From: Saprospiraceae bacterium
Lineage (GTDB): Bacteria; Bacteroidota; Bacteroidia; Chitinophagales; Saprospiraceae
Direction: 5' to 3'
NCBI GenBank assembly: GCA_020627535.1
Contig: JAHDGU010000009.1
Coordinates: forward strand, 62,001 to 126,000
DNA length: 64,000 nt
The notes beneath the pieces are model-generated. The model ran no database searches. It was not told the origin of the DNA and worked only from the letters and a program-made list of their open reading frames with translations. How positions within the stretch are numbered: position 1 is the stretch's first letter; every line of letters starts with the position of its first letter. The position numbers and the translations under genes were made by a program. This document shows, in pieces, positions 1-64,000 of this stretch.

Positions 1-2
1 TT

Positions 3-197
3 AGGACTACTGTCAATGTGGAGAAGAGAGAGCAAGCATATCGAGAGTTTCAGCGTCTGGTGCATGAGCAACAGCCGGCCATATTTCTGTTCAGTCCTGT
101 CGAGCGTATCGCCTCTCAAGACGGATACAATCTTCCTGTCTCCAGTCAGAGACCCGGCTACTTCGAAAACAGCATCGTACGCAATAGCTCCCAGTAA
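3..197 (+). CDS. Peptide/nickel ABC transporter substrate-binding protein, C-terminal end (partial)
   Basis: Only the last 64 codons lie in the window; the 5' part is outside. The reading frame ends at a TAA whose last A is the first base of the next gene's ATG. The tail contains the pattern A-Y-R-E-F-Q-R-x-x-H-E-Q-Q-P followed by a hydrophobic I-F-L-F stretch, typical of the C-terminal lobe of family 5 (DppA/OppA-like) solute-binding proteins. The two following permease genes support this. It would capture oligopeptides or similar solutes outside the inner membrane. The call rests on a short tail plus context. Confidence 0.7.
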   Translation, partial: RTTVNVEKREQAYREFQRLVHEQQPAIFLFSPVERIASQDGYNLPVSSQRPGYFENSIVRNSSQ

Positions 198-1552
198 TGC
201 TCCTCTTTGTCCTCAGACGGCTCGTACGATTTGTACCCGTGCTGCTGACAGTGGCTCTTGTCCTCTTTGTGCTTTCACAGCTCCTCCCAGGCAACAGTGC
301 TGAGGACGTCTTGAGAGAGGCTGATCTAGATCCTCGACAGTCGATAGACGACGACAAGGTCTGGGCAAGCTATGAGGCTGAAGCCAAAAGGATCCTCTTG
401 GATAAGGCCAGCTTTTATCTGAGCATATCGCCTGCTGCACGAGATGAGCGCATAAGATCACTTCTTCGCCCTGGTCAGCGAGACTGGTACGAGCATTGGC
501 TACAAAAAGGTGTGAGCTTTGAGCGGATAGCCAAGATGGATCAGCTCATGTCGGATCTATTGAGCTCATGCAGTGGATCAGATTGTGTTGAGATTAGTGC
601 AGATCGCTACTTCGAGGAGATTGATGTGCTCCAAAGGCGACTCGATGTGGTAAAGGGCACTTCTGTGCTGAGGACTGCTATGAGCGAAGAGCTTCAGTCT
701 TGGTCATCCTCCGAGCTAAGACTCTGGTCTTTAAGGCCTGTACTTCGATGGCATGGGGTAGACAATAGATTTCATCATTGGGCTAGTCATCTGATCCGAG
801 GACAGCAGAGGAGTCAAAGAGACGGATCGCTCGTATGGCCCAAGGTATATCGATCCTTGGGATGGACACTCACCTTGATGATTCCCGCATTCGTCTTGAG
901 CACATTCTTGGCTATATTTTTAGCAGTGGTGCTCGTGTGGAAGCGAAGCTCGACCGCTGCTTGGATCGGAGAGATGACTCTTCAATTTTTGTATACCATT
1001 CCTATGTTTTGGGCGGGAACAATGGCTGTAGTCTTTTTGACCAGTGATCAATATGGCAGTTTTTGGCATTGGTTTCCTCTCGCCGGCTTCTTTGAGGAGT
1101 CGATCTCCAGCGGCTTTTGGTCTATCTGGCAGTTGAATTTTCACAGAATGGTCCTTCCTTATTGTTTGCTCATCTTGTTGTCAGTCTCCTATCTGACCAC
1201 GCAGTTGAAAGCCAGCATCATAGAAGAGCTAGGGAATAATTATGTCTTGACGGCAAGATCTTATGGTCTGAGCGATCTTCAGGTCATCTGGCAGGAAGCT
1301 CTGCCCAATGCTCTTTTCCCCTTTATCGCAATTACTGCCAGAAGACTCATCGCACTTTTTGGCGGCAGCCTCATCGTAGAGGTGATATTCGGTTTGCCCG
1401 GCATGGGCAAGTTGCTTTTTGATTCTACGGTAGGACGAGATTGGAATGTGGTGTTCTGTATCTGTATGCTGATGGCTCTAGTGAGCCTAGTAAGTTATCT
1501 GCTGGCGGACTTGGCTTATCGCTGGATCGATCCAAAACTATCGTGGACATGA
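197..1552 (+). CDS. ABC transporter permease, DppB/OppB type
   Basis: Inner-membrane permease of a peptide-type ABC importer, 451 residues. One N-terminal membrane helix (about residues 8-30) is followed by an unusually long soluble stretch (about 40-205) and then five more helices. The cytoplasmic EAA-like loop that docks on the ATPase is seen near residues 345-380 (A-R-S-Y-G-L...A-L-P-N-A). A typical DppB is about 310-340 residues, so the soluble insertion accounts for the extra length; large periplasmic insertions of this kind occur in Bacteroidota homologues. The ATG overlaps the stop of the binding-protein gene by one base, and its TGA overlaps the next ATG, showing tight translational coupling. 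Substrate is inferred only from family. Confidence 0.88.
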   Translation: MLLFVLRRLVRFVPVLLTVALVLFVLSQLLPGNSAEDVLREADLDPRQSIDDDKVWASYEAEAKRILLDKASFYLSISPAARDERIRSLLRPGQRDWYEHWLQKGVSFERIAKMDQLMSDLLSSCSGSDCVEISADRYFEEIDVLQRRLDVVKGTSVLRTAMSEELQSWSSSELRLWSLRPVLRWHGVDNRFHHWASHLIRGQQRSQRDGSLVWPKVYRSLGWTLTLMIPAFVLSTFLAIFLAVVLVWKRSSTAAWIGEMTLQFLYTIPMFWAGTMAVVFLTSDQYGSFWHWFPLAGFFEESISSGFWSIWQLNFHRMVLPYCLLILLSVSYLTTQLKASIIEELGNNYVLTARSYGLSDLQVIWQEALPNALFPFIAITARRLIALFGGSLIVEVIFGLPGMGKLLFDSTVGRDWNVVFCICMLMALVSLVSYLLADLAYRWIDPKLSWT

Positions 1553-2610
1553 CAGGCTCTGATCATATCGCACGAGCCATGAAGGGCTCTGTCTGGATTG
1601 GATATGCATGGCCGGTCCTATTTTCGTTCTTTGCCATACTTCTACTCCTTGGATTCCTACCCAAGCTGATATCGCCATTTGACTATGGTGAGATCTTGCT
1701 TGCAGATAGCTATCTGCCCCCTGGATCTTCAAGCATAGACAAGCTTGGTCGCCATTGGCTAGGGGCAGACGCTTTGGGTCGGGATGTACTTGCGGGTATC
1801 ATAGGTGGTGCGAGAGTCTCGCTGCTCACAGGCGTTTTCTCTGTGATCATCGCAGCAAGCGTCGGTTTTGTACTTGGTGCGCTGGCAGCACACTTTGGCG
1901 ATTCAAAGCAGATCTCCCTGCGCTATATTGTGATCGTCGCGCTGTCAGTGATAAGCTTGGGATATCTATGGGCCCATCATAATTGGTTTTTACCAGGATC
2001 AATGATAAGGCTGGTCCTCCTACTCTTGATCTTGATCCTAGCTTTGGTTTATTTGCCTTGGGCTGTGCTAGATCGAAGGATTTCGATGCCGCTAGATGCT
2101 CTTTTACTCTCCTGGTGTGAGATTTTCAGAGCGATACCTGCCTTGCTGATCCTCTTGGTGATGATTCCCATCCTCAAGATTCAGTCAAGCTATGGATTGA
2201 TACCCTTGATTGCTTTTTTCATGTGGCCAAGCTTTGCCTTATTGATGCGAAGTGAGGTCTTGCGGACCAGAGAGAAGCTTTATGTAAAGATTGCTCAGAC
2301 ACAGGGAATAGGCTGGCGGCGATTATTGAGGGTATATTATTTCAAAGCCGTAAGGAGTCGTCTGTTTGTCGCCATGTCATTTGGAGTAGCTGCAGCGATC
2401 GTACTTGAGTCGAGTCTCAGTTTTTTGGGTCTGATCGCGACGTCTTCACGGATGAGCTGGGGTGGTATGCTTGAGTCCTCTAGATCCAATCTTGAGGCCT
2501 GGTGGTTAGCATTCTTTCCAGGGATGGCCATTTTCTTGGTGTTGATCGCCCTGCATTCATTTGGTCGATGGTGGCAAGACAAATCAGCGATAAGGACAAC
2601 TTGGCTATGA
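1549..2610 (+). CDS. ABC transporter permease, DppC/OppC type
   Basis: Second inner-membrane permease, 353 residues from the ATG that overlaps the upstream TGA (ATGA). An N-terminal helix precedes the motif H-W-L-G-A-D-A-L-G-R-D near residue 65, a hallmark of OppC-type permeases. An EAA-like loop (Y-V-K-I-A-Q-T-Q-G-I-G) follows near residues 245-265. A pair of extra hydrophobic segments (about residues 125-185) lies between the first core helix and the rest and is not in E. coli DppC. An earlier in-frame start at 1441 would run deep into the preceding gene and is unlikely. No ATPase gene follows in this window, so the partner ATPases must be encoded elsewhere. Confidence 0.88.
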   Translation: MTGSDHIARAMKGSVWIGYAWPVLFSFFAILLLLGFLPKLISPFDYGEILLADSYLPPGSSSIDKLGRHWLGADALGRDVLAGIIGGARVSLLTGVFSVIIAASVGFVLGALAAHFGDSKQISLRYIVIVALSVISLGYLWAHHNWFLPGSMIRLVLLLLILILALVYLPWAVLDRRISMPLDALLLSWCEIFRAIPALLILLVMIPILKIQSSYGLIPLIAFFMWPSFALLMRSEVLRTREKLYVKIAQTQGIGWRRLLRVYYFKAVRSRLFVAMSFGVAAAIVLESSLSFLGLIATSSRMSWGGMLESSRSNLEAWWLAFFPGMAIFLVLIALHSFGRWWQDKSAIRTTWL

Positions 2611-2624
2611 CCGAGCAGACAATT

Positions 2625-2819
2625 TTACCCTGACCTCTTTTTGGTCTTCTTGGGATCAAAAAGATGTGTCTTAGTCTTTTGTTTTTTGGACTTGGTTTCC
2701 ATGGGATTTTGTGCCTGTTGATTGATTTCACAGCCGACTTTCTTGCTGCAAGAGCTAGCTGAGATGGCAATTCCGAGCAAGAAAATAAGCAGGAATCCGG
2801 CAGTTTTAGTTCTTTTCAT
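2625..2819 (-). CDS. Small lipoprotein, unknown function
   Basis: A 64-residue protein beginning with a lysine/arginine-rich start, a hydrophobic core (about residues 8-20) and a lipobox-like A-S-S-C, so it is probably lipidated and membrane anchored. The mature part is very basic, with repeated K-K and K-T motifs, and has one further cysteine. It lies convergent to the permease gene. Start chosen at the ATG just before the signal sequence; an upstream in-frame start at 2861 would place residues ahead of the signal. I recognise no family. The lipoprotein signal is the main argument that it is real. Confidence 0.55.
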   Translation of the reverse strand: MKRTKTAGFLLIFLLGIAISASSCSKKVGCEINQQAQNPMETKSKKQKTKTHLFDPKKTKKRSG

Positions 2820-2960
2820 ACGACTTAGTAACTCCTTTGACTCGAGAAAATTACTCCTCATGATGGTAATTTATCACCATAATGGGCTAAAATCCAGCAA
2901 ATTCAAGGGTTTCAGCACTTTTTTCACTTGTGATTGAGGTATATATATAAAAAACCACTA

Positions 2961-2968
2961 TACATTTG
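2961..2968 (+). promoter_or_regulatory. Bacteroidota-type -7 box upstream of HU
   Basis: TACATTTG matches TAnnTTTG exactly, about 32 bases before the HU start codon. A clear TTTG -33 box at the usual distance is not seen, although TTG triplets occur at 2928 and 2934. The surrounding DNA is strongly A+T rich. Confidence 0.45.
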
Positions 2969-2999
2969 TGGCACATTTATAAACAAAACCAAATTAGAA

Positions 3000-3272
3000 A
3001 TGAACAAAGGAGATCTTATCAGCGCCGTAGCAGATAAAGCAGGCATCACAAAGGCTCAAGCTTCAGATGCAGTCAATGCTGTATTTGATGGTGTTGCGAA
3101 CTGTATCAAATCAGGTGATAAAGCGTCTTTCATCGGTTTCGGAACTTTCTCTACTTCAATGAGAAATGCTAGAACCGGACGTAATCCACAGACTGGTACA
3201 GAAATCAAAATTCCTGCAAAGAATATGGTAAAATTCAAAGCTGGTAAAGCACTTTCAGATCACGTAAACTAA
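3000..3272 (+). CDS. HU family DNA-binding protein
   Basis: A 90-residue nucleoid protein that bends DNA non-specifically. It starts M-N-K-G-D-L and carries the typical core G-F-G-T-F near residues 45-50, followed by the beta-arm signature R-x-G-R-N-P-Q-T-G, with K-I-P-A near residue 73. Length matches the HU/IHF family exactly. Start chosen at the ATG at 3000: the frame is open upstream, but the extra residues are not HU-like and overlap the promoter. It stands alone with its own promoter-like box and terminator. Confidence 0.96.
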   Translation: MNKGDLISAVADKAGITKAQASDAVNAVFDGVANCIKSGDKASFIGFGTFSTSMRNARTGRNPQTGTEIKIPAKNMVKFKAGKALSDHVN

Positions 3273-3298
3273 GATCTGAGCTGAATAGCTTAAAGGAA

Positions 3299-3337
3299 AA
3301 AAGGGCTGTCTCTTCGTGAGGCGGCCCTTTTCTTTTT
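3299..3337 (+). terminator. Rho-independent terminator after HU
   Basis: A 14-bp stem (AAAAGGGC pairing with GCCCTTTT, extended inward with two G-T wobbles) closes a five-base TTCGT loop and is followed by CTTTTT. It lies 26 bases after the HU stop codon. Confidence 0.88.
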
Positions 3338-3415
3338 GGAGGAAACTCCATCACATAGAGAAATGTACATACGTATCTAGCTGGAGCTCAACTTGCCTAA
3401 CTACTTTTGCAAGCA

Positions 3416-4279
3416 ATGAAAGAAATCAAACAACTGCAGGATATTTCCGCACAAGTGAGGCGAGATATCATCCGGCAAGTCTATTATGCTGCGAGTGGTC
3501 ATCCTGGTGGCTCGCTAGGCTGTGCTGACTTCCTCACAGCACTCTATTTCCATGTCATGGATCACAAGACAAGCTTTGAGATGGATGCCAAAGGCGAAGA
3601 CGTGTTTTTCCTATCCAATGGCCATATCTCTCCAGTATGGTATAGTGTACTTGCACGCTCCGGTTACTTTCCTGTAGACGAGCTCGCTAGCTTCAGGAAA
3701 CTTGATTCTCGGCTGCAGGGGCACCCAGCGACTCATGAAGGTCTGCCTGGTATCAGAGTCGCATCTGGTAGTCTTGGTCAGGGTCTCTCAGTCGCCATAG
3801 GTGTGGCACTCGCCAAGAGGCTTGATCAAGATGAAAAAACCGTCTTTGCTCTCACTGGTGACGGAGAGCTGCAGGAAGGACAGATCTGGGAAGCAGCCAT
3901 GTTTGCCCCGCACTATGAACTTGATAATCTCATCGTCACAGTGGACTGGAATGGCCAGCAGATTGATGGAGCCAATGATGATGTCATGAGTCTCGGAGAT
4001 CTTGAGGCCAAGTGGAAAAGCTTTGGATGGGAGACCTATCATATGGATGGGCATGACTTCATCGACATCATTGAGACGATTAACAAAGCAAAAGCATCAA
4101 GAGGAAATGGCAAACCGAAGCTCATCCTCATGCGAACCGTCATGGGTCAAGGTGTGGACTATATGATGCATACGCATGCCTGGCATGGAAAGGCACCCAA
4201 CGAAGAGCTAGCTATCAAGGCTCTTGATCAATTGACTAGCAGCATGGATGACTATGCTGTGCCAAATGGCTCACTATGA
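3416..4279 (+). CDS. Transketolase, N-terminal subunit
   Basis: 287 residues; the thiamine-diphosphate-binding half of a two-subunit transketolase (pentose phosphate pathway and glycolaldehyde transfer). Visible are H-P-G-G-S near residue 27, the G-H-x-S-P motif near 65, and the cofactor-binding G-D-G-E-L-Q-E-G-Q-x-W-E segment near residue 140. The start is taken at the ATG at 3416; a TTG three codons upstream is also in frame. Its TGA overlaps the ATG of the C-terminal subunit, so both halves are made together. Split transketolases are common in Bacteroidota and some archaea. Confidence 0.94.
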
Positions 4280-5223
4280 CAGATATAGCAACGATTACCA
4301 AAAAAGCTACCAGAGATGGATTTGGTGCAGGTCTCCAAGTAGTAGGCCAGAAATATCCCAATGCTGTAGCACTCTGTGCTGATCTCGTCGGATCGCTCAA
4401 GATGCAAGCATTCATCAAAGACAATCCTGAGAGATTCTTTCAAGTAGGCATAGCCGAGGCCAATATGATGGGCATTGCGGCCGGACTAGCTACGGCAGGG
4501 AAGATTCCTTTCACTGGCACATTTGCCAACTTCTCTACGGGCCGAGTTTATGATCAGATCAGACAATCCATCGCCTATAGTCACAAGAATGTCAAGATCT
4601 GTGCATCTCATGCAGGATTGACCCTAGGAGAAGATGGAGCGACTCATCAGATCCTGGAGGATATTGGTATGATGAATATGCTACCAGGTATGACGGTCAT
4701 CAATCCTTGCGATTACAATCAGACCAAGGCAGCCACTGAAGCGATAGCTGAGATTGACGGCCCAGTATATCTGAGATTTGGACGGCCGTCTTGGCCAGTC
4801 TTTACGGAGGAGAGTGACTTTGTCCTAGGCAAGGCGCAGCATATACGTCAAGGCTCGGACATCACCATGATTGCTTGTGGTCATATGGTCTGGCAATGTG
4901 CGCAAGCTGCGGATCAGCTTGCGGCCGAGGGTGTCTCAGTGGATCTTCTCAATATGCATACCATCAAGCCTATCGATCGAGAAGCGGTGATGAAGTCTGC
5001 CAGTAAGACCGGTCGAGTGCTCACGGCAGAAGAGCATCAGATCAATGGAGGCCTTGGCTCGATCGTGGCACAAATCTTGGCAGAAGAGCATCCTGTGCCG
5101 ATGAGTTTTGTCGCTGTCAAGGATTCTTTTGGAGAAAGTGGTAAACCCCTGCAACTTTTGGACAAGTACGGTCTTGGAGTAGCGGATGTAGTGGCTTCCG
5201 CCAAAAAGCTACTGAAAAAATAG
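4276..5223 (+). CDS. Transketolase, C-terminal subunit
   Basis: 315 residues, the pyrimidine-binding and C-terminal domains of the split transketolase. R-F[10 protein letters not shown] near residues 55-66 includes the catalytic glutamate that activates the thiamine cofactor. A transketolase C-domain with H-x-I-K-P-I-D follows at about 225-235. It starts by ATGA overlap with the N-terminal subunit and ends four bases before the next gene. A dispersed hairpin motif lies in the final codons and encodes A-S-A-K-K. Confidence 0.94.
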
Positions 5224-5227
5224 ACTC

Positions 5228-6373
5228 ATGAGAAAGAATAGCAAATACATACACGCAGGTGTGCATCCTGATCCAAGTACAGGTGCCATCATGACACCGA
5301 TATATCAGACCAGCACTTTCGTGCAAACGGCCCCTGGCGAGCACAAGGGCTATGAATATGCCAGGACTCAAAATCCTACAAGGATTACCCTAGAGAATGC
5401 GCTTGCAGAACTTGAAGGCGGTACACATGGAATGTGTTTTGGGAGTGGAATGGCTGCTATGGACGCTGTCGTGAAGTTGCTCAAAACTGGCGATGAAGTC
5501 ATCGCAAGCAATGATCTCTACGGAGGATCTTATCGATTGCTGACCAAGATCTTTGAGCAGTTTGGTATCAAGTCGCACTTTGTCGATATGTCTGATCTGC
5601 AGAATATCAAGGAAAAGATCAATGGCAACACCAAACTGCTATGGGTAGAGACGCCGACCAATCCACTTCTCAGGCTTGTCGATATCCAAGCGCTCACTGA
5701 CCTTGCTAAGGAGAATGGCATCATTAGTTGCGTGGACAATACTTTCGCATCACCTCATCTGCAGACACCCATCGCGCTTGGAGCCGATATTGTCTTGCAC
5801 TCAGCGACCAAGTATCTTGGAGGACACTCAGATTGTGTCCTTGGTGCATTGGTGACCGCAGACGAGCATTTGGCCGAAAGGCTCTATTTCATCCAGAACT
5901 CCTGTGGTGCAGTACCTGGCCCCATGGATAGTTTCTTGGTGCTCAGAGGCATCAAGACTCTGCATGTGCGTGTAGATCGCGCTTGCGCTAATGCGATGAA
6001 GCTGGCGGAGTATCTCAAGGGGCATAAGGCAGTTGGAAGAGTATTGTATCCTGGCTTGGAGGATAATCCATATCATGCACTAGCTGTGGAGCAGATGACT
6101 GGATTTGGCGGGATGATCAGCTTTGATCTGGCCAATGATAGTCAGGAAGCTGCGCGCAAAGTACTCAGCGCCACCAAGGTCTTTGCACTTGCTGAGTCAC
6201 TAGGTGGTGTAGAGTCTCTCATCGGTCATCCGGCGTCTATGACTCATGGATCTATCCCTCGAGATGAGCGTATTGCTGCCGGTCTCATGGACAGCACAAT
6301 CAGGCTCAGTGTGGGTATCGAAGATGTCGAAGATCTCATGGAAGATCTGGATCAGGCGATCGCAGCATCGTAG
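5228..6373 (+). CDS. Cystathionine gamma-synthase or gamma-lyase, PLP dependent
   Basis: 381 residues, close to the family's usual length. The enzyme belongs to the Cys/Met metabolism PLP family, which exchanges or eliminates gamma substituents in transsulfuration. The PLP lysine is Lys195 in S-A-T-K-Y-L-G-G-H. Other family marks are Y-x-R-x-x-N-P-T near residue 45, the G-S-G-M-A-A turn near 73, and E-S-L-G-G-V-E-S-L near the C-terminus. It starts four bases after the transketolase pair, suggesting co-transcription. Sequence alone does not separate synthase (MetB) from lyase activity. Confidence 0.9.
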   Translation: MRKNSKYIHAGVHPDPSTGAIMTPIYQTSTFVQTAPGEHKGYEYARTQNPTRITLENALAELEGGTHGMCFGSGMAAMDAVVKLLKTGDEVIASNDLYGGSYRLLTKIFEQFGIKSHFVDMSDLQNIKEKINGNTKLLWVETPTNPLLRLVDIQALTDLAKENGIISCVDNTFASPHLQTPIALGADIVLHSATKYLGGHSDCVLGALVTADEHLAERLYFIQNSCGAVPGPMDSFLVLRGIKTLHVRVDRACANAMKLAEYLKGHKAVGRVLYPGLEDNPYHALAVEQMTGFGGMISFDLANDSQEAARKVLSATKVFALAESLGGVESLIGHPASMTHGSIPRDERIAAGLMDSTIRLSVGIEDVEDLMEDLDQAIAAS

Positions 6374-6405
6374 TCCAAGTGGGTGGAAAGAAGCGGCTCT
6401 CAGGT

Positions 6406-7080
6406 ATGAAGGCCTGGTCCCAAGAGGATCAGCCTATCGAGAAGTTGCTCGCGCTAGGTAGCCATGAGCTGAGCAATGCCGAGCTCCTAGCGATCATGAT
6501 CCAGACCGGTCTACCCAATAAGTCGGCTTTGGCCATCGCCAAGGATATACTAGCCAACTATGACAATAGCCTGACAAAACTGGCCAAAGCTTCTCCCAAA
6601 GAACTCATGGAGATCGATGGAATCGGAGCTAAAAAAGCAGCAAGAATCAAAGCTACACTAGAACTGGCTCGTCGCAGAGAGATAGAAGATCAGGGAGAAG
6701 ATGTCACTCTTATCAAGGGTAGTCAGGCGGCTTTCCAATTGATATCTAGACGGTTGGGTGATTTGAGACATGAAGAGTTTTGGGTCATTTACCTCAATCG
6801 TAGGCATCAAGTCATCAGTCTCAAGAAGATCAGTCAAGGGGGCATCAACGCAACCATTGCCGATGTGCGGATTATCATGAGATATGCACTGGAGCTCTCG
6901 GCTAGTGCTGCCATCCTGTGCCACAATCATCCCTCTGGCAATCTCAAGCCAAGCAGAGCAGATATCGCTCTCACTGAGAAGATAGCCGAGGCTGGCCGCA
7001 TCATGGAAGTAAAGATTGCGGATCACTTGATCCTGGCAGCTGGGGATTACTACAGTTTTCTGGATGAAGGTCTCCTATGA
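6406..7080 (+). CDS. radC: RadC family protein (JAB/MPN metalloprotease fold)
   Basis: 224 residues from the ATG at 6406. The start M-K-x-W-x-x-E-D-Q-P matches the usual RadC N-terminus; a GTG nine codons upstream is a less likely start. An N-terminal helix-hairpin-helix (about 45-75, I-D-G-I-G-A-K-K-A) precedes a JAB domain with the zinc motif H-N-H-P-S-G-N near residue 173 and a later acidic residue. The original DNA-repair role of RadC is disputed, and its biochemical job remains unclear. It overlaps the next gene by ATGA. Confidence 0.93.
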   Translation: MKAWSQEDQPIEKLLALGSHELSNAELLAIMIQTGLPNKSALAIAKDILANYDNSLTKLAKASPKELMEIDGIGAKKAARIKATLELARRREIEDQGEDVTLIKGSQAAFQLISRRLGDLRHEEFWVIYLNRRHQVISLKKISQGGINATIADVRIIMRYALELSASAAILCHNHPSGNLKPSRADIALTEKIAEAGRIMEVKIADHLILAAGDYYSFLDEGLL

Positions 7081-7430
7081 TCAAGATCTGGCCACTACTC
7101 TTTGGATTGATCATTCCTCGTCGTGTACGAGCCATAGTACTATGGCCATTTATCATCATCAAGCGCGCAGATGACCGAGGGGATAGAGTACTGATCAATC
7201 ACGAGCGGATCCATGTGCGACAGCAGCTAGAACTATTGATCTTGCCGTTTTATCTTCTATATGTATTGATGTATCTCATGGGACTCATGCGCGGTATGTC
7301 TAGACATGAGGCGTATATGGCGATCGCTTTCGAACGAGAGGCCTATGCTCACGAGGCAGATGAGGAGTATCTCAAGGACCGCAAGTTCTGGTCTTGGTTG
7401 AAATATCGAAGAGAGCTGGGTCAGGAATGA
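7077..7430 (+). CDS. Small membrane protein with an HExxH motif
   Basis: 117 residues. The motif N-H-E-R-I-H at about residues 41-46 fits the HExxH zinc-binding pattern of metallopeptidases. It is followed by a hydrophobic segment (about 53-72), then M-S-R-H-E-A-Y and E-R-E-A-Y, where acidic or histidine residues could supply a third ligand. A short hydrophobic N-terminus suggests membrane association. The start overlaps the radC stop (ATGA), so translation is coupled. I recognise no named family. It is shorter than most complete metallopeptidases, so it may be a minimal enzyme or a non-catalytic relative. Confidence 0.75.
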   Translation: MIKIWPLLFGLIIPRRVRAIVLWPFIIIKRADDRGDRVLINHERIHVRQQLELLILPFYLLYVLMYLMGLMRGMSRHEAYMAIAFEREAYAHEADEEYLKDRKFWSWLKYRRELGQE

Positions 7431-7468
7431 TCTCTTCTCTATGCACGCTGTTGTCTTAAGGCAAGTAC

Positions 7469-7483
7469 TTTTGGGCGAAAGCC
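7469..7483 (+). repeat. Dispersed GGCGAAAGCC hairpin motif, intergenic copy
   Basis: TTTTGGGCGAAAGCC lies between the HExxH gene and the ABC exporter. It can fold as a short stem capped by GAAA. Its T-rich left part also completes a TACTTTTG (-7-box-like) sequence at 7466-7473. Confidence 0.6.
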
Positions 7484-7501
7484 TCAATACAAAAAAACTG
7501 A

Positions 7502-9253
7502 ATGGCAGATAACTCACTGGACTGGGTAGTACTCAAGCGGCTGATCGGGCTCGTCAAGCCCTATCGCTGGGTATTTATCTTGTCAGCAGGTCTTGCCATC
7601 ATCTTGGCTCCGATAGGTATATTGCGGCCTTATCTGATCAATCGTATGGTCGATGATCATATCGCGGCCTACGCAATGGATGGGATCAAGACGCTGATCA
7701 TACTCTATATGGTCGTGCTCCTGGTCAATGTGTTGTGTCGTTATTTATTCATCTTCTATACCAATGTACTAGGACAGAGTATCATCAGGGATCTAAGAGA
7801 CAGAGTCTTTAGACATCTCAATAGTCTGAAGCTGAGTTACTTTGACAAGACGCCGATCGGTACCAGTACGACCAGGACCATCAGTGATATTGAGTCGGTC
7901 AATACCGTCTTTACACAAGGGGCAATCACAATGATCGCAGATATCCTTGGGATCATCGCGGTGCTGATCATCATGTTTGTCACCAGCTGGCGACTAAGTC
8001 TGATCTGTCTCACCACAGTACCAGTGCTCATCATGGCGACTTATGTATTTAAGGAGAAAATCAAGTCAGCTTATCAGAGCGTACGCACTGAGATCTCCAA
8101 GATGAATGCCTTTTTGCAGGAGCGTATCACAGGTATGCGCGTCATCCAGATCTTCAATGCGGAGAAGCAAGAAATGAAAAAATTTGACACGATCAATCAG
8201 AGATACACTGACGCCAATCTCAGATCTATCGTGGCCTACGCGATCTTCTTTCCCGTGGTGGAGCTCATCAGTGCGATTTCTCTTGCTCTCATGGTATGGT
8301 GGGGCGCCAGAGGTGTATTGACTGATGACGTGACACTCGGAGCACTGATCGTATTTCCACTTTATCTCTCTATGCTATTTCGCCCGATCCGGATGCTGGC
8401 TGATAAGTTCAATACACTACAAATGGGTATGGTAGCTGCTGAGCGCATCTTCAATGTACTCGATCGAGATACCTTGATACAGGATCATGGTACGCTCGAG
8501 ACAAATGCGCTGGAGGGCCATGTGCGCTTTGACCAAGTAGGCTTTGCCTATGATCAGGTCAACTATGTGCTCAAGGATGTGAGCTTTGAATTGATGCCCG
8601 GTGAGACTATGGCGATCGTCGGTAGCACGGGCTCAGGAAAGACCACAATCATCAATGTGCTCAATCGATTTTATGAAATCCAAAATGGTAAGATCGAAGT
8701 CGATGGCAAGTCAATCTCTGACTACAAGCTAGAGAGTCTCAGAAATCGCATTGCGATCGTCCTGCAGGATGTCTTTCTCTTCACCGGGACAGTCTTTGAG
8801 AATATCAGACTGAGGGATGAGAATATCAGCATGGAGCAAGTCATAGAGGCCTCGAAGATGATTGGGGCCCATCCCTTCATCGAGGCACTGCCGGGAGCCT
8901 ATGAGTTTCAGATTACTGAGCGTGGGAATAATCTCAGTATGGGACAGCGTCAGTTGATCTCCTTTGTACGAGCCTTGGTCTTTGATCCGGACATCTTGAT
9001 CCTTGATGAAGCGACATCATCGATAGACACTGAGACAGAAGCAGTGATCCAATATGCTATCGAGAAGCTTATCGTCAAGCGCACGTCGATCATCATCGCG
9101 CACAGACTCTCTACGATACGACATGCGCACAAGATTTTGGTGCTGGACAAGGGTATGGTGGCTGAATATGGCCCACACGAGGAACTGGTCCAGATCGAGG
9201 ATGGCGCGTATCGCAAACTGTATGAGATACAGTTTGAGGATGCGAAGGGTTGA
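7502..9253 (+). CDS. ABC exporter, fused membrane and ATPase domains (MsbA/multidrug type)
   Basis: 583 residues, typical for a half-size exporter working as a dimer in the inner membrane. Six membrane helices occupy about residues 20-310. The ATPase domain shows Walker A G-S-T-G-S-G-K-T-T near residue 376, the ABC signature in the variant form L-S-M-G-Q-R-Q-L near 478, Walker B I-L-I-L-D-E-A-T near 498, and an H-loop histidine in A-H-R-L-S-T. The signature's second glycine is replaced by methionine, a variant also known in active exporters. Substrate is unknown; lipids or drugs are typical for the family. Confidence 0.92.
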   Translation: MADNSLDWVVLKRLIGLVKPYRWVFILSAGLAIILAPIGILRPYLINRMVDDHIAAYAMDGIKTLIILYMVVLLVNVLCRYLFIFYTNVLGQSIIRDLRDRVFRHLNSLKLSYFDKTPIGTSTTRTISDIESVNTVFTQGAITMIADILGIIAVLIIMFVTSWRLSLICLTTVPVLIMATYVFKEKIKSAYQSVRTEISKMNAFLQERITGMRVIQIFNAEKQEMKKFDTINQRYTDANLRSIVAYAIFFPVVELISAISLALMVWWGARGVLTDDVTLGALIVFPLYLSMLFRPIRMLADKFNTLQMGMVAAERIFNVLDRDTLIQDHGTLETNALEGHVRFDQVGFAYDQVNYVLKDVSFELMPGETMAIVGSTGSGKTTIINVLNRFYEIQNGKIEVDGKSISDYKLESLRNRIAIVLQDVFLFTGTVFENIRLRDENISMEQVIEASKMIGAHPFIEALPGAYEFQITERGNNLSMGQRQLISFVRALVFDPDILILDEATSSIDTETEAVIQYAIEKLIVKRTSIIIAHRLSTIRHAHKILVLDKGMVAEYGPHEELVQIEDGAYRKLYEIQFEDAKG

Positions 9254-9271
9254 TAGCAAAGGCAATGATTT

Positions 9272-9289
9272 TATACCCGATAGGGTGTA
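9272..9289. promoter_or_regulatory. hip operator-like palindrome 1
   Basis: TATACCC-GATA-GGGTGTA, an 18-bp inverted repeat with one mismatch between arms. It is the first of three copies upstream of hipB. HipB proteins bind similar palindromes (E. coli: TATCC-N8-GGATA). Confidence 0.65.
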
Positions 9290-9312
9290 CTTTTACTGGT
9301 AAAGAACTTTTT

Positions 9313-9330
9313 TATACCCGAGCGGGGTTA
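9313..9330. promoter_or_regulatory. hip operator-like palindrome 2
   Basis: TATACCC-GAGC-GGGGTTA. The left arm is identical to copy 1; the right arm is degenerate (5 of 7 positions). Its centre is 41 bp from copy 1. Confidence 0.6.
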
Positions 9331-9335
9331 TATTA

Positions 9336-9349
9336 TTGACTTGCGTCAA
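9336..9349. promoter_or_regulatory. Second type of palindrome in the hip promoter
   Basis: TTGACTTGCGTCAA (perfect 5-bp arms, TTGC loop) lies between hip palindromes 2 and 3. It differs in sequence from them, so it may be a separate regulator site or part of the core promoter. Confidence 0.35.
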
Positions 9350-9352
9350 TTT

Positions 9353-9370
9353 TGTACCCGAAAAGGTATA
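9353..9370. promoter_or_regulatory. hip operator-like palindrome 3
   Basis: TGTACCC-GAAA-AGGTATA ends two bases before the hipB ATG and has its centre 40 bp from copy 2. Protein bound here would cover the translation start region in DNA and block transcription entering hipB. Confidence 0.65.
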
Positions 9371-9372
9371 CC

Positions 9373-9588
9373 ATGGAAGAGCATCTTACGCCCTTAGCGA
9401 CACTGATCAAAAAAAAGAGAAGGCAACTTAAGCTTACGCAGAAAGAGCTAGCACTCAAATCTGGGGTAGGTCTAAGATTCGTGCGTGAACTAGAAAGAGA
9501 CAAGGCTACCCTAAGAATGGACAAGGTCAATCAAGTGCTAGCATTATTTGGTTATGAACTTGGGCCAATCAAAGCATCTAGGTTTTGA
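9373..9588 (+). CDS. hipB: HipB-like antitoxin/repressor, XRE-family HTH
   Basis: 71 residues, almost entirely one Cro/C1-type helix-turn-helix (about residues 8-60: K-L-T-Q-K-E-L-A...L-R-F-V-R-E-L-E-R). In hip modules this protein binds operators upstream of its own operon and represses it. The start is the ATG right after the third palindrome; an in-frame TTG at 9352 would place codons inside that palindrome. Its TGA overlaps the TTG start of the next gene, the usual tight coupling of hipB with its partner. Confidence 0.88.
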   Translation: MEEHLTPLATLIKKKRRQLKLTQKELALKSGVGLRFVRELERDKATLRMDKVNQVLALFGYELGPIKASRF

Positions 9589-9917
9589 GAGAAGCAGAGA
9601 TATACTATAAAGATCGATTGGCCGGTATATTGATTGAAGATGAACAGGGTTACAGCTTTCAGTATTTGAGTGACTATCTTGATGATCCTGAGGCTCGAGC
9701 GATCAGCTTGACGATTCCTCTACATCGCGACCGATACACGAGTCCAGTGCTATTTCCATTTTTTGATGGTTTGATTCCTGAGGGATGGTTGCTTGATATT
9801 GCTGTGGCCAATTGGAAGCTCGATCAGAGAGATCGTATGGCAATTCTCTTAAAGACATGTAGGGATTGCATTGGAGCAGTATCTGTTGTTGATATTACCG
9901 GTGGTGATAATGAATAA
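9585..9917 (+). CDS. hipS: HipS-like protein (HipA N-terminal subdomain as a free protein)
   Basis: 110 residues matching only the N-terminal (couple_hipA) subdomain of HipA kinases. It begins with E-A-x-I-Y-Y-K-D-R-L-A-G, then S-L-x-I-P-L near residue 45, and ends with F-F-D-G-L-I-P-E-G near 65 and a helical tail. The start is a TTG inside the hipB stop region (TTGA); no ATG is available near the expected N-terminus. In the E. coli O127 HipBST system the equivalent small protein is the antitoxin of the kinase, although it matches part of HipA. It overlaps hipT by 8 bases. Confidence 0.82.
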   Translation: MREAEIYYKDRLAGILIEDEQGYSFQYLSDYLDDPEARAISLTIPLHRDRYTSPVLFPFFDGLIPEGWLLDIAVANWKLDQRDRMAILLKTCRDCIGAVSVVDITGGDNE

Positions 9918-10863
9918 ATGTCTTTACTGCTATGAGAAGATCCACGAGGGAAGTCAAATGGATCAAGAGTATCATGCTGCTTGCAGTAAAAAGATATTTG
10001 AGAGTGAGCGTGCTCCGTCGATTCACTATCATCTGCATGACTTCCAGAATCTAGCTCTGCAGGTCATCAAGAGACAGAGTGCTTTGACTGGTGTGCAGAA
10101 CAAAATTTCTCTTGGGAAAGAGAGTACTTCCCGGAGATCGGCCCCGGATCGGTTGACGATCGTAGGACTCATGGGTGAGTATATCTTGAAGACACCATCT
10201 TCTACCTATGCCGAGCTACCCGAGATAGAGCATCTCACTATGCGACTTGCGAATCTAGTAAAGATCACGACAGTACCGCATAGCTTGATACGTCTTGGAT
10301 CGGGTGAGTTGGCATATATCACAAGGCGACTAGATCGCCGAGAAGGTAATAAGATACATATAGAGGACATGTGTCAGCTGTCAGAGAAGTTGACAGAGCA
10401 TAAATACAGAGGTTCGCATGAGCAAATCGCTAGATTGATCACGAGATATTCGGATCACCCGGGCCTAGACAAAGTCAACTACTTTGAACTAGTACTCTTC
10501 TGCTATCTCACTGGCAACAGTGATATGCATTTAAAGAACTTTTCCTTGCTACAGGATCATGGTAAAGCATACACGCTCTGTCCAGCCTATGACTTAGTTT
10601 CTACTCAGTTGATTTTGTCAGAAGATGATGAGGAACTTGCTTTGACACTAAATGGTAAAAAGAGGCGACTGAAGAGACATGATTTTCAGACAGCTATGTA
10701 TAGTAGCGGGATCAATCATGCAGCCGCGAAGAATATATTTGATAAGTTTCGAGATCTGGAAGTTTTAAGTGCCTCGATAATCGATAAGAGTTTTCTTTCT
10801 GAAACTATGAAGTCGAGATATCAGCAAATAATCCGACAGAGATCGAAGATCTTGGAGGAATAG
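9910..10863 (+). CDS. hipT: HipT-like serine/threonine kinase toxin
   Basis: 317 residues, the kinase core of HipA without its N-terminal subdomain. The N-terminus has C-L-Y-C...Y-H-A-A-C-S-K-K, a cysteine pattern common in short HipA kinases. The Gly-rich loop region is S57-A-L-T60-G-V-Q-N-K, near where HipT kinases autophosphorylate. The catalytic segment is G-N-S-D-M-H-L-K-N near residue 205, followed by the metal-binding P-A-Y-D-L near 228. HipT in E. coli O127 phosphorylates tryptophanyl-tRNA synthetase; the target here is unknown. The ATG at 9910 overlaps the end of hipS. Confidence 0.85.
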   Translation: MNKCLYCYEKIHEGSQMDQEYHAACSKKIFESERAPSIHYHLHDFQNLALQVIKRQSALTGVQNKISLGKESTSRRSAPDRLTIVGLMGEYILKTPSSTYAELPEIEHLTMRLANLVKITTVPHSLIRLGSGELAYITRRLDRREGNKIHIEDMCQLSEKLTEHKYRGSHEQIARLITRYSDHPGLDKVNYFELVLFCYLTGNSDMHLKNFSLLQDHGKAYTLCPAYDLVSTQLILSEDDEELALTLNGKKRRLKRHDFQTAMYSSGINHAAAKNIFDKFRDLEVLSASIIDKSFLSETMKSRYQQIIRQRSKILEE

Positions 10864-10909
10864 TGTAGGAGTCAAGCGCAAAGATTTTTTTTAGGAAAAT
10901 AAATCCCTA

Positions 10910-11338
10910 ATGCTTCCAGCACTCAATACCCCACTTGGATTTTATCGTCGGATATTTCTAACTACACTTTTCATAATTTTTTTCGTGCTTGACTATTTTG
11001 ATGTGGTCATGCTACCCATGAAGCCAGTCCTGGTAGCGATGTTTATCCTATTTGTGACCGGTGTCGTGTGGTCTTCGCTCACCCTGAGGCACTGGTGGCA
11101 CGTACCAGAAGATAAGGATGCCAACAAGGTCTATGCTGACTGGCAATGGCGCACTTTACTCATATTGGGTGCTGGTGCCTTGATCACATTCATGGGAACT
11201 TGGGCTACAGATTTATTTAGCAAACCGCTCTCTCTCATGAATGGACTCTTGATGGTCATAGGCTCTAGCTTGATCTTGGAGTCTATACTCCATCTTATCC
11301 TCGTAAAGAGAATCATCAGCCATCATGCCACAGGCTAG
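10910..11338 (+). CDS. Four-helix membrane protein, unknown function
   Basis: 142 residues with four hydrophobic segments at about 14-30, 37-53, 83-100 and 110-132. A short charged stretch with H-W-W-H-V-P-E-D-K-D lies between the second and third. It is preceded by a short A+T-rich stretch and converges on uvrC, overlapping its stop by four bases. No family recognised. Confidence 0.72.
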   Translation: MLPALNTPLGFYRRIFLTTLFIIFFVLDYFDVVMLPMKPVLVAMFILFVTGVVWSSLTLRHWWHVPEDKDANKVYADWQWRTLLILGAGALITFMGTWATDLFSKPLSLMNGLLMVIGSSLILESILHLILVKRIISHHATG

Positions 11339-13167
11339 CTACTTAGCTCCTGCTCAAAAAACTTCAATACCTTCTTCGCCTTATCCGCTCCTACACTGCG
11401 CTTGAGTTGAATAAAGCCAGCTTCTTTGACCTTGGTCACTGATCCGTATTCTGTCAGGAGCTTTTTCACTGTAGCTTTCCCAATGCCTGGAATATCATCG
11501 AGACTTGATTTGGTGAAGTCCTTGGAGCGGAGATTGCGGTGAAGCGTGATGGCAAATCTGTGTGCTTCGTTCCTGGCTTGCTGAATGAGTTTGAGTGACT
11601 CAGACTTCTTGTCGATATGCAATGGAATCGGATCTCCTGGAAAATAGATCTCCTCTAGCTTCTTGGCAATGCCAATGACGGTGACCTGATCTTCTATACC
11701 TAGTTCATCGATGCTTTTCATCGCAGAGCTGAGCTGACCTTTACCTCCATCTATGATGATGAGCTGCGGGAGACTCTCATTCTCTCGGATGAGTCTGGAG
11801 TAGCGTCGGTGTACGACCTCAGTCATAGAGGCAAAGTCATCTGGCCCGACTACTGTCTTGATCTTGAAGTGCCGATAGTCCTTTTTGCTCGGCTTGGCAT
11901 TCTTGAAGACGACGCAGCTTGCTGTCGGATTGGTTCCTTGGATATTGGAGTTGTCAAAGCACTCGATGTGCAGTGGCACTTGCTTCATATTGAGATCTGA
12001 CTGTAGGGTCTTGAGGATACGCTCGACACTGGTCTGCCGCTTTTGCTTGGTGGCATCGTCGGCATACTTCTTTTTGAGGAAAAACTCTACGTTCTTCTCG
12101 GATAGCTCTAGGAGCTTACGCTTGTCACCGCGCTTGGGAACAGTCTGGACGAGATCCTCTGGTAAGTCGAGGATCTCCGGGACGATCAGCTCAGGTGCGA
12201 CGCTGTTGAATTTTTCGCGCAAGTGCAGCACACCATACTCTAGGAGGTCCTTTTGATCTTGGTCGAGATTTTTGACCAATTCTTGGGTGAAGCTATTGAT
12301 GATGGCGCCATTGACCACTTTGAGATAGTTGATGAAGGCTGTCTTCTCATCGCCTGTGATCGCAAAGACGTCGACATCGGAGATCTTGGAGTTGACGACC
12401 GTTGACTTGCTCTGATAGTCTTCGAAGGCTTCTAGCCTGATCTTCCACTTCTCGGCTTCTTCAAACTGGAGTTTTTCGGCGAAAGCCGTCATCTGCTCCT
12501 TGATATGATCCTTGACAGGCTTAAACTGCCCCTTGAGGATATTTTTGACCTGTTGGATCTTGTGATTGTAGTCTTCCTCGCTCTCTAGATTGGCGCATGG
12601 ACCGAGACAGTTGTCGATATGGTACTCCAGACAGACTTTGAATTTTTCTTTGTCGATATTGGCTTGACTCAGGTGGTAGCTACAGCTCCTAAGGGGGAAG
12701 AGTGTTTTGATTAATTCTAGAATCACTTTCATCCGCGCCTTGGAAGTATATGGTCCGAAGTACTCGGAGCCATCTCGGATTACCTTCCGTGTAAAGAATA
12801 CACGCGGGAAGCGCTCTTTCTTGATGCAGACATAGGTATAGCTCTTGCCATCCTTGAGCATGACATTGTAGCGGGGCTGAAACTTCTTGATAAGTGTGTT
12901 TTCCAAGAGCAGCGCGTCGACTGCGGTCTCCACGATGGTGAAGTCAAAGTACTTGGCATTCTTGACCATGGTGCGGGTCTTGAAAGCTTGATTCTTGGCT
13001 CCGCTGAAGTAGGAACTTAGGCGATTCTTGAGATTTTTGGCTTTGCCGATATAGATGATATCGTCCTCAGCATTCTTGAACTGATAGACGCCTGGCGAAT
13101 TGGGAAGATTGGGTCTTTGTTTGCGAAATTCTTCTAGTGTCAATGCTCTGAACTCTCTGGATCGCAA
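11335..13167 (-). CDS. uvrC: Excinuclease ABC subunit UvrC
   Basis: 610 residues, the usual length. It makes the dual incision in nucleotide excision repair with UvrA and UvrB. The N-terminal GIY-YIG nuclease (about 20-100: P-G-V-Y-Q-F...I-I-Y-I-G-K-A) is followed by a UvrB-interaction UVR helix pair near 205-240, the RNase H-like nuclease (about 385-540, with C-F-D-N-S-N-I-Q-G and I-I-D-G-G-K-G-Q), and a C-terminal helix-hairpin-helix (I-P-G-I-G). The start is a TTG; no ATG lies nearby. It follows mgsA with a 6-base gap, so the two are probably co-transcribed. Confidence 0.95.
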   Translation of the reverse strand: MRSREFRALTLEEFRKQRPNLPNSPGVYQFKNAEDDIIYIGKAKNLKNRLSSYFSGAKNQAFKTRTMVKNAKYFDFTIVETAVDALLLENTLIKKFQPRYNVMLKDGKSYTYVCIKKERFPRVFFTRKVIRDGSEYFGPYTSKARMKVILELIKTLFPLRSCSYHLSQANIDKEKFKVCLEYHIDNCLGPCANLESEEDYNHKIQQVKNILKGQFKPVKDHIKEQMTAFAEKLQFEEAEKWKIRLEAFEDYQSKSTVVNSKISDVDVFAITGDEKTAFINYLKVVNGAIINSFTQELVKNLDQDQKDLLEYGVLHLREKFNSVAPELIVPEILDLPEDLVQTVPKRGDKRKLLELSEKNVEFFLKKKYADDATKQKRQTSVERILKTLQSDLNMKQVPLHIECFDNSNIQGTNPTASCVVFKNAKPSKKDYRHFKIKTVVGPDDFASMTEVVHRRYSRLIRENESLPQLIIIDGGKGQLSSAMKSIDELGIEDQVTVIGIAKKLEEIYFPGDPIPLHIDKKSESLKLIQQARNEAHRFAITLHRNLRSKDFTKSSLDDIPGIGKATVKKLLTEYGSVTKVKEAGFIQLKRSVGADKAKKVLKFFEQELSS

Positions 13168-13173
13168 AGGTAT

Positions 13174-13536
13174 CTATGCAAGCAGTCCTTTGAGCAATAA
13201 ACTCGCGGTGGCGGGATTGGTGGCGAGAGGTACATTGTGCACATCACAGATCCTCATGAGCATCTGGACATCGGGCTCATGTGGATGCTTGCCGAGTGGA
13301 TCTCTGAAGAAGAATACGAGCTGGACCTCACCTGTAGCTACGAGCGCGGCGATCTGAGCGTCGCCACCTTTGGGGCCACTGAGTACTGGTCGACATTCAA
13401 ATCCAGCCTGCTTGATATGTGTCCCTGTCGTGGCGGTCGTCACAAAGCTTGCGGATTGAAGAACATCTTTGTTTTGGAGGACGAAGGAAACGAGTTCTGC
13501 TTTCTTCCCATCATGTGCTATGAGTGCTACTTGCAT
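13174..13536 (-). CDS. mgsA: Methylglyoxal synthase
   Basis: 120 residues. It converts dihydroxyacetone phosphate to methylglyoxal and phosphate in the cytosol, a bypass that relieves phosphate starvation. Visible are I-A-H-D-G-K-K near residue 7, the catalytic region S-G-P-K-G-G-D near 60, F-F-F-R-D-P-L with the second aspartate near 80, and H-x-H near the phosphate site. The start is set at M-Q-V-A-L-I-A-H-D-G; an upstream in-frame start would add 21 unmatched residues. It is slightly shorter than E. coli MgsA (152), as in many Bacteroidota and Firmicutes. Confidence 0.93.
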   Translation of the reverse strand: MQVALIAHDGKKAELVSFVLQNKDVLQSASFVTTATTGTHIKQAGFECRPVLSGPKGGDAQIAALVATGEVQLVFFFRDPLGKHPHEPDVQMLMRICDVHNVPLATNPATASLLLKGLLA

Positions 13537-13726
13537 GATTCTAGTCTTTGTAGAGCAAATTTCTGAATTATTTTGAGCTCTTTTTGTATTGAAAATCAAT
13601 GATTTGTGATTGCCAAGAAAATTTTTTTCAATTTTTTTTCATCTCTGGGCAACGCTTTTGAAATGCTAGGTATCTAAAGGGTGTAGTCGATGTCCAAGTA
13701 CCTGTAGCAGACCTATTTGGCATCTT

Positions 13727-13810
13727 AGAGATTGAGCGCTTTCCTTCTGTCGTGTAGCAACTTCTAAGGTATCCTAGCGGACACCATTTACCCCGGAGCG
13801 TTCAATCTCT
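13727..13810. other. Strong long-armed inverted repeat; possible structured RNA or terminator
   Basis: 14-bp arms at 13727-13740 and 13797-13810 pair with one G-T wobble or A-C mismatch depending on strand. Inside is a second hairpin, GGTATCC-TAGC-GGACACC. On the plus strand the outer stem is followed by TTTTCTTTTT, as in a terminator. No gene on the plus strand ends here: M29 and mgsA flank it on the minus strand. The remaining non-coding DNA from 13537 to 13819 is A/T-tract rich and shows no gene. Confidence 0.45.
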
Positions 13811-13819
13811 TTTCTTTTT

Positions 13820-14929
13820 CTAGAAGATAAATTTCCCGTTTTCATAGATCCTTTCGCCATCTGCCATGATGTAGGCATCGGTGGACATATCGGCGATCAT
13901 GTCCCAGTGTATCGATGATTCATTTTTGCCTCCGCATTGCAAGTAGGCTTGACCGAGCGCGAGATGTACGGTGCCACCTATCTTCTCGTCAAAAAGGATG
14001 TTCTTCGTAAAGCGATCGATCTGTGTATTGGTGCCGATTGCCACTTCTCCAAATCTCTGTGCACCAGGAATCTTCATGACCTTGTCAAGCACATCTTGGC
14101 CACGATCTGCGCTCCATTTGGTCACGAGACCATCCTCGACCCACAGCGTGATGCCCTCAACCTCCGAGCCCATATAGATGGACGGGTAGCTAAAGTGCAC
14201 TACACCATTGACACTGTCTTCTATCGGTGCGGAGAAGACCTCACCTGATGGCATATTGGTCTTGCCATCAGAGTTGATCCAGACCCGATCTTTTACACGA
14301 AAGTGTAGATCAGTGCCGGGTCCATGATAGCTCATTTTATCAGCACGATTGAGCCGCTCTGCAACAGCCGCTTGCATCTCGGAGACTTTCTTCCACTCTT
14401 CCACAGGATCTGTCTTGTCAAGGTGACAAGCCGAGTACACAAAGCTGCGATAGTCATCCAGAGACATGCCTGCATTTTGAGCGGCAGCTAGGGTCGGATA
14501 CTGGCAAGAAGTGCGACGCATACTGCCATTGGCGGTACGCTCGCGATAGTTTTTGGATTGATTCTTAGTTGCTTTGCGTCGCAGTGCCACACGATCTTGG
14601 GGCAGGTTTCCCGCTCCTCGGAGATTGTAGGGTGCGCGGATATCAAGAAATGCATCAAACTCTGCAAAAGCCATTTCCGAGAAAGGCGAAGGAGTCTCCA
14701 AGGCAGTATCAGATCCCGCAGTAATGAGCGTCTTGTACTGGCCTCTGAAGCTGAGACTGGACTCCACAATTACTCCGCGCGCTACACAAAGAGCATATAT
14801 CTCTCTCACGAGCGGCTCTGCAAGCATGGTAGATCGGATGTAGAGCTTATCTGATTCTCGCAGATAGAGAGAGTAGTCCACAAGAAGATGCGCATATCGC
14901 TCTTCGATACTAGGTGCTTGATTTACCAT
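13820..14929 (-). CDS. Aminopeptidase, M29 family
   Basis: 369 residues, matching M29 metalloaminopeptidases (AmpS/AmpT type, about 370-410), which release N-terminal residues in the cytosol with two metal ions. Candidate metal ligands and catalytic residues lie in the last 130 residues: the P-S-G-E-V-F motif near 230, E-V-A-I-G-T-N near 295, H-L-A-L-G-Q-A-Y near 325 and S-x-I-H-W-D near 343. The ATG overlaps the end of hflX by 7 bases; it is the last gene of a five-gene minus-strand run. Confidence 0.9.
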   Translation of the reverse strand: MVNQAPSIEERYAHLLVDYSLYLRESDKLYIRSTMLAEPLVREIYALCVARGVIVESSLSFRGQYKTLITAGSDTALETPSPFSEMAFAEFDAFLDIRAPYNLRGAGNLPQDRVALRRKATKNQSKNYRERTANGSMRRTSCQYPTLAAAQNAGMSLDDYRSFVYSACHLDKTDPVEEWKKVSEMQAAVAERLNRADKMSYHGPGTDLHFRVKDRVWINSDGKTNMPSGEVFSAPIEDSVNGVVHFSYPSIYMGSEVEGITLWVEDGLVTKWSADRGQDVLDKVMKIPGAQRFGEVAIGTNTQIDRFTKNILFDEKIGGTVHLALGQAYLQCGGKNESSIHWDMIADMSTDAYIMADGERIYENGKFIF

Positions 14930-16137
14930 TGTTTTGTCATGTATGGGTAGCGCTTCATATACAGCTCTGAGACTTTGGCCTTGAGCAGAGATCTTAGTTC
15001 TGTGATGTTGTCTCCGGCTTTCGCCGAAATGAGGATGGTCTCACCATCATGTGCTTCGCCAAGTTTTTGATTGAGTTCACCCATGATCTGCTCCTTGTCT
15101 TCTGCAGGAATGAGCGCATCAAAGTAGCGCTCCCGATAGCTGTCGAGCTTATTGTATACCATGATGGTCTCGATGTCAGTAGCACCGAGATTTTTCAAAG
15201 TGCGATTGACCGTATCGACATGATCCTGATATTGAGGATGGGATAGATCTACGACATGGAGAAGCAGGTCTGATTCTTTGACTTCGTCGAGTGTAGACTT
15301 GAAACTCTCGACGAGGTGATGTGGTAGTTTTCTGATGAATCCCACCGTATCCGATAGCAAGAATGGCATTCGATCGAGGACGACTTTGCGGGTGGTAGTG
15401 TCAAGGGTAGCAAAGAGCTTGTCCTCAGCAAATACATCTGATTTGGAGAGCAGATTCATCAGGGTAGACTTGCCGGCATTTGTATATCCTACAAGACCTA
15501 CTCGGATTTGTGCTCCGCGATTTTTGCGTCTGGTTTGGCTTTGGCGATCAATTTTATCAAGTCGATCCTTGAGTTTGGAGATCTTGTCTCTGACGATCCT
15601 ACGATCTGTCTCGATTTCTTTTTCACCTGGTCCTCTCATACCGATACCACCCCGCTGTCTCTCTAAGTGTGTCCATAGACCTCTGAGTCTTGGGAGTAGG
15701 TATTGCAGTTGAGCTAGCTCTACTTGAGTCTTTGCCTGAGCGGTCTGAGCTCGTCGAGCAAATATGTCAAGGATGAGGCTACTACGATCAATGATCTTGA
15801 CAGCAAATTTTTCCTCCAGATTATTGGTCTGCATGGCGCTAAGGTCATCGTCAAATAGCACCATGCTGATATCTTCATGTGAAGCGATGTACTCTGCGAT
15901 TTCCTCGACTTTCCCTTTCCCGATCAAGGTCGTTTTATTGGGATGTTCTCTCTTTTGGACAAAGCGCTTGACGGTCTTGGCTCCTGCCGTGAGTGCAAGG
16001 AACTCAAGCTCATCTAGATACTCCGTGAGTTGCTCTTCGGTCTGATCCCGCTTGATGACACCGACGAGTACAGCATACTCATATTCACGACTATTGACGG
16101 TCCGTTGCTTTTCTCCAATGTTCCAACCGCTACTCAT
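14923..16137 (-). CDS. hflX: GTPase HflX, ribosome-associated
   Basis: 404 residues from the ATG at 16137. HflX binds and splits stalled ribosomes under stress. An N-terminal HflX domain (about 10-150) is followed by a glycine-rich linker (R-G-G-I-G-M-R-G-P-G-E-K-E-I-E-T-D) and a GTP-binding domain with G1 G-Y-T-N-A-G-K-S-T near 205, D-T-V-G-F near 248, N-K-L-D near 320 and S-A-K-A near 365. An upstream in-frame start at 16236 would overlap the lipoprotein gene by 64 bases, so the shorter form is preferred. A dispersed hairpin motif encodes the S-A-K-A segment. Confidence 0.93.
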   Translation of the reverse strand: MSSGWNIGEKQRTVNSREYEYAVLVGVIKRDQTEEQLTEYLDELEFLALTAGAKTVKRFVQKREHPNKTTLIGKGKVEEIAEYIASHEDISMVLFDDDLSAMQTNNLEEKFAVKIIDRSSLILDIFARRAQTAQAKTQVELAQLQYLLPRLRGLWTHLERQRGGIGMRGPGEKEIETDRRIVRDKISKLKDRLDKIDRQSQTRRKNRGAQIRVGLVGYTNAGKSTLMNLLSKSDVFAEDKLFATLDTTTRKVVLDRMPFLLSDTVGFIRKLPHHLVESFKSTLDEVKESDLLLHVVDLSHPQYQDHVDTVNRTLKNLGATDIETIMVYNKLDSYRERYFDALIPAEDKEQIMGELNQKLGEAHDGETILISAKAGDNITELRSLLKAKVSELYMKRYPYMTKQW

Positions 16138-16172
16138 TCTTGTGATTTTTGCTTTGAGCAGGGTCAAAGACT

Positions 16173-16937
16173 CTATGGGCTGACTCTGCTGTAGTGACTC
16201 GGTACAGAAAACCTCATGGATCCAGACTGGTTCCACTTGGCTCGTATCTTGCTGATCTCACAAAGGTACGTGGCCTTTTGGCTATCGGTAATAAAGATGG
16301 TACGACTCCCTGCTAGCGGACCATAGGCTTCATGCTGTTCATAGTCTGCATAGCTGAGCTCCATATTCCCAAAGCGTGGATCATCAATGAGCTGTGAGAT
16401 CATCAGCAAAGTGCTTGTACTGAACCACGCCTTATGGATGATATCTCGTTCGGTATCGCGAAGTTGGTATTGACTAGCACTCCGCATGAGCTTGGCCTTG
16501 TTGTCGTACTCCCAGATTCGCTCACCCATGACCAGGCGCTGAATCCTATTATAGTCTAATTCTAGACCAAATCGTGTTCCGATGGACTCTATAGATTCAG
16601 CAAGGTAGCGCTTGTTGATCCGATCTATGACATAGATAGAGTCAGTATCGATCAGGAGACGCGCAGCCTCCACTTTGACTTTGGAGACATGCATCCATAT
16701 GGCACTATCTCGACGGATACGTATCTGTGCTGTCGCAGAGCCGCTTTGTTCGGTTGACTCCAGTCTGATCTTGGCTTTTGCAATCAGCCAAGACCAGTCA
16801 CTTTCGGGTCTACTACTCTTGAGAAGCTCTGTCTTGCTGAGTTTGCGATTGCTATGATCTGCATCCGTGGCAGGTCTGAAGCTTGCACAGCTACTGAGAA
16901 AGATGCAACCGATAGCTGCTAGCAATATACTCCTCAT
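16173..16937 (-). CDS. DUF4292 lipoprotein
   Basis: 254 residues starting with a lipoprotein signal (M-R-S-I-L-L-A...F-L-S-S-C-A-S). The body fits DUF4292, a Bacteroidota family of envelope lipoproteins: an early region with I-R-I-R-R-D-S-A-I-W-M-H and a later run of beta strands ending in I-S-K-I-R-A-K-W-N-Q. By its fold it may resemble LolA/LolB-type lipid-binding proteins, which is inference. It begins two bases after the TPR gene's stop, so the two are clearly one unit. An in-frame start 27 codons upstream lies inside the TPR gene and lacks a signal at its N-terminus. Confidence 0.82.
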   Translation of the reverse strand: MRSILLAAIGCIFLSSCASFRPATDADHSNRKLSKTELLKSSRPESDWSWLIAKAKIRLESTEQSGSATAQIRIRRDSAIWMHVSKVKVEAARLLIDTDSIYVIDRINKRYLAESIESIGTRFGLELDYNRIQRLVMGERIWEYDNKAKLMRSASQYQLRDTERDIIHKAWFSTSTLLMISQLIDDPRFGNMELSYADYEQHEAYGPLAGSRTIFITDSQKATYLCEISKIRAKWNQSGSMRFSVPSHYSRVSP

Positions 16938-16939
16938 GA

Positions 16940-18637
16940 CTAGGGGTTCTGAGCTTGCTTGATCTTTTCTTGGAGCTTGGGATCCTTGTAGGGTAGTAAC
17001 TCTGCTGCTCGTGTCCATTGGATCTGGGATTGATCTGATTGTCCAGATTCTGCCAGATAATCTCCATAGGCCATATGAATCAAGGGAGAGTCTTGGAGTT
17101 CTAGCGCTTTTTGAAAGTGCGCTTCTGCTTGCGTTCCAGAGTTCATCTGTGCCTGCGTCAAAGCAAGTATATGGTAGTATTCTGCACTGCTAGGCTCTGG
17201 ATGGGCCTTCAGGATCTCTAGAGCCTTCTTGGCATCGGAGGTGATTTGGGACAGTGCCAAGACCCGATGAGCCGCAGGTGCGTCACTATTGATCTCGATG
17301 GCTTTGAGAGCTAGTTGTTCTGCCGATTTTGGATCTTTCTTTGAGAGGATTTCTGCTTTCAGCAATAATGCACGGTACTGCGCCGCGGGCGTTCTACCTG
17401 TCATGTAGATGTTCTCATCGACTAGATAGAGTGCCTCTTCGTGATCATTCATTTGGGCGAAAGCCCTTGCCGACAGATAGTACAGCTGTGCCTTGTTTGG
17501 GAAAAGGCTCAGTGCTTGGTCACTTTTGTCTGTGATTGCCTTGAAATTGTATGTCTCGTGATACAGATAGAAGAGCTGCTCCCAGACTTGATAATTGGTA
17601 TTGCGCAGCTCGATGGTCTGCTCGTAGTAGCTGATGGCTTGATCTACTTCTCCAAGCTGAGCTGTGACATCTCCAGCAATGGCATAGCTCTTGGCGTCGT
17701 AGGGATGTGTCTGGACCAAGATCTCCGTGGCCTCCAAGAGCGCTGGTCCCAGTTCAGCTTTATCCTCTTGCACAAATTTCTCGACAAATGGGATGAGCTG
17801 TTTGATCTTATCATCCAACTCCACCGTGCTATTAGCTAGCGCTGTCTTGAGTACAGTGATCTGTTCATCTTCGGGCTGACTCTCACGGCCGATGGCAGCA
17901 TACTGTATGGAGGCTTGGGAGTGCTCTGGATCAATCTGCAAAATGCGGCCATAGAGCTTCTTGGCCTCAGCATCTTGATTCCTACTGGCCTTGTGATTGG
18001 CGTATTGGAGTAGGATGGTGGTATTGTCAGGGAAAGCAGACAGGTAGTCTTGCATCACTTCCTCAGTCTTGTCATAGTCTTTGGTGCGCTTATAAATATC
18101 AAAGAGTCTTAAGGTGTTTTCTTCTGTGGGGCCAAGGAGCTTTTTGTGATCTTCTAGGGCCTGAGCCGCTTGCTTCAGGTTTCCTGCTTTCAGCTCTGAG
18201 AAAGCGAGTGAAATGTGATAGTCTGGTTCTGCAGGAAACTGTTGACTCAGTCTGCGATAAATCTCCGAGGCTGCAGGAAACTGTAGTGCATCTTCTTTGT
18301 ACTTGGCATAAGTGAGATAGTACCAAGCATTACTTGGATTCATAGTGATCGCCCGATCAAAAAATTTGTCGGCATCATCCACACGATCGAGAGCTGCGTA
18401 GCATCTCGCTTTTTCGTACATGGCCACATCATTTTGAGCATCTAGTTCTAGGACTGCGTCGTAGCCCTCTATGGCCTTGTCATAGTTCTGTAGGAGAAAA
18501 TCCGTCTGTGCGGCAATGAGTTTTTCTTCCGTCTGAATCTCGAGGACTTCTACGCGTGTAGGCCCTTGAGCAATTGCCGATATAGAAAGGCACAGATAGA
18601 GTGCCAAAGAGAGGTGTGATTTCATCTTATTGTTCAT
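16940..18637 (-). CDS. Secreted tetratricopeptide-repeat protein
   Basis: 565 residues with a signal peptide (about 1-23, cleavage after A-I-A-Q likely) and then at least ten TPR-like helical pairs over nearly the whole length (for example A-M-Y-E-K-A-R-C-Y-A-A-L-D near 75, Y-Y-L-S-A-R-A-F-A-Q-M near 385). It is probably a periplasmic scaffold. The pairing with a DUF4292 lipoprotein two bases downstream suggests a joint envelope role. The final residues approach the next start without overlap. A dispersed hairpin motif at 17450-17466 encodes its A-F-A-Q-M segment. Confidence 0.85.
   Translation of the reverse strand: MNNKMKSHLSLALYLCLSISAIAQGPTRVEVLEIQTEEKLIAAQTDFLLQNYDKAIEGYDAVLELDAQNDVAMYEKARCYAALDRVDDADKFFDRAITMNPSNAWYYLTYAKYKEDALQFPAASEIYRRLSQQFPAEPDYHISLAFSELKAGNLKQAAQALEDHKKLLGPTEENTLRLFDIYKRTKDYDKTEEVMQDYLSAFPDNTTILLQYANHKASRNQDAEAKKLYGRILQIDPEHSQASIQYAAIGRESQPEDEQITVLKTALANSTVELDDKIKQLIPFVEKFVQEDKAELGPALLEATEILVQTHPYDAKSYAIAGDVTAQLGEVDQAISYYEQTIELRNTNYQVWEQLFYLYHETYNFKAITDKSDQALSLFPNKAQLYYLSARAFAQMNDHEEALYLVDENIYMTGRTPAAQYRALLLKAEILSKKDPKSAEQLALKAIEINSDAPAAHRVLALSQITSDAKKALEILKAHPEPSSAEYYHILALTQAQMNSGTQAEAHFQKALELQDSPLIHMAYGDYLAESGQSDQSQIQWTRAAELLPYKDPKLQEKIKQAQNP
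17450..17466 (+). repeat. Dispersed hairpin motif inside the TPR gene
   Basis: CATTTGGGCGAAAGCCC, identical over 17 bases to the copies at 59189 and (complement) 47465, although the three sit in unrelated contexts. Confidence 0.65.
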
Positions 18638-18691
18638 GCCATAGTCAAGAACGCGGCGAAAGGCAAATGCATTTTGTCTCTCGATCGATTC

Positions 18692-20125
18692 TTACTCTAC
18701 AACAGTGATCTTCACCAAATTGGTTCGTCCCTTGGCATGAAGTGGCATGATTCCAGTGTTGATGAGGACATCGCCGGCATTGACTTTGTTTTGCTTCTTG
18801 AGGATCTCGACCACATCGTAGATGGTCTCTTCCGTATTGTTGAATCCGTCATAGTAGAAGCACTGCACGCCCCAGACGAGATTGAGCGTACTCAGGATTT
18901 GTCTGACCTCCGAGAATATGAAAATCTTGCACTGTGGTCTGTGACTACTGATTCGAAATGCGGTATACCCAGAGATGGTGAGACCGATGATGGCTTTCGC
19001 CGAAATGTCATCAGCCGTGCGAGCGGCACTTGCACAGATCACATCAGATAAGAAGGTCGATGACTTCTTGCTGAGCTTGGGTTTTTTGCCCTCCATGCTA
19101 TAATGCTTCTCGGTCTCAGCCAGTATCTTATTCATTGCCTCTACGACCTTGAGAGGATGCGCACCTACAGAAGTTTCTCCGCTGAGCATGACGGCGTCTG
19201 CTCCATCAAGTACGGCATTGGCTACATCTGAAATCTCAGCTCTGGTAGGAGTAGGTGAGGTGATCATCGAATCCATCATCTGCGTGGCTACAATAACCGG
19301 TCTTGCACGTTGGATACATTTCTTGATGATCTTCTTTTGGATAGCCGGGAGCTTTTCCATCGGCACTTCGATACCAAGATCACCACGGGCAACCATGATG
19401 GCATTGGACGCCTTGATGATTTTATCGATGTTTTCTACGCCTTCGGGCTTTTCAATCTTGGCGATGATTTTGGCGCTGTGACCACGTGCGTCGATTTTGG
19501 ATCTCAGGTCGACCATGTCTTCATGAGATCTGACGAAGGACAAGGCCACCCAATTGATCGGGAAGTTGAGGGCAAACTGCAGATCTGCATTGTCTTTCTC
19601 CGTCATTGATGGCTGAGATATGGCGGTATCGGGGAGATTTACTCCCTTTCGGCTTGATATGCTAGTACCATAAAGTACCTTGAGTTTGACAGTGTCTTTG
19701 AGATTCGTCTCTAGCACCTCTAGGATGAGCTTTCCGTCATCCACTAAGACACGCTCACCGACTTGCACATCTCTTGCAAAGGGTTCATAGCTCATATAGA
19801 TCTTCTCCATCGTGCCCACACACTCCTCATTCACGAATGTGAGTACATCCCCAGGCTTGAGATCAAGTGTTTCATTTTCTATCTTGCCCACTCGTAGCTT
19901 CGGACCTTGTAGGTCGACTAAGATTCCCACATTGGTATTGTGAGCTTCATTAAGCTTCAAGATTTTTTCGATCGTCGCTTGATGCACATCGTGCGAGCCA
20001 TGAGAGAAATTGAGTCTAAATATGTCCACACCAGCTTGTATGAGAGATGTGAGCATTTCTTCTGAGCTAGATGCTGGGCCTACTGTGGCTACGATCTTGG
20101 TATTCTGGTGATCTACAATCTTCAT
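18692..20125 (-). CDS. pyk: Pyruvate kinase
   Basis: 477 residues. It converts phosphoenolpyruvate and ADP to pyruvate and ATP in glycolysis. Seen are the start K-I-V-A-T-V-G-P-A, R-L-N-F-S-H-G near 37, the catalytic-lysine region A-K-I-E-K-P-E-G near 222, M-V-A-R-G-D-L-G-I-E near 245, and V-A-T-Q-M-M-D-S-M near 280. The C-terminal allosteric domain is complete. The start is the ATG before K-I-V-D-H; an earlier in-frame start adds 16 residues without family support. It heads the minus-strand run ending in M29. Confidence 0.96.
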   Translation of the reverse strand: MKIVDHQNTKIVATVGPASSSEEMLTSLIQAGVDIFRLNFSHGSHDVHQATIEKILKLNEAHNTNVGILVDLQGPKLRVGKIENETLDLKPGDVLTFVNEECVGTMEKIYMSYEPFARDVQVGERVLVDDGKLILEVLETNLKDTVKLKVLYGTSISSRKGVNLPDTAISQPSMTEKDNADLQFALNFPINWVALSFVRSHEDMVDLRSKIDARGHSAKIIAKIEKPEGVENIDKIIKASNAIMVARGDLGIEVPMEKLPAIQKKIIKKCIQRARPVIVATQMMDSMITSPTPTRAEISDVANAVLDGADAVMLSGETSVGAHPLKVVEAMNKILAETEKHYSMEGKKPKLSKKSSTFLSDVICASAARTADDISAKAIIGLTISGYTAFRISSHRPQCKIFIFSEVRQILSTLNLVWGVQCFYYDGFNNTEETIYDVVEILKKQNKVNAGDVLINTGIMPLHAKGRTNLVKITVVE

Positions 20126-20271
20126 GGTGTCGAAAGATTTAAGCGACGAAGGTACTAATTGTGGTGAGGACACTAAGTATAGCTTTGGGTATTGGGGAAC
20201 TTCATCACGATTTGTTGACTTAGAGAGATGTATTTACTAATGAGCAGGAGTGAGTATGTGATTGATTACAT

Positions 20272-20279
20272 TACTTTTG
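20272..20279 (+). promoter_or_regulatory. -7-box-like sequence upstream of acpP
   Basis: TACTTTTG matches TAnnTTTG exactly, 26 bases before the acpP ATG. No TTTG -33 box is seen at the usual distance. The pyk-acpP divergent intergenic region (20126-20305) contains no gene. Confidence 0.45.
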
Positions 20280-20305
20280 CGACACAAAATCAAAAACAAG
20301 CTATC

Positions 20306-20545
20306 ATGTCTGAAATTGCAGAAAAAGTGAAAAAACTCATCGTGGACAAACTTGGTGTAGATGAGGCAGATGTTACTGCCGAGGCCAACTTCACGAATGA
20401 TCTTGGAGCTGATTCTCTAGACACTGTGGAGTTGATCATGGAATTTGAGAAGGAGTTTGACATCTCTATTCCTGATGAGCAAGCAGAGAATATTCAGACT
20501 GTCGGTCAGGCAGTGGAATATCTAGAGTCACAGCTACAGGGCTAG
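20306..20545 (+). CDS. acpP: Acyl carrier protein
   Basis: 79 residues, very acidic. The serine of G-A-D-S-L-D-T-V-E near residue 39 carries the phosphopantetheine arm that holds growing fatty acyl chains. Start chosen at the ATG giving M-S-E-I-A-E-K-V; the frame is open further upstream but that stretch overlaps the promoter-like box. A terminator follows, then fabF. Confidence 0.97.
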
Positions 20546-20568
20546 ATCCCACTCTATAATGAAAATGC

Positions 20569-20606
20569 AATCCACAAGGCCTACAAGGTCTTGTGGATTT
20601 TTTTTT
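20569..20606 (+). terminator. Rho-independent terminator after acpP
   Basis: Perfect 10-bp stem AATCCACAAG / CTTGTGGATT with an 11-base loop, followed by a run of nine T. It probably lets acpP be made in excess over fabF, which starts 69 bases later. Confidence 0.92.
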
Positions 20607-20674
20607 GAGCAAAGCCATTCAAAAGGGGAGCAATCTTCGGTTTGGTATCTTTGTGAGGTCAATTATTTAGGACT

Positions 20675-21916
20675 ATGAAAAGAGTCGTCATTACAGGAAT
20701 CGGTGCATTGACACCCATCGGCAATACTGCTGATGAATACAAGGCAGGTCTGGAAAATGGTGTTTCAGGTGCAGCAATGATCACCCACTTTGATCCAGAG
20801 CACTTCAAGACCAAATTTGCCTGTGAGGTCAAAGGTCTCGACATGAAAGATCGTCTTGAGCACAAAGAGATCCGTCGTATGGACAGATTTGCTCAGCTGG
20901 GATTAGCCGCTACCGCAGAAGCCATGGAGGATTCTGGTCTAGATCTGGACAAGATCAATCTAGACCGTGCTGGTGTGATATGGGGCTCGGGGATCGGCGG
21001 ACTTGGAAGTCTTGAGCTTGATGTCGAAGCACATACACTTGGTAGTGGTGTGCCACGCTATAGTCCTTTCATGATCCCGAAGATGATCCCGGATATCGCG
21101 CCTGGTCAGATCTCGATCAAGTATGGTCTACGAGGTGTCAATTACAGTACAGTATCGGCCTGTGCCTCCTCTACTCACGCCATCATCAATAGCACAGACT
21201 ACATCAGGCTAGGCAAAGCCGATGTCATCGTGACAGGTGGCAGTGAATCAGTGGTGCTCAAGCCTGGTATCGGTGGATTCAATGCTATGAAGGCACTGTC
21301 TACACGTAATGACAGCCCTGAGACGGCTTCCCGTCCATTTGATAAGGATCGAGACGGCTTTGTCCTTGGAGAAGGAGCAGGAGTTCTCATACTAGAAGAA
21401 TATGAGCACGCCAAGGCCAGAGGAGCCAAGATCTATGGCGAGGTCGTAGGAACTGGAATGACAGCAGATGCCTATCACCTTACAGCACCACATCCAGAAG
21501 GTCTTGGTGCCGCCAATGTAATATCGATGGCCATGAAAGAGGCTGGTCTTAGCAGCACCGAACTTGACTATATCAATGTCCACGGGACATCTACTCCTCT
21601 TGGGGATATCGCAGAACTACGAGCAATTCACAAGGTATTCGGTGACGATGCCTTCAATCTAGATATCAGCTCTACCAAGTCGATGACTGGTCACTTACTA
21701 GGTGCAGCAGGAGCGATTGAGGCCATTGCTGGTGTACTTGCCATGAATCATGACTTCATACCTCCTACCATTAATCACTTCACAGATGATCCTGAGATAG
21801 ACGGTCGTTTTCGTCTGACTTTCAATGAGGCCAAGCACACAAAGGTGAATTCTGTATTAAGCAATACCTTCGGTTTTGGTGGGCACAATGCGAGCGTAAT
21901 TTTCAAATCTATCTAG
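20675..21916 (+). CDS. fabF: 3-oxoacyl-ACP synthase II (KAS II)
   Basis: 413 residues. It condenses malonyl-ACP with acyl-ACP in fatty acid elongation. The active-site cysteine lies in V-S-A-C-A-S-S-T near residue 165, and the two histidines in N-V-H-G-T-S-T-P near 305 and S-M-T-G-H-L-L-G-A-A-G near 340. Length and N-terminus (M-K-R-V-V-I-T-G-I-G) fit the family closely. rnc follows after 6 bases, as in many Bacteroidota. Confidence 0.97.
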   Translation: MKRVVITGIGALTPIGNTADEYKAGLENGVSGAAMITHFDPEHFKTKFACEVKGLDMKDRLEHKEIRRMDRFAQLGLAATAEAMEDSGLDLDKINLDRAGVIWGSGIGGLGSLELDVEAHTLGSGVPRYSPFMIPKMIPDIAPGQISIKYGLRGVNYSTVSACASSTHAIINSTDYIRLGKADVIVTGGSESVVLKPGIGGFNAMKALSTRNDSPETASRPFDKDRDGFVLGEGAGVLILEEYEHAKARGAKIYGEVVGTGMTADAYHLTAPHPEGLGAANVISMAMKEAGLSSTELDYINVHGTSTPLGDIAELRAIHKVFGDDAFNLDISSTKSMTGHLLGAAGAIEAIAGVLAMNHDFIPPTINHFTDDPEIDGRFRLTFNEAKHTKVNSVLSNTFGFGGHNASVIFKSI

Positions 21917-21922
21917 ACGCTT

Positions 21923-22666
21923 ATGGTAGGATGGATCAGACGTAGCTATAATCTTTACCTATGCGAGGATAAGGAATTCGCACGCAGGATGAAGGAGATC
22001 ATAGGTTTTGTGCCTTGTCGCCTCAAGCTCTACAAGAGTGCCTTCTTCCATAGATCGTCCAACAATACCAATAATGGATTTAGCAGTAATAATGAGCGCC
22101 TTGAGTACCTAGGCGATGCCATATTGAGCTCTATTGTAGCAGAGTATCTCTATCAGAAGTACCCGAAAGGGGACGAAGGCTTCCTCACTAAGATGAGATC
22201 CAAAGTTGTCAAGCGAAAGTCTCTCAATACGATTGCGGAGAAGATGTCGCTGGATGTCATGTTGCAAGAGTTTAATTCGGCCAGGATCAGTAGCAGTATG
22301 CTGGGAAATGCTTTTGAAGCACTTGTAGGTGCAATCTATCTGGAGCAAGGCTACTCAGGTGCGCGCAACTTCATCGTACAGAAAGTGCTGAGAGAGTATC
22401 TAAATATGGAAGAACTCGAACGCACCGATGACAACTTCAAGTCCACACTCCTGGAGTTGTGTCAGAAGACAGGACGGCAAGTCCAGTTTAAGACGATCTC
22501 CAAGTACAAGCACGACAAGCGAGATAAATTCAAGATGGCGGTCATGATCGATGGTAAGCAGATCGCCTCAGCAGACGCATTTAATAAGAAGAGCGCAGAG
22601 CAAAGGGCCTCAAGGATCGCTTTACAAAATATAAACACTGTCCCAGAATCTGCGGTCATTGAGTAG
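21923..22666 (+). CDS. rnc: Ribonuclease III
   Basis: 247 residues. It cleaves double-stranded RNA in rRNA and mRNA processing. The signature N-E-R-L-E-Y-L-G-D-A-I-L lies near residue 53, with the acidic metal-binding residues, and G-N-A-F-E-A-L-V-G-A near 128. A double-stranded RNA-binding domain covers about 168-240. The N-terminal extension before the catalytic domain (about 25 residues) is usual in Bacteroidota. It lies 6 bases after fabF. Confidence 0.95.
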   Translation: MVGWIRRSYNLYLCEDKEFARRMKEIIGFVPCRLKLYKSAFFHRSSNNTNNGFSSNNERLEYLGDAILSSIVAEYLYQKYPKGDEGFLTKMRSKVVKRKSLNTIAEKMSLDVMLQEFNSARISSSMLGNAFEALVGAIYLEQGYSGARNFIVQKVLREYLNMEELERTDDNFKSTLLELCQKTGRQVQFKTISKYKHDKRDKFKMAVMIDGKQIASADAFNKKSAEQRASRIALQNINTVPESAVIE

Positions 22667-22717
22667 TCACCTTGTTATTTTTTCGAAACTTTCTGAGTCT
22701 CATACGTTAGAGTCCTA

Positions 22718-23944
22718 ATGGATTCTATCACACAGATCACCTTGGGTGCGGCTGTCGGTGAGGCAGTGCTGGGTAAAAAACTAGGCAACCGAGCTATGGT
22801 CTGGGGAGGCATTGCAGGTACGATCCCTGATCTTGATGTATTTGCGAGTGGATGGATGACGGAGATGGAATCTCTGGCATTTCATCGTGGTCCTTCTCAT
22901 AGTCTTCTGTTTGCAGTACTGTTTCCTTGGTTGATCGCGGCTTTCACGCATTGGCTCTACGGCCGTGGTACTTATCAAAAATCTTGGTACAAATGGAGCA
23001 TCTATTTTGGTGCTCTTGCAGTCTTGAGCTTATTTATACACGGGATTATATCCTTCTTTTCGCAGATTACCGGAAGTTTTAATTGGCTTGTGTTCCTGCT
23101 GTTAATGGTGGTACTTATCGGAGTGTTCTTTTTGATCGGTAGGTCATATTTGACGAGGACGCTAGATGAGATTGACGTGAGCTACAAGGAGTGGGTCTGG
23201 TTTTTCTTTCTGACGATTGGCACCCACTCTATCTTGGATTCATTCACCTCATATGGTACGCAGCTTTTGTGGCCATTTTCTGATATGCGCGTGGCTTGGG
23301 ACAATATCTCTGTGGCTGATCCATTTTACACAGCGCCATTTTTGATCTGTTTGATCACAGCTTGTTTTTTCAGGCGTGGAGATCGGAGAAGGGCCATATG
23401 GAACTGGGCCGGGATCATTATATCCAGCCTGTATATGATTTGGACATTTTACAATCAGTCCAAGGCTACGAAGGTGTTTGAGTCATATCTCAATGAAAGA
23501 GAAATTTCCTACGAAGAGCTCAAAGTAAGCCCTTCAATCCTCAATAATTTCTTATGGTTTGGAGTGGCGCGATCTGGTCAAAAGTACTATCGTGGATGGT
23601 GGTCAACCCTAGATGCTAGAGCAGAGACGGATAAGATGTTTGAGATCCAAGCCAATCACGATATCATCGAGCCATATCTAGATGATCCTGATGTGGAGAT
23701 TATGACTTGGTTCAGTGATGGGTTTTATCAAGTCGAGCCAGTTTCTCAAGATTCTTTTCATTATTTCGACGTGCGGTATGGATGGAGTCAAGATACAGTC
23801 GAGTATGAACCTCAATCAGTATTTGGCTGGGGATTTAAGATCGTAGACGGTGAGTTTGAACTGGGCAGCGAGGCTCGTGGTCCCGATGGTAATTTTTCGA
23901 GCATGTTCAAGGCATTTGCCTCGAGAGTGAGGGGCATAGAGTAG
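22718..23944 (+). CDS. Membrane-bound metal-dependent hydrolase family protein (YdjM/DUF457-like)
   Basis: 408 residues. The start M-D-S-I-T-Q-I-T-L-G-A, then G-x-x-P-D-L-D near residue 37 and F-H-R-G-P-S-H-S near 55, are marks of the YdjM/DUF457 family. Several membrane helices lie between residues 60 and 250. A soluble C-terminal part of about 150 residues is predicted to face one side. No member has a firmly known reaction. It starts 51 bases after rnc on the same strand. Confidence 0.85.
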   Translation: MDSITQITLGAAVGEAVLGKKLGNRAMVWGGIAGTIPDLDVFASGWMTEMESLAFHRGPSHSLLFAVLFPWLIAAFTHWLYGRGTYQKSWYKWSIYFGALAVLSLFIHGIISFFSQITGSFNWLVFLLLMVVLIGVFFLIGRSYLTRTLDEIDVSYKEWVWFFFLTIGTHSILDSFTSYGTQLLWPFSDMRVAWDNISVADPFYTAPFLICLITACFFRRGDRRRAIWNWAGIIISSLYMIWTFYNQSKATKVFESYLNEREISYEELKVSPSILNNFLWFGVARSGQKYYRGWWSTLDARAETDKMFEIQANHDIIEPYLDDPDVEIMTWFSDGFYQVEPVSQDSFHYFDVRYGWSQDTVEYEPQSVFGWGFKIVDGEFELGSEARGPDGNFSSMFKAFASRVRGIE

Positions 23945-23975
23945 TCTGAGCTTCGATGCCTGTAGCCTTTCAGAA

Positions 23976-24854
23976 TTAACCAGGTAGAGCAGCTCTCAGT
24001 GCTGCTTTGCACTGATCAGTGGCAGAGACTAGCGGTAGTCTGACCTCCTCGCTACAGATCCCAAGTATTTCAAGTAGAGCTTTAAGACCCACCGGATTAC
24101 CTTCTGCATAGAGAGGCTTGTGCAATTTCCAGATCTTGTGATGTAGTCGCCTCGCTTCTGCAAAATCTTCAGCTATTGCTGCTCTGATCATATCACTGAA
24201 GTCTCTCGGAAGCGCATTAGCAATGACACTCACGGCACCTTCAGCACCGAGTGCGATCTGACTCACAGCCGCAGGGTCGTCTCCGCTGAGTACTGCAAAG
24301 CGATCAGGCTTGCCTTGAAGGATATCGCAGATCTGTGATATATCACCAGATGCTTCTTTGGTCGCTATGATATTGGGACAATCGTGAGCTAGTCTCAAGG
24401 TAGTCTCTGCAGTGAGGTTGCAAGCAGCTCTTCCTGGATTGTTGTAGAGCATGATCGGAAGATCAGTCGCATGAGCGATCTCTTTGAAATGCTGATACAG
24501 ACCTTCTTGATTGGGCTTGTTGTAAGCAGGTGTGCTCAGCATAAGTCCCGAGATGCCTAGGAGTCGACTGTCCTTGAGAGCCTCAAGTATGGCTTGTGTA
24601 TTGTTGCTAGCGTAGTGCCCTGTCCATACTGGTACGCGGGTCTTACATGCTGATAGAATAGTCGCCAGGACATCATCCCTCTCTTTTCGCGAAAGCGTCG
24701 CAGTTTCACTCGTGGTACCCAGAGCTACAAGATACTCTGCACCACCATTGATGATGTGCTCTACAAGACGCGTCAGAGCTCCATGGTCGACATGACCTTG
24801 CGAAAAAGGTGTGGCTACTGCAACACCAGTACCTTTCAATCTATGCTCGGACAT
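23976..24854 (-). CDS. dapA: 4-hydroxy-tetrahydrodipicolinate synthase
   Basis: 292 residues. It condenses pyruvate with aspartate semialdehyde in lysine and diaminopimelate synthesis. Seen are G-T-T-S-E-T near residue 46 (G-T-T-G-E in most homologues, here Ser for Gly), Y-N-N-P-G-R near 137 and the Schiff-base lysine in I-A-T-K-E-A-S-G-D near 166. Its start overlaps the DUF6913 gene by 19 bases, so translation is coupled. It converges on the YdjM-like gene. Confidence 0.95.
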   Translation of the reverse strand: MSEHRLKGTGVAVATPFSQGHVDHGALTRLVEHIINGGAEYLVALGTTSETATLSRKERDDVLATILSACKTRVPVWTGHYASNNTQAILEALKDSRLLGISGLMLSTPAYNKPNQEGLYQHFKEIAHATDLPIMLYNNPGRAACNLTAETTLRLAHDCPNIIATKEASGDISQICDILQGKPDRFAVLSGDDPAAVSQIALGAEGAVSVIANALPRDFSDMIRAAIAEDFAEARRLHHKIWKLHKPLYAEGNPVGLKALLEILGICSEEVRLPLVSATDQCKAALRAALPG

Positions 24855-25381
24855 ATGCTATTGATTACTGTTTCTGCTTTATTGAAAAACTCAGAGAGAT
24901 CTTGTGGATTCTCTACATCTATCATGATGTCAAGATACTTCTGCGGCCCGGCTGGATAGCCTAATTTGAGATGAGCCTTGGATAGGGCCGTGATATAAAC
25001 CATGTGCTTGGGTGCCTTGTCTGTGACGCAGAATAGTATGTCCCATGGCCTTTGGACAAAATCGGCGATCTTCTCCAAGTCGACGCTGCCATTCATCTTG
25101 ACGTCCTCGTCTGTATAGATCGGGATCTTGAGAAGATCAGCGTGATCATTCTTGGCAATATATCCCAGATAGTGAGGCTTGATGCGTTTTTTCTTGAGAT
25201 GCTTGCCAAAGGCGAATACTGCTGATCTATGGGTTTTCTCAGTACAATCAAAGAGTATAGCCACATCACGGACGTAGATGTCCTTTTTGGCGGAAGCCGT
25301 AGAGCTATCTAATTGATTTCTGAGCTTTCGCTCAAAACTCCTGTCGAGAAAATACCTCACTGGTGCGAGATCCTTGAACAT
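24836..25381 (-). CDS. DUF6913 family protein
   Basis: 181 residues matching the Bacteroidota DUF6913 family by its features: a basic start, V-A-I-L-F-D-C-T near 42, R-P-W-D-I-L-F-C-V-T-D near 112 and L-D-I-M-I-D-V near 150. It overlaps dapA by 19 bases and starts 5 bases after accA; the dapA linkage is recurrent in the phylum. Function is unknown. Two dispersed hairpin-like motifs (25284-25298 and variant 25322-25337) lie in the coding sequence, encoding A-S-A-K-K and S-F-E-R-K. Confidence 0.78.
   Translation of the reverse strand: MFKDLAPVRYFLDRSFERKLRNQLDSSTASAKKDIYVRDVAILFDCTEKTHRSAVFAFGKHLKKKRIKPHYLGYIAKNDHADLLKIPIYTDEDVKMNGSVDLEKIADFVQRPWDILFCVTDKAPKHMVYITALSKAHLKLGYPAGPQKYLDIMIDVENPQDLSEFFNKAETVINSICPSID
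25284..25298 (+). repeat. Dispersed hairpin motif inside the DUF6913 gene
   Basis: TTTTTGGCGGAAGCC, the GGAA-loop variant also seen at 5192 (complement), 53265 (complement) and 58474. Confidence 0.5.
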
Positions 25382-25386
25382 GTGAT

Positions 25387-26346
25387 CTAGCTTGTTACCG
25401 TCGCAAATTTGCCGATGCTACTGTATCGCTCAATGCGCTGATCTATCAGATCTTGGGTCTTGACCTTGGACAGTTCTTTGAATTGCTCAAGTAGATGCCC
25501 TTTGAGAATCTGACTCATGGCCTCAGGGTCATTGTGTGCCCCACCTAGAGGCTCTTTGACGATCCCGTCTATGATACCAAAGCCGTGCATATGCTCAGGT
25601 GTGAGTCTGAGCGCCTCTGCTGCTTCTTCTTTGTGATCCCAGCTTCTCCAAAGGATGCTTGAGCAAGACTCTGGGGAGATGACTGAGTACCAAGTATTTT
25701 GTAGCATGAAAACACGATCACCAAGGCCGATACCAATGGCACCTCCGCTAGCTCCTTCGCCGATGACGTAGCAGACGATGGGTACCTTGAGCTGGCTCAT
25801 CTCAAATAGATTTCGTGCAATGGCTTCGGCTTGCCCACGTTCCTCCGCTTCCAGGCCAGGATATGCACCTGGTGTGTCAATGAAGCTCAATACGGGAATA
25901 TCAAATCTCTCGGCAATCTTCATCAGACGAAGGGCTTTACGATATCCTTCGGGATTGGCCATACCAAAGTTGCGATACTGTCTCAATTTGGTATTGATGC
26001 CTTTCTGGTGCCCTATGACGACAAGTCTTTGATCACCTATCCGGGCCATACCTCCGACGATAGCTTTGTCATCCTTGAACTGTCGGTCGCCGTGCAGCTC
26101 TACAAATTCATCGAAGATGTTTTCGACGTAGTACATGGTGTAAGGCCGCTGAGGATGTCTTGACAGTTGTACTTTTTGCCAACCAGTGAGATTGCTGTAG
26201 ATTTCTTCTTTGGTCTTGACAATCTTACTCTCAAGATCTTTCACATTTTTCGAGACATCGACATCTCCGATTGCTTCGACTTCCTTCAGCTTTTCTAGCT
26301 GCTGATACAGCTGTTCCAGCGGTTGTTCAAATTCCAAGAAGACCAT
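25387..26346 (-). CDS. accA: Acetyl-CoA carboxylase carboxyltransferase subunit alpha
   Basis: 319 residues. It is half of the carboxyltransferase that makes malonyl-CoA for fatty acid synthesis. Seen are the N-terminal helix [17 protein letters not shown] near 70, the oxyanion segment G-E-G-A-S-G-G-A near 200 and [10 protein letters not shown] near 155. The start fits homologues at the ATG at 26346; an upstream in-frame start at 26379 adds 11 residues close to the neighbouring gene. It heads accA-DUF6913-dapA. Confidence 0.95.
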
Positions 26347-26392
26347 AGACACTTGTTTGAGGCCTCCAAAGGTACTCAAGATTTTACAGGGC

Positions 26393-29300
26393 CTAGTCTT
26401 GCTTTATGATCTTGACCAGCTGCCGATTGCTCGAGTTTTTGAGAACAATGAAGTACACCCCGCTGGCTTCTTTGTAGAGACTCAATTGTCCTATGTAATA
26501 ATCATCATAGAGAGTGAGATTATTGCTTTGCACCCATCTTCCGTGTTGATCCAAGATATCTAGCTCTACAAATGCTGATCCATGTGAGAGGCCATCCACG
26601 CGCACTGTGAAAAGTCCATCTGAAGGATTGGGCATAACAGTGATCTTGCTCGTACTGAAGATATCGTCCGCACTGACAAGGTGATCTAGTACTACTTCAC
26701 GCTGGACAATACACTCAAAGGAGTCAATCACGAAGATTCCATACTCACCATCGCTCAGATTTTCAAAGACTGGTTCTGCTTGAAGATCGACTCCATCATT
26801 GATACTGTACATGAGAGGTTCTTGGCCACTCTCTGCCATGATGGTAATCTGCCCGTCCGAAGCACCAGCATCACTTGGGTGATCTACGTCTATGTCGAGT
26901 ACAACTGAGCAGCCGGCCAACTTGTATCTTGTCGAGTAGGTACATCCGAGCTCATCTCTGACGATGATCTCATAGCTATCAGCTATCAAGTCGGTAAAGA
27001 GCCCATTGGTCTGAAAAGTCTCTCCGCCATCGATGGAGTACTCTAGTTCTCCATTTCCATTGCGACCGACCAAGAAGATCCTTCCATCTGACGCTCCCTG
27101 CGCAGACTCTTGCTCAAAGAAGATGTCTACATCCAACATACACATGCGGATCGGGCAAAAATCAGATTCAAATGAGGCGCCGAACTCTCCATCTGAGAAT
27201 ACGATGAGATTTCCATCTCTATCAAGAATTTCGACATTGCCTTCGCCAAAGTCACAGCAGATGCCGTCAGAATAGGTATCCTCGATAACAAATCGATAGC
27301 AAGCAGTTGAGTCAAGACAGAGCTCAAAAGTCAAGAGTTGTTCTGCTTCGGCATCACCATATGGACCACCACTGTATATTACCTCATCTTCTTCGTCCAG
27401 GATCTCCCACATGGTCTCTGCTGGAAACTCATCAGTCGTCAAATTGAGAAATACTGACACCCCAGAGAGGATCGCATCGATGGTGGTACGGACTGTATCA
27501 TTAGTGACTATTTGATCCATCTCTGCATTGGGTGAGCGGGTAATAAGCTCAATAAGATTCTCACCCTGACTGAGACCAGGTACTGCAAATGTGATGGGCT
27601 CTGATTCTCCGAAAGCCAAGCTTCCTGTCCATGGCTGGGAGTAGCTCAAGCTGCCATTGATAAAGACATCCACCTCTGCCTCTGTCAAGGTCTCTGTACC
27701 AAAATTCGTGATGACGCCTTCTAGACCAGTAGAGTCTGAGCAGATGATATTCTCGAGCTGTCGAGTGTCCGTCATCCCTATATCAAAGAATGCGATCTTA
27801 CGCACACTAGTCCGAAGCGTATCATTGAGTGGTGCGCGGTCATCATCCACCGAGCCAAATATCTTGAAGGCATAGTCTCCCAGATTTTGCATATCTACCT
27901 GCTGAGCGAAACTGTGGGTATAAGTACTATCTGGAAACAAGGTAAAGTTTACCGGTTCGACTACTGGTGCTTCATCGGCGATCTGATAACCTACGGAGAA
28001 GGTCTCCAGCGTGTCTAGACCAAAGTTTTCAAATGTTGCAGTGACCGTCTCCATATCCGTCAAGTCATCACGACTCACAGGTTCATCAAGGCTGATGGCT
28101 GCGAGATCCACTGTGTCTTTACCAAGATTAAATGCGACGATTCTCGTATTGGTACTACTACCGCCAGCATACTCCATCGTGAACCAAAATGTGCGATCAT
28201 CAGTAGGATCTATGCTCATGTGAGGATAGTCACCAAACCTACTTCCAGAAAAAATGCTCTGGTTCCCGTCTACACAATTGTATTCGTCAACGGTCATGAC
28301 GCCAAGCGGATCACTTGCACGTCTTCCGGTATACCTCACGCCGACAAATTCTTCTTCACTTGAGACATTGTAAGCAAGCCCGATATTGCCGCTACCATCC
28401 ATGCAGATGGTGGCCATATATCGGTCTAGTCCATCTTCTGGTGCCCAAGTGCCCTCTTGGTATACTTGCCATCCACTATCATCCTGCCTTCTCATCTCGA
28501 CCCACCTGATACCAGATAGATTATTCCCACCACTCACATCTGTGATGAAGGTCATGAGCAGGACTTCATAGCTGCCAAAGTTGCGATAGTGAGGTTGATT
28601 CATAATGGTGTATGGGATCCCATCTAGGCCACCACCATTGCCAGGCTGAGGCACGCAAGAGAATCCTGCGCCGGGAACTGAGCAAGGGTCACTATCATAG
28701 GGCGAGGTTACCACTGCTGAGGTCACGAGTTGAGAGTTGTCTGGATTGTCCCAGTCAAGCTCAAATGTGTGGACCAAAATCTGGTCTTGAGTGGCAGAGC
28801 CCCAAGCATCATCTCGTAGAGATACGATGATGGGTTTGTCTTCTGTGGGAGCAGATAGTCCAGTCCAATCTACTGGTGTCGGCACGAAAAATCCTGGAGC
28901 GCCTTGTTCACCAGTGAAAGTGATGCGCTGCATGCGTACATCGGGCTCACCGGCCAGTAGTTCTTCTCGATTGATAAAGTAGCTGACATGAGTACCACGT
29001 CCTTGTTCATTTGTCGTGACGCTGTAGGCATTGCTCCATATACCATACTTAGGATAGTCAGGGAAATTGGGCGTACCAAAGGCATAGGCTGTATAGTTCC
29101 CGAGAGGGTCGCTGTCATCTGAGATAGCGACTAGTAGACGGTTTCCTGATGGAAATTCGGTGATGATCCAGCGGTCTACTTCTTGATCATACAAGATGAT
29201 TGGATCTCCTGCCGAAAATTGACCGATTTGGCTCCAGATCGTATTGGCCGCAAACGACGTGATCAATACTCCTTGCTTGTCATAAACCGCGATGCGTGTG

Positions 29301-29728
29301 GCATTGACGGCTTGCATATAGTGATCGGCACCAACATCGCCTGTGGGATCATTGGGCGGTCCGGCAGTGATGCCATCTATGTTGATTTCTGGCTCGATGA
29401 GTACAGAACTTCTGTATTGCGTACTCTGACGGATCGGATCTGGTCCTATTGGCTGAGCTAGTGGATTGGGTTCTGGTAGCCTTCCTCGACCCACGAAGTT
29501 TTTGGGCACATATCTCTTGTCTTTTGCAGTTTGCCTTTTGATGGGATCTGTGGCACCTATAGGTACCAGATCTCTTACAGAGCCAGTTTTGCCTAGATAC
29601 TCCAGAGTGGTCGTCTGCACTTCAATGGGTACGTTGGTGCTGGTATTTTGAGCCTCAAGGGCAAACGAAGAGATCAGTAGGACAAGGCCTACCACAGTAC
29701 TGAGGATCGTGGATTTTAAAATGGTCAT
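26393..29728 (-). CDS. Large secreted protein with SprB-like repeats and type IX sorting domain
   Basis: 1,111 residues. A signal peptide (about 1-27) is followed by a long beta-rich region in which [16 protein letters not shown] and later W-x-I-T-E-F-P resemble extracellular domains common in this phylum. Cysteine-bearing Ig-like segments follow (about 580-800), with a C-rich [11 protein letters not shown] motif. Two repeats of about 80 residues (A-S-D-G-R/Q-I...Y-S-I-D/N-D/G-G...C) near 860-1020 resemble SprB repeats. The C-terminal 80 residues (M-P-N-P-S-D-G-L-F...G-V-Y-F-I-V-L...K-I-I-K-Q-D) are a type A sorting domain for the type IX secretion system. The host function is unknown. Confidence 0.88.
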
Positions 29729-29940
29729 AGAACGCTTGCTTGTTATAATTCTTGCTTGTGACAAGAGGGTAGCAGAAGGGGGCACTCGCAGAGTGGCGCG
29801 AATTTAGGACTTCTCTGGGAGAAGATGGAGAGAGCTGATGTGATTGACGTGGGGAGGACGTGTTGCTTGCAGAAAGGATAAAAAGTGCTAGCGATGATGT
29901 AACAAACCAATGATGTCATGCATAGGCCATATGAAGAAAT
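29729..29940. other. Non-coding region upstream of the secreted protein
   Basis: About 210 bases with no convincing gene. On the minus strand, two copies of ACAAGCAAG flank TATAA close to the secreted-protein start, and CTTGTGACAAG at 29752-29762 is palindromic. These could be promoter or regulator sites. Confidence 0.3.
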
Positions 29941-29975
29941 AAAAAAAAGACCTCGCATCTCTGCGAAGTCTTTTT
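29941..29975 (-). terminator. Displaced tRNA-Asp terminator
   Basis: On the minus strand, AAAAAGACTTCGCA-GAGA-TGCGAGGTCTTTTT forms a 14-bp stem and ends in eight T. It lies just past the left 16-bp att copy, exactly where the terminator of the original tRNA-Asp gene would have been before the element inserted. Confidence 0.82.
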
Positions 29976-29979
29976 CTAT

Positions 29980-29995
29980 GCGGTCCGGACGGGAC
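29980..29995. repeat. Left attachment site of the integrated element (tRNA-Asp 3' end copy)
   Basis: GCGGTCCGGACGGGAC is identical to the 16 bases at 36939-36954 that form the 3' end of tRNA-Asp. The match extends further as TCTA-N on the outer side with one mismatch. It is an isolated tRNA tail without the rest of the gene. Confidence 0.88.
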
Positions 29996-30065
29996 CTTAT
30001 AAGGCCATGTAACTACTTGATAATTTGGGTTTTTAACTCAAAGGTGCTGTGTAGGGTGCGTAGTT

Positions 30066-30725
30066 TTACTCTTCTGAATCATTCTGTTGACGACTCCTTT
30101 GAAGGAAATGACGTAACTCTGGCACGAACTCCTGTATATCCGCATGACTAACGGGTAGTGAGGATATTCTAGCGGTTGCTTGGAGCTCGATAGGCGTGAT
30201 CCTGCGATGAGAATCTCTAACCGTCTCGGGATCAATATCCAATGATGCACAATACCTCTCTAGGTATCCTGGCTCTGGATTAGACTCTTCTCCCCAATCT
30301 TGGTAAGACAGATAGTCTTCTTCAAGAAATCCTTTCAAGATATTCAAACAGAATCCAACACAGGTCATTCGTTCACCTAACTGATCAGCCATTTGGCCAC
30401 GATGCGTGCCGGCCAGATCGTAGTACTCTCCTGAATAGTATTGTCCGTATTGAGGTCTGGCTCTTTCCGCTATGAGTTCGGCCTGTGCAACAAAGGAAGG
30501 AATATCACCGCTGCTAACATATTCGAGTTTTGTGTAGTGCCAATGTGGATTTCGAACTGGCTCGATCAGTATTCTTGTTCCATCGAAGTGGATAACATTG
30601 ACAGTATTGCCCATCTTGTATATAAGGCCTGAATGGAGTTGGTTCTTGTATATGTACCGGATTGCAATTGCCAGAAAGTCGGGCTCTGCCGGAGCAATGT
30701 TGTATGAATGGGTAAGGGGAAACAA
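30066..30725 (-). CDS. Putative permuted papain/NlpC-like protein (element cargo)
   Basis: 219 residues. H31-S-G-L-I-Y...V-I-H-F-D-G (about 31-49) resembles the histidine box of circularly permuted NlpC/P60 and LRAT-like enzymes (H-x-G-x-x-Y...V-x-H), and T-C122-V-G-F-C-L-N could be the cysteine box. If so, it may be a hydrolase or acyltransferase. Both C122 and C126 are candidates. The start is a TTG; the frame continues without a break into the upstream gene except for one TAG, two codons earlier. The C-terminal third is charged and helical. The function is unknown and the fold call is tentative. Confidence 0.6.
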   Translation of the reverse strand: MFPLTHSYNIAPAEPDFLAIAIRYIYKNQLHSGLIYKMGNTVNVIHFDGTRILIEPVRNPHWHYTKLEYVSSGDIPSFVAQAELIAERARPQYGQYYSGEYYDLAGTHRGQMADQLGERMTCVGFCLNILKGFLEEDYLSYQDWGEESNPEPGYLERYCASLDIDPETVRDSHRRITPIELQATARISSLPVSHADIQEFVPELRHFLQRSRQQNDSEE

Positions 30726-30731
30726 CTCTGA

Positions 30732-31688
30732 CTAGACCTTGGCTATGAGCTTTTGATACGATTCAAGAAGGTTAGATCTGAGAGGACCAATACTCGGATC
30801 TTCTTTGAACGTCTTGCTCAGAACCAAGAGTGTCTTCATTTCACTTTGGTGAAAATTTGAATGATCAAAACCAACCAAGAGATACTTCAAGATCATTCTC
30901 CACTCTTCACGATCAGAGTCTACGGCACGCCTGTACATCATTTTTAACTTAGTAACTAATTCATTTTCAGCGTTGTACGACTCTAGGAAGTGTTTGATTG
31001 GTCCTACAGAATTAGATTCTAAGATTGCCTTATGTACGAGTGGAGTATTACTTTCGCTCGTCTGACTTGATTCAGAGTGCACCACCAATGATGATACATT
31101 CTCATACACTCCAACAGAATCCTGAATCTCCTTTAATTCATCTGTTGTACATGAAATCTTGACATGATTTTCAAGACCTTTATTGAAGTGGTACTCTGGA
31201 TTAGTGCCACCGATCTGATTGAGATACCCAGTTGCAACACCAACATAAGAACTATACCTCTTGTTCGGACCTCTTTTTTTGCGTATACGTTCAACCGACC
31301 TTACTTTTTCCCCGAAATCGGTCAGGCTTGAGTCAACAGTTCTATGAGAAAATCTAAACCGTCTGTGATCAGGCTTTAGCTCATTGTGTATGATCCGCAG
31401 ATTGTTAACGATCGTCACATTGTCTGATTCTGACTTGATTCCTTGATCTATTGCTCGAACGATCCCACTCATAGGAGATTGGTCAGCCTCAAGTGCTCCG
31501 GAAACAGATCCCTCCGATATAACAAAATTGAAATCATTCTGAGGATGAATAGCCTCTACTATCTCCCTCAGGGCACCAAGAACATTCAAAAATGACTTTA
31601 GGCCTTCGGAAGGTATACTTCCTAGAGTCACTGGCGCACCATTAACATGTGTCAATGCAATTTCTAATGTCTCAATTCTCTCGTCCAT
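30732..31688 (-). CDS. Unknown protein, probable partner of the NlpC-like cargo
   Basis: 318 residues, starting at the ATG giving M-D-E-R-I-E-T-L-E. The N-terminal part (about 1-100) has a beta strand, a helix (L-K-S-F-L-N-V-L-G-A-L-R-E-I-V) and V-I-S-E-G-S-V-S-G, a pattern typical of a small alpha/beta domain. The middle is basic (R-K-K-R-G-P-N-K-R near 145), and the last 90 residues look helical. It ends with a TAG and the same reading frame then continues as the downstream protein. A 167-base gap to the upstream lipoprotein gene leaves room for its own promoter. No family recognised. Confidence 0.65.
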   Translation of the reverse strand: MDERIETLEIALTHVNGAPVTLGSIPSEGLKSFLNVLGALREIVEAIHPQNDFNFVISEGSVSGALEADQSPMSGIVRAIDQGIKSESDNVTIVNNLRIIHNELKPDHRRFRFSHRTVDSSLTDFGEKVRSVERIRKKRGPNKRYSSYVGVATGYLNQIGGTNPEYHFNKGLENHVKISCTTDELKEIQDSVGVYENVSSLVVHSESSQTSESNTPLVHKAILESNSVGPIKHFLESYNAENELVTKLKMMYRRAVDSDREEWRMILKYLLVGFDHSNFHQSEMKTLLVLSKTFKEDPSIGPLRSNLLESYQKLIAKV

Positions 31689-31855
31689 AATTAGAGGATC
31701 TAGGCTAATTAACGTCAACAACTATTCCAAAACGCTCAAGCCTGGGCGAATATAACGAAGTTGCAACAAGAAAGATTCTCTTTAACACCGATTCAGCAAG
31801 CTTTTCACCCTACAAAGGGATTCTATGCTCTTAAACGCAAGTCTAGATCTGTGTC

Positions 31856-32557
31856 TTATCCACACACTATCCATCCTGCCTTTGACAATGCTAGGAACTG
31901 AGATGAACTCAGAGCCAAAGTCTTCCTCAACTCTTGTTTCTTATCCTTCAGTAGTTGCTCATAATAGGATTGATGTTTTTCGCCATATTGGGGATATTTC
32001 TTGTCTGCCAGTGAAATTGCCTCATCTTCTATATCTAGCATTGCGAAGTATGCACTGCAGAGGTCCGAGCCTTTAGATTTCAAGAGTTCATCTAATTTGA
32101 ATGCCTCCTCAACCCTCTGTTGATCGCTGTTGTGCTTTTGTATAGCTTCTAAGACCATCCTATTGGTCTGGACCTTAAGAGATTGATTCGGACCGCTATT
32201 CGAACACTTCGCGATCCAGCTAACATTTCTCCTAGCGGTTTCTCTACCTCTGAACAGCTGCATGTTGTAAAACAGACGTTTTGTAGATCTATCGAAGCCA
32301 AATGAATCCTTGCAGTGCTTATGGAGCTGTCTACATACACCATCTAGGTCTAAACTGTCTGAATACCCTTCTTTCAAGTACGCACGGATTTGGTACTTAT
32401 CGGCCGACTTTGAATTTGATATTTCTGCATTCTCTACAACGAACGGAAGAACTCGTTTTGGAAGCTTTGGCTGCGTGACATGGCCAAGAGACTCGTCTTG
32501 AGGTTTGCTGCAAGAAAAAAGTATTAACAAGAGAGGAGCCCAAATGAATCTGCTCAT
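31856..32557 (-). CDS. Element-encoded lipoprotein, unknown function
   Basis: 233 residues from the ATG giving a lipoprotein signal (M-S-R-F-I-W-A-P-L-L-L-I-L-F-S-C). The mature protein is rich in charged helices, with cysteines in V-C-R-Q-L-H-K-H-C near 75 and A-K-C-S near 120. An in-frame start 10 codons upstream would bury the signal. In temperate elements such lipoproteins can alter surface recognition or superinfection, but nothing in the sequence proves this. The 39-base gap before it suggests co-transcription with the DUF5681-like gene. Confidence 0.62.
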   Translation of the reverse strand: MSRFIWAPLLLILFSCSKPQDESLGHVTQPKLPKRVLPFVVENAEISNSKSADKYQIRAYLKEGYSDSLDLDGVCRQLHKHCKDSFGFDRSTKRLFYNMQLFRGRETARRNVSWIAKCSNSGPNQSLKVQTNRMVLEAIQKHNSDQQRVEEAFKLDELLKSKGSDLCSAYFAMLDIEDEAISLADKKYPQYGEKHQSYYEQLLKDKKQELRKTLALSSSQFLALSKAGWIVCG

Positions 32558-32596
32558 AGGAGTTGTTTGTTGTGCAAGATAAGACAATGTCAGCTT

Positions 32597-33064
32597 CTAC
32601 ATGATTGGATCGCTCTTATCATGCTCAGGATCACTGACATATAACATGATTGGTTGTATGTCATTTGGGAGATTGTTTGAGTCTTTTGTTGCATTCACAA
32701 TTTCCTTGAGAGCAGACAGGGATACCTTACTCCAATCAATATTACTTTGAGCAGCCTGTTCGTTATCATTGATTTGGTCGATCTTGTCCATGACAAGTTG
32801 GATTGCTCTTACTGCGTGAGTTCCATTTCCTGTCATAGCGATATTCAGAAGTCTCCAAATGAGCTGGACCTTATTAGGCATTGGGACCTTTATAGAATTT
32901 TCCTCAATCACTACTTCAGATTTCTTGAATTCAAGCCATCCTGTGCCATTTGCGAATTGTTGGAGTTCCTTGTTAATTGATGGTTTGCGTCCTCCAAGTT
33001 TGGCATCTTCAGGCCTCTTATCAAATCCATTTGAGTTTCTCTTGTTACCGAAATTTTCAATCAT
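32597..33064 (-). CDS. DUF5681/small-terminase-like protein
   Basis: 155 residues. The N-terminus N-G-F-D-K-R-P-E-D-A-K-L-G-G-R-K-P-S resembles the G-R-P-x-G/K start of DUF5681 and many small-terminase-like proteins of Bacteroidota phages. A helical middle (about 60-100: L-I-W-R-L-L-N-I-A-M...A-V-R-A-I-Q-L-V-M-D-K-I) and a variable tail follow. In phage satellites a small terminase directs a helper's packaging motor to satellite DNA. The match is by short motif only, so this is a moderate call. Confidence 0.5.
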   Translation of the reverse strand: MIENFGNKRNSNGFDKRPEDAKLGGRKPSINKELQQFANGTGWLEFKKSEVVIEENSIKVPMPNKVQLIWRLLNIAMTGNGTHAVRAIQLVMDKIDQINDNEQAAQSNIDWSKVSLSALKEIVNATKDSNNLPNDIQPIMLYVSDPEHDKSDPIM

Positions 33065-33083
33065 TAGAGTGTTATTAGAGTGA

Positions 33084-34292
33084 TTAGATTATTTGATTTA
33101 AGTTCAAGTCTTTCAATACATCGTGAGGTGTATCAATCCAATTACTTAGGTCCTCGTATTGTGCCTGACTCAATTGTACTTGCTCAGAAAGTGGAAATAA
33201 GGAATGTTGGGCCTTTTGAGCTAGTGTGAGCAATCGCTGTTTCAAGTTTGATCTAGCATTCCTCAACTTCTTTCTATCTGGATGGTCAAACTCGAGAGAG
33301 TATATCTCATCTGGATATGTGCCCTTTGGTATGTGACTTCTACTTGGTTCTTGATTGTCAGATTTCACACTATACACTATGGTGAAATCATCTAATGGAA
33401 GGCTCTTCTGCAAATCGGTTAAATCATCCCAATTGGCTGCTATAGAATCATGCAGAAGAAGCTGCATTGAATTGGTTCCTGTGCGAGAATTCAACTCTCT
33501 GAACTTCTTGTTATGATAGTAGAATCTCCCAGCTCCCTTTGCTCGATATTGCTCCCAAATCAAAGGATTGGAATACCGCTGAAGTCGCTCCCTGTGACTA
33601 TTGGTCATCTCTCCGCAAGAGATCCACTGAGGATCAATCATGATGAATTTGTCCCAAGTCTTCAGTAGGTCAGATCTGAGAATTTGATGAACCTCAGGTT
33701 GCAGCAAGTCTTCAACGTGCTGAATGCCGAGCTTAGAGTGATAAGCCGATTTTATAGACTTCTTCTCGAATCGGAGTAGGTTTGAATCCAATAGATACTG
33801 TTCTGACTTGCTATATAGCTTGATGAAGTATTGGTCACGTTCCCACTGGTAGTATCTACCCTTGTAGTCAAAGTTTTCCCTTCTCGAGTAATTGTATCCA
33901 GACCAAGTGATTACATGAGACTTTATCAAATCGCTGGGGCCCATAGGCACCTTACAATTGACTCCATACTCTAGATTCGTTACTAGTGCCTCAGAGGTTG
34001 AGATTTGTAGATGATCTACTAACCAACCAATGGTAGTGTCGAGCTGGTTGATCGAGAACATACTATGGTTTTGAGACCCCTGACCCGTGATTGCATTGTA
34101 GAGCTTATGCAATGAGCCATGCAGCTTCAAACCTCTAGAGGTGATGGTTAAGTACAAATCATGAAATCTGGAGCGAATTGGGTACTTGCTCTCTCCTGTA
34201 GCCACGCTGTATGTTCCATTCCAATCAAGGAAATCAAGAGCGAGTAGCCTGTCCTCGTCAACCGGGCTTTCAATCTTCACAAAGTCAATCAT
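33084..34292 (-). CDS. Replication initiator-like protein (gene II/X or Rep_trans type)
   Basis: 402 residues. Segments L-K-L-H-G-S-L-H-K-L-Y-N near 58, L-E-Y-G-V-N near 107 and F-I-K-L-Y-S-K-S-E-Q-Y...L-L-R-F-E-K-K near 155-177 resemble rolling-circle initiators of filamentous phages and small plasmids. A canonical HUH metal motif is not obvious, so activity is not certain. It starts 3 bases after the Xis-like gene's stop. A replication gene in an integrated element implies that the excised form can replicate. Confidence 0.6.
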   Translation of the reverse strand: MIDFVKIESPVDEDRLLALDFLDWNGTYSVATGESKYPIRSRFHDLYLTITSRGLKLHGSLHKLYNAITGQGSQNHSMFSINQLDTTIGWLVDHLQISTSEALVTNLEYGVNCKVPMGPSDLIKSHVITWSGYNYSRRENFDYKGRYYQWERDQYFIKLYSKSEQYLLDSNLLRFEKKSIKSAYHSKLGIQHVEDLLQPEVHQILRSDLLKTWDKFIMIDPQWISCGEMTNSHRERLQRYSNPLIWEQYRAKGAGRFYYHNKKFRELNSRTGTNSMQLLLHDSIAANWDDLTDLQKSLPLDDFTIVYSVKSDNQEPSRSHIPKGTYPDEIYSLEFDHPDRKKLRNARSNLKQRLLTLAQKAQHSLFPLSEQVQLSQAQYEDLSNWIDTPHDVLKDLNLNQII

Positions 34293-34295
34293 TGC

Positions 34296-34568
34296 CTAGT
34301 ACTCTAGCTTGATTGGGGCCTTGAGTACTTCAACCCTCTTGTATAGGACTCTTCGACCTATACGATACTTCGTCAAGATACCTTGTTTCGCCCATGCGCT
34401 TACAGTCATTAGAGTTACCTTGAAGTGGTCGGCAACTTCTTGGGCGGTCCAGTACTTGTGATCTTGATAGTGATTCTCTCTATCTTGAGAGATTGCGTCT
34501 TCGATGCTACTCTGAATGGTTGCGAGTAACTCAGCCTTGCTAAGGGGAATGATTGTCATATTCTCCAT
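34296..34568 (-). CDS. Excisionase/AlpA-like HTH protein
   Basis: 90 residues with a MerR-type winged helix in the last 50 (Y-W-T-A-Q-E-V-A-D-H-F-K-V...T-V-S-A-W-A-K-Q-G-I-L...R-I-G-R-R-V-L-Y-K-R). Such proteins act as excisionases or activators of element genes. A second in-frame ATG follows at codon 4. It is preceded by a double operator-like palindrome at 34601-34626. Confidence 0.78.
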   Translation of the reverse strand: MENMTIIPLSKAELLATIQSSIEDAISQDRENHYQDHKYWTAQEVADHFKVTLMTVSAWAKQGILTKYRIGRRVLYKRVEVLKAPIKLEY

Positions 34569-34600
34569 GTCGGAATTTTTAGTTCAGACACAAAGAGATG

Positions 34601-34626
34601 TTAGTCTTTACTTAGTCTTAGACTAA
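34601..34626. promoter_or_regulatory. Operator-like repeats before the Xis-Rep unit
   Basis: TTAGTCTT at 34601 recurs at 34612, where it belongs to the perfect 15-bp palindrome TTAGTCTTAGACTAA (34612-34626). The 11-base offset is one helical turn. The site lies in the only gap of this half of the element, so it is the natural control point for excision and replication genes. Confidence 0.6.
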
Positions 34627-34632
34627 TTTCAA

Positions 34633-35367
34633 TCAATCAGACATATCTAAGCCTATTTCTGAGAGTGTGGCTTCAAAATGTGCACTGGTACTAGGGAGTC
34701 GACCATTCTTCAGTTTGTTAATGTACCCTTGAATGATTTGAGGTTCGCTCTTCTCAACCAGTCCAAACCGTACCAAGGCAATTGCGAACTTGTTTTCTGA
34801 AATATTCTTCTCTTCAAGTAGTTTGAAAATTCCCAATCTTATAAAGAGTCTGATCCGATCAGGATCCTTTAACGAGCTGTTTGCTCCCAATGCTTCTGCA
34901 TTATCCCCAAGTTGAATTTCGTTTTTAGCTTTTTCGTACTCAAACTCCTTCGATCTTGTCTTGAGCTGATCTATTGTAGTTCTCAAGACTTCCAAATACA
35001 TCCCTTCACCCTTCTTAACCGCACTCAACGGCATCCCTTCCCAAGTTTTGGTTGTCTTAATCCTAAGGAGTAATATCTCAAGATCAGTCGGACTAATCTT
35101 CTGTATTTCCTCATACGTAAGTGCAGAAAGGTAGAGTAATTGATCTTCCGTTGAATCTTCTGAGTCAAATACTTCAAGTACCTGAGGATGGACAGTTGGT
35201 CGTATGTGGTCAGTGAAAGACAAACCATGTTGATCCCAGTCAATGTGATAACATTTTTTTATTGATCTGACCAAAAAAATTATACCTGAAGCACTCTTCC
35301 ACACATCCTCTTCAAATAGTTCATCTTCGAGTTCTGGTCCGTAGTAGTCTTCTTGCTCAATATCCAT
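34633..35367 (-). CDS. Element regulator-like protein, unknown
   Basis: 244 residues from the ATG two bases after the integrase stop. The N-terminal 30 residues are very acidic. The last 80 (about 165-235) have a helix-loop-helix arrangement reminiscent of a phage repressor-like HTH (N-K-F-A-I-A-L-V-R-F-G-L...I-I-Q-G-Y-I-N-K-L-K-N-G). The middle is helical with K-A-K-N-E-I-Q. It could be the element's immunity repressor, but I do not recognise a named family. An alternative TTG start overlaps the integrase by 8 bases. Confidence 0.62.
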   Translation of the reverse strand: MDIEQEDYYGPELEDELFEEDVWKSASGIIFLVRSIKKCYHIDWDQHGLSFTDHIRPTVHPQVLEVFDSEDSTEDQLLYLSALTYEEIQKISPTDLEILLLRIKTTKTWEGMPLSAVKKGEGMYLEVLRTTIDQLKTRSKEFEYEKAKNEIQLGDNAEALGANSSLKDPDRIRLFIRLGIFKLLEEKNISENKFAIALVRFGLVEKSEPQIIQGYINKLKNGRLPSTSAHFEATLSEIGLDMSD

Positions 35368-35368
35368 A

Positions 35369-36757
35369 TCATGCAATCTTTAGATGGCCTGCGCCTTTGA
35401 AGAAATCTGATTGCTCAATCCTCTTGATAGAATCGAGCTGATCAATGAGGATGTACTTCTGGAACGAGTCCAGTTTCTTATGTGCTGTCAGCTTCATGAT
35501 GTCATACGCAGGGATGCCCGCTAAGTACATATTGGTCGCGCCTGTTCGTCGTGCTGTGTGTGTGGTCATGAGTTCATACTTTGGCTTTGACTTGATGACG
35601 GTTTGACCCTTAGAGGTTTCATTGACTTGGACCATGCCGTCGATACCTGCGAGCTGGCATACTTCTTTGATATACTTATTCAATTTCTGAGGGCTCAGCT
35701 CGGGAATAGAGTAGTCGTGTCTCTCTAATATGGTCCTTAGCTCTGGCCTGATTGGTATCTTGACTTTGTACTTGGTTTTCTGATTGATCATTTCGATGTA
35801 CTCGCCCTTGATATGGTGCGGCCTGATCCTTGAGTAATCTGAGTGTCTGAGAGCAGTGTAGCAACCACATAGGAATATGTCTCTGGCCTTGGATAGGTGA
35901 GCTGGCATGTCATCCAATTCAAACAATACTCTTACCTCTGTCCGAGTAAGTGCTACATGAGTAGACTGAGACTTTGGCTTCTTGATCTTATCCAAAGATG
36001 AAAGTATTCGCCTGACCTCGATGTCCTTGATCAATGGCTCTTCATCTTTCTTGATGAGTTTGTAGTTCTGATCTTGAATACCTGATAGGAATTCTCTCAC
36101 CACTCTTTTGAGATGCTGTATGCAGCGACCGGCATAGGCTGGTTTCACATTTCTCTCTGAGTATAGGTATTGAAGCCAATCCTCTATCATTTCCCTACTT
36201 ACATCTTCAATCATGAGTTGGCGCGAGGAATGATCCTGGAATTTGTCAAGAGCCTCTTTGGTGGTCATGTAGGCCTTCACTGTGCTGTAGTTGTACCGAG
36301 AGCCGCTATCGGTCAGTATCTTGCCTCTGCCAGCTCTGAAGATAAAGTCTGTGAAGATCTCACTGAGCTTGAAGTCTTTTCGCTTTTCCTTCTTTTGCTC
36401 AGGTCGTGCAGTTTTGATCTTGGAGTCGAGGTATTCCTTCCAGTCTTTCTTTTTAGGTGTGGTCATGCTCATATCGGCCAGTCCAAACCATTCGTCCGAT
36501 AGAGTTACGATCTTCTTGAGCCTTGCCCTGATATTCTTGAGTTGAGTATCGAGCTGAGGAATTGACTTCGAGTACTCAGAGATGAGCTTTCGCGACTTTG
36601 TGGGTTCTTGACTATCTGGATTCCATAGAGAAGGGATAATCTGGCATCCTGTACCATATAGCCACCTCTGGCCCTGATGATAGAAGAGTAGCCTGATGGA
36701 TGTCGCACCTGTGGCAGACGCCTCCTTCAGACGAAACTGATAGTTCCGCTGGTTCAT
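35369..36757 (-). CDS. Tyrosine recombinase (integrase)
   Basis: 462 residues. An N-terminal Arm/SAM-like region is followed by a catalytic domain with the first arginine in Y-T-A-L-R-H-S-D near residue 300, H-T-A-R-R-T near 395, T-A-H-K-K near 418 and the nucleophilic tyrosine in S-F-Q-K-Y-I near 430. The final H of the usual H-x-x-R is in place. It is adjacent to the tRNA-Asp attachment site, as expected for a site-specific integrase of this element. The upstream region has paired repeats and palindromes that could be arm sites. Confidence 0.93.
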   Translation of the reverse strand: MNQRNYQFRLKEASATGATSIRLLFYHQGQRWLYGTGCQIIPSLWNPDSQEPTKSRKLISEYSKSIPQLDTQLKNIRARLKKIVTLSDEWFGLADMSMTTPKKKDWKEYLDSKIKTARPEQKKEKRKDFKLSEIFTDFIFRAGRGKILTDSGSRYNYSTVKAYMTTKEALDKFQDHSSRQLMIEDVSREMIEDWLQYLYSERNVKPAYAGRCIQHLKRVVREFLSGIQDQNYKLIKKDEEPLIKDIEVRRILSSLDKIKKPKSQSTHVALTRTEVRVLFELDDMPAHLSKARDIFLCGCYTALRHSDYSRIRPHHIKGEYIEMINQKTKYKVKIPIRPELRTILERHDYSIPELSPQKLNKYIKEVCQLAGIDGMVQVNETSKGQTVIKSKPKYELMTTHTARRTGATNMYLAGIPAYDIMKLTAHKKLDSFQKYILIDQLDSIKRIEQSDFFKGAGHLKIA

Positions 36758-36782
36758 ACACTAACTTTCCTTAAAGATAGTG

Positions 36783-36879
36783 AGGTGCGGTCTCAGGTGC
36801 GGTATTTATTATATCTTATTTTATCCCATTTGATAATGGGAAAATCTTGGATCAATCGCGAAACGCCCGTATACCGGCG
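36783..36879. promoter_or_regulatory. Candidate integrase/Xis arm sites and int promoter region
   Basis: Between the integrase start and the right att site lie two direct copies of AGGTGCGGT (36783 and 36795, 12 bases apart), the perfect palindrome CCCATTTGATAATGGG (36825-36840), and the near-perfect palindrome CGCCCGTATACCGGCG (36864-36879). Such clusters next to an att core are typical of recombinase arm and accessory sites. No gene is seen. Confidence 0.45.
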
Positions 36880-36898
36880 GTTTAGATCAAATCAGAGC

Positions 36899-36936
36899 AA
36901 AAAAAGAGCCAATTCCAAATCAATGAAATCGGCTCT
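36899..36936 (-). terminator. Element-borne terminator now serving tRNA-Asp
   Basis: On the minus strand, a 12-bp stem with two wobbles (AGAGCC... / ...GGCTCT) and a run of seven T lies four bases after the tRNA 3' end. Its sequence is unrelated to the terminator left behind at 29941. Confidence 0.82.
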
Positions 36937-36938
36937 AA

Positions 36939-36954
36939 GCGGTCCGGACGGGAC
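36939..36954. repeat. Right attachment site (within tRNA-Asp 3' end)
   Basis: Same 16 bases as 29980-29995. Because the copy is exact, the tRNA remains intact after integration. Confidence 0.88.
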
Positions 36955-37013
36955 TCGAACCCGCGACCTCCTGCGTGACAGGCAGGCATTCTAACCAACT
37001 GAACTACCGGACC
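36940..37013 (-). tRNA. tRNA-Asp (anticodon GTC)
   Basis: 74 bases. Acceptor stem GGTCCGG/CCGGACC with discriminator G, D-loop with AGTTGGTTAGA, anticodon loop CTGTCAC, T-arm GGTTCGAGTCC. No CCA encoded. It is the integration target of the adjacent element. Confidence 0.97.
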
Positions 37014-37172
37014 TGGTATCTTCATACCTCGCTACCTGAGCAGCGCGTGCAAATATAGTACAGTGAGACAATTCACAAAAAATATTTTTGTCTCAGCTCG
37101 TCTAGCTCGACACCTAGTCCTGTGACTACTTTGAAGCTCTTCTGACAATTTCTCATGGTCAATAATTTACTT
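37014..37172. other. tRNA-Asp upstream region, no gene seen
   Basis: Minus-strand promoter DNA of tRNA-Asp is expected here. No convincing gene is present on either strand; the stretch is A+T rich near 37070-37090. Confidence 0.3.
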
Positions 37173-37186
37173 TACCCAATAGGGTA
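37173..37186. promoter_or_regulatory. TACCC-N4-GGGTA palindrome before response regulator
   Basis: TACCC-AATA-GGGTA, perfect arms. It precedes the small gene and response regulator below. A second copy (TACCC-AGTC-GGGTA) sits at 38031. Confidence 0.5.
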
Positions 37187-37221
37187 GCTCTAGCTACAAT
37201 GCCCACCATCATCTTTGCGCC

Positions 37222-37374
37222 GTGAGCTTGACTTCAGCACAGATCGTACTAGAGCAATTTGAGTCATACCTTGACTTGCAGGAGCATTTGCTGCTAGAAG
37301 TTTTGGCTGATCTGCAGGATATCTCAGATTGCATCGATCAAAATGTCGTGTTCTTGCCCACGGACAGCTCGTGA
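37222..37374 (+). CDS. Possible small protein upstream of a response regulator
   Basis: 50 residues from a GTG, mostly one long amphipathic, acidic helix (for example Q-I-V-L-E-Q-F-E-S-Y-L...L-L-E-V-L-A-D-L-Q-D-I). It ends 12 bases before the response regulator start, on the same strand, after a regulator-like palindrome. No family known; open frames of this length can arise by chance. Confidence 0.35.
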   Translation: MSLTSAQIVLEQFESYLDLQEHLLLEVLADLQDISDCIDQNVVFLPTDSS

Positions 37375-37386
37375 GCGACTGTACAT

Positions 37387-38019
37387 TTGCGCAAGCGAAA
37401 TCTGCACAGACGCATCAAAAAGATTCTCATCATCGAAGATGATCCTCTGATTGCACAGGATCTCAAAGCTCTCCTACAAGAACATGACTTTCAAGTCGTA
37501 GGCGTTGGCCACAATGCACGTCATGGCCTTGACCTTGTCCATAAGCATCAACCAGATCTTGTGATGCTGGACATCTATCTTGGAGTTGGTGACAGTGGTA
37601 TTGACGTGGCCCGGTCTATGACGGTCAATCATCCAGATATTCCCTTTGTCTTCTTGAGCTCTCATGATGACGAGCTGACCTTGGAGGAGGCATATGCGCA
37701 TGGGCCAGCCGGCTATATCGTCAAGCCTTTTCAAGACCGGACACTACTCACTACAGTCAAGCTTGCGCTCCAAAAGACTGTGACGCTCACAGAATCTAAT
37801 CCTGACCAGCTGTCGAAATCCGCTCTTGAGTCAAAACTTCAGCAGAGCTTTTCGGATCAGGAACATCAGGTGCTCGTCGGTCTGCTTGCGGGTAAGAGCT
37901 ACAAGGAGATTGCTGCAGAGATTCACCTCAGTAGTCATGCTATCAAGTATCACGCAGGCAAGATCTATCGGAAGTTGGATATAGATTCGCGAGGCGAATT
38001 GGCCGCCCTCCTGATATGA
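37387..38019 (+). CDS. Response regulator, REC plus LuxR-type HTH
   Basis: 210 residues. The receiver domain (about 10-130) shows acidic pocket I-E-D-D near 16-19, phosphoacceptor D in V-M-L-D-I near 60 and K in V-K-P-F near 114. A LuxR-type helix-turn-helix occupies about 150-205 (K-S-Y-K-E-I-A-A...A-I-K-Y-H-A-G-K-I-Y-R-K-L). The start is a TTG; no ATG lies upstream in frame. No histidine kinase is encoded nearby, so its partner is elsewhere. Confidence 0.88.
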   Translation: MRKRNLHRRIKKILIIEDDPLIAQDLKALLQEHDFQVVGVGHNARHGLDLVHKHQPDLVMLDIYLGVGDSGIDVARSMTVNHPDIPFVFLSSHDDELTLEEAYAHGPAGYIVKPFQDRTLLTTVKLALQKTVTLTESNPDQLSKSALESKLQQSFSDQEHQVLVGLLAGKSYKEIAAEIHLSSHAIKYHAGKIYRKLDIDSRGELAALLI

Positions 38020-38030
38020 CGGTGACATCT

Positions 38031-38044
38031 TACCCAGTCGGGTA
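38031..38044. promoter_or_regulatory. TACCC-N4-GGGTA palindrome before LuxR-type gene
   Basis: TACCC-AGTC-GGGTA, directly before the second LuxR-type gene and 12 bases after the first regulator's stop codon. Same core as at 37173. Confidence 0.5.
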
Positions 38045-38107
38045 GTGACACCCCTAGAGGACGACGATAGCTTTGAGGCCAATGGATCTAACCAATATAC
38101 CTCGCCC

Positions 38108-38323
38108 ATGATATCCAAGCTCTCTACACGTGAAGTAGAAGTGCTCAATCTCATTGCATGGGAGCAGAGCAATAAGCAGATTGCATCGACCCTGTATATC
38201 TCCGAACACACCGTGAAGTCTCACCGGAAAAATATCATGCACAAGCTTGAGGTCCTCAATGCAGCTGGACTGGTCCGTCGCGGCATTGAGCTGGGTTACA
38301 TTGCACTCCAAAGAGCTTCATAG
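38108..38323 (+). CDS. LuxR-type DNA-binding protein without receiver domain
   Basis: 71 residues from the ATG, consisting of only the LuxR helix-turn-helix (K-L-S-T-R-E-V-E-V-L-N-L-I...N-K-Q-I-A-S-T-L-Y-I-S-E-H-T-V-K-S-H-R-K-N-I-M). A GTG at 38045, right after the palindrome, would add 21 residues. It might bind the palindrome as a homodimer, which is inference. It could derive from a duplicated response regulator that lost its receiver domain. Confidence 0.75.
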   Translation: MISKLSTREVEVLNLIAWEQSNKQIASTLYISEHTVKSHRKNIMHKLEVLNAAGLVRRGIELGYIALQRAS

Positions 38324-38402
38324 CAGATTCAAGTCTCGGTACTGTCGCATTCTGACCCTTGTGGTCTTGCGGCAGTACCTTTATCGCAGCTATTATCATA
38401 CT

Positions 38403-38864
38403 ATGAACTATCTACTCAAGCTGCAGGATCGTATTAGTGCCAAGCCATTTGGCAAGCGTATCTTTTCCCGACTTGTAGCAGGCAAGGCGCCTTATTTCCT
38501 CACGATTCGCCCTCAGATCATCGAGTTAAGGCACAACTACATCAAGGCATCTATGCGCAAGCGTCGTGCTGTTTTCAATCACCTCAAGACCGTCCACGCC
38601 ATTGCGAGTTGCAATTTGTGCGAGTTTGCTGCAGGAATCTGCATGGAAGCCTCGATCCCCAAGCATCGCAGGTGGATACCAGTCGGCATGAATGTGTCCT
38701 ATCTGCACAAAGCAAAGACGGATCTCACGGCTACATGTGATCTCTCGGAGGTAGATTGGGAATCATGTGATCAAGTTGATTGCGAAGTGTCAGTCAAGGA
38801 TGCGGATGGTACAGAAGTCGTACATGCCACCATCTACATGAAGGTATCGGATCGGAAAAAATAG
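38403..38864 (+). CDS. DUF4442 (hotdog-fold) protein
   Basis: 153 residues. The pattern R-N/H-x-x-A-S-M-R...H-x-x-A-I-A...N-L-C-E-F-A-A-G near 45-80 fits DUF4442, a hotdog-fold family related to acyl-CoA thioesterases. R-H-N-Y-I-K-A-S-M-R near 45 and K-x-L-T-A-T-C-D near 103 are also family-like. Reaction unproven. Start taken at the ATG giving M-N-Y-L-L-K; an upstream open frame overlaps the LuxR gene. Confidence 0.78.
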   Translation: MNYLLKLQDRISAKPFGKRIFSRLVAGKAPYFLTIRPQIIELRHNYIKASMRKRRAVFNHLKTVHAIASCNLCEFAAGICMEASIPKHRRWIPVGMNVSYLHKAKTDLTATCDLSEVDWESCDQVDCEVSVKDADGTEVVHATIYMKVSDRKK

Positions 38865-38877
38865 GTCCGTCGCAGGT

Positions 38878-38894
38878 CATTTTCGCGAAAGCGC
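38878..38894 (+). repeat. Dispersed hairpin motif, intergenic variant
   Basis: CATTTTCGCGAAAGCGC between the DUF4442 and TPR genes. The stem has CGC/GCG in place of GGC/GCC, so the base pairs changed together while the CATTTT start and GAAA loop stayed. Confidence 0.5.
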
Positions 38895-38939
38895 GTCCAT
38901 GGAGCTCATCCTTAGAAAGACTTTTGTGTTAATCCTCGT

Positions 38940-39674
38940 ATGAAGACGATCGTAGTGATATCTTGTTTGTTGATCTCCAGCATGCTGTGGTCGGCGAGTG
39001 AGCCGATATCCTTCCAGCTTCAGCTTGAGCAGGCACTGGAGCAGTCCTTCGTGCAAGGTCCAGAGACTCTATTGAGTTTTGTGGAGCGGTTTGAGGAGGA
39101 TCATTATTGGCACTCATTTGGGCTCTTTTATCTTGGGATTCACTATCAATATCGGGAGGATCAGGATGAGGCTTTCGCCAAAATGTATTGTGATAAAGCG
39201 ATCGAACTGCTGAGCTCGAGACCAAGTCTTGACTCGGAGGATCTAGCACTGCTCTCGTATATCTCAGGATTTACTCTCCAATGGTATAAAGGTCCTTCAC
39301 AGTGGTTGAAGGCCCAACGTACCAAGTCCTGGGCAAAGCAAGCCACGGAGCTAGATCCGAATAACCCGCGCGCCTGCTTTGTCTATGGGAATCTTGATAG
39401 CTACACGCCTAAAAGTCTTGGCGGAGGGAAGGTTGCCTATTCTATGCTTCTCGAGGCCAAGGAGAAATTGGAAGCAGAAGTATCGAGTAGTTCAGAGCCG
39501 AGTTGGGGTCTGCTCAAAACCTACCAAGCCCTCACCAGGTACTGTCTTGAGACAGGGCGAAATGAAGAAGCCAAGAGCCTTTTGCAGCAAGGCTTGAACC
39601 TCTTTCCAGAAGATATTGAATTGCAGCAGAGAAGACTCGTTATAGCTGCGGGAGCCGAGAAAATTAGTGACTAA
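38940..39674 (+). CDS. Secreted TPR-like protein
   Basis: 244 residues with a signal peptide (about 1-20). Helical repeats include F-A-K-M-Y-C-D-K-A-I-E-L-L near 80, T-E-L-D-P-N-N-P-R-A-C-F-V-Y-G-N near 135 and E-A-K-S-L-L-Q-Q-G-L-N-L-F-P-E-D near 215. S-L-G-G-G near 160 recurs in this family. It is likely periplasmic or outer-membrane associated; function unknown. A dispersed hairpin motif at 39169-39185 encodes E-A-F-A-K-M. Confidence 0.82.
   Translation: MKTIVVISCLLISSMLWSASEPISFQLQLEQALEQSFVQGPETLLSFVERFEEDHYWHSFGLFYLGIHYQYREDQDEAFAKMYCDKAIELLSSRPSLDSEDLALLSYISGFTLQWYKGPSQWLKAQRTKSWAKQATELDPNNPRACFVYGNLDSYTPKSLGGGKVAYSMLLEAKEKLEAEVSSSSEPSWGLLKTYQALTRYCLETGRNEEAKSLLQQGLNLFPEDIELQQRRLVIAAGAEKISD
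39169..39185 (-). repeat. Dispersed hairpin motif inside a TPR gene
   Basis: Complement reads CATTTTGGCGAAAGCCT. The coding strand gives A-F-A-K-M, close to A-F-A-Q-M in the other TPR gene (17450) and A-S-A-K-M in the ArgK gene (58474). Confidence 0.6.
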
Positions 39675-39678
39675 TCAC

Positions 39679-40437
39679 CTAGTGTCCTAGACAAGTTCTT
39701 GCATGCATAGCCGCACCTGTGATGCCAGCATTATTCATCAATGAGGCACGCTTGAGTACGGTGTCTACGGTAAGATACTCTTCGTAGAGGTCAAATTTCT
39801 TACTAACTCCGCCGCCCAAGATGATCATTGCCGGAGAGAAGAGGAAATTGATATGCTCCAGATACTCGTTGAGCGCTGTGCCCCAAGTGCGCCAGTCCAG
39901 ATCATGTCGCTCTCGAGCACGATTGCTCACGTGATGCTCTGCAATTTCAAAATTGTGCCATTTGAGATGTCCCATCTCGGTGTTGGGTACGAGCTTGCCA
40001 TCTACAAAGATCCCAGAGCCGATGCCGGTACCTAGTGTGAGCAATATGACAGTGCCATCTACCCCACGCCCTTGACCAAAGGCCATCTCAGCAATACCAG
40101 CAGCGTCTGCGTCATTGACCAAAAAACACTGCTGACCTACGCGCTCCGATATGTACTCCTCGGCGGGGAAGTTGAGCCAAGCTCTATTGATATTGGCGGC
40201 GCTGGCAGTCTTACCTCTGCGGATGATGGCTGGAAAGCCACATCCGATAGGACCTTGCCATTCAAAGTGATCCATAAGTTGCTTGATGGCGCCAGAGATC
40301 GCTTCGGGATCCTTTGGCTCAGGCGTGCCCATCTTGTATTTCTCAGTGACAAACTGCCCTGTGAAGGTATTGACGATAGCGGCTTTCATACCAGTGCCAC
40401 CGACATCTATACCTAGCTGATGATCTGAAGATTGCAT
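39679..40437 (-). CDS. ppgK: Polyphosphate glucokinase, ROK family
   Basis: 252 residues, the length of polyphosphate glucokinases rather than classic ROK regulators. It phosphorylates glucose with polyphosphate (and often ATP). L-G-I-D-V-G-G-T-G-M-K near residue 8 binds phosphate, N-D-A-D-A-A-G near 105 carries the catalytic aspartate, and T-L-G-T-G-I-G-S-G near 133 binds the donor. M-G-H-L-K near 153 replaces the zinc-coordinating region of other ROK proteins. It is 33 bases downstream of fadD on the same strand. Confidence 0.88.
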   Translation of the reverse strand: MQSSDHQLGIDVGGTGMKAAIVNTFTGQFVTEKYKMGTPEPKDPEAISGAIKQLMDHFEWQGPIGCGFPAIIRRGKTASAANINRAWLNFPAEEYISERVGQQCFLVNDADAAGIAEMAFGQGRGVDGTVILLTLGTGIGSGIFVDGKLVPNTEMGHLKWHNFEIAEHHVSNRARERHDLDWRTWGTALNEYLEHINFLFSPAMIILGGGVSKKFDLYEEYLTVDTVLKRASLMNNAGITGAAMHARTCLGH

Positions 40438-40470
40438 GAGCTTCTATTGAGCTGCATAGTTACGTCTCTA

Positions 40471-42138
40471 CTAGGAATTTTCTTTGAGCATCCGACGCAG
40501 GATCTTTCCGACATTCGATTTGGGTAGATCTTTTCGGAACTCAATTTCTTTGGGCACTTTGTATCCTGTGAGATTCTGACGACAGTGTTGGATGATTTCG
40601 TCTTCTGAGATTTTCTCGTTTTTGACGATGAAGAGCCTGATCTTTTCACTTCCCTTGCCGTCCGGGACTCCAATGGCAGCAGCTTCTGATACAGCATCAA
40701 GTTGACACACTACATCTTCGATTTCATTGGGGTAGACATTGAAGCCAGATACCAAGATCATATCTTTTTTCCTGTCCACGATCTTGAAATAACCATCCTC
40801 TTGCATGAGTGCGATGTCTCCAGTACACAGCCATCCATCTTTGATGGTTTCTGCAGTCTTATCTGGGTCATTGTAGTAGCCTTTCATGACTTGTGGTCCT
40901 TGTATCTGTAGTTCACCGACTTGACCAACTGGAAGGGGATTGTGCTGATCATCCACAATGCGCATACGCGTACTTGGTACCGGCATACCGATGGTGCCGA
41001 TTTGTTCTCCACCATTGAGCGGATTACAGGAGGCGATGGGAGAACTCTCGGTGAGACCATATCCTTCTGCAAGGGTACATCCTGTGCGCTCTTGCCATTT
41101 TTCTGCAATAGCTGTCTGCACAGCCATGCCTCCTCCTACGGTACACTTGAGATTGCTGAAGTCTATATTGTCAAACTCTTTGTGATTGAGCATAGCATTG
41201 AACAGGGTGTTGACTCCAGCGAGGATGCTGACTTGATTCTTCTTCATAGCTTCGATCACCGTGCCGATCTCACGGGGATTGGTAATGAGAGTGGTATGGG
41301 CTCCGATACCAGGCATGCAGAGTCCACACACGGTAAATGCAAAGGTGTGATACAAGGGAAGTGGACAAAGGTTTTCCTCTGGTTTATCACCCAAAGAAGG
41401 AGTGAGCCAAGCCTTGAATTGAAGCATATTGGCGATGAGGTTGCGATTGGTGAGCATGGCGCCTTTGCTCGTGCCTGTGGTGCCACCGGTGTATTGGAAG
41501 AGTATGACGTCTTCATGTCCCCCCTCGTATGGCTTGAGCTTAAACTTAGCTCCTTGTTTGAGCGCTTCAGAAAAACTGACAGCGTTTTGTATGTTGAATT
41601 TTGGGACCATGCGCTTGACTTTGCGCACCATCATATCGACGACTTTGCCCTTGAGGCTGCCGAGGAGTTCTCCCACGCTGGTGGTAATGACAAACTTGAC
41701 TTCTGTACGATCGATAATCTGCTCGAGCTTGTGAGCAAAGTTCTCGAGGATGACGACAGCTTTGACGCCAGCATCACAAAACTGATGTTCCATCTCTCGC
41801 TCCGTGTAGAGCGGATTGGTATTGACCAGAATCATACCTGCTCTTAAGATGCCGTAGGCTGCGATGGGAAATTGTAATACATTGGGTGCCATCAGTGCCA
41901 CTCTATCACCTGGTTCCAGACCACGCATCTGTAGGTAGGCTGCAAAAGCAGCAGATTTTTTGTCCACGTCAGCATATGTGAGCGTCTTATTCATGCAGCT
42001 GTAAGCAGGTTTGGCTGCATGTTTGCTCAGTGCTTCGTCAAGATATTGGACTATGGAATTGTACTTGTTGACATCGATATTGGCTGGAATCTCAGCGGGA
42101 TAATTCCCCAGCCATGGACGTTCTTCGGTGGTCGACAT
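40471..42138 (-). CDS. fadD: Long-chain fatty acid-CoA ligase
   Basis: 555 residues, the usual length. It activates fatty acids to acyl-CoA at the membrane through an acyl-AMP. The AMP-binding loop Y-T-G-G-T-T-G-T-S-K-G is near residue 215, G-Y-G-L-T-E-S-S-P near 358, W-L-C-T-G-D-I near 440, and D-R-K-K-D-M-I near 459 precedes the C-terminal lysine domain. Divergent from rpsA. Confidence 0.94.
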   Translation of the reverse strand: MSTTEERPWLGNYPAEIPANIDVNKYNSIVQYLDEALSKHAAKPAYSCMNKTLTYADVDKKSAAFAAYLQMRGLEPGDRVALMAPNVLQFPIAAYGILRAGMILVNTNPLYTEREMEHQFCDAGVKAVVILENFAHKLEQIIDRTEVKFVITTSVGELLGSLKGKVVDMMVRKVKRMVPKFNIQNAVSFSEALKQGAKFKLKPYEGGHEDVILFQYTGGTTGTSKGAMLTNRNLIANMLQFKAWLTPSLGDKPEENLCPLPLYHTFAFTVCGLCMPGIGAHTTLITNPREIGTVIEAMKKNQVSILAGVNTLFNAMLNHKEFDNIDFSNLKCTVGGGMAVQTAIAEKWQERTGCTLAEGYGLTESSPIASCNPLNGGEQIGTIGMPVPSTRMRIVDDQHNPLPVGQVGELQIQGPQVMKGYYNDPDKTAETIKDGWLCTGDIALMQEDGYFKIVDRKKDMILVSGFNVYPNEIEDVVCQLDAVSEAAAIGVPDGKGSEKIRLFIVKNEKISEDEIIQHCRQNLTGYKVPKEIEFRKDLPKSNVGKILRRMLKENS

Positions 42139-42204
42139 AGACTTGATTTTGAATCGAAGGCTTAAGATAGGTCAATCTCCTCTGGAGATCGAAATCAGTC
42201 GCAA

Positions 42205-42223
42205 TTTTTTTGGGTGAAAGCCC
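42205..42223 (+). repeat. Dispersed hairpin motif in the fadD-rpsA gap
   Basis: TTTTTTTGGGTGAAAGCCC; one G-T wobble in the stem. It lies between divergent genes, so it cannot be a terminator for either. Confidence 0.55.
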
Positions 42224-42349
42224 TATGTCTGATGATAAGCTGCTATGTATAGATAACTCTGCAAGAGGAGCATATATATGACGCAAAAGACTATTTGTGT
42301 AGTTGGACATCGTCCTTGACTCATCAAAGCGATAACCCCAATAAAACCG

Positions 42350-42357
42350 TAGCTTTG
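42350..42357 (+). promoter_or_regulatory. -7-box-like sequence upstream of rpsA
   Basis: TAGCTTTG matches TAnnTTTG, 46 bases before the rpsA ATG. The nearest TTG upstream is too far away to be a normal -33 box. Confidence 0.4.
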
Positions 42358-42403
42358 CAGTCCTTTTTGAAACACTATTTATTCACTAACAAACAAACCT
42401 TTT

Positions 42404-44311
42404 ATGCAGGAGGAAAAAAACACTCAAGCCGAGGAGCAAGAAGCTGTAGAGACAGCAGTAGCCACTCCCGAGCCTGAGACTGCAATCGTTGAGAAACCGC
42501 CGGTAGCGCATGATGACTTTGACTGGACTCAGGGAAATCGCAATACACCGCACTACAACGAAGAAGACACCGAGAAGTATCTCGCGTCTTACACGGCTAC
42601 GATGAACTCGCTCATGGAGAATGAAATCGTCAGTGCGACGATATCTCATATGACAGATAGCGACGTCATCCTGGACATGGGTTCTAAGTCAGACGGACTT
42701 GTATCTCTTTCTGAATTTCGCGATACACCAGATCTCAAGGTCGGTGATGCTGTGGAGGTCTATGTAGAGAAGCAAGAGGATGACAAGGGACAGCTCGTCC
42801 TCTCAAGAAGAAAAGCGAAGCTCCTCAGAGCGTGGGAGAGAATCGTTGACTCTTACAAAAATGGTACGGTCATCAAAGGTGTCGTCGTCAGCAAGACCAA
42901 AGGTGGTCTTATCGTCGATGCTGGAGGACTTGAGACTTTCTTGCCTGGATCACAGATCGATATCAAGCCGATCATCGACTATGATGCCTATGTGGGTAAG
43001 ACGATGGAATTCAAGGTGGTCAAGATCAATGAGGTCATCAAGAATGCTGTCGTGTCTCACAAAGCGCTCATCGAGAGCGATCTTGCCGAACAAAGAGAAG
43101 CTATCATCTCAGGCCTTGAAAAAGGTCAGGTACTCGAGGGTACTGTCAAGAACATCACTGACTTTGGAGCCTTTATGGATCTCGGTGGTGTAGACGGCCT
43201 GCTGTACATCACTGACATCAGTTGGGGTAGAATCAACCATCCATCAGAGGTGCTCAGCATCAATGAGAAGGTGCGGGTAGCCGTTCTTGACTTTGACGAG
43301 AACAAGAGAAGAATCTCTCTAGGGCTCAAGCAACTTCAACCACATCCATGGGATGTGCTTGGTGACGAGATCAAAGAAGGATCAGTCGTCAAAGGAAAGA
43401 TCGTCAATATCGAAGACTACGGGGCATTCCTAGAGATCACGCCAGGTGTCGAAGGACTGATCCACGTATCAGAAGTGAGCTGGTCAAGCCAGCCGGTCAA
43501 TGCACGAGAGTTCTTCAAGCTTGAAGAGGAGCACGAAGTCAAAGTAGTGACAATCGACAAAGAGGATCGTAAGATGTCTCTCAGTCTCAAGCAGCTATCT
43601 GATGATCCATGGACAGGTATCGATACGAGATTCCCAGTCAATTCTAAGACGAGTGGAGAGGTCAAAAACCTTACGCCTTATGGTGTATTCGTCGAGATTG
43701 AAGAAGGAATTGGTGGTATGATTCATATCTCCGATCTCTCATGGACTAAGAGGTATAATCACCCAAGTGAGTTTACCAAAGTCGGTGAGAACATCGATGT
43801 AGTGATTTTGGATATTGACTTTGATACGCGTAAGCTTTCACTTGGTCATAAGCAGATGGAAGAGAATCCATGGGATACCTTCGAAAATGTCTTCCCGATT
43901 GGATCCTATCACGAGGCGACTTTGATCTCTGTGGGAGATCGTGGTGCTAAGGTTCAGTTACCATATGGTCTAGAAGCGTTTGCTCCTACGAGACATCTCA
44001 AGAAAGAAGATGGAACTTCTGCGCAGGCAGATGAGACTTTGACTTTCAAGGTGATCGAATTTAACCGTGACGACAAGCGTATCATGGTGAGTCATATGAG
44101 ATTCTGGCAGGATATCAATAAGGAGGCTGAGGATACTGTAAGATCTGAGAAGACGAAGCAAAGAAGACAGACGAGATCTACGCTGGCGAAGCATCAATCC
44201 AAAGTCGAGAAGACTACCCTAGGAGATATGGATGTATTTGCATCCCTCAAAGGTCAGCTTGAAGACGATGCACCCGCAGCTGCAGCAGCAGCTAAGCAAG
44301 AAGAGGAATAG
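42404..44311 (+). CDS. rpsA: 30S ribosomal protein S1
   Basis: 635 residues with six S1 RNA-binding domains in tandem from about residue 60 to 570 (each with a G-x-V-x-x-I/L...G-A-F/V-x-x-x...G-L-x-H-V/I-S pattern). An acidic 45-residue N-terminal extension begins with glutamate-rich repeats, and a basic/alanine-rich tail ends in E-E-E. Bacteroidota S1 commonly has such extensions and helps mRNA binding without Shine-Dalgarno pairing, consistent with the weak SD signals in this window. Confidence 0.96.
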   Translation: MQEEKNTQAEEQEAVETAVATPEPETAIVEKPPVAHDDFDWTQGNRNTPHYNEEDTEKYLASYTATMNSLMENEIVSATISHMTDSDVILDMGSKSDGLVSLSEFRDTPDLKVGDAVEVYVEKQEDDKGQLVLSRRKAKLLRAWERIVDSYKNGTVIKGVVVSKTKGGLIVDAGGLETFLPGSQIDIKPIIDYDAYVGKTMEFKVVKINEVIKNAVVSHKALIESDLAEQREAIISGLEKGQVLEGTVKNITDFGAFMDLGGVDGLLYITDISWGRINHPSEVLSINEKVRVAVLDFDENKRRISLGLKQLQPHPWDVLGDEIKEGSVVKGKIVNIEDYGAFLEITPGVEGLIHVSEVSWSSQPVNAREFFKLEEEHEVKVVTIDKEDRKMSLSLKQLSDDPWTGIDTRFPVNSKTSGEVKNLTPYGVFVEIEEGIGGMIHISDLSWTKRYNHPSEFTKVGENIDVVILDIDFDTRKLSLGHKQMEENPWDTFENVFPIGSYHEATLISVGDRGAKVQLPYGLEAFAPTRHLKKEDGTSAQADETLTFKVIEFNRDDKRIMVSHMRFWQDINKEAEDTVRSEKTKQRRQTRSTLAKHQSKVEKTTLGDMDVFASLKGQLEDDAPAAAAAAKQEEE

Positions 44312-44337
44312 TCGATCAGACTTGACCGATAAATATC

Positions 44338-44374
44338 AAAGCCGATCCAGCTCCGTTGGGTCGGCTTTTTCTTT
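44338..44374 (+). terminator. Rho-independent terminator after rpsA
   Basis: AAAGCCGATCC... pairs with ...GGGTCGGCTTT around a short loop, followed by TTCTTTT. It lies 26 bases after the rpsA stop. Confidence 0.88.
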
Positions 44375-44427
44375 TACAGATACCTATGGGCGGGATTTGT
44401 GAGGATTTTATAAGTTTTGGAACTTTA

Positions 44428-44437
44428 TTTCTAGAAA
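44428..44437. promoter_or_regulatory. Possible MntA operator palindrome
   Basis: TTTCTAGAAA is a perfect 10-bp palindrome 18 bases before the HTH-nucleotidyltransferase ATG. A related half site, TTCTAAATA, follows at 44443-44451. Fused-HTH antitoxins often bind such sites in their own promoter. Confidence 0.45.
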
Positions 44438-44455
44438 ATATCTTCTAAATACAAG

Positions 44456-45052
44456 ATGAGTTCATTTGGTCGACACATACTTGCATTGAGAAAGGAGCAT
44501 GAATTACCACTAAGAGCGGTAGCAGGAGCCGTCGGTATTGACCAATCTACCCTTTCCAAGATCGAAAGAAATGAGAGAATAGCACCAGCGTATATCATTG
44601 AGCCTCTGGCACAGCTTTTTAACTCGCAATTGGATGAACTGGAGGCAATCTATCTGGGAGAGAAGCTTTTTGAGCTTGTTAAGGAGTCTACATCCGCCAA
44701 GACGGCTCTTGATTTAGCACAACATAGACTTGAGGATTATCGACAACGACGAGAACGAGATTCCGAGCGTGATGCAATCATTGGGAAGTTGCGATTATAT
44801 TTCGTGCATTCTCTTGTAGAACAGGCTTGGTTATTTGGGTCATTTGCAAGAAATGAGTACCATGAAGAAAGTGATATCGACTTGCTCGTTCGGTTCAAAG
44901 ATTCTGCAGAACTTGATCTGCTTGATTATATAGGCCTAGGCCAAGAGCTTCAAGATCTTCTCCAGAGAGAGATTGACCTAGTAGAATCTAGCCAACTCAA
45001 AGAAGAATTTGTCAATGTAGTCAATCAAGAGAAAATCTTGATCTATGGATAG
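44456..45052 (+). CDS. mntA: MNT-type antitoxin with fused XRE-family HTH
   Basis: 198 residues. An N-terminal XRE helix-turn-helix (about 10-60: L-R-A-V-A-G-A-V-G-I-D-Q-S-T-L-S-K-I-E-R) is joined by a helical linker to a minimal nucleotidyltransferase. Its G-S-F-A-R-N-x6-D-I-D motif near 123-137 matches the G-S-x10-D-x-D signature of MntA antitoxins, which neutralise HEPN toxins by adding AMP to them. The HTH suggests it also represses the operon. Overlaps the HEPN gene by 8 bases. Confidence 0.87.
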   Translation: MSSFGRHILALRKEHELPLRAVAGAVGIDQSTLSKIERNERIAPAYIIEPLAQLFNSQLDELEAIYLGEKLFELVKESTSAKTALDLAQHRLEDYRQRRERDSERDAIIGKLRLYFVHSLVEQAWLFGSFARNEYHEESDIDLLVRFKDSAELDLLDYIGLGQELQDLLQREIDLVESSQLKEEFVNVVNQEKILIYG

Positions 45053-45389
45053 ACTACAAGATCGAGAACGTCTGATGCATATGCTCAAATCTGTAGAGAA
45101 AATTATGAGCTACACAGAGGGCTTGGATTTGGCGGATTTTGAAGAAAATGAGATGCTGCAAGATGCCGTCTTTAAAAATCTCGAGATCATAGGAGAGGCG
45201 GCTTATAAGTTGTCCAAAGAATTCAAGAATAAGTATGGTCACTTACAGTGGAGGCGCATCGAAGGTCTACGACACAAACTTGTGCATGATGATTATCAAG
45301 TAGACCTTAGAATTGTGTGGGAGACTAAGGATAAGAGTCTGCCGAGACTACTCAATGCAGTTGAGCACATCCTTCGCTCTCTCAAGTAA
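45045..45389 (+). CDS. hepT: HEPN-domain toxin, HepT/DUF86 type
   Basis: 114 residues, all helical. The HepT RNase motif is expected as R-x4-H-x-Y. Here residues near 83-91 read R-H-K-L-V-H-D-D-Y: arginine and histidine are in place, but an Asp occupies the tyrosine position and a Tyr follows one residue later. In MntA-HepT pairs that tyrosine is the AMP acceptor. The overlap with mntA places it in a typical two-gene module. Confidence 0.87.
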   Translation: MDRLQDRERLMHMLKSVEKIMSYTEGLDLADFEENEMLQDAVFKNLEIIGEAAYKLSKEFKNKYGHLQWRRIEGLRHKLVHDDYQVDLRIVWETKDKSLPRLLNAVEHILRSLK

Positions 45390-45433
45390 GGGAATCTGAT
45401 GAGAGTCCGCACGGTGATTCATGTTGCCTAGGT

Positions 45434-46186
45434 CTATTGTGCTTTCTCATCAGAGTCGTAGCGGACTTCGCTGAGATACAAGCCTTCTGCCGGAGCACTC
45501 AAGGGTCTAGGAAGCAGTGTGCGCTCTTCCATGGCTTGTCGTACTTCCTCTATGCTCATCTTTCCTTGGCCAACCTGTAGACACATCCCGACCACTAGGC
45601 GCACCATGCCTCTCAGGAATCTTCTACCTGTGATATGAAAACTCCATCCTTGATCCTCAAAGACCCATTCACTTCTTGTCAGACCACATGCTCTTCCCTT
45701 GGCATCTGATCCTGACTTGCAGAAGCTCGTAAAGTCATCGTATTCAAGGAGCATTTTGGCGCAAGCCTGCATGATCTCTTTGTCATACTTCTCTGCCCTA
45801 TGGATGAGAGTGGATAGTCCTATCAAGAAGGGCTCTTTCTCAGTGTGAATCCGATAAGTATATGATCTTGACGTTGCGCTAAAGCGGGCGCTGAACTCAA
45901 TGTCAAGCTCTTGATGGGAGATGAAGGCGATATCTCGCGGAAGCATGTAGCGCAATTTCGTCAGGCGTCCTTCATCAATGTGTTCCGCGGTATCAAAGTG
46001 AAGAAAATACTGACTTGCATGGACTCCAGCGTCTGTACGTCCACATCCTATGACATTCACCTCCTCATGAAGTAATTTGGAAAGAGCCTCCTGTATGACC
46101 TGCTGGACGGATAGCCCATTGGGCTGTATTTGCCATCCGACGTATTTCGTTCCTAGGTAAGATATCTCAAGGAGATAACGAGGCAT
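45434..46186 (-). CDS. truA: tRNA pseudouridine(38-40) synthase
   Basis: 250 residues. It makes pseudouridine in tRNA anticodon stems. The catalytic aspartate lies in G-C-G-R-T-D-A-G-V-H-A near 49; other marks are the start Y-L-L-E-I-S-Y-L-G-T-K-Y-V-G-W-Q and G-R-R-F-L-R-G-M-V-R near 190. It lies 8 bases downstream of clpX on the same strand. Confidence 0.95.
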   Translation of the reverse strand: MPRYLLEISYLGTKYVGWQIQPNGLSVQQVIQEALSKLLHEEVNVIGCGRTDAGVHASQYFLHFDTAEHIDEGRLTKLRYMLPRDIAFISHQELDIEFSARFSATSRSYTYRIHTEKEPFLIGLSTLIHRAEKYDKEIMQACAKMLLEYDDFTSFCKSGSDAKGRACGLTRSEWVFEDQGWSFHITGRRFLRGMVRLVVGMCLQVGQGKMSIEEVRQAMEERTLLPRPLSAPAEGLYLSEVRYDSDEKAQ

Positions 46187-46194
46187 CTCAAGAC

Positions 46195-47439
46195 CTAAGC
46201 CGCTCGGAGCTTACTGAGTTTTTCCTTGCTGAGCTTATCCTGTGCATAGTTCTTGCTCAGTACAAATGATCTGATGTCTTTCTGAGAAGGAAGTTCGTAC
46301 ATAAGATCTGTCATGATAGCTTCGCAGATCGAGCGGAGTCCTCGGGCACCGAGGCCATATTCTATAGCTTTCTCAGCAACAAACTCAATCGTCTCTTCTG
46401 GAAACTCGAGTTCCACACCCTCCAGCTCAAAGAGCTTTTCATATTGCTTGACGAGAGCGTTTTTGGGCTCTGTCAGGATCCGTACGAGCGTTGCTTTGTC
46501 GAGAGGATTGAAGTAGGTCAGGATAGGCAGTCTGCCCAAGAGCTCTGGAATCAGCCCGTAGTTCTTGAGATCGGTATGAATCACGTACTTCAGGAGCTCT
46601 GTATCTTCTATGCGCGTCTGTTTATCCTCTGCACGGAAGCCTATGCTTGTCGTGTTGAGTCGCTTGGAGATCTTTTTCTCTAGACCAGCAAAAGCACCGC
46701 CGCAGATGAATAGGATGTTTTGCGTATTAACTGGAACGAGCTTTTGCTCGGGATGTTTGCGTCCTCCTTGAGGTGGCACATTGACTTCGGTGCCCTCAAG
46801 CATCTTGAGCATGGCTTGCTGCACACCTTCTCCGCTCACATCTCTTGTGATTGACGGATTGTCCGACTTACGAGCGATCTTATCGATTTCATCAATGTAG
46901 ACGATACCCATTTCAGCGGCAGCGACATCATAGTCACATGCCTGCAAGAGTCTTGTCAGCATACTCTCGACATCTTCACCCACATATCCAGCCTCAGTAA
47001 ACACGGTCGCATCTACGATGGCAAATGGCACATCAAGAAATCTGGCAATGGTCTTCGCCATGAGTGTCTTGCCTGTACCCGTCTTTCCTACAAAGAGAAT
47101 ATTGCTTTTCTCGATTTCAACTTCTGATGCGGAGTTGTTGTGGCGCAGACGCTTGTAGTGATTGTAGACGGCCACTGAGAGATATTTCTTCGCCTCATCT
47201 TGCCCGATGATGTAGTCATCCAAGAAGGTCTTGATCTGCTGTGGTGTGATAGACTCAGGGAGAGCGTAGCTTTTTTGATTGGCATCGATCTTAGAGTCGA
47301 GCTCGTCATTGATAATCTGCTCGGCCTGCTCTACACATACTTCACAAATATGGCCTTCTATACCAGCTATGAGGATGAGGGTTTCATTCTTGTCCTTCCC
47401 ACAAAATGAGCATCTGATATGATCTCTCTCTTCCTTCAT
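46195..47439 (-). CDS. clpX: ATP-dependent Clp protease ATP-binding subunit ClpX
   Basis: 414 residues. It unfolds tagged proteins for ClpP. A zinc-binding domain (C-S-F-C-G-K...C-E-V-C near 9-40) precedes the AAA+ domain with Walker A G-K-T-G-T-G-K-T near 120, Walker B V-Y-I-D-E-I-D-K near 185 and the ClpP-binding loop region I-G-F/L near 260-275. The start is the ATG giving M-K-E-E-R-D-H; an upstream in-frame start lies in the ClpP-ClpX gap. Confidence 0.96.
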
Positions 47440-47464
47440 GACTATCGTCTTGTGTTTTCTAAGC

Positions 47465-47481
47465 GGGCTTTCGCCCAAATG
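47465..47481 (-). repeat. Dispersed hairpin motif between clpP and clpX
   Basis: Complement reads CATTTGGGCGAAAGCCC. It lies between two co-directional genes of the Clp operon and lacks a T run, so it is not a normal terminator; it could affect mRNA stability between the genes. Confidence 0.6.
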
Positions 47482-47497
47482 CTCTGATCAGGAGGAT

Positions 47498-48184
47498 TTA
47501 GCTTTTGCTAGCTCTCTCTAGTACTTCGTCTACCAAGCCGTATTCTTTGGCTTCGGTGCTACTCATCCATTTATCACGATCTGAGTCTTCCTCGATTTTT
47601 TCATAGCTCTGACCGGTATGCTGTGACAGAATGTCATACAATTCCTTCTTCATGGACTTGATCAGATTGTAGCTGATCTCCATATCAGAAAACTGACCTT
47701 GCATACCTCCAGATGGTTGGTGAATCATAACGCGGCTATGCGGTAGACAAGACCTCTTTCCTTTGCTTCCTGCACAAAGCAACACGGCACCCATAGATGC
47801 AGCTAGTCCTGTACAGATCGTGCTCACATCAGGAGCTACATACTGCATAGTATCATAGATGCCAAGGCCTGCGATGACCGACCCACCTGGGCTATTAATA
47901 AACATCTGGATATCCCGCTTCGCATCGGTGCTCTCTAAGAAAAGTAGCTGCGCCTGGATGACATTGGCTACGTAGTCATTGACAGGTACGCCCATGAAGA
48001 TGATACGATCCATCATCAATCTAGAGAATACATCCATACCCACGACATTCATTTGTCGCTCTTCGATGACCTGAGGTGTGAAGCCGTGAATATTGGGCAC
48101 ACTCGTCATGTACTTCTCGAGATGAGCACTGGAGATTCCTTGATGCTTGGTTGCGTACTTGTAAAATTCCTTTCCGTAGTCCAT
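47498..48184 (-). CDS. clpP: ATP-dependent Clp protease proteolytic subunit ClpP
   Basis: 228 residues. The serine protease core has the catalytic serine in G-L-A-A-S-M-G-A near 125, the histidine in M-I-H-Q-P-S-G-G near 150 and a later aspartate. Length is typical, with a propeptide-like N-terminus (about 25 residues before V-I-E-E-R). Part of the tig-clpP-clpX cluster, conserved across many bacteria. Confidence 0.96.
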   Translation of the reverse strand: MDYGKEFYKYATKHQGISSAHLEKYMTSVPNIHGFTPQVIEERQMNVVGMDVFSRLMMDRIIFMGVPVNDYVANVIQAQLLFLESTDAKRDIQMFINSPGGSVIAGLGIYDTMQYVAPDVSTICTGLAASMGAVLLCAGSKGKRSCLPHSRVMIHQPSGGMQGQFSDMEISYNLIKSMKKELYDILSQHTGQSYEKIEEDSDRDKWMSSTEAKEYGLVDEVLERASKS

Positions 48185-48233
48185 TTCCTTCTAGTTTATG
48201 ATTGTACAACGCTAAGAAGCACAAATCTCATGC

Positions 48234-49604
48234 CTAAGCATTCATAGCTGCCGTTATTTCCTGATATTCTTCTTCAAGCTCTTTTTTACTGACGCTTTTG
48301 TCAGTAATTGTGAGTTTTTCTTTGAGTTGCTCAATGATCTTCAAGTTGAGCAACTTGTCGTACTCTCGATTGTAGGTGTTTTGGTCCTGCATCATGTTGT
48401 CTGCCATTTCATTAAGACGGTCATCTTCATGAAATTGATAGTACTGAGCAAAGTATGATCTTATGCCTTCCTTGATAGATTCAAAGACATCTCCTTCGTC
48501 CACACTGATTTCGTACTTCTCAGCGAGCTTATTCCGTATAAGCGTCCATCTCATGCCCTTGACGAAATTGTCAAATGCATCATCCGTGAGCTCGGTGGTC
48601 TCGCGCTGTTCCATGAGCCATCTCTTCAGGAAGTCCTTGGGCAGATCCATCTCATAGTGATCGAGGATAGATGTGCGGAGATTATAGATCAAGATGGACT
48701 CGGACATCTGATCACAGTGTCTCATCAGATCATCTTTGACCTTATCCAGCGCCTCTGACTCTTCTTTGACTTGGTCTTTGCCAAATGCCTGATCAAAAAA
48801 CTCTTGATCAATCTCAGCTGGAATCAGACGCTCTACACGCTTGATTGTACCGCGGAACATCTCACCCACCTCTGTCTCATCTTCTGGTTCTTTGCGCAAG
48901 ATGTGCTTGTCTACCCAAGCCTTGTCATTAGACTCCAGGGTGAAGGCATTGAAGTCAAATTCACCATCCACCTTCAAGGTGAGAAGCTTCTTCTTTACAT
49001 CTTCATCCTTGATTTGTGAGACCAAGATCAGAAAGTCAGTGGCCCAGCCACCTTCTTTGATGTTTTTGCCATCCAGTTCAAATGCCTTGATATCTAGCAT
49101 GTCATCGACAAGGATATCATCCTTCATCTCTTCTCGACGACCATATCTCTTCTGCAGGTGCTGGAGCCCTTCTTTGAGATCATCGTCACTCAGGTCTGCC
49201 GTGCTTCTGTCCGCTTTGATCTCTATCTCGATCGTGTCGATGTCAAAGTCTGGAGCGATACCGAGGTCAAAGCTAAGGCTGTAATCTTCTTGATTCTGTT
49301 CAAAGTCTAGCGGCTCCTGATCCTGGGAGACAATAGGATTGCCGAGGTATTGGATGTCTGCCTCTTTGAGATAATCATACAAGCCATTTTGAAGACTCTT
49401 AAGGACGACCTCACTCAGGATTTGCTTGCCAAACATCTTCCGGATGATGCTCTCTGGTGCTTTGCCCTTTCTGAATCCTTTGAGACTTGCTTGCGAGCGA
49501 TACTCACGGATTTGTTTCTTGTACTCTTCATTGTAGTCATCCTTGCTCACAGTGACCTTGAGAGACATTTCCAAGGGACTTGGGGTCGTAGTTTCGATAT
49601 TCAT
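48234..49604 (-). CDS. tig: Trigger factor-like chaperone
   Basis: 456 residues. An N-terminal ribosome-binding domain with the ribosome signature G-F-R-K-G-K-A-P near 42 is followed by a middle region (about 150-240) corresponding to the PPIase domain, which here lacks several canonical FKBP residues, and a long C-terminal helical chaperone domain. It folds nascent proteins. Gene order tig-clpP-clpX confirms the assignment. Confidence 0.92.
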   Translation of the reverse strand: MNIETTTPSPLEMSLKVTVSKDDYNEEYKKQIREYRSQASLKGFRKGKAPESIIRKMFGKQILSEVVLKSLQNGLYDYLKEADIQYLGNPIVSQDQEPLDFEQNQEDYSLSFDLGIAPDFDIDTIEIEIKADRSTADLSDDDLKEGLQHLQKRYGRREEMKDDILVDDMLDIKAFELDGKNIKEGGWATDFLILVSQIKDEDVKKKLLTLKVDGEFDFNAFTLESNDKAWVDKHILRKEPEDETEVGEMFRGTIKRVERLIPAEIDQEFFDQAFGKDQVKEESEALDKVKDDLMRHCDQMSESILIYNLRTSILDHYEMDLPKDFLKRWLMEQRETTELTDDAFDNFVKGMRWTLIRNKLAEKYEISVDEGDVFESIKEGIRSYFAQYYQFHEDDRLNEMADNMMQDQNTYNREYDKLLNLKIIEQLKEKLTITDKSVSKKELEEEYQEITAAMNA

Positions 49605-49689
49605 CTGCTAGTGTAAGTGGTCGAGATCAGCGGGCACATTTCATGGGCATCACGGATGCTCGTACGAGAGCTGGGCTGAGCTCTTTTAC

Positions 49690-49706
49690 TGCCTTTCGGC
49701 AAAATG
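49690..49706 (-). repeat. Dispersed hairpin motif, GC-swapped variant
   Basis: Complement CATTTTGCCGAAAGGCA; the stem GCC/GGC is swapped relative to the consensus, but CATTTTG and the GAAA loop are kept. It lies 31 bases downstream of tRNA-Leu. Confidence 0.45.
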
Positions 49707-49736
49707 GATTGGGTCCTACAGCATCTTTGATTGAAG

Positions 49737-49818
49737 TGCGGGTGGAGGGACTCGAACCCCCACGCCGTGAAGCACTAGATCCTAAATCTAGCGTGTCTAC
49801 CAATTTCACCACACCCGC
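49737..49818 (-). tRNA. tRNA-Leu (anticodon TAG)
   Basis: 82 bases. Acceptor stem GCGGGTG/CACCCGC, discriminator A, anticodon loop TTTAGGA, a long variable arm typical of leucine tRNAs, T-arm GGTTCGAGTCC. No CCA encoded. Confidence 0.96.
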
Positions 49819-49988
49819 ATTCGATCTTGGGACGATACTGTGTCTTTTTTCGTTCTGAGAACTTCCTCTCTTCTGAGGGGTGCAAAGTTACATCTTTTGA
49901 CAAATTGTACAAGTCTTCTGTAGCTGCCAGGAACCACGTATTGAGAGAATGGCTTTATTCCTTAGATTTATAGGCTACAAGGGCAAAA

Positions 49989-52208
49989 ATGCAAGCCGCT
50001 ATCGACATATCGACCTTACATGATCGCGACGAATTGGCCGTGATCAAAAGAGCTTATCGCAAGGTGAGAAACTCGATCCGTCATCTCATGGATGACAAGG
50101 ACGAGCGCGATATGGATCTAGCTCTTGAGATTGCCATAGATGCCCATCATGATCAGCGCCGGAAGTCGGGTGAGCCTTACATTTTACATCCTATCGAGGT
50201 CGCACGCATTTGTGTAGACGAGATCGGTCTTGGACCTACAGCTATTGTCGCTGCGATTTTGCATGACGTGGTGGAGGACTCAGATTATACATCTGAGCAA
50301 ATACATGAGATGTTTGGGGCCAAGATCGGATCGATCGTCGATGGCCTGACCAAGCTGAAAGGGCTATATGATGTCGGCAGCATGCAGGCCGAGAACTTCA
50401 AGAGAGTATTGTCATCTCTGGTTCAAGATGTACGTGTCGTCCTCATCAAGATGGCTGATCGCTTGCACAATCTTCGTACAGCTGGTGCGATGCCGAGAGA
50501 AAAACAGTTGAAGATAGCCAGTGAGACCATGTATATCTATGCGCCACTAGCACATAGATTGGGTCTCTACAGTTTCAAGACAGAGTACGAAGATCTCTGC
50601 ATGAAGCTCACCGATCGTGATACATACAGCATGGTCGCCAAGAAGCTCCAGGAGACTAAGCGTGCACGCAACAAGTACATCAAGGAATTTATCACACCGC
50701 TCAGTGAGCAGATCGGAGAACTAGATGTGCCCTTTAGGATATTTGGAAGACCCAAGTCGATCTTCTCTATATCCAATAAGATCAAGAAGAAAAAAGTCCC
50801 CTTTGAAGAGATCTACGACCTCTTTGCCATCCGTATTGTCGTAGACGTTCCTGTCGAGAAGGAGAAATCTATCTGTTGGCAGGTCTACAGCATCGTCACC
50901 GATGTTCATCAGCCGATCCCAGAGAGATTAAAAGATTGGGTGACGACTCCAAAGTCTAATGGATATGAGTCTCTACACACGACTGTGATTGGTCCACAAG
51001 GTCGCTTTGTCGAAGTGCAGATTCGCTCAGAACGCATGGATCAGATTGCTGAGCGAGGCTTCGCTGCACACTGGAAGTACAAGGGCCTCAAGAAGATGAA
51101 TGTCTATGACATCTGGCTTGACAATGTGCGAGAGATGATGGACTCACCAGGTAGCAGTACCAATACCATGGAGTTTGTCTCGGACTTCAAGACCAATCTA
51201 TGGGCAGAAGAGGTATTTGTCTACACGCCAAAGGGTGACCTGAAGATTTTGCCGAAAGGCGCTACTGCACTGGACTTCGCTTTTGCCATCCACTCCGATA
51301 TAGGATATCACTGCACCGGCGTCAAGGTCAATAATAAGATCGTCCCCATGGGATATAAACTCTCTCATGGTGATCAAGTATCTGTTCTCACAAACAAGAG
51401 TCAAAAGCCCAATGAGTCTTGGCTCAAGTCGGTCGTTACAGGCAAGGCACGCAGCAAGATCAGAAGCTCACTCAAAGAAGAAAAACGGAAGCAAGGAGAA
51501 CTCGCCAAGGAGAATCTCATGCGGAAGTTTAAGAATCTCAAGATTGGCTTTGAAGACAATATAGACACAGTCGTCCAGCACTTTGGCTTTGAGTCACGAC
51601 CCGAGCTCTACTTTGCACTGGCCACAGGTAAGTTGACGATAAATCTCAAAGAAGAGTTCACCGTCGTCAACAATCGCCTGACACCACCCGAAAAGAAGAA
51701 AGTCGAAAAGACCGAAGAAGTCAAGCGCCCACGCAAGAGTAGCAATCAGAAACAACCCAAGATCTTTATCAATGGAGAACCTGGCAATGTGTACGAGTAT
51801 GCGCTCGCTACCTGCTGCAATCCTGTCAAGGGTGATAGCATATTTGGCTATACGAGTCTCAAGTCTGGGTTGAAGATCCATCGCTTCACCTGTCCCAATG
51901 CCACACACCTCTTGGCCAACTATGCTACAAGGGTAGTACCGGTCAATTGGGCATCAGATATTGGAAGTAGCTTCACAGTTGATCTAGTGATCAATGGCAT
52001 GGATGATGGGCCGGGTGTCGTAGAGCGGATATCCAATAAGATCTCTTCACAACTAGGAATCAATATCCGGAGTTTTCAGATTAAGGGTGATGAGGGATAC
52101 TTTGAAGGTAGAGTCGGGATCATTGTCAACAATGTCAATCAGCTCAATATGGTGATCAATGAGCTCAAGAAGATGGAGAACATTTCCTCTGTGACAAGGA
52201 TTAACTAG
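49989..52208 (+). CDS. Bifunctional (p)ppGpp synthetase/hydrolase, RelA/SpoT family
   Basis: 739 residues. An HD hydrolase domain (about 45-190: H-D-V-V-E-D near 97) precedes a synthetase domain (about 240-360: A-I-R-I-V-V-D-V...S-N-G-Y-E-S-L-H-T-T near 327), a TGS domain (about 400-460: V-F-V-Y-T-P-K-G-D) and a C-terminal ACT domain (about 665-739). It sets stringent-response alarmone levels. fur follows after 4 bases. Confidence 0.95.
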   Translation: MQAAIDISTLHDRDELAVIKRAYRKVRNSIRHLMDDKDERDMDLALEIAIDAHHDQRRKSGEPYILHPIEVARICVDEIGLGPTAIVAAILHDVVEDSDYTSEQIHEMFGAKIGSIVDGLTKLKGLYDVGSMQAENFKRVLSSLVQDVRVVLIKMADRLHNLRTAGAMPREKQLKIASETMYIYAPLAHRLGLYSFKTEYEDLCMKLTDRDTYSMVAKKLQETKRARNKYIKEFITPLSEQIGELDVPFRIFGRPKSIFSISNKIKKKKVPFEEIYDLFAIRIVVDVPVEKEKSICWQVYSIVTDVHQPIPERLKDWVTTPKSNGYESLHTTVIGPQGRFVEVQIRSERMDQIAERGFAAHWKYKGLKKMNVYDIWLDNVREMMDSPGSSTNTMEFVSDFKTNLWAEEVFVYTPKGDLKILPKGATALDFAFAIHSDIGYHCTGVKVNNKIVPMGYKLSHGDQVSVLTNKSQKPNESWLKSVVTGKARSKIRSSLKEEKRKQGELAKENLMRKFKNLKIGFEDNIDTVVQHFGFESRPELYFALATGKLTINLKEEFTVVNNRLTPPEKKKVEKTEEVKRPRKSSNQKQPKIFINGEPGNVYEYALATCCNPVKGDSIFGYTSLKSGLKIHRFTCPNATHLLANYATRVVPVNWASDIGSSFTVDLVINGMDDGPGVVERISNKISSQLGINIRSFQIKGDEGYFEGRVGIIVNNVNQLNMVINELKKMENISSVTRIN

Positions 52209-52212
52209 ATAG

Positions 52213-52722
52213 ATGAATAAAGTCAAGACAGAGCAAGGCAAGAAATTGATGGATGAGGTGAAGAGCATCTTTTCGTCGCATCTCAAGAAGAATAAACTTC
52301 GAAAGACACCTGAGCGCTACGCGATCCTCGAAGAGATCTACAATCGTGAAGACCACTTTGATGCGGAGGCACTGTTCATCCATATGAAGACACAGAACTA
52401 TCGTGTCTCGCGCGCCACTGTTTACAACACGCTCGAGCTACTGGTGCAATGTGATCTGGTGACCAAGCACCAGTTTGGTAAGAACTTGACGCAGTATGAA
52501 AAGTCATATGGCTATAAACAGCACGACCATCTGATCTGCATAGAATGTGGCAAGGTGCTCGAGTTTTGTGATCCTCGGATCGAACAGATCAAGTCCATGA
52601 TGGGCGATCTTCTAGAGTTTGAAATCAAGCATCACTCACTCAATCTTTATGGCTCTTGCAATAAGGACTGTGAGGAGAAGCAGTACATCAAGGACGAGAA
52701 TGAGATCAGCTCGGTGTTTTAA
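52213..52722 (+). CDS. fur: Fur family transcriptional regulator
   Basis: 169 residues. An N-terminal winged helix (about 25-95: T-P-E-R-Y-A-I-L...[13 protein letters not shown]) is followed by a dimerization and metal-binding domain with [11 protein letters not shown] near 115 and a second C-N-K-D-C near 150. It could be Fur, Zur or PerR; the linkage rsh-fur-purA recurs in Bacteroidota. Starts 4 bases after rsh. Confidence 0.9.
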
Positions 52723-52803
52723 GCAATCGTGAGCTCCATTCTTGCTTGTCATTTTCTGTAACTTCGCAGGACACATTGTTAAAGTTCTCATAGATCAATT
52801 ATC

Positions 52804-54075
52804 ATGGCCGTAGATGTACTTCTTGGTCTCCAGTGGGGAGATGAAGGCAAGGGAAAAATTGTGGATTATCTTGCACCTCAGTATGATGTCGTGTGTAGAT
52901 TCCAAGGTGGCCCCAACGCTGGTCATACTATCATCATCAAAGGGAACAAGCATGTCCTGCATACGATCCCGTCGGGCATCTTCAGACCGGATACGATGAA
53001 TGTCATCGGCAATGGTGTAGTCATAGATCCGATCACAATGTGCAGAGAGCTTGATAATCTCATTGATGCTGGACTGAGTCCTACAGAGAATCTGCTCGTG
53101 GCACGCAAAGCACATCTCATCCTACCCACGCACAGGATGCTAGATGCAGCCTCGGAGGCAAGCAAGGGAGATCAAAAGATTGGAAGTACGCTCCGAGGGA
53201 TCGGGCCGACATACATGGACAAGACTGGTCGCAACGGTCTACGTATCGGAGATATTGAGTCAGAGGGCTTCCGCCAAAAGTACTCGGCACTCAAAGAAAA
53301 GCATCTTGGGCTGCTTGCCATCTATCCGCAGATTGACTTTGATCTTGAAGCAGAGGAAGTGAAGTGGTTTGAGGCGATCGATCGTGTGCGCGAGCTGCCA
53401 AAGACGGACTGTGAATACTATCTCTACAAGGCCATCAAGGCAGACAAAAATATCTTGGCCGAAGGAGCCCAAGGGACAATGCTCGATATTGACTATGGCA
53501 CCTATCCGTACGTCACTTCCTCCAATACTATGACTGCCGGTGTATGCACTGGTCTCGGTCTGGCACCACATCATATCGATAAGGTGATCGGCATCAGCAA
53601 GGCATATTGCACCCGCGTAGGATCGGGGCCCTTCCCGACAGAGCTCGAAGGGCCAGTGGCAGAAAAGCTCCGTAAGAATGGAGCAGAATTTGGAGCAACA
53701 ACTGGTAGGCCGCGGAGATGTGGATGGATCGATATCCCACAGCTCAAGTATAGCATCATGATCAATGGCTTGACGCATCTAGTGCTGACCAAGATTGATT
53801 GCCTCAATGATTTTGAAGAGCTATCGGCCGCTACACACTATAAGTCCGCCGATGGTACGACTGATCAACTGCCTTATGATCTCAATAGTGCTGAGGTCGA
53901 ACCAGTCTACCAGAGCTATCCTGGGTGGAACCAGGATATCGGTCACTGCACAGATCGTTCTTCCTTGCCGACAGATCTTGAAGACTACATCTCACAGCTT
54001 GAGAGAATGCTCGATACCAAGATTTACCTCCTGTCCACAGGTCCAGAGAGAGATGAGTTGATTCATTGCTCTTAG
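52804..54075 (+). CDS. purA: Adenylosuccinate synthetase
   Basis: 423 residues. It converts IMP and aspartate to adenylosuccinate with GTP. The P-loop-like G-x-Q-W-G-D-E-G-K-G-K near 9-18 and catalytic H in G-P-N-A-G-H-T near 40 are intact; Q-G-T-M-L-D-I-D-Y-G-T-Y-P-Y near 225 is also typical. It follows fur after 81 bases. Confidence 0.96.
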   Translation: MAVDVLLGLQWGDEGKGKIVDYLAPQYDVVCRFQGGPNAGHTIIIKGNKHVLHTIPSGIFRPDTMNVIGNGVVIDPITMCRELDNLIDAGLSPTENLLVARKAHLILPTHRMLDAASEASKGDQKIGSTLRGIGPTYMDKTGRNGLRIGDIESEGFRQKYSALKEKHLGLLAIYPQIDFDLEAEEVKWFEAIDRVRELPKTDCEYYLYKAIKADKNILAEGAQGTMLDIDYGTYPYVTSSNTMTAGVCTGLGLAPHHIDKVIGISKAYCTRVGSGPFPTELEGPVAEKLRKNGAEFGATTGRPRRCGWIDIPQLKYSIMINGLTHLVLTKIDCLNDFEELSAATHYKSADGTTDQLPYDLNSAEVEPVYQSYPGWNQDIGHCTDRSSLPTDLEDYISQLERMLDTKIYLLSTGPERDELIHCS

Positions 54076-54079
54076 CAGT

Positions 54080-55354
54080 CTACTGCTCTGTACAATCACC
54101 ACCTACTCGTAGACTGAGTCTGCCAATGCGCTGGGCATAGGCATGGTATTTCCAGTTGGCGTAGTCATTGGCATCTATGCACAGGATCGTGCCTGCCTCG
54201 TGCCTTGTGGCTAGATTGTCTACTTTGAGGATTATTTCTTCATCTCGGATGACATGTCCATATCTCGAGAAGCCAATGATAAGAGTGGTGATGATAACCA
54301 GAGCAGAAATGATGGCCACAACTCTTTTTCGCGAAAGCGACCAAGAAATATGCTCTAGCAGATCGTCGTAGCGCTCAGCCAAGAATATCAACCAAATGAT
54401 CAATCCAGGATATAGATAGTGGGCATGCAGCTTCGGACTGACGAGCAATGGCAAAGTCGCGCTTAGGCTGATCAATGCAAGACTCTTGGATCTCTGAGAA
54501 ATGCCAGGCTGTAGCTTCACCTTCCTGCCAAGTATATACAGGATCAAGAGTGGTATCCCCATTTCTATCGCTGCACGCAATACAAATTCCCCACGTGCAG
54601 AAAGCTCGCGCTGTCCAGTGATGCTTGCCGATACCTGCTGATCCCAATATGCACCCCAGTTCATCAAAGCTTCTGGACTCTGATAGATAAAGGCTGCTGT
54701 CCCAGCTAGAATCACGAGTATGGCGAGTAAGCAGACCAGTGCCCGTCTCCAAGTTGTCTCGCCCAATGAAACCAAGATTAAGGGAGACGCAAGAGGGAAT
54801 AAGGCAACTGGACCTTTGATATGTATGGCTACTACGAGTAGTAGACCAGCCACTAGACTATAGCTCACGCACACTACGAGCTTTCTCTCTGCTTTCAAGG
54901 CTTGATAGGTGGTATATATACAGAGCAGACAAGCAAGGCAGAGGCTCAACTCCAGCATCACATTGCGAGAAGTCCAAAGGCACAGTGGGCTCAGAGCCAT
55001 CAGTGGTATGATCAGCTTACTCTGAGTGATCTTGTAGGAAATACCAATCGTACACACATAAAGTACGAGACCATAAAGCCTCTCGACCCACCAGTGATCC
55101 CCAAAGAGTCGAAAAGGCAAGCTCTCTAGCCAAAGTCCCAGCGGTGGGTGCTCAAAAAATTGCGGATAGAGTGTTTCGGTATAGTGTGGAGACCAAAATG
55201 TACCTTGACCTATAGCCAGATTTCGCGCAATGGCAGCGTAGGTAGTCCCGTCGAGGAACATACCTCGAGTCCATAGACCAAGTAGTAGGGCTAGGCTCAG
55301 GAGAGCAAAGCCAATCCAAACTACAGGATGAATATTGGATAGTGTGCGCAACAT
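54080..55354 (-). CDS. Glycosyltransferase family 39-like membrane protein
   Basis: 424 residues with about ten membrane helices. The N-terminal loop has F-L-D-G-T-T-Y near 34, and the F-E-H-P-P-L-G-L-W-L segment near 67 matches the ArnT/PMT-type lipid-linked sugar transferases. No soluble C-domain. It probably adds a sugar to a lipid or protein in the envelope; the substrate is not predictable. It converges on purA with 4 bases between the stops. Confidence 0.82.
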   Translation of the reverse strand: MLRTLSNIHPVVWIGFALLSLALLLGLWTRGMFLDGTTYAAIARNLAIGQGTFWSPHYTETLYPQFFEHPPLGLWLESLPFRLFGDHWWVERLYGLVLYVCTIGISYKITQSKLIIPLMALSPLCLWTSRNVMLELSLCLACLLCIYTTYQALKAERKLVVCVSYSLVAGLLLVVAIHIKGPVALFPLASPLILVSLGETTWRRALVCLLAILVILAGTAAFIYQSPEALMNWGAYWDQQVSASITGQRELSARGEFVLRAAIEMGIPLLILYILGRKVKLQPGISQRSKSLALISLSATLPLLVSPKLHAHYLYPGLIIWLIFLAERYDDLLEHISWSLSRKRVVAIISALVIITTLIIGFSRYGHVIRDEEIILKVDNLATRHEAGTILCIDANDYANWKYHAYAQRIGRLSLRVGGDCTEQ

Positions 55355-55369
55355 CCGTCGCGCTGCAAG

Positions 55370-55840
55370 CTAGTTGTTTTCTGCTAGGTATTCAAGAATT
55401 TGCTCAGCATGATCTTTGGTCCGCACCTTCTCAAATATCTTCTCGATATTGCCCTCAGCATCAATCAAGAAAGTCTTGCGCAGTACGCCTACATAGGACT
55501 TCCCCATAAATTTCTTGGGTCCCCAAGCATCATATGCCTGGAGGGTTTCTGTCTCCTGATCTGCTAGAAGATCAAAGGGTAGTTCGTACTTGTCGATGAA
55601 CTTTTGATGTCTTTTTTCTTTGTCCGGACTCACACCTAAGATTTCAAAACCCATATTCTTTAGCTCACCATAGCCATCCCTAAGGCTGCAAGCCTCTTTG
55701 GTGCAACCTGGTGTATCGTCTTTGGGGTAGAAATACAGGATCAATCTCTTGCCTTTATAGTCAGATAGGCTTCTAGTTTCTCCGGTCTGTATGGTTCCTT
55801 CAAAGTGTGGTGCGGCTTGTCCTTCTTGTACTGCGCTCAT
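55370..55840 (-). CDS. bcp: Thiol peroxidase, Bcp/PrxQ type
   Basis: 156 residues. Peroxidatic cysteine in D-T-P-G-C-T-K-E-A-C near 46, with a second cysteine five residues later, the BCP arrangement. It reduces hydrogen peroxide and organic hydroperoxides. Confidence 0.95.
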   Translation of the reverse strand: MSAVQEGQAAPHFEGTIQTGETRSLSDYKGKRLILYFYPKDDTPGCTKEACSLRDGYGELKNMGFEILGVSPDKEKRHQKFIDKYELPFDLLADQETETLQAYDAWGPKKFMGKSYVGVLRKTFLIDAEGNIEKIFEKVRTKDHAEQILEYLAENN

Positions 55841-55901
55841 TAGTCTGTTGCTTTGAGAAGGTGAATGAGGGATCAGCTCTCTTTGTTCATACGATACGAG
55901 A

Positions 55902-57617
55902 TCAACGTGTAAAGCTCCTCTTAAAGACGGTCTTGTTCATCCGATCATCCCAGACTTCGAGTCTCAGCTGGTGTACTCCTTTTTCTATCCTGTCATCGAA
56001 GGTGTGGAAGATCTGGTCACTCTTGGCGTCGCGCTCAAATAAGACCCACTTTCCATCTACAGTCGCACGATAGTTGAGACCTCTAGCAGACTCGCTGGTC
56101 TTGAGATCATCGGAGATGGCAAATCGCATAGATCGCAGTCCGGTCATGGAACTGCGGAAGCGGGTAGGCTTGATCGTCGGTGGGGTCGTATCGATTGCAA
56201 TAGCATATTGTCCCATAGACCTTACATGAGTCTCTAGTTTGCCAGATTCATTGATCTGAGCACCACAGTTGGTGATCTGGCCATCATCTCCACATCGACC
56301 TATGATGGCTTTATCACGTAGCTCATCTGGTACGGAGGACATGTCGATTTCTACTCGGAAGTACTTATGGATCGGATCATCATGATTGTCTATATCATGG
56401 GACCAGGAGAAGTGTTCGTCGCTATCGTCTTGGGCGCAGCCGTAGTTGATGAGGGGATCCTGATAGAAGCAGGCCTCAGGGAAGTGAATTTCAGCATCAG
56501 CCTGCGAGACATACTCAGCTTGATCCCATGACCATCGAAAGTTATAGCTCGGTGTGGAAGGAGATCGCATGTCTTCAGCGCGCTTTATCCAGAAGAGTAG
56601 TGTGCTAGTATTGCCATCTGAGTCTGAGCATCGGATATCCACTTTGCGTGCCTTGTCCTTATAGAGCTTGATGATGCCAGATTCTCCTTGTTCGCGATAG
56701 ATCTGAATCAGATTGCCTGGTAGTCGATAGCCGCGATGATAGTAACTCTTGTTGCGGATGCGATCTAGGTAGTCGATGTGCGCATTGAGATATCTTGTAT
56801 CGTCAAAGGATATGCTGTCCATGGAAAACGAGAATACCATCTCATCATCGACACGCAATTCCATGGCATAGATTCCATTGAGATTGCTAGCCCCTTCCAT
56901 GAGATCATAGGCTTTGATCTGTGTGCCTACACGCCACGCACCAGCCAAGATTGTATCACCTCTGATCTTGTAGCGACGCTTGCCAAGATTGATGGTTTGA
57001 TATTTTTTCTGATGGAATGTGCGATGATCCGGATCCATATAGTCGATCTTGAGTTCTCTGAGCTGTGGCGCTGTGCCATCACTGATGATAGCTCCTTTGT
57101 GAAGAGGATTGAGTGGTACTTCGCTCTCTGTGTCGCGGATCTCAAAGTGTAAGTGTGGTCCAAAACTCCTACCAGAATTGCCCATGAGGCCGATTTGCTC
57201 ACCTTTCTCGACGCTAAAGAGGGATGAGTCTGGGTAGAGATTGACCTCGTAAGATTCTTGGAGGTACTGCTGCTCTTTGATATAGGTAGCTAGCTCTGGT
57301 TCAAATCTGTGTAAGTGTGCATACACAGTCGTCTTACCATTGGGGTGATCGATGTAGAGTGCATTGCCGTATCCTGTGCTTTTCACGGCGATGCGCGAGA
57401 TATGACCTTCCCAAGCCGCGTATACTGGATCACCCACAGTACCCTTTCTGGATTTGATATCGATACCACTGTGAAAGTGATTGGTCCTAAGCTCGCCAAA
57501 TGTGCCAGACAGCAAGATCTTGTGTTTCACCGGTGGATGCATATCCCATGGGTCACTACTCATTGCGAGAAGAGCTGCTATGCTGAGAAAGATCACGAGT
57601 CCGATTGCCCTAGTCAT
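55902..57617 (-). CDS. Secreted M23-family peptidase
   Basis: 571 residues with a signal peptide (about 1-20). The LytM-like zinc peptidase domain (about 45-185) has H-F-H-S-G-I-D-I near 50 and H-L-H-F-E-I near 163, the two metal-binding signatures. A long C-terminal beta-rich region of about 380 residues follows and is of unknown family. It is likely periplasmic or surface exposed, cutting peptidoglycan cross-links. Its start overlaps the ArgK gene by 8 bases. Confidence 0.88.
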   Translation of the reverse strand: MTRAIGLVIFLSIAALLAMSSDPWDMHPPVKHKILLSGTFGELRTNHFHSGIDIKSRKGTVGDPVYAAWEGHISRIAVKSTGYGNALYIDHPNGKTTVYAHLHRFEPELATYIKEQQYLQESYEVNLYPDSSLFSVEKGEQIGLMGNSGRSFGPHLHFEIRDTESEVPLNPLHKGAIISDGTAPQLRELKIDYMDPDHRTFHQKKYQTINLGKRRYKIRGDTILAGAWRVGTQIKAYDLMEGASNLNGIYAMELRVDDEMVFSFSMDSISFDDTRYLNAHIDYLDRIRNKSYYHRGYRLPGNLIQIYREQGESGIIKLYKDKARKVDIRCSDSDGNTSTLLFWIKRAEDMRSPSTPSYNFRWSWDQAEYVSQADAEIHFPEACFYQDPLINYGCAQDDSDEHFSWSHDIDNHDDPIHKYFRVEIDMSSVPDELRDKAIIGRCGDDGQITNCGAQINESGKLETHVRSMGQYAIAIDTTPPTIKPTRFRSSMTGLRSMRFAISDDLKTSESARGLNYRATVDGKWVLFERDAKSDQIFHTFDDRIEKGVHQLRLEVWDDRMNKTVFKRSFTR

Positions 57618-58575
57618 GGATGATTGCTTGGATTTTTTCTACAGCTTTATAGAGGTCGAGATCTCCTCGGAGGATGGCTTCTCTGATGGCTTGATACTCT
57701 TGTGTATGACGGGCTTTCGCCCAAAAGTGCTGGAGGATTAGCTCCTCAGTTTTGTGCTGGAGCCAATGTGCAGCCTGCGCATGGCGAAGTGACTTCAAGT
57801 GCAGATTCATCTCATCTTGCCATTGTAACACAGTGTTCCAGACAGATTCAAGGCCGTCACCCGTATGTGCAGAGCAACTCAAGACCTTGCGATCCCAGCG
57901 GTCGTGTTTGGGTCGCATGTAGTGAGCAGCGTTTCTATATTGTTTCTTGGTCTTTGCAACGGCAGATCTGAAGTCTCCATCATCCTTGGTGACGACGATC
58001 AAATCTGCGATCTCTACGATTCCTTTTTTGATACCCTGCAGCTCATCTCCACCTGCTGCTTGGATGAGTAGAATGGTGATATCTGTGGCGTAGGAAACGT
58101 CGAGCTCAGATTGCCCTACACCCACAGACTCGATAAATAGAATGTCGTAGCGTGCTGCTTCACAAAGGCGTATGATATCGATCGATCTGGAGCTGAGTCC
58201 ACCAAGTTGTGTACCAGATGGGCTAGAACGTACAAAGGCTCGCTCATGACGCGAGAGCCGATCCATCCTGGTCTTGTCACCTAGGATGCTGCCTTGACTC
58301 GTAGGGCTAGATGGGTCCACTGTCAAAGCACAGATAGACTTTCCGAGATCAATGAGATAGAGTCCAAATGCCTCAATGAAACTACTCTTACCAACTCCTG
58401 GAGGACCAGTCACGCCGATTTTGAGTGTTTGGGGATGAGCTGGCAATTGTTTGATGAGGTCTTCGGCGAGCCTCATTTTGGCGGAAGCCTTAGACTCGAG
58501 AAGGGTAATGGCCTGAGCCATCGCTTTGCGATCCTTGTTCTTAATCTTATTGATCAGCGCTTCGTCGATTGTCAT
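57610..58575 (-). CDS. meaB: Methylmalonyl-CoA mutase-associated GTPase MeaB/ArgK
   Basis: 321 residues. It is a G3E-family GTPase that guards loading of adenosylcobalamin on methylmalonyl-CoA mutase. Walker A G-P-P-G-V-G-K-S-S near 58, E-S-V-G-V-G-Q-S-E near 146 (Walker B region), and V-T-K-D-D-G-D near 194 are visible. Two dispersed hairpin motifs fall inside the coding sequence in opposite directions, encoding W-A-K-A (57711) and A-S-A-K-M (58474). Confidence 0.94.
   Translation of the reverse strand: MTIDEALINKIKNKDRKAMAQAITLLESKASAKMRLAEDLIKQLPAHPQTLKIGVTGPPGVGKSSFIEAFGLYLIDLGKSICALTVDPSSPTSQGSILGDKTRMDRLSRHERAFVRSSPSGTQLGGLSSRSIDIIRLCEAARYDILFIESVGVGQSELDVSYATDITILLIQAAGGDELQGIKKGIVEIADLIVVTKDDGDFRSAVAKTKKQYRNAAHYMRPKHDRWDRKVLSCSAHTGDGLESVWNTVLQWQDEMNLHLKSLRHAQAAHWLQHKTEELILQHFWAKARHTQEYQAIREAILRGDLDLYKAVEKIQAIIHD
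57711..57730 (-). repeat. Dispersed hairpin motif in the MeaB gene, copy A
   Basis: Complement GCACTTTTGGGCGAAAGCCC. The coding strand gives F-W-A-K-A. Confidence 0.6.
58474..58493 (+). repeat. Dispersed hairpin motif in the MeaB gene, copy B
   Basis: CATTTTGGCGGAAGCCTTAG. Opposite orientation to copy A 760 bases away; the coding strand gives K-A-S-A-K-M. Confidence 0.55.
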
Positions 58576-58788
58576 CTGACTCTTAATGATATGTCAAAAG
58601 TACAGCCCTATCTAGCTAAGTATCTTAGCGTCTTGTCAATTAGGACTTCCTTATGATAGGTCTCGGTGCTGATAGGGCAGATTTGTATTGCCGACGGCCC
58701 GCAGCCCCATTGATTAGTTGAATACAACAACAGGGTAAGACGGCACACTTGCTCTATGAGGCTAGGCTGTCGGTTTTATCTATGGAGA
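58576..58788. other. Gap between MeaB and the mutase small subunit
   Basis: 213 bases without a convincing gene. GCCCTATC (58605-58612) and GATAGGGC (58671-58678) form an 8-bp inverted repeat with a long loop. A second pairing, GACGGC... / ...GCTGTC, occurs near 58740-58773. No cobalamin riboswitch core was recognised. Confidence 0.3.
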
Positions 58789-59679
58789 TCAATCAGACTC
58801 AGGGTTCATCTGATCAAACATGGCCAAGCTGATGCGATCTATCATGTACGAGCCCATGGCTGGATCTGAGTGAATTCCCATTTTTGCCTCTTCCATAAGA
58901 AGGTAGTAGCTGTTCCGGAGTGTCTTGAGCAATTGGGAGTCTTGAATCTTGTCAGTGGGGTCAAGGGATATCAAGTCTGCACGAGCCATCATGGCTGACA
59001 TCATTTGTGAGGATACAGAAAGTGAGGTTGCCCCCATGTCATCTGATCTCACGGGAAGGCGACACTCTATGACGATGTCACAAGGCAAGGAGTATTTACT
59101 GATAAGAGAAGAGAGATAGGCCCTTGCCGCTCTCAGGGCGGCTATCAGCATGAGCTGTCGATCCGTGGCCGTTATTACCCATGTGATACATTTGGGCGAA
59201 AGCCCACTCTGAAAGATCTGTCGAGTCTCTTGACTCAGCGCTATGAGTGTCGTGACCAGATCTACTTCCTCTGTAGAGAGCAGAATGTGATCTGACGAAG
59301 TGTCGGTTGATCGATGCGAGATGTCTAGTCTGGATGATGGTCCATCGGATTGGGAGATCGCCTTGATCCAGTCTAGATGTACCCCTTGCAGAAGTCCTGC
59401 AAGATCACTGTGTTGATAATTGATGATCGGTATTTGAAGTCCTTGACCAAGAGCTTCAAGGAGTCTTTCATTGTTGACGGCATCGTCTGAGAAATATTCT
59501 GCCAACTGGCTGGGGGCAGAAGGCCAAGATACAGAGCCAAATATTTCAACTGCGCGTTGATCCGCATCAAAGTGGACTGCAGCGATGCGCTGATCACCGA
59601 CCCTCCAGTCAAGATGCGCGGTGCCATCTGATTTGAGTTCTTTTGATGCTTTGTTTTCCCAGATTTTGGATGGATCCAT
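58789..59679 (-). CDS. Methylmalonyl-CoA mutase small subunit-like protein, short form
   Basis: 296 residues; usual small subunits have 460-620 residues. The start (I-W-x-x-K-A-S-K-E-L-K) and H-S-D-P-A-M-G-S-Y near 270, equivalent to D-P-A-G-G-S-Y of mutases, show homology. The C-terminal cobalamin-like domain and part of the barrel are absent. MeaB lies downstream on the same strand. No large subunit is in the window. It may be a trimmed but functional scaffold subunit or a decayed gene; the reading frame is intact. Confidence 0.72.
   Translation of the reverse strand: MDPSKIWENKASKELKSDGTAHLDWRVGDQRIAAVHFDADQRAVEIFGSVSWPSAPSQLAEYFSDDAVNNERLLEALGQGLQIPIINYQHSDLAGLLQGVHLDWIKAISQSDGPSSRLDISHRSTDTSSDHILLSTEEVDLVTTLIALSQETRQIFQSGLSPKCITWVITATDRQLMLIAALRAARAYLSSLISKYSLPCDIVIECRLPVRSDDMGATSLSVSSQMMSAMMARADLISLDPTDKIQDSQLLKTLRNSYYLLMEEAKMGIHSDPAMGSYMIDRISLAMFDQMNPESD
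59189..59205 (+). repeat. Dispersed hairpin motif inside the mutase gene
   Basis: CATTTGGGCGAAAGCCC, identical to the TPR and clpP-clpX copies. The coding strand gives G-L-S-P-K-C. Confidence 0.65.
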
Positions 59680-59792
59680 GTCACGAAATTCCTATGCAAA
59701 CAAATCGTCCGACTCCAGTGTTAAGAGGTGGACTTTCGTGAAGATAAAGATACCTTTGCGGCTCGATTTTTCAAGGTCAACAATATAAGCTC

Positions 59793-61013
59793 ATGAGCTC
59801 TGAGAAAATTTACCTCGACAATAATGCTACCACTCCTTGCGATCCTAGGGTAGTGGATGCAATGATTCCATTTTTCTATGATTTACCTGGTAATGCCGCA
59901 AGTAGAAACCATCCTTTCGGTTGGGAGGCTGAAGACGCTGTAGACAAGGCCCGTCAGCAGATCGCAGACTTGATTCAAGTGGATGCCAAGGAAATCATAT
60001 TCACTTCTGGAGCTACAGAGGCAGATAATCTTGCGCTCAAAGGAGTTTATGAGATGTATCAGCGCAAGGGTAACCACATCATCACATTGCAGACTGAGCA
60101 TAAAGCTGTTCTAGATGCATGCAAGAAGATCGAAAAGATGGGTGGTGAGGTGACTTATCTTCCCGTGCAGGGTGATGGACTAGTGGATCTCGCCGCGCTA
60201 GAAGCAGCCATTACTGACAAGACGATACTCATCAGTATCATGTACGCCAATAATGAGACGGGTGTCATCCAGCCGATGAAAGAAATCGGTGAGATCTGTG
60301 AGAAGCATGGTGTGCTCTTCATGAGTGATGCGACTCAGGCAGTGGGTAAGATTCCAGTGCATCCTAAGGAGCTTGGTATCCACTTGATGGCTTTCACTGG
60401 ACATAAGATGTATGGCCCCAAAGGCGTAGGTGCGCTCTTTGTGAATCGCAAAAATCCTCGTGTCAAGGTTACAGCGCAGATGGATGGTGGTGGTCATGAG
60501 CGAGGGATGCGCTCTGGGACGCTCAATGTGCCAGGTATCGTGGGGTTCGGCAAGGCAGCAGAGATCGCTGGTGCAGAAATGGAGCAAGATGCAAAGCGTC
60601 TTGCTAAGCTGAGAGACAAGCTTGAGCAGGCATTTGTCAATAGTGTAGAGGAAGTATACATCAATGGCAATACAGAACACCGTATGCCACACGTGACGAA
60701 TATCTCTTTTAAGCATGTCGAAGGTGAAGGTCTGATGATGACTTTCAACCAGCACCTTGCACTGTCATCTGGATCTGCTTGTACCAGTGCTAGCCTAGAG
60801 CCGAGCTATGTGCTTATAGCTCTTGGTCTCGGTGATGATCTTGCCCATAGCAGTCTGAGATTCAGCCTAGGTCGCTTCAATACTGAAGCCGAAATAGATC
60901 GTGTCATCGAGTCTGTCTCAGCTGGTGTGCAGCATATGAGAGATCTGAGTCCCATCTGGGAAATGTACAAGGATGGCGTCGATCTGGAGAGTGTCGAGTG
61001 GCAGGAGCACTAG
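59793..61013 (+). CDS. Cysteine desulfurase, IscS/NifS family
   Basis: 406 residues, close to IscS (404). It takes sulfur from cysteine for iron-sulfur clusters and thiolation. The PLP lysine is in [11 protein letters not shown] near 206 and the active-site cysteine in S-G-S-A-C-T-S-A near 328. E-x-I-F-T-S-G-A-T-E near 67-76 is also typical. Confidence 0.95.
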
Positions 61014-61145
61014 CCGCTTCTATCACTCTTGCGAAAAAATCATGTGATATTGTCAGCTTGAAAATATGATTTACCAATTAAACTATACGTAAGTTGATGG
61101 TTTTGAGTGAAGAGTATTCTTCAAGATTTCTCAACTGTCATGTGC

Positions 61146-61174
61146 TTGACAATTCCAAAATTGTCTTATTTTCG
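61146..61174 (+). promoter_or_regulatory. Bacteroidota-like promoter of the barrel gene
   Basis: TTG (61146-61148), 18 bases, then TATTTTCG (61167-61174), one mismatch from TAnnTTTG. The inverted repeat GACAAT-N6-ATTGTC (61148-61165) lies between the boxes, where a regulator could block polymerase. The 153 bases from 61014 hold no gene. Confidence 0.55.
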
Positions 61175-61206
61175 ATGTATTATTGAACAATCTAAAGAAC
61201 TTCAAA

Positions 61207-61752
61207 ATGAAAAGAAATCTTTTAACTCTAGCACTAGTCGCTTTTGCTTTTGTAGGTCTAAGCGCACAGAAAGGCATCGTCAAGGTTAATCCACTTGGCT
61301 TCCTTATTGGTAACCTAAATGCTGGTTACGAGCACGTTCTCAACGAAAATTCTGGTATCGAGGTAGGATTGAACTACTTCAACTTTGATGTAAGCTTCGG
61401 CGCAGAGGAGTCAGGTGCATCAGGATTTGGCGGATATGCAATGTATAGACTTTACCTCGGTAGCTCAAAGGATGCACCTCGTGGTATCTACGTAGCTCCT
61501 GTTGTTGGATTCGGTTCATCAAGTTTTGATGTGGCTGGACAAGATGAAAAAGGTAAGACAAGTAACTTCCGTGTAGGTGGTCTATTTGGACACCAGTGGG
61601 TGTGGCCTAAAGACGGCGATGGCGGATTTACACTAGATCTCGGTCTAGGAGTCAACTATGTGAGTTCAAGCACAGACGTAGAGAGTGTCACGGACCTTGG
61701 TCTAGACGGGATTCTTCCTGCTTTCCGTCTAGCCATTGGATATGCATTCTAA
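61207..61752 (+). CDS. Outer-membrane beta-barrel-like protein
   Basis: 181 residues with a signal peptide (cleavage after L-S-A-Q near 20). Alternating short strands such as A-G-Y-E-H, V-G-L-N-Y-F, G-G-Y-A-M-Y-R and a terminal aromatic (G-Y-A-F) suggest an eight-stranded outer-membrane barrel of the OmpA/DUF3575-like kind. Start chosen at M-K-R-N-L-L. It has its own promoter and terminator. Confidence 0.82.
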   Translation: MKRNLLTLALVAFAFVGLSAQKGIVKVNPLGFLIGNLNAGYEHVLNENSGIEVGLNYFNFDVSFGAEESGASGFGGYAMYRLYLGSSKDAPRGIYVAPVVGFGSSSFDVAGQDEKGKTSNFRVGGLFGHQWVWPKDGDGGFTLDLGLGVNYVSSSTDVESVTDLGLDGILPAFRLAIGYAF

Positions 61753-61780
61753 GTAAGACTTAGAACAAATTATATTGAAT

Positions 61781-61812
61781 AGGGTCATAACGACAGTTGT
61801 GACCCTTTTTTT
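61781..61812 (+). terminator. Bidirectional-looking terminator after the barrel gene
   Basis: AGGGTCA / TGACCCT stem followed by seven T. It ends at the stop of the convergent aldehyde dehydrogenase gene and might serve both. Confidence 0.85.
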
Positions 61813-63262
61813 ATGCACCGTATTGAATGCAGACGTTTTTGGGCTCGGTAAAGAACCTCATGGCTTCGAGTCCGCCTTCTCTGCCCACACCACTGTCTTT
61901 CATACCTCCAAATGGAGTCCGAAGATCCCTGAGCAACCAGCAATTGACCCAGATGATCCCAGCATCTACTTTCTCTGCTAGTCGATGAGCTCGTGAGACA
62001 TCAGCTGTCCATATCGTTGCTGACAGCCCATAGCTGACACTATTGGCGTAGAGAAGGAGTTCCTCCTCTGTGTCAAAAGGAGTCAGAGTGACGACTGGTC
62101 CGAAGATTTCCTCTTGATTGGTACGGCAATCAAAACTTAGATTCTCAATAGCCGTCGGAGCCACGTAGTAGCCATTGGACATCTGAGAAGGAAGGCTCGG
62201 TACTTCACCACCGCAAATCACGTGACCTCCTTCTTGGATGGCAAGCTCTATGTAGGCTAGCACCTTGTCACGATGTGATGCACTAGTGAGTGCGCCGACC
62301 TGAGTACTTGCTTTACTGGGGTCGCCGATGCGCAATCTGGAGACCTTCTCTACAAAGTCAGCTTTGAATCGATCATAGAATGATCGCTCTATGAATATCC
62401 TAGATCCACAGAGACAGATCTGACCTTGATTGGAGTAAGCGGCCTTGACTGCCGTAGAGAGCGCCTTGTCGTAGTCGCAGTCTGCAAAAATGATATTGGG
62501 ATTCTTGCCTCCTAGTTCGAGGCTTATTTTCTTGAGTTGAGGTGCTGCGATTTTGGCGATTCTGCGGCCCGTAGCTGTTCCACCTGTGAATGAGATTGCC
62601 TTGATCTTTGGATGCTCGACGAGGGCCTGTCCAGCTCTTGGGCCAGCGCCATGAATGATGTTGAGGACTCCTGGTGGCAAGCCGGCCTCCTTGCAGAGTT
62701 TTGATAGCAGGTAGGCAGTCATGGGAGTGACCTCAGATGGCTTGGCGATGACGACATTTCCGGCAGCTAGAGCTGGCGCAATCTTCCAGCTGAGCAGATA
62801 GAGTGGGAGATTCCAAGGAGAAATACATGCCACGATACCGAGTGGCTGTCTGAGGGTATAGTTGATAGCTTGCACTCCCGGCATATGGTGAGACTCAGAG
62901 GCAAAGTGCATGATGGAGCTGGCAAAAAACTTGAAGTTATCCACTGCTCGTGGTATATCGACTTGCTTGGCAAGTTTGATGGGTTTACCAGTATCACGAC
63001 TTTCTGCTTGTGCAAGCTTGTTGAGATTTTCCTTGATGAGATAGCTCAGATTCATCAGTATGTCGTGCCTCTGTGCTTGACTCATTCCGGACCAGATCAG
63101 AAGTGCTTGCTCAGCTGCCAAGACGGCAAGATCTACATCCTCTGGACCGGAATCTGGAACCTCAGCATACAGGGCTCCAGTGGCTGGCTCGTAGCAAGGA
63201 AGGTAGCTATTAACACGAGGCGGGAGATGCAGTCCATTGATAAAATTTTCGATCCTGATCAT
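61811..63262 (-). CDS. Aldehyde dehydrogenase, ALDH8A1/2-aminomuconate semialdehyde type
   Basis: 483 residues. It oxidises an aldehyde to an acid with NAD. The catalytic cysteine sits in G-Q-I-C-L-C-G-S-R-I-F near 284, where L-C-x-S-R-I-F is a feature of ALDH8A1-like and hydroxymuconic semialdehyde dehydrogenases. The glutamate is in L-E-L-G-G-K-N near 250, and N in P-W-N-L-P near 154. It may act in tryptophan (kynurenine) or aromatic catabolism; no other pathway gene is present here. Confidence 0.88.
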   Translation of the reverse strand: MIRIENFINGLHLPPRVNSYLPCYEPATGALYAEVPDSGPEDVDLAVLAAEQALLIWSGMSQAQRHDILMNLSYLIKENLNKLAQAESRDTGKPIKLAKQVDIPRAVDNFKFFASSIMHFASESHHMPGVQAINYTLRQPLGIVACISPWNLPLYLLSWKIAPALAAGNVVIAKPSEVTPMTAYLLSKLCKEAGLPPGVLNIIHGAGPRAGQALVEHPKIKAISFTGGTATGRRIAKIAAPQLKKISLELGGKNPNIIFADCDYDKALSTAVKAAYSNQGQICLCGSRIFIERSFYDRFKADFVEKVSRLRIGDPSKASTQVGALTSASHRDKVLAYIELAIQEGGHVICGGEVPSLPSQMSNGYYVAPTAIENLSFDCRTNQEEIFGPVVTLTPFDTEEELLLYANSVSYGLSATIWTADVSRAHRLAEKVDAGIIWVNCWLLRDLRTPFGGMKDSGVGREGGLEAMRFFTEPKNVCIQYGA

Positions 63263-63346
63263 GAGTTGGTGTTTGAGTGGGCAAACTGTCCTGTCCAGAT
63301 AAAGCTATGCCCATTTTGAGACAAGCACATCACGTAATTTCGTGTC

Positions 63347-64000
63347 ATGATTGGCCGAGGTGTTTTCTTGCTTTTGCTCTTGCTCAGCTTTGTGGCTGCG
63401 ATTGATGCACAGAGTAGTGGTCCTATGGTCCACAAGATCGATGGAGAGATCGAGCTAGATGGTCGTCTGGAAGAAGCTTTTTGGCAATCAATGCCCAAAA
63501 ACAAGGCATTTCATCAGTTTTTCCCCTCTGACTCCATATTCGCTGAGTATGGTACAGAGCTCTACTTTGCGAGCGATGGCGACAACTTTATCATCGGTAT
63601 CAGATGTGAGACTCCGGGTGAGGAGTATATCGTGCCTTCGCTACGACGGGACTTCAGAGCAGGAGGAAATGACAATATCACGATCCTCGTAGATACCTAC
63701 AATGATGGGAACAATGCCTTCATGTTTGGCATCAATCCACTTGGCGTCATCCGAGAAGGACTCATCGCAGATGGAGGAAACTCTCTGGGCGGATTTAGCA
63801 CTGCGTGGGACAATAAGTGGCAAGGCGAGAGCTATATCGGCGAGAACTTCTGGAGTTCTGAGCTGGTGATTCCTTATTCGACCCTGCGGTTTAATGATGG
63901 TGTTCCAAGTTGGAAGATCAACTCGTATCGATTTGATATGCAGGCCAACGAGCGTAGTGTCTGGTACAAAATACCAAGGAATCAATGGATATTCAATCTG
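63347..64000 (+). CDS. Secreted DUF5916/CBM9-like protein (5' part)
   Basis: The first 218 residues; the gene continues beyond the window. A signal peptide (about 1-22) is followed by a carbohydrate-binding-9-like domain (D-G-x-L-E-E-A-F-W near 41-50, A-S-D-G-D-N-F-I-I-G near 83, W-D-N-K-W near 160). This layout fits DUF5916 proteins, whose C-terminal part is a predicted outer-membrane barrel. Function is unknown. It is divergent from the dehydrogenase gene. Confidence 0.82.
   Translation, partial: MIGRGVFLLLLLLSFVAAIDAQSSGPMVHKIDGEIELDGRLEEAFWQSMPKNKAFHQFFPSDSIFAEYGTELYFASDGDNFIIGIRCETPGEEYIVPSLRRDFRAGGNDNITILVDTYNDGNNAFMFGINPLGVIREGLIADGGNSLGGFSTAWDNKWQGESYIGENFWSSELVIPYSTLRFNDGVPSWKINSYRFDMQANERSVWYKIPRNQWIFNL

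Follow-up and report, generated by a model that had tools for sequence, protein, structure and literature searches.

Hairpin sites in the 64-kb window

The window (the whole 64-kb stretch of DNA analysed) comes from a member of the Saprospiraceae (Bacteroidota), genome G000, and held copies of a short hairpin element in and between genes that include uvrC, purA, relA/spoT, meaB, and a pyruvate kinase gene (Table 1). We scored a site as strict when it read NNTTTN, NNC, GNMA, and then a paired GNN. There were 25 strict sites in the window, and 100 windows simulated with a Markov-1 model had a mean of 0.16 and a maximum of 2. With up to 3 mismatches TTTTGGGCGAAAGCCC occurred 14 times vs 0.23 in shuffles, and with up to 1 mismatch GGCGAAAGCC occurred 17 times vs 2.3. 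The original prediction of a dispersed, recurrent hairpin motif held up, with more copies than the 19 places it had listed. Eighteen of these were strict sites to within 2 bases; the remaining one, at 42205, was a near-variant. Seven strict sites (starting at 1355, 5314, 5867, 14290, 14474, 45752, and 51245) were additional. As predicted, strict sites lay on both strands and both within (19/25) and between (6/25) genes. The motif had also been called absent from 30.0–36.9 kb, an element with a tyrosine integrase adjoining tRNA-Asp, and indeed no strict site fell between 25,338 and 38,878.

Table 1 Hairpin sites and one near-variant in the window.
Sequence	Position	Strand	Context
CTTTTTGGCGGCAGCC	1355..1370	+	in gene 197-1552
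CTTTTTGGCGGAAGCC	5193..5208	-	
CGTTTGCACGAAAGTG	5314..5329	-	paired CAC/GTG stem
CATTTGGCCGAAAGGC	5867..5882	+	
CTTTTGGGCGAAAGCC	7468..7483	+	intergenic
TTTTTCGGCGAAAGCC	12472..12487	+	antisense in uvrC
CTTTTACACGAAAGTG	14290..14305	+	
ATTTTGAGCGGCAGCT	14474..14489	+	paired AGC/GCT stem
CATTTCGGCGAAAGCC	15016..15031	-	
CATTTGGGCGAAAGCC	17450..17465	+	
CATTTCGGCGAAAGCC	18992..19007	-	in pyruvate kinase gene
TCTTTTCGCGAAAGCG	24682..24697	+	
CTTTTTGGCGGAAGCC	25283..25298	+	
GTTTTGAGCGAAAGCT	25323..25338	-	paired AGC/GCT stem
CATTTTCGCGAAAGCG	38878..38893	+	intergenic
CATTTTGGCGAAAGCC	39170..39185	-	
TTTTGGGTGAAAGCCC	42208..42223	+	near-variant, not a strict site
CATTTTGGCGCAAGCC	45752..45767	+	
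CATTTGGGCGAAAGCC	47466..47481	-	intergenic in gene model used
CATTTTGCCGAAAGGC	49691..49706	-	intergenic; flipped stem
GATTTTGCCGAAAGGC	51245..51260	+	in relA/spoT; site also in G001 orthologue
ACTTTTGGCGGAAGCC	53266..53281	-	antisense in purA; site also in G001 orthologue
CTTTTTCGCGAAAGCG	54324..54339	+	intergenic
CTTTTGGGCGAAAGCC	57712..57727	-	in meaB
CATTTTGGCGGAAGCC	58474..58489	+	antisense in meaB
CATTTGGGCGAAAGCC	59189..59204	+	intergenic

Stem pairing and genome-wide distribution

The element is asymmetric, with a T-rich 5' flank (C-W-TTT-K) leading into a mini-hairpin whose 3–4 bp stem ends in a C-G closing pair around a GNMA loop. Constancy is limited to TTT and the CGNMAG frame; paired stems differ freely in sequence, and in place of the fixed sequence core of DUS and USS the G000 sample had 12 stem types and its congener G001 had 14. 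Both outer stem positions were paired at 212/258 flank-plus-core sites in G000 (16 expected by chance) and at 94/108 in G001 (7 expected), using flank, loop, and pairing definitions fixed post hoc from the data, separately per genome. Two further pairing counts, 187/194 and 187/205, had shuffled means of 114 and 106. Pairing was at chance level in four motif-poor relatives (2/24) and in Sphingobacteriaceae (2/60). The stem of the element is set by pairing rather than by sequence, and these counts strongly support the earlier suggestion, made from stem bases that change together, of a recognised structure. The T run lay upstream of the hairpin at 187 sites and downstream at 5 and the loop is not palindromic, which argues against a symmetric duplex site like HIP1.

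A 464-kb sample of G000 contained 187 strict copies, about 1 per 2.5 kb, which extrapolates to about 1,600 in the 4.09-Mb genome. Exact TTTNGGCGAAAGCC occurred 401 times genome-wide (199 forward and 202 reverse), and its reversed control 0 times. As with DUS and USS, over-representation was strong, in both orientations, and within and between genes. Of the 187 sampled sites, 66 were in sense orientation, 92 were antisense, and 26 were intergenic, and copies occurred on both strands and in each of the six frames. Fully genic sites numbered 158 where gene coverage predicted 161, and genic and intergenic densities were equal at ~4 per 10 kb. Shuffles that keep codon use had been proposed as a check, and the motif was far above their expectation: coding sequences held 158 sites vs 5.2 (range 2–9) in 20 synonymous, protein-preserving shuffles and 1.45 when codon order was shuffled. 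Of the 137 sites in a count along genes, 24 lay in their first tenth.

A comparison of density between core and foreign DNA had also been proposed, and codon scores gave no support to depletion in foreign genes, as atypical genes were not poorer in sites (4.3 sites per 10 kb in the fifth of genes with the least typical codon use, 3.2 in the most typical fifth). There were 10 sites (1.4 per 10 kb) in the low-GC fifth of genes vs 50 (6.5 per 10 kb) in the high-GC fifth, but this does not establish a core/foreign contrast because the motif itself is G+C-rich and the codon scores showed no depletion.

Dialects and turnover within the Saprospiraceae

The hairpin element has genus-specific dialects within the Saprospiraceae, and in being taxon-specific within a family these match DUS and USS. 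There were 727 copies of WTTTGCCGAAAGGC in G147, 580 in G097, and 51 in G000, while WTTCGGCGAAAGCC had 607 in G045 and 8 in G000; these patterns were derived from samples of G147 and G045, both inside the counted panel. Since TTTCGGCGAAAGCC matches both TTTNGGCGAAAGCC and WTTCGGCGAAAGCC, the counts of these two overlap, above all in G045. The first form, TTTNGGCGAAAGCC, was absent from 115 of 298 Saprospiraceae genomes, and in the class sample every genome outside the family had at most 12 copies. Among 22 relatives that were motif-poor by the first pattern, 20 had at most one copy each of WTTTGCCGAAAGGC and WTTCGGCGAAAGCC, the exceptions being G018 and G104 with 41 and 14 copies of another dialect. 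The flank was weakly visible in the 40-kb samples of G113 and G044.

The motif trait is scattered on a DprA tree, the only use we made of that tree, which is poorly resolved and kept one row (G285) with an end branch of length 10 that is probably a wrong ORF. Three groups taken together required 18 changes vs 22.3 when shuffled (0/200 as low), and the ‘present’ group alone clustered no better than chance (149/500 as low).

Turnover was high between the congeners G000 and G001, where 16 of 20 aligned sites were not conserved. The four conserved sites, one with a paired stem change, represent a modest excess, because the seven fixed positions survive in 9% of random aligned 16-mers. Insertion as the source of genic copies was rejected: orthologues could be aligned for 8 of the 19 in-gene sites of the window, and 152 of the resulting 154 alignments were gapless at the site. 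A viral origin was also rejected: two exact patterns matched 24 and 64 viral stretches, always as a single copy, in a collection that may leave out records very near the window's genome.

Candidate roles and comparison with known systems

ComEC was present in 44/44 genomes tested and DprA in 50/51, and neither discriminates because both are equally present in motif-poor genomes. The PilM_2 model matched in 39/44 genomes, 38 above the cut-off, always over stretches of only 37–107 residues, and the three matching proteins we checked (G000, G058, and G063) were FtsA. Against FtsA the one match in G000 scored 395 bits, compared with 29 against PilM (cut-off 133). Judged by PilM, G000 thus showed no type IV pilus machinery, and there is no support for the pilus route by which known uptake sequences act.

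The reading we favour, unproven and with slightly less than an even chance of being right, is that the hairpin is a DNA-level self-recognition mark, like an uptake sequence but read as a hairpin. A protein would read the hairpin structure in DNA, either on single strands or as hairpins extruded from supercoiled duplex, and would thereby mark it as self. This would most likely take place in natural transformation, or else in some other route of recombination that single strands feed. Marked DNA would be preferentially taken up or recombined, and this bias would drive point mutations toward the motif, as for Neisseriaceae and Pasteurellaceae uptake sequences. An uptake-like signal was one of three options in the original prediction and is the best of them by distribution and dialects, although the variable core and the PilM result do not fit it. 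More tentatively, much of the Saprospiraceae may tag its chromosomes with a signal that lies in how the DNA folds and not in its sequence: a T-rich tail followed by a C(GNMA)G mini-hairpin, which a putative protein would read in single-stranded or extruded DNA to tell self from foreign.

A Chi-like recombination or repair signal is a doubtful alternative, in which the hairpin would be read on the strand unwound at a double-strand break and would regulate a helicase-nuclease or RecA loading. The density of sites, their spread over coding and non-coding DNA, and a structure easiest to read in single-stranded DNA are consistent with it. However, leading and lagging strands were nearly balanced (96:91 by local GC skew, 21 stretches), Chi sites are short fixed words unlike this 16–17 nt structured site with dialects, and many family members lack the first form, most motif-poor ones nearly lacking the other dialects tested as well. 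We consider it unlikely that the element is a chromosome-organising or single-strand-initiation site, at which a protein with an architectural, priming, or transcription role would bind supercoil-extruded hairpins, much as the N4 virion RNA polymerase does at its promoters. The C(GNMA)G loop shares the closing features of N4 promoters, but sites occur across genes in all frames and both orientations, with near-random spacing on the tested 200 kb of contig C1, and are absent from related genera.

The other two original options fared worse. An RNA hairpin (GNRA-type) or terminator acting in transcripts is highly improbable: GAAA and GGAA loops are compatible with RNA GNRA, but GACA, GGCA, and GTCA made up 40 of 189 TTT-flanked C-GNNA-G sites, antisense copies outnumbered sense copies, the T run precedes the hairpin, and at gathering score Rfam recognised nothing in the window beyond two tRNAs. 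Still less credible is a REP/RAYT-like or other mobile mini-element copied by a hairpin-reading transposase. REP sequences likewise have a short 5' tract adjoining a hairpin, but Y1_Tnp (PF01797) had no match in G000 (99.67% complete) and matched 5 of 14 control genomes, sites were not confined to intergenic DNA, and the gapless orthologue alignments gave no sign of insertion. A by-product of codon or amino-acid usage has almost no chance of being correct, since despite recurring peptides at sites (e.g., AFAQ and ILAKA) the protein-preserving shuffles and the equal intergenic density speak against it.

If the self-recognition reading is true, a hairpin motif kept by compensatory changes would show that a chromosome can carry its signature in the secondary structure of DNA, with a bearing on the choice of DNA by Bacteroidota that lack type IV pili. 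As far as we are aware, it would have no precedent as a structural mark for uptake or self-recognition, and none within Bacteroidota. The literature searched, mostly outside subscription journals and bioRxiv preprints, yielded no report of the motif. Its dialects make the mark testable by stem swaps and may allow mobile DNA to be matched to its host in metagenomes; Saprospiraceae were encountered here mainly as metagenome assemblies.

Genome-wide interspersed recognition motifs known to us are few (uptake sequences, Chi, KOPS, and HIP1) and all are sequence words. Known uptake sequences are fixed words, and we know of none with a hairpin as a feature; DUS are read by the type IV pilus system, and Pasteurellaceae USS have a fixed core word without a hairpin. 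Going by excerpts of PMC3630211, Neisseriaceae DUS are words of 10–12 bases built round a conserved CTG core. Their role in transformation is proven, and they occur as hundreds to thousands of short interspersed copies, with dialects and with five genomes that have no obvious DUS. The Saprospiraceae element resembles this description in its many short interspersed copies within one family, its dialects, and the members lacking it, and differs in a stem free in sequence if paired, another phylum, no PilM seen in G000, and a function that is unproven. Pasteurellaceae USS, in the excerpted text of PMC2346458, are over-represented; within reading frames one orientation outnumbers the other, and the genome as a whole has no general bias of orientation. 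Our element shares these properties as given there, with a hairpin instead of a fixed core word. Cyanobacterial HIP1 (GCGATCGC) is likewise frequent genome-wide with exceptions among relatives, as stated in part of PMC4390886. HIP1 is a perfect palindrome with methyltransferase sites, whereas the Saprospiraceae element lacks symmetry and has a loop between arms that covary. In the portion of PMC4496689 consulted, extrusion of N4 promoters depends on a C:G loop-closing pair and a loop 5'G and 3'A, and stem bases that are not conserved are tolerated if they pair. To that extent the N4 virion RNA polymerase promoters are alike, being DNA mini-hairpins with a C:G closing pair, a G...A loop, and non-conserved stem bases that matter only as pairs, but they are a few phage promoters, and the Saprospiraceae element occupies hundreds of chromosomal sites with no polymerase implied.

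A T-flanked hairpin abundant in the host genome

The original prediction described a dispersed hairpin motif with about 18 copies in the window, and the motif is real: TTTTGGGCGAAAGCCC, at up to three mismatches, occurred 14 times in the window vs 0.23 expected, and a second form, GGCGAAAGCC, at up to one mismatch, 17 times vs 2.3 expected. Across the host genome (G000; 4.09 Mb in 25 contigs), TTTNGGCGAAAGCC was present in 199 forward and 202 reverse copies, and the control pattern, read backwards, in none. Our main sample comprised 464 kb, the window together with 20 further 20-kb stretches, in which the profile around GCGAAAGC had C-W-T-T-T-K preceding the hairpin and little signal beyond. 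TTT held a fixed upstream place in 189 of 413 C-G-closed three-bp hairpins with a GNNA loop, compared with 568/16,711 of all three-pair hairpins, the former included. The T run was confined to the 5' side (187 upstream vs 5 downstream). Loops of the 189 TTT-flanked sites were GAAA (100), GACA (28), GGAA (27), GTAA (13), GGCA (8), GCAA (5), GTCA (4), GCCA (2), GAGA (1), and GGGA (1), making 187 of the G-N-M-A type. C-G-closed GNNA loops are a stable DNA tetraloop family, d(cGNNAg) (Nakano 2002, as cited in PMC8373063), and a C in the third loop position departs from the GNRA rule of RNA. Five typed consensus strings had predicted single-stranded DNA folding energies of -4.4 to -6.6 kcal/mol.

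The stem is maintained through pairing. At sites where one outer pair formed, so did its partner in 187/194 and 187/205 cases, the shuffled values being 114 and 106. A fourth pair was present in 97/187 sites of the G000 sample (52 shuffled) and 82/95 sites of G001, labelled as the same genus (48 shuffled). Beyond it, the base opposite the Ts was A in 20-37% of sites in G000 and 16-26% in G001, so stems in these two do not generally extend further; shuffles cannot assess pairing with the Ts because these are fixed by definition. The G045 dialect may have a longer stem, compatible with A in 35-54% of sites. With only the flank and CGNMAG core fixed, where chance gives both outer pairs in 1 of 16, both were found in 212/258 sites in G000, 94/108 in G001, 84/116 in G147, 86/111 in G045, 25/71 in G042, 12/15 in G097, 11/14 in G053, and, among sampled loci, 8/9 in L047 and 6/10 in L030; flanks were picked after inspecting the data, making exact P values unreliable. 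Pairing was at chance level in four motif-poor relatives (2/24) and in Sphingobacteriaceae loci (2/60). Stems were diverse, with 12 kinds in the G000 sample, 14 in G001, and six among the seven TTTT-flanked hairpins of L030 (CALDUE010000017.1).

Placement and turnover of copies

Sites wholly within genes numbered 158 of 187 (161 expected from coverage under a simple gene model), with 26 intergenic and 3 at gene edges. Codon and protein composition did not account for them, as protein-keeping shuffles gave 5.2 coding-sequence sites vs the observed 158. Genic sites used all frames (66 sense, 92 antisense), and no orientation bias relative to GC skew was found (96:91). Over 200 kb of host contig C1, spacing came close to random, with a coefficient of variation of 1.06 vs 0.98 in simulations. 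Density rose from 1.4 sites per 10 kb in the lowest gene-GC fifth to 6.5 in the highest, and no such trend appeared across fifths of genes by codon typicality. The noted absence of the motif from the integrase-bearing element beside tRNA-Asp held, though a 13.5-kb gap alone proves little. Among matches to the window's RelA-type protein, the closest came from Saprospiraceae metagenome assemblies (best 57-63% identity).

Features of the window with their probable assignments
Position	Feature	Assignment
26393-29785	1130-aa ORF; sole match Por_Secre_tail at the C end, sub-threshold	probably a type IX secreted protein
30066-36757	A+T-richer block; six ORFs with no Pfam match	probable integrative element, motif-free
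35369-36757	tyrosine integrase, within the block	
36939-37013	tRNA-Asp, alongside the block	

Orthologues were available for 8 of 19 in-gene window sites and were gap-free at the site in 152/154 alignments (certain loci overlap, and two genes supply 88 and 47 of the alignments), so these copies are not insertions. In 50.9 kb aligned between G000 and G001 (69.6% identity), both genomes had the site at 4/20 G000 and 4/14 G001 sites, against a baseline in which random aligned 16-mers retained the motif's seven fixed positions in 9% of cases. One shared site preserved the hairpin via a paired change (ATTTTGGCCGAAAGGC vs ATTTTTCCCGAAAGGG). The other 16/20 G000 sites were not conserved, indicating fast turnover. 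Identity was 0.61 at the 20 sites vs 0.67 in flanks, as if motif gain cost amino-acid changes.

Taxonomic range and dialects

The exact GGC form occurred at least once in 183 of 298 family genomes and at least 20 times in 49 table rows by hand count, G000 included; its reversed control never totaled more than 3. Class-wide, 395 genomes were sampled, six rows of them from the family, and 12 copies were not exceeded by any non-family member. Outside Saprospiraceae, three genomes of family f70, genus g192, had 6 (G377), 9 (G413), and 12 (G531) copies of TTTNGGCGAAAGCC, many TTTCGG, exceeding most of that sample; a congener, G505, had no copies. The pattern in these genomes may represent a weak relative of the motif.

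Samples yielded two further dialects, whose genome-wide copy numbers were obtained for a selection of 51 genomes, of which the first pattern marks 29 as motif-rich and 22 as motif-poor. WTTTGCCGAAAGGC reached 727 copies in G147, 580 in G097, 439 in G311, 285 in G153, 241 in G044, and 223 in G173 (51 in G000), and WTTCGGCGAAAGCC 607 in G045, 132 in G148, and 120 in G086 (8 in G000), with reversed controls totaling 3 and 5 across the 51. Twenty of the 22 motif-poor genomes had at most one copy of each, the exceptions being G018 (41) and G104 (14) for WTTTGCCGAAAGGC. Motif-bearing samples spanned about 35 to 60% G+C. L047 (CALCJP010000038.1) had an apparent further dialect, ATTT + CGC-GAAA-GCG with an A-rich 3' side, in 6 copies in 12 kb. 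The 39 kb of G042 in stretches L182-L183 contained 39 C(GNNA)G hairpins, mostly preceded by TT, with many A/T-containing stems, so word counts underestimate the motif there. Other over-represented 10-mers were AACTTTAAAC (G147), ATTTCTACGA (G091), TGAGTGTGAG (G045), and AACCCGCAAC (G004), some of which may be local tandem repeats.

Candidate functions

The data above demonstrate the motif's structure and distribution; from them we infer that it has a reader protein and confers a benefit. The hairpin and T tail would be read by a protein at the DNA level, for which the N4 virion RNA polymerase makes a feasible precedent: its promoter hairpins are described as extruding at sub-physiological supercoiling and as requiring a C:G closing pair and loop G and A, other stem bases being tolerated if paired (PMC4496689). 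Uptake-biased accumulation would yield family dialects, even strand use, genic copies arising by point change, and fast turnover; since these features were found, we tentatively favor a role for the motif in marking self DNA, either for uptake or for recombination fed by single strands. Neither the codon-typicality nor the tree results support that reading, and the motif may instead have a Chi-like or architectural role. REP/RAYT transposase origin, viral origin, and a known RNA family were rejected: G000 had no PF01797 (Y1 transposase) match, viral contigs carry exact copies only singly, and Rfam matches in the window were two tRNAs only.

ComEC (44/44) and DprA (50/51 tested genomes) were present in motif-rich and motif-poor genomes alike, leaving transformation possible and not implicated. 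PilM_2 matched only short stretches in 39/44 genomes; in G000 the matching protein proved to be FtsA (395 bits, cut-off 176) and not PilM (29, cut-off 133), and two other matching proteins checked are FtsA as well. For the bacteroidote Riemerella, PMC8459023 reports transformation with ComEC, DprA, ComF, RecA, and four proteins that have no homologues in well-known machinery. PMC7965970 reports own-DNA preference in R. columbina, where the over-represented words quoted are A-rich candidates. Within-family dialects like those of the Saprospiraceae motif are documented for the DUS of Neisseriaceae (PMC3630211).

Follow-up and report, generated by a model that had tools for sequence, protein, structure and literature searches.

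The 6,975-bp element described here, integrated at a tRNA-Asp gene in a Bacteroidota genome, is probably a phage satellite that would replicate as a rolling circle and be packaged by a helper phage. It lies within a 64-kb stretch of DNA (hereafter the window), and the ORF list of this window places all eight of its ORFs on the minus strand.

Borders and gene content of the element

The element is bounded by a 16-mer, GCGGTCCGGACGGGAC, at 29980–29995 and 36939–36954; the window contains no other copy, even with two mismatches allowed, and the 16-mer did not occur in 100 shuffles. In addition, GGTGCNNNNNNNGGTGC is found in the window solely at 30043–30059 and 36784–36800, one copy just inside each attachment-site repeat. 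The motif that it contains, GGTGC-N7-GGTGC, occurs twice in 64 kb, as compared with 0.04 expected, and two occurrences were never reached in shuffles. From this arrangement we infer that the pairs act as arm-type sites of the integrase. Because a paired motif lies inside each end, the borders of the element are independently supported. Paired repeats with an 11–12-bp period were also detected near both ends of five relatives (L018, L092, L095, L097 and L104). The G+C content is 42.5% in the element and 47.2% in the remaining window. In the only other genome of the genus (G247), the flanking gene and tRNA-Asp both lie at contig ends, as does the empty site.

The features of the element, in window coordinates, are as follows:

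29980..29995, no strand: attachment-site repeat, left copy, identical over 16 bp to the 3' end of tRNA-Asp
30043..30059, plus: putative paired integrase arm-type site, left
30066..30725, minus: cargo gene B, 219 aa, orphan
30732..31721, minus: cargo gene A, orphan (329 aa), separated by 6 bp from cargo gene B
31856..32587, minus: predicted lipoprotein, 243-aa ORF, lipobox LLILFSC found by sequence inspection
32597..33064, minus: 155-aa protein, in the slot of the small-terminase-type gene of relatives
33084..34292, minus: Rep, predicted rolling-circle replication initiator, Rep_trans-like by predicted fold and active site, 402 aa
34296..34568, minus: HTH_17/excisionase-type regulator, 90 aa
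34633..35376, minus: gene with a 247-aa product, regulator-like and fast-evolving; shares 8 bp with the end of int
35369..36757, minus: tyrosine recombinase (integrase), 462 aa
36784..36800, plus: putative paired integrase arm-type site, right
36939..36954, no strand: attachment-site repeat, right copy, the tRNA-Asp 3' end
36939..37013, minus: tRNA-Asp (GTC), the target gene, identified by ARAGORN

The element is thus integrated at a specific site, with attachment repeats and an integrase. An earlier note on this DNA had described a one-strand gene set of about 7 kb bounded by a 16-bp tRNA-Asp repeat, a description borne out by the unique 16-mer, the ARAGORN prediction, the paired arm-type sites and the eight minus-strand ORFs; the gene order that it gave is confirmed by the ORF list.

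Both the integrase (PF00589, PF17293 and PF13102, Arm-DNA-bind_5 among them) and the Xis-like HTH protein recognized in that note (PF12728, E 1e-7) score above Pfam cut-offs. The latter also matches phrog_66, "excisionase and transcriptional regulator" (E 7e-7), and it may play an AlpA/Xis role. A PADLOC match of this protein to the defence system "mad1" was rejected as a generic HTH_17 match. Most relatives have a gene between int and the HTH gene, at the same position as the 247-aa regulator-like gene. The six remaining proteins had no credible match in Pfam, PHROG, NCBIfam or PADLOC. Within the limits of these four libraries, the scan of all eight proteins agrees with the note's statement that capsid, tail and conjugation genes are absent: neither a full virion gene set nor conjugation genes were found, nor any gene with significant homology to phage packaging or virion genes.

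The true start of the predicted lipoprotein is probably the internal methionine of MSRFIWAPLLLILFSCSKP, ahead of the lipobox. Cargo genes A and B likely form one operon; neither has a relative in plasmids, and none was found for cargo gene B in 375 Bacteroidota genomes.

By eye only, possible permuted papain-like (NlpC/P60-type) residues can be seen in cargo gene B.

A predicted rolling-circle initiator

The description of the 402-aa protein as "Rep-like" holds by fold and active site, not by family match. An initiator fold, the existence of which the earlier note had left in question, is present in the AlphaFold model (pLDDT 79), for which RepDE/RepSTK1 were the best matches in a fold search (Z 11.8, rmsd 3.8 over 224 residues), the next unrelated fold having a Z of 7.0. 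TBP was not accepted as kin, as its rows represent a lower-scoring arrangement (Z about 6–7). Assigning catalytic residues by position and spacing in sequence, we found D3, E108, E176, Y160 and K162 in 27 of 27 aligned family members, and K158 in 26 of the 27. Rep would accordingly combine the features typical of Rep_trans proteins, a tyrosine flanked by basic residues and three acids that bind metal, with, in the model, the crescent catalytic fold of RepDE/RepSTK1. This predicted fold and the intact active site indicate that the element has a replication function of its own.

Residues 1–294 resemble RepDE and RepSTK1 (pT181 group) as well as G2P of filamentous phages in fold and in all catalytic positions, with close spacing between D9/D116/Y179/E196 of RepSTK1 and D3/E108/Y160/E176 of the window Rep. 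In contrast to these proteins, the window Rep has an extra C-terminal part and a lysine instead of an arginine at Y-2, belongs to chromosomally integrated elements and is unseen by Pfam profiles. Since PF02486 matched none of 11 family members, we regard Rep as a divergent branch by fold rather than as a member of a Pfam family.

The window Rep is only about 20–29% identical to its relatives and sits unplaced on a long branch of the Rep tree. Back-translated searches with it in genome and viral collections confirmed nothing. In IMG/VR, a collection that favours contigs with virus hallmark genes, query A3 retrieved two contigs only, and four further Rep queries retrieved no relative. This scarcity in a viral collection and the isolated position of the window Rep count against a satellite, as does the lack of significant packaging or virion homology in the element. 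Divergence in alignment A1 was too high for a pattern search.

The 155-aa protein

The gene following rep had been proposed to encode a DUF5681/small-terminase-like protein. DUF5681 was undetected in it, the family libraries gave no HMM match, and identification as a small terminase was not borne out. Its best relative is the gene in the same slot of relative L098, with which it shares GGRKP..N near the N-terminus and a C-terminal IDWSKVS.ALKEI; this match (E 0.086, rank 2 of 207 size-matched controls) is not significant. A structure predicted without an alignment was unusable (pLDDT 40), homologues in 198 genomes were spurious, and a back-translated search of viral contigs confirmed nothing. 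By analogy with the related elements, the protein is a candidate for a small terminase that would redirect helper packaging.

Related elements across Bacteroidota

When the same gene order was sought in other Bacteroidota, as had been suggested, the module integrase–regulator–HTH_17–Rep was found in 49 of 61 Rep loci, and 22 elements of 4.7–12.3 kb, including that of the window, are bounded by tRNA or tmRNA repeats. None of these bounded elements has capsid or conjugation genes. In one case (L100), two elements lie in tandem at one tmRNA. Restriction-modification families dominate among the larger genes that follow rep in the relatives.

Four distant relatives (L059, L098, L107 and L101) carry a small-terminase-type gene in the slot after rep, and a single phage tail- or virion-type gene follows rep in three (L101, L059 and L016) that are scattered over the Rep tree. 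The first post-Rep gene of L101 is homologous to phiSM gp01 and to FCOV-F4 gene 1, both directly upstream of the terminase large subunit; the second encodes a tape-measure protein with 54.6% identity over 99% to that of Cellulophaga phage phiSM. In L059, a small-terminase-type gene of the GGRxKGxxN family precedes a tail-type gene with 35% identity over 98% to phage 11b and a resemblance to virion protein phi10:1 gp088. L016 has a homologue of a Chryseobacterium phage gene, and in L124 a member of the L059/L098/L107 small-protein family immediately precedes TerL.

These lone packaging- and virion-type genes, judged from sequence, strongly support phage satellites at the family level. We see about an even chance that the module defines Bacteroidota-wide satellites at tRNA and tmRNA genes, some of which redirect helpers by means of a small terminase of their own plus one tail gene, for either a tape measure or a distal tail protein, that is, by tail rather than capsid piracy.

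Proposed mechanism and comparison with known satellites

We propose that the integrase, with the HTH_17 protein and probably also the product of the int-overlapping gene as helpers, would recombine the 16-bp sites, releasing a 7-kb circle from tRNA-Asp, as the anatomy of the element suggests. Rep, as a metal-dependent tyrosine endonuclease, would nick this circle and initiate rolling-circle replication, yielding many copies or concatemers. New hosts would be reached by means of the packaging and virion proteins of a helper phage, a step suggested by the gene content of the three distant relatives. By analogy with the restriction-modification and other defence genes that relatives hold in this slot, the lipoprotein and the two cargo genes are probably of use to the host or the satellite, for example by excluding competing phages. 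The host genome carries a resident prophage that encodes TerL and a tape-measure protein; a second TerL-like match (C9, 37 kb) is by inspection a PhoH-like gene.

PICIs have the order int, regulator, xis/alpA-type gene, rep and small terminase, integrate site-specifically and lack capsid genes. The window element shares this order, which several relatives complete with a small-terminase-type gene, together with site specificity and capsid absence. However, no capsid-remodelling gene was found, and its packaging gene is a candidate. It is not a strict PICI, as its rep encodes no primase but an initiator of the rolling-circle, Rep_trans-like kind. The satellite reading of the earlier note therefore stands for a bounded, integrated, non-conjugative element with a real initiator and a satellite-like family gene order, but not for a strict PICI or for the 155-aa protein as small terminase.

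The PICMIs of Vibrionaceae, of about 6 kb, lie beside fis and have as their core an integrase gene, a regulator gene of the AlpA/HTH_17 type and a single gene for replication, which encodes a primase; a small gene that overlaps int, iolg, is needed for excision, capsid genes and at times packaging genes are absent, and the cargo is anti-phage (PMC10803314). While core gene set, size, int-overlapping small gene and capsid absence are alike, the window element has no primase match, lies in tRNA-Asp (tRNA or tmRNA in most bounded relatives) and not next to fis, belongs to a Bacteroidota host, and has some relatives with small-terminase and tail genes. Charybdis elements (PMC12324425), which are archaeal and have no described integrase/Rep module, were rejected as unrelated.

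Alternative explanations

The main rival to a satellite is an integrative mobilisable element, in which Rep would act as a relaxase nicking an oriT of the circle while a conjugative element supplies the channel; we consider this unlikely. Conjugative elements are common in Bacteroidota, and one relative of Rep is encoded in a fragment (L075, MT835707) that has, by inspection, conjugative-element genes (topoisomerase, large DNA-methylase-type). Moreover, the Rep_trans group includes the conjugative relaxases of Tn916 and ICEBs1 (PMC4797284), and integrase, Rep_trans-type endonuclease and tRNA target are as in mobilisable elements with Rep-type relaxases. However, neither a coupling protein nor a MOB relaxase or accessory mobilisation gene was found in the window element, and the host has no PF03432 relaxase or TIGR03783 TraG match, although in controls both models miss many genomes. 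Mobilisation would also leave the lone small-terminase and tail genes of the relatives unexplained.

Less likely still, in our view, is an integrated rolling-circle plasmid that spreads passively by transformation, generalised transduction or vesicles, with no dedicated helper, and whose relatives acquired phage genes by accident. The many relatives with only restriction-modification or orphan cargo fit this explanation, as does a near-minimal 5.1-kb Winogradskyella element (L102; int, small ORFs, regulator, HTH, 140-aa gene and Rep) without a packaging gene. Yet satellites may themselves have no packaging gene, as in PICMIs (PMC10803314), this Rep is absent from all 72,556 plasmid records, and it would be an unlikely accident for a small terminase and a tape measure of one phage type to be acquired together and directly behind rep. 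A decayed prophage is highly improbable: the lone phage-type genes of some relatives could be leftovers, but none of the eight frames is broken and the gaps between them are mostly short, the compact module has turned up at numerous tRNA genes across distant families, and no phage structural gene can be recognised in the window element.

Implications

A recent review names satellite families that were described in other phyla (PMC11389934), and full-text literature searches returned no description of phage satellites in Bacteroidota. The core of the family gives a simple search rule, int–HTH_17–Rep at a tRNA gene; its cultured hosts include Flavobacterium, Chryseobacterium, Polaribacter, Tamlana, Winogradskyella and Spirosoma, and phages of the phiSM, FCOV-F and 11b types are candidate helpers. 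Together, these open satellite biology to testing in a phylum of major importance in gut, soil and sea. A tape-measure gene on a satellite suggests that tails may be hijacked or resized, and some of the restriction-modification genes that move through Flavobacterium would travel on members of the family.

Borders and gene content

The earlier note had described a one-strand gene set bounded by a 16-bp tRNA-Asp repeat, and this description held: the 16-mer GCGGTCCGGACGGGAC occurs exactly twice in the 64 kb (no third match with up to two mismatches allowed, and none in shuffles), and the eight genes between its copies all lie on the minus strand.

29980-29995: left att repeat, GCGGTCCGGACGGGAC, exact match to the right copy
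30043-30059: paired motif GGTGC-N7-GGTGC, just inside the left att repeat
35369-36757, minus strand: int, reaching the Pfam cut-off
36784-36800: paired motif GGTGC-N7-GGTGC, inside the right att repeat
36939-36954: right att repeat, GCGGTCCGGACGGGAC, the 3' end of tRNA-Asp
36939-37013, minus strand: tRNA-Asp, the target gene

After int come a gene for 247 aa, whose frame shares 8 bp with int, then the HTH_17 gene, the 402-aa Rep gene, a 155-aa gene, a lipoprotein gene and two more genes, with gaps of 3–19 bp separating the HTH, Rep, 155-aa and lipoprotein genes. Just two of the eight proteins, the integrase and the HTH_17 protein, pass Pfam cut-offs, and the others gave nothing credible in PHROGs, NCBIfam or PADLOC.

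The borders look functional: the paired motif is found only twice in the window (0.04 expected; none of 100 shuffles reached two). The ends of relatives have the same paired design with different sequences, for example TTACTGACTAAATACTGACTAA near both ends of L092, GGTTTGGCAACGGTTTGGCAAGT in L097 and AATCCGTCCCCTATTCCGTCCCC in L104. We read these pairs as putative arm-type integrase sites. The single genome from the same genus has its tRNA-Asp gene at a contig edge (L139:1-80): the gene begins 3 bp from that edge, precisely at the att site, as if an integrated or excising element had caused an assembly break.

A conserved module in Bacteroidota

Homologues of Rep were found in 10 of 247 genomes by single-protein search and in 29 of 395 by profile search, the host being counted in both. 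At 49 of 61 Rep loci an HTH gene adjoins Rep and an integrase gene lies no more than 7 kb away, all in the same orientation; int and HTH are usually separated by a gene that evolves fast. Direct repeats overlapping or abutting the 3' end of a tRNA or tmRNA gene bound 22 elements, including that of the window; these measure 4.7–12.3 kb (median about 7.6 kb). Recorded hosts include Flavobacterium, Chryseobacterium, Tamlana, Polaribacter, Christiangramia, Psychroserpens, Tenacibaculum, Winogradskyella, Fibrella, Rudanella, Spirosoma and Lacihabitans. A relative within the host's own family (L018) occupies 6.9 kb at tRNA-Cys, and L102 is near-minimal at 5.1 kb. One tmRNA of a Tenacibaculum MAG carries a tandem pair of elements with divergent Reps (L100:1283-13166), and a Flavobacterium group (L076-L091) carries long cargo, with no tRNA repeat detected.

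On the Flavobacteriaceae branch, a conserved 123–159-aa gene with no assigned function lies between HTH and Rep (L102:9471-9893 and ten relatives). Several elements share, towards their distal end, a protein of 186–205 aa whose motif of the C-P-x(3-4)-C-R-K/I-L type may be a zinc site (L092:13211-13807, L059:6058-6657, L016:12532-13092, L017:7219-7797 and L110:6483-7100). A record deposited as 'Bacteriophage sp.' (L075, MT835707.1) has conjugative-element-type genes (topoisomerase, large DNA methylase) adjoining a family Rep, and is probably not a phage.

Rep as a rolling-circle initiator

Eleven members of the Rep family were all missed by the Pfam models, and this Rep occurs in no plasmid record. 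An AlphaFold model built from 27 rows, solely of the window and related loci, reached pLDDT 79 and pTM 0.70, residues 308–338 being unreliable. Among solved structures, Foldseek matched it best to RepDE (E 5.9e-6) and RepSTK1; VIA-align superposed 224 residues on RepDE (Z 11.8, rmsd 3.8), the first unrelated fold being TBP (Z 7.0), and among viral models inovirus Rep/G2P supplied two of the top three. In RepDE/RepSTK1 the metal ligands are D46/D9, D142/D116 and E214/E196, and the nucleophile Y191/Y179 is surrounded by R189/R177, K193/K181 and E196/Q184 (PMC4797284). In our family D3, E108, E176, Y160 and K162 are invariant (27/27), K158 is kept in 26/27 and Q165 in 23/27, at spacings close to those of RepSTK1. 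With this fold and these invariant residues, the label 'Rep-like' proved apt despite the lack of a Pfam match; by these features Rep is a rolling-circle initiator, and would act by nicking.

Phage genes in relatives

L101, from a Flavobacteriaceae MAG, has the order int, regulator, HTH, 201 aa, Rep, 214 aa, 653 aa. Its 214-aa protein resembles gene 1 of Flavobacterium phage FCOV-F4 (31.8% over 97%) and phiSM gp01 (36.5% over 115 residues, E 1e-14), both of which lie just upstream of the terminase large subunit, where a small terminase is expected. The 653-aa product is a tape-measure protein, sharing 54.6% identity over 99% with its phiSM-type counterpart. Directly after Rep (L101:11543-14346) stand a small-terminase-type gene and a full-length tape-measure gene, each with a homologue in Cellulophaga phage phiSM; no further phage structural gene was evident by inspection at this locus, whose outer borders are not firmly defined. 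The pair possibly reflects tail piracy.

L059 (8.06 kb, at tmRNA) has a 78-aa gene followed by a 624-aa gene, whose product matches Flavobacterium phage 11b (35% over 98%) and also Cellulophaga phage phi10:1 gp088, which proteomics places in the virion. A 667-aa protein of L016 matches a gene with no assigned role in Chryseobacterium phage MA9V-3 (31.8% over 80%). Since these three virion-gene carriers lie on separate branches of the Rep tree, the association with phage genes arose or persisted more than once.

The 78-aa gene groups with same-slot genes of L098 and L107. Its relatives are named DUF5681 in Bacteroides phage BF1-TP2, there not adjacent to terminase; one in L124 directly precedes a TerL gene (phrog_979, E 1e-34), and another lies in L125, inside a different int-HTH element. 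The latter (L125:5858-9385, near tRNA-Arg) is a second kind of small element, with a 226-aa putative replication gene and then a GGR/KKG-type small-terminase-like gene.

The window's 155-aa gene, in the slot after Rep, shares GGRxP..N and IDxSKxSxxxLKEI with the L098 protein. Statistical support for the match is weak: E is 0.086 in a set of roughly a thousand ORFs, and among 207 size-matched controls the protein ranked 2 by best score and 7 by mean score. HMM comparison was not significant and structure prediction gave no usable model. Given these results, we do not call the protein a terminase, and its earlier description as small-terminase-like found no significant support.

Cargo

Among 74 hand-chosen, mainly larger genes downstream of Rep, Pfam found ResIII (10), Eco57I (9), N6_Mtase (8), C5 methylase (4) and type I specificity domains (4); methyltransferases predominate among the PADLOC matches. 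For the window's own lipoprotein and pair of cargo genes our searches gave no credible match, which leaves them as orphans. Near a family Rep, L062:10728-13837 holds a helicase and a 311-aa gene resembling, by eye, a Hachiman-type defence pair.

Comparison with known satellites and proposed lifestyle

By analogy, the element appears closest in working to PICMI satellites, with which it shares a small core that includes HTH_17/AlpA and a single replication gene, a gene whose frame runs into int and, at family level, anti-phage cargo (PMC10803314). It is not itself a PICMI, as it lacks a primase and uses another integration site. The earlier note's parallel to PICIs stands for the module and the small-terminase-type genes after Rep in relatives, but strict PICI identity is rejected for the window's element. 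No description of phage satellites of Bacteroidota was found in the open-licence papers searched.

The main rival reading is an integrative mobilisable element, with Rep serving as relaxase; no TIGR03783 or PF03432 match was found in the host genome. On another contig, that genome carries a prophage that encodes TerL and a tape-measure-like protein of 1000 aa (L135, contig C19, about 299–319 kb), a possible helper for a phage satellite. The analysis establishes the borders, the arm-like repeats, the fold and catalytic residues of Rep, the conserved module and the presence of phage-derived genes in relatives, while we infer the roles of the regulator, 155-aa protein, lipoprotein and cargo. Because the core of the window's element is the family module, the family's likely lifestyle carries over to it: the element would excise as a circle, be amplified as a rolling circle through nicking by Rep, and be packaged and transferred in a helper-dependent manner.

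Follow-up and report, generated by a model that had tools for sequence, protein, structure and literature searches.

A mobile two-gene module pairing a predicted permuted papain-like enzyme with an OB-fold partner, carried by a tRNA-Asp element of a Saprospiraceae bacterium

What function is served by the two genes that a small integrative element of a Saprospiraceae bacterium carries as its last cargo? The window, by which we mean the whole 64,000-nt stretch of DNA analysed here (assembly GCA_020627535.1, contig JAHDGU010000009.1, positions 62,001 to 126,000), had been noted in a preliminary description to encode, at the far end of such an element, proteins of 318 and 219 residues, the second of which displays a histidine box and a later cysteine box. 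Both open reading frames are present; their products are referred to below as the partner and the enzyme, respectively (Table 1). The partner frame stays open up to a TTG at 31721 (30732-31721, minus strand; 329 aa), but because homologues begin at the internal ATG at 31688, that codon was retained as the start, yielding 318 residues.

Table 1. Coordinates, within the window, of the pair, of its predicted domains and catalytic residues, and of the element carrying it.
Feature	Position	Strand	Remarks
Intrinsic terminator 3′ of the pair, distal element end	29942-29977	-	16-pair stem plus T tail
Distal att repeat, copy of tRNA-Asp 3′ end	29975-29995	.	21 nt, 20/21 identical to 36934-36954
Enzyme (effector), 219 aa, predicted permuted papain-like (NlpC/P60, LRAT-like)	30066-30725	-	TTG start, on which homologues agree; AlphaFold
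C122, predicted nucleophile	30360-30362	-	Invariant 10/10 in MTC(V/S)GFC; helix N-terminus (DSSP helix 122-133)
H46, predicted third triad residue	30588-30590	-	Invariant 10/10; end of strand 3; 15 residues past H31
H31, predicted catalytic histidine	30633-30635	-	Invariant 10/10; start of strand 2 (DSSP strand 29-38)
Partner, putative three-domain regulator/sensor, 318 aa	30732-31688	-	ATG at 31688; directly upstream of the enzyme at ten loci
Partner C-terminal helical domain, residues 226-318	30732-31013	-	Five helices (model); found only with papain-like enzyme
Partner OB-fold domain, residues 144-225	31014-31259	-	Signature G-x5-G-G...N-x-H (model)
Partner N-terminal alpha/beta domain, residues 1-143	31260-31688	-	Invariant G60-S61 (model); homologous to PIN-associated proteins
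402-aa conserved protein, element backbone	33084-34292	-	
HTH_17 excisionase-like protein, element backbone	34296-34568	-	
Tyrosine integrase, adjoining tRNA-Asp	35369-36757	-	Pfam Phage_integrase 8.4e-8, Arm-DNA-bind_5, Phage_int_SAM_5
Proximal att repeat inside tRNA-Asp 3′ end	36934-36954	.	Direct repeat, 21 nt
tRNA-Asp	36939-37013	-	

The element measures 6.96 kb and is integrated at tRNA-Asp. The distal 21-nt repeat on the side of the pair, with the integrase and tRNA-Asp at the opposite end, places the two genes where the preliminary description had put them. A sister genome (G001, contig C285) was considered as an empty site and rejected, because its tRNA-Asp is encoded by the opposite strand and coincides with a contig end; the ends of the element are thus defined by the direct repeats alone. 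In that genome (loci L069, L070 and L076), this tRNA-Asp has as its neighbour the gene orthologous to that for the window's 1130-aa protein, and the tRNA 3′ end is where the contig stops, an arrangement suggestive of a rearrangement or of another insertion at the tRNA-Asp site. Sibling elements from other genomes, located near tRNA-Cys (L066) and tRNA-Glu (L067), encode the 402-aa protein and follow the gene order of the window (integrase, second gene, small HTH-type gene, 402-aa-type protein). Since they share the backbone but not the pair, the pair is cargo. A small family of tRNA-linked elements with differing cargo is thereby delineated (window, 33084-36757; L066, 7544-11310; L067, 4934-8775). 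The 402-aa protein, for which no family match was found, may be a replication initiator, and no packaging or capsid-redirecting gene, as sought for a phage satellite of PICI/P4-like type, was recognised in the element, where the integrase, the HTH protein and the 402-aa protein are present. The promoter-sized gap announced ahead of the pair does exist, the upstream gene stopping at 31856 and leaving 167 nt before the partner ATG, but neither a sigma-70-like site nor an exact Bacteroidetes-type TTTG/TAnnTTTG site was found in it; the gap may still hold a promoter. Within the window, a single exact match to the Bacteroidetes-type pattern occurs, at 37050-37079 (minus strand), just 5′ of tRNA-Asp, about one being expected by chance.

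No family or model from Pfam, NCBIfam, PHROGs or PADLOC (PADLOC-DB 2023) covers the enzyme or the partner, and searches of PDB sequences with the window proteins and the family alignments returned no relevant match. In the window copy, the two boxes of the enzyme read H31-S-G-L-I-Y...V-I-H46-F and M-T-C122-V-G-F-C, as originally described, and H31 and C122 are kept in every homologue. An active-site tyrosine ahead of the cysteine was also looked for, and Y97 and Y102 proved nearly invariant in the sequence alignment of homologues. The AlphaFold model of the enzyme (pTM 0.80, pLDDT 78.5, 7-row alignment) is made of four strands, a long helix, a helix beginning at C122 and a helical tail. Foldseek alone yielded no significant match for the model of either protein (best E 0.2 and 0.0075; the enzyme was searched against PDB and BFVD). 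VIA-align ranked at the top 3KW0, a cysteine peptidase from B. cereus (Z 8.2, 129 residues, 4.0 A), then YiiX, 2IF6 (Z 7.4, 151 residues), Aichivirus 2A (Z 6.4), PPPDE1 (5.9), the RID domain of MARTX (5.4) and parechovirus 2A (4.2); these leading matches are papain-like and His-first and, parechovirus 2A relatives excepted, stand well above the first unrelated one (Z 3.3), although the fold call draws on the re-scoring of a single model of medium confidence, with a top Z (near 8) that is no more than moderate. With best structural matches of this type, a permuted papain/NlpC-P60 fold of the enzyme is supported at the level of the predicted model, in agreement with the preliminary description.

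The conserved residues are arranged as they are in permuted papain-like enzymes, with a histidine preceding the cysteine, a polar third residue and, in the predicted model, strands first and the cysteine-bearing helix later. YaeF/YiiX (C92), LRAT/HRASLS and PPPDE (C97) share with the enzyme this His-before-Cys order, the histidine at the start of a strand and the cysteine at the start of a helix. Whereas the third residue is a glutamate in YiiX-type proteins, it is a histidine in the window enzyme; LRAT-like enzymes with a histidine in third position are represented by HRASLS (H23/H35/C113). The 15 residues separating H31 from the third residue equal the spacing of H49 and E64 in the C154/H49/E64 triad of BcPPNE (PMC3142127). 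Besides lacking any Pfam, NCBIfam or PDB sequence match, the enzyme is set apart from permuted NlpC/P60 enzymes by its MTC(V/S)GFC and RRI-P motifs and by its constant partner gene. One homologue (L021, 1166-1798) weakly matched Pox_F15 of Pfam (E 0.003, below the cut-off), probably by chance. Neither the enzyme nor the partner begins like an exported protein, and a wall hydrolase is disfavoured by this want of a visible export signal and by the permuted type of the enzyme. Permuted NlpC/P60 enzymes tend to act on substrates of lipid or acyl nature, and Tox-Act1, a T6SS toxin of this class that requires its histidine and cysteine, is a toxic phospholipase (PMC12994826), which makes an attack on membrane lipids or acylated proteins the most likely chemistry. 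By analogy with these relatives, we infer that the enzyme is catalytic and that its substrate is a lipid or an acyl group.

The AlphaFold model of the partner (pLDDT 86.5) resolves into three domains whose relative placement is uncertain in view of a pTM of 0.54. The OB-fold domain matched the SSB Rim1 (Z 9.8), RuvA (8.8) and, at about 8, PriB and several other SSBs; domains of this fold can have nucleic acids but also proteins as ligands. When 26 regulators were aligned, neither G-S nor G-x5-G-G varied, and the N and H of N-x-H were each found in 25, the window partner being the one with E165 in place of the N. Matches to SAKe amounted to a short GG-rich repeat and were dismissed as not relevant. 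Weak similarity of the helical domain to the PADLOC model PDC-S17 was seen in two of the ten members (best E 1.9e-4). In 120 genomes of the family, this domain occurred only in the four that carry the papain-like enzyme, once in each, and the partner at one locus (L007) has kept it while losing both the alpha/beta and OB-fold domains. The partner on one phage contig (L025, 4686-5921) bears about 105 extra N-terminal residues with a cysteine cluster (CICGNP...CGSQAC) resembling a zinc-binding module.

The preliminary description had raised the prospect of the two genes recurring as a unit, and they were indeed together at every locus found. These number ten (the window, L005, L006, L007, L011/L047, L021, L023 and phage contigs L025-L027), the nine besides the window being distributed between other bacterial genomes (six) and tailed-phage contigs (three). 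The enzyme was found in 4 of 298 genomes of relatives, the window's own included, and also in one further member of the order, in Tenacibaculum dicentrarchi, in Leeuwenhoekiella nanhaiensis and in the three phage contigs; a viral scan with an enlarged enzyme alignment retrieved only the same three contigs. No match came from tblastn searches in which a homologous enzyme was run against collections of plasmids and phages, and its partner against plasmids. At all ten loci, the partner lies directly upstream of the enzyme on the same strand, with a spacing of -11 to +19 nt. When strong matches (E below 1e-20) were sought in 396 genomes of the order, those to the enzyme and to the partner fell in the same four genomes. 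Given that both proteins have homologues in phages and in other genera, encoded side by side every time and with H31, H46 and C122 invariant, the pair is not a product of chance, and the reading of the two genes as coincidental neighbours was rejected on the strength of this co-occurrence.

The surroundings of the pair associate it with defence at about half of the loci, those of L005 and L021 being cut by contig ends. L006 contains a TerY-type triad (TerY_C 6e-44, PP2C_2 1e-29, Pkinase 4e-10), spanning 139-5890 and made up of a TerY_C vWA protein, a PP2C and a kinase with a C-terminal cysteine cluster; here the pair is inserted so as to separate the PP2C gene from that of the kinase. TerY-P, the system formed by a vWA protein, a PP2C and a kinase, protects against T7-like phages (PMC7699616, PMC11090510); genes for these three proteins are missing from the window element. 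In L007, the pair follows a STAND-like NTPase gene and a DUF4365/PDC-M02A gene, and in L047 it adjoins an integrase gene. On the tailed-phage contigs, it is found near tail-tube or tape-measure genes, with an integrase in one case, and these copies may serve the phage. In L023, the pair stands alone between Era-like and methyltransferase-like genes (named by eye), in apparent housekeeping surroundings.

The first 200 or so residues of the partner are homologous to a set of 258-aa proteins from Bacteroidia (HHalign 97.6%, E 3e-12 for that one comparison, about residues 3-200). A profile search of the order recovered the true partners and, in G093, G209, G221 and G300, 258-aa proteins each followed by a PIN-type gene; weak matches in G384 and G465 looked like chance, the G465 locus having been inspected. 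The PIN gene matched PF01850 at 6e-9 in L042 and fell just under the cut-off in L043 and L045; it is broken in L044. The 258-aa type occurs in 15 of 247 Bacteroidia genomes, in 13 of which a PIN homologue follows, and the combination was also found at four further loci and on a Bordetella plasmid. The two genes mostly overlap, typically by 8-17 nt. Operons of this kind, with an alpha/beta plus OB-like regulator and a PIN gene, were seen in L042 (5727-6987), L043 (6685-7924), L045 (6614-7853), L048-L057, L059-L061 and L068 (3290-4591); no Pfam, NCBIfam or PADLOC model recognises the 258-aa protein, and the operon may represent a toxin-antitoxin or defence family that has no name as yet. An apparent frameshift splits the PIN gene beside an intact upstream regulator in L044 (5911-6409), L052 (2273-2756) and L054 (2322-2754), which fits the PIN protein being a toxin, although these frameshifts may have arisen in the assembly. 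None of the PIN-type regulators showed the helical domain. As judged from sequence homology, members of a single regulator family are coupled either to a PIN nuclease or to a papain-like enzyme, two effectors unrelated to each other, and it is the papain-like enzyme that the helical domain tracks.

These operons (L042-L061 and L068) are of VapBC type and share with the window pair the N-terminal 200 or so residues of the regulator, the gene order and the overlap. They differ from it in their effector, which is PIN rather than papain-like, and in the helical domain that the window partner has in addition; moreover, the 258-aa regulator belongs to no recognised VapB family. The PIN toxin that defines VapBC was found only in these related operons, the window effector having no PIN match and a papain-like model. 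DS-5, a two-protein PIN defence system in which both proteins are needed and which is not a toxin-antitoxin system (PMC13092281), is likewise a unit of effector and partner, comparable to the window pair by description and by the PIN of the related type, but its partner is DUF5830/AcrIF4-like and no relationship to the window partner was seen. Tox-Act1 and TseH, to which the enzyme is likened by description, exemplify the use of a permuted NlpC/P60 core as an antibacterial weapon (PMC12994826); they are secreted and countered by membrane-associated immunity proteins, whereas in the window pair no marker of secretion is seen and the OB-fold partner looks cytoplasmic. The literature searched contained no description of a permuted NlpC/P60 anti-phage system or of an OB-fold/PIN pair, which is not proof of novelty.

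Collectively, the architecture of the pair, its mobility, its defence-like neighbours and the loss of PIN genes beside intact regulators lead us to favour a toxin/antitoxin-like, probably abortive-infection, module in which the partner would restrain the enzyme and free it upon a phage-linked cue, a reading to which we assign a probability of about 45%. The gene order is that of type II toxin-antitoxin systems, with adjacent, co-directional and coupled genes and the regulator upstream at all ten loci. In this scheme, the pair would be translationally coupled and mobile. The enzyme would be a cytoplasmic cysteine enzyme relying on a C122-H31-H46 triad, and probably one that hydrolyses or transfers acyl groups, with membrane phospholipids or acylated proteins as its substrates. 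The partner would dock onto it through the C-terminal helical domain and hold it off, its alpha/beta and OB-fold part sensing a cue, most likely nucleic acid from phage infection; release or activation of the enzyme would then stop the growth of the infected cell or lyse it before phage are produced. We infer that the partner inhibits the enzyme and docks onto it by its helical domain, that the cue is a nucleic acid, that phage infection is the trigger and that the pair serves in defence. Of the defence or toxin-immunity role proposed in the preliminary description, a defence or toxin-antitoxin function is favoured by the TerY-P, STAND/DUF4365, phage and integrase contexts and by the PIN swap, while secreted toxin-immunity finds no support, neither protein having an exported-type start.

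An addiction module without dedicated phage sensing, in which a toxin-antitoxin pair would simply stabilise integrative elements and prophages, would account for two overlapping or nearly overlapping genes with the regulator first, for their carriage by elements and phages, and for the pairing of the regulator family with VapC-like PIN proteins, once on a plasmid. We nonetheless consider it unlikely: with its OB-fold and a size exceeding that of the effector, the partner does not resemble a small DNA-binding antitoxin, one of the copies sits inside a TerY-type triad and some chromosomal copies, such as L023, look stand-alone. Somewhat less plausible still is that the partner activates or targets the enzyme, which would cleave a phage or host protein as a peptidase or PPPDE-like deconjugase and not a lipid, such that removal of the partner would be non-toxic. 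PPPDE1 is among the structural matches, DS-5 needs both of its proteins (PMC13092281) and, wherever the enzyme occurs, the helical domain has been retained; yet the relatives of LRAT and YiiX type speak for a lipid or acyl substrate (PMC3142127, PMC12994826), and broken PIN genes next to intact regulators resemble the decay of a toxin beside its antitoxin. That three of the ten copies lie near tail genes on tailed-phage contigs is consistent with counter-defence or superinfection exclusion, the pair modifying host targets and protecting the resident element or phage, but the chromosomal copies in TerY-type and STAND/DUF4365 neighbourhoods fit host defence better, rendering this explanation very improbable. 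An everyday role in cell-wall or lipid metabolism, the enzyme being assisted by an accessory protein and having no part in conflict, for which the sharing of its fold with housekeeping enzymes and the plain chromosomal copy in L023 might speak, is the least credible of all, considering the rare and patchy distribution (4/298 relatives), the mobile contexts, the lack of a visible export signal and a partner whose regulator family drives a PIN nuclease as well.

The pair is thus probably a self-harm or anti-phage module with an exchangeable weapon. Tentatively, and falling short of even odds, the widespread regulator family (G-S alpha/beta plus OB-fold) might constitute a plug-in sensor or antitoxin for chemically unrelated effectors, a new effector-swappable class of immunity or toxin-antitoxin systems that senses infection-linked nucleic acid. 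The effectors so served could be, with as much reserve, a PIN ribonuclease in many Bacteroidia and on at least one Bordetella plasmid, and an LRAT-like acyl enzyme with an added helical docking domain in the window and in phages. A fold whose best-known enzymes act in lipid metabolism and wall hydrolysis is now tied to a mobile, phage-borne two-gene module, and the partner in this module comes from an unnamed family of regulators to which VapC-like nucleases are coupled as well. What the OB-fold regulator senses, and how one regulator drives two unrelated weapons, are questions opened to direct testing, for which the many PIN-type operons in other genera provide material for comparison.
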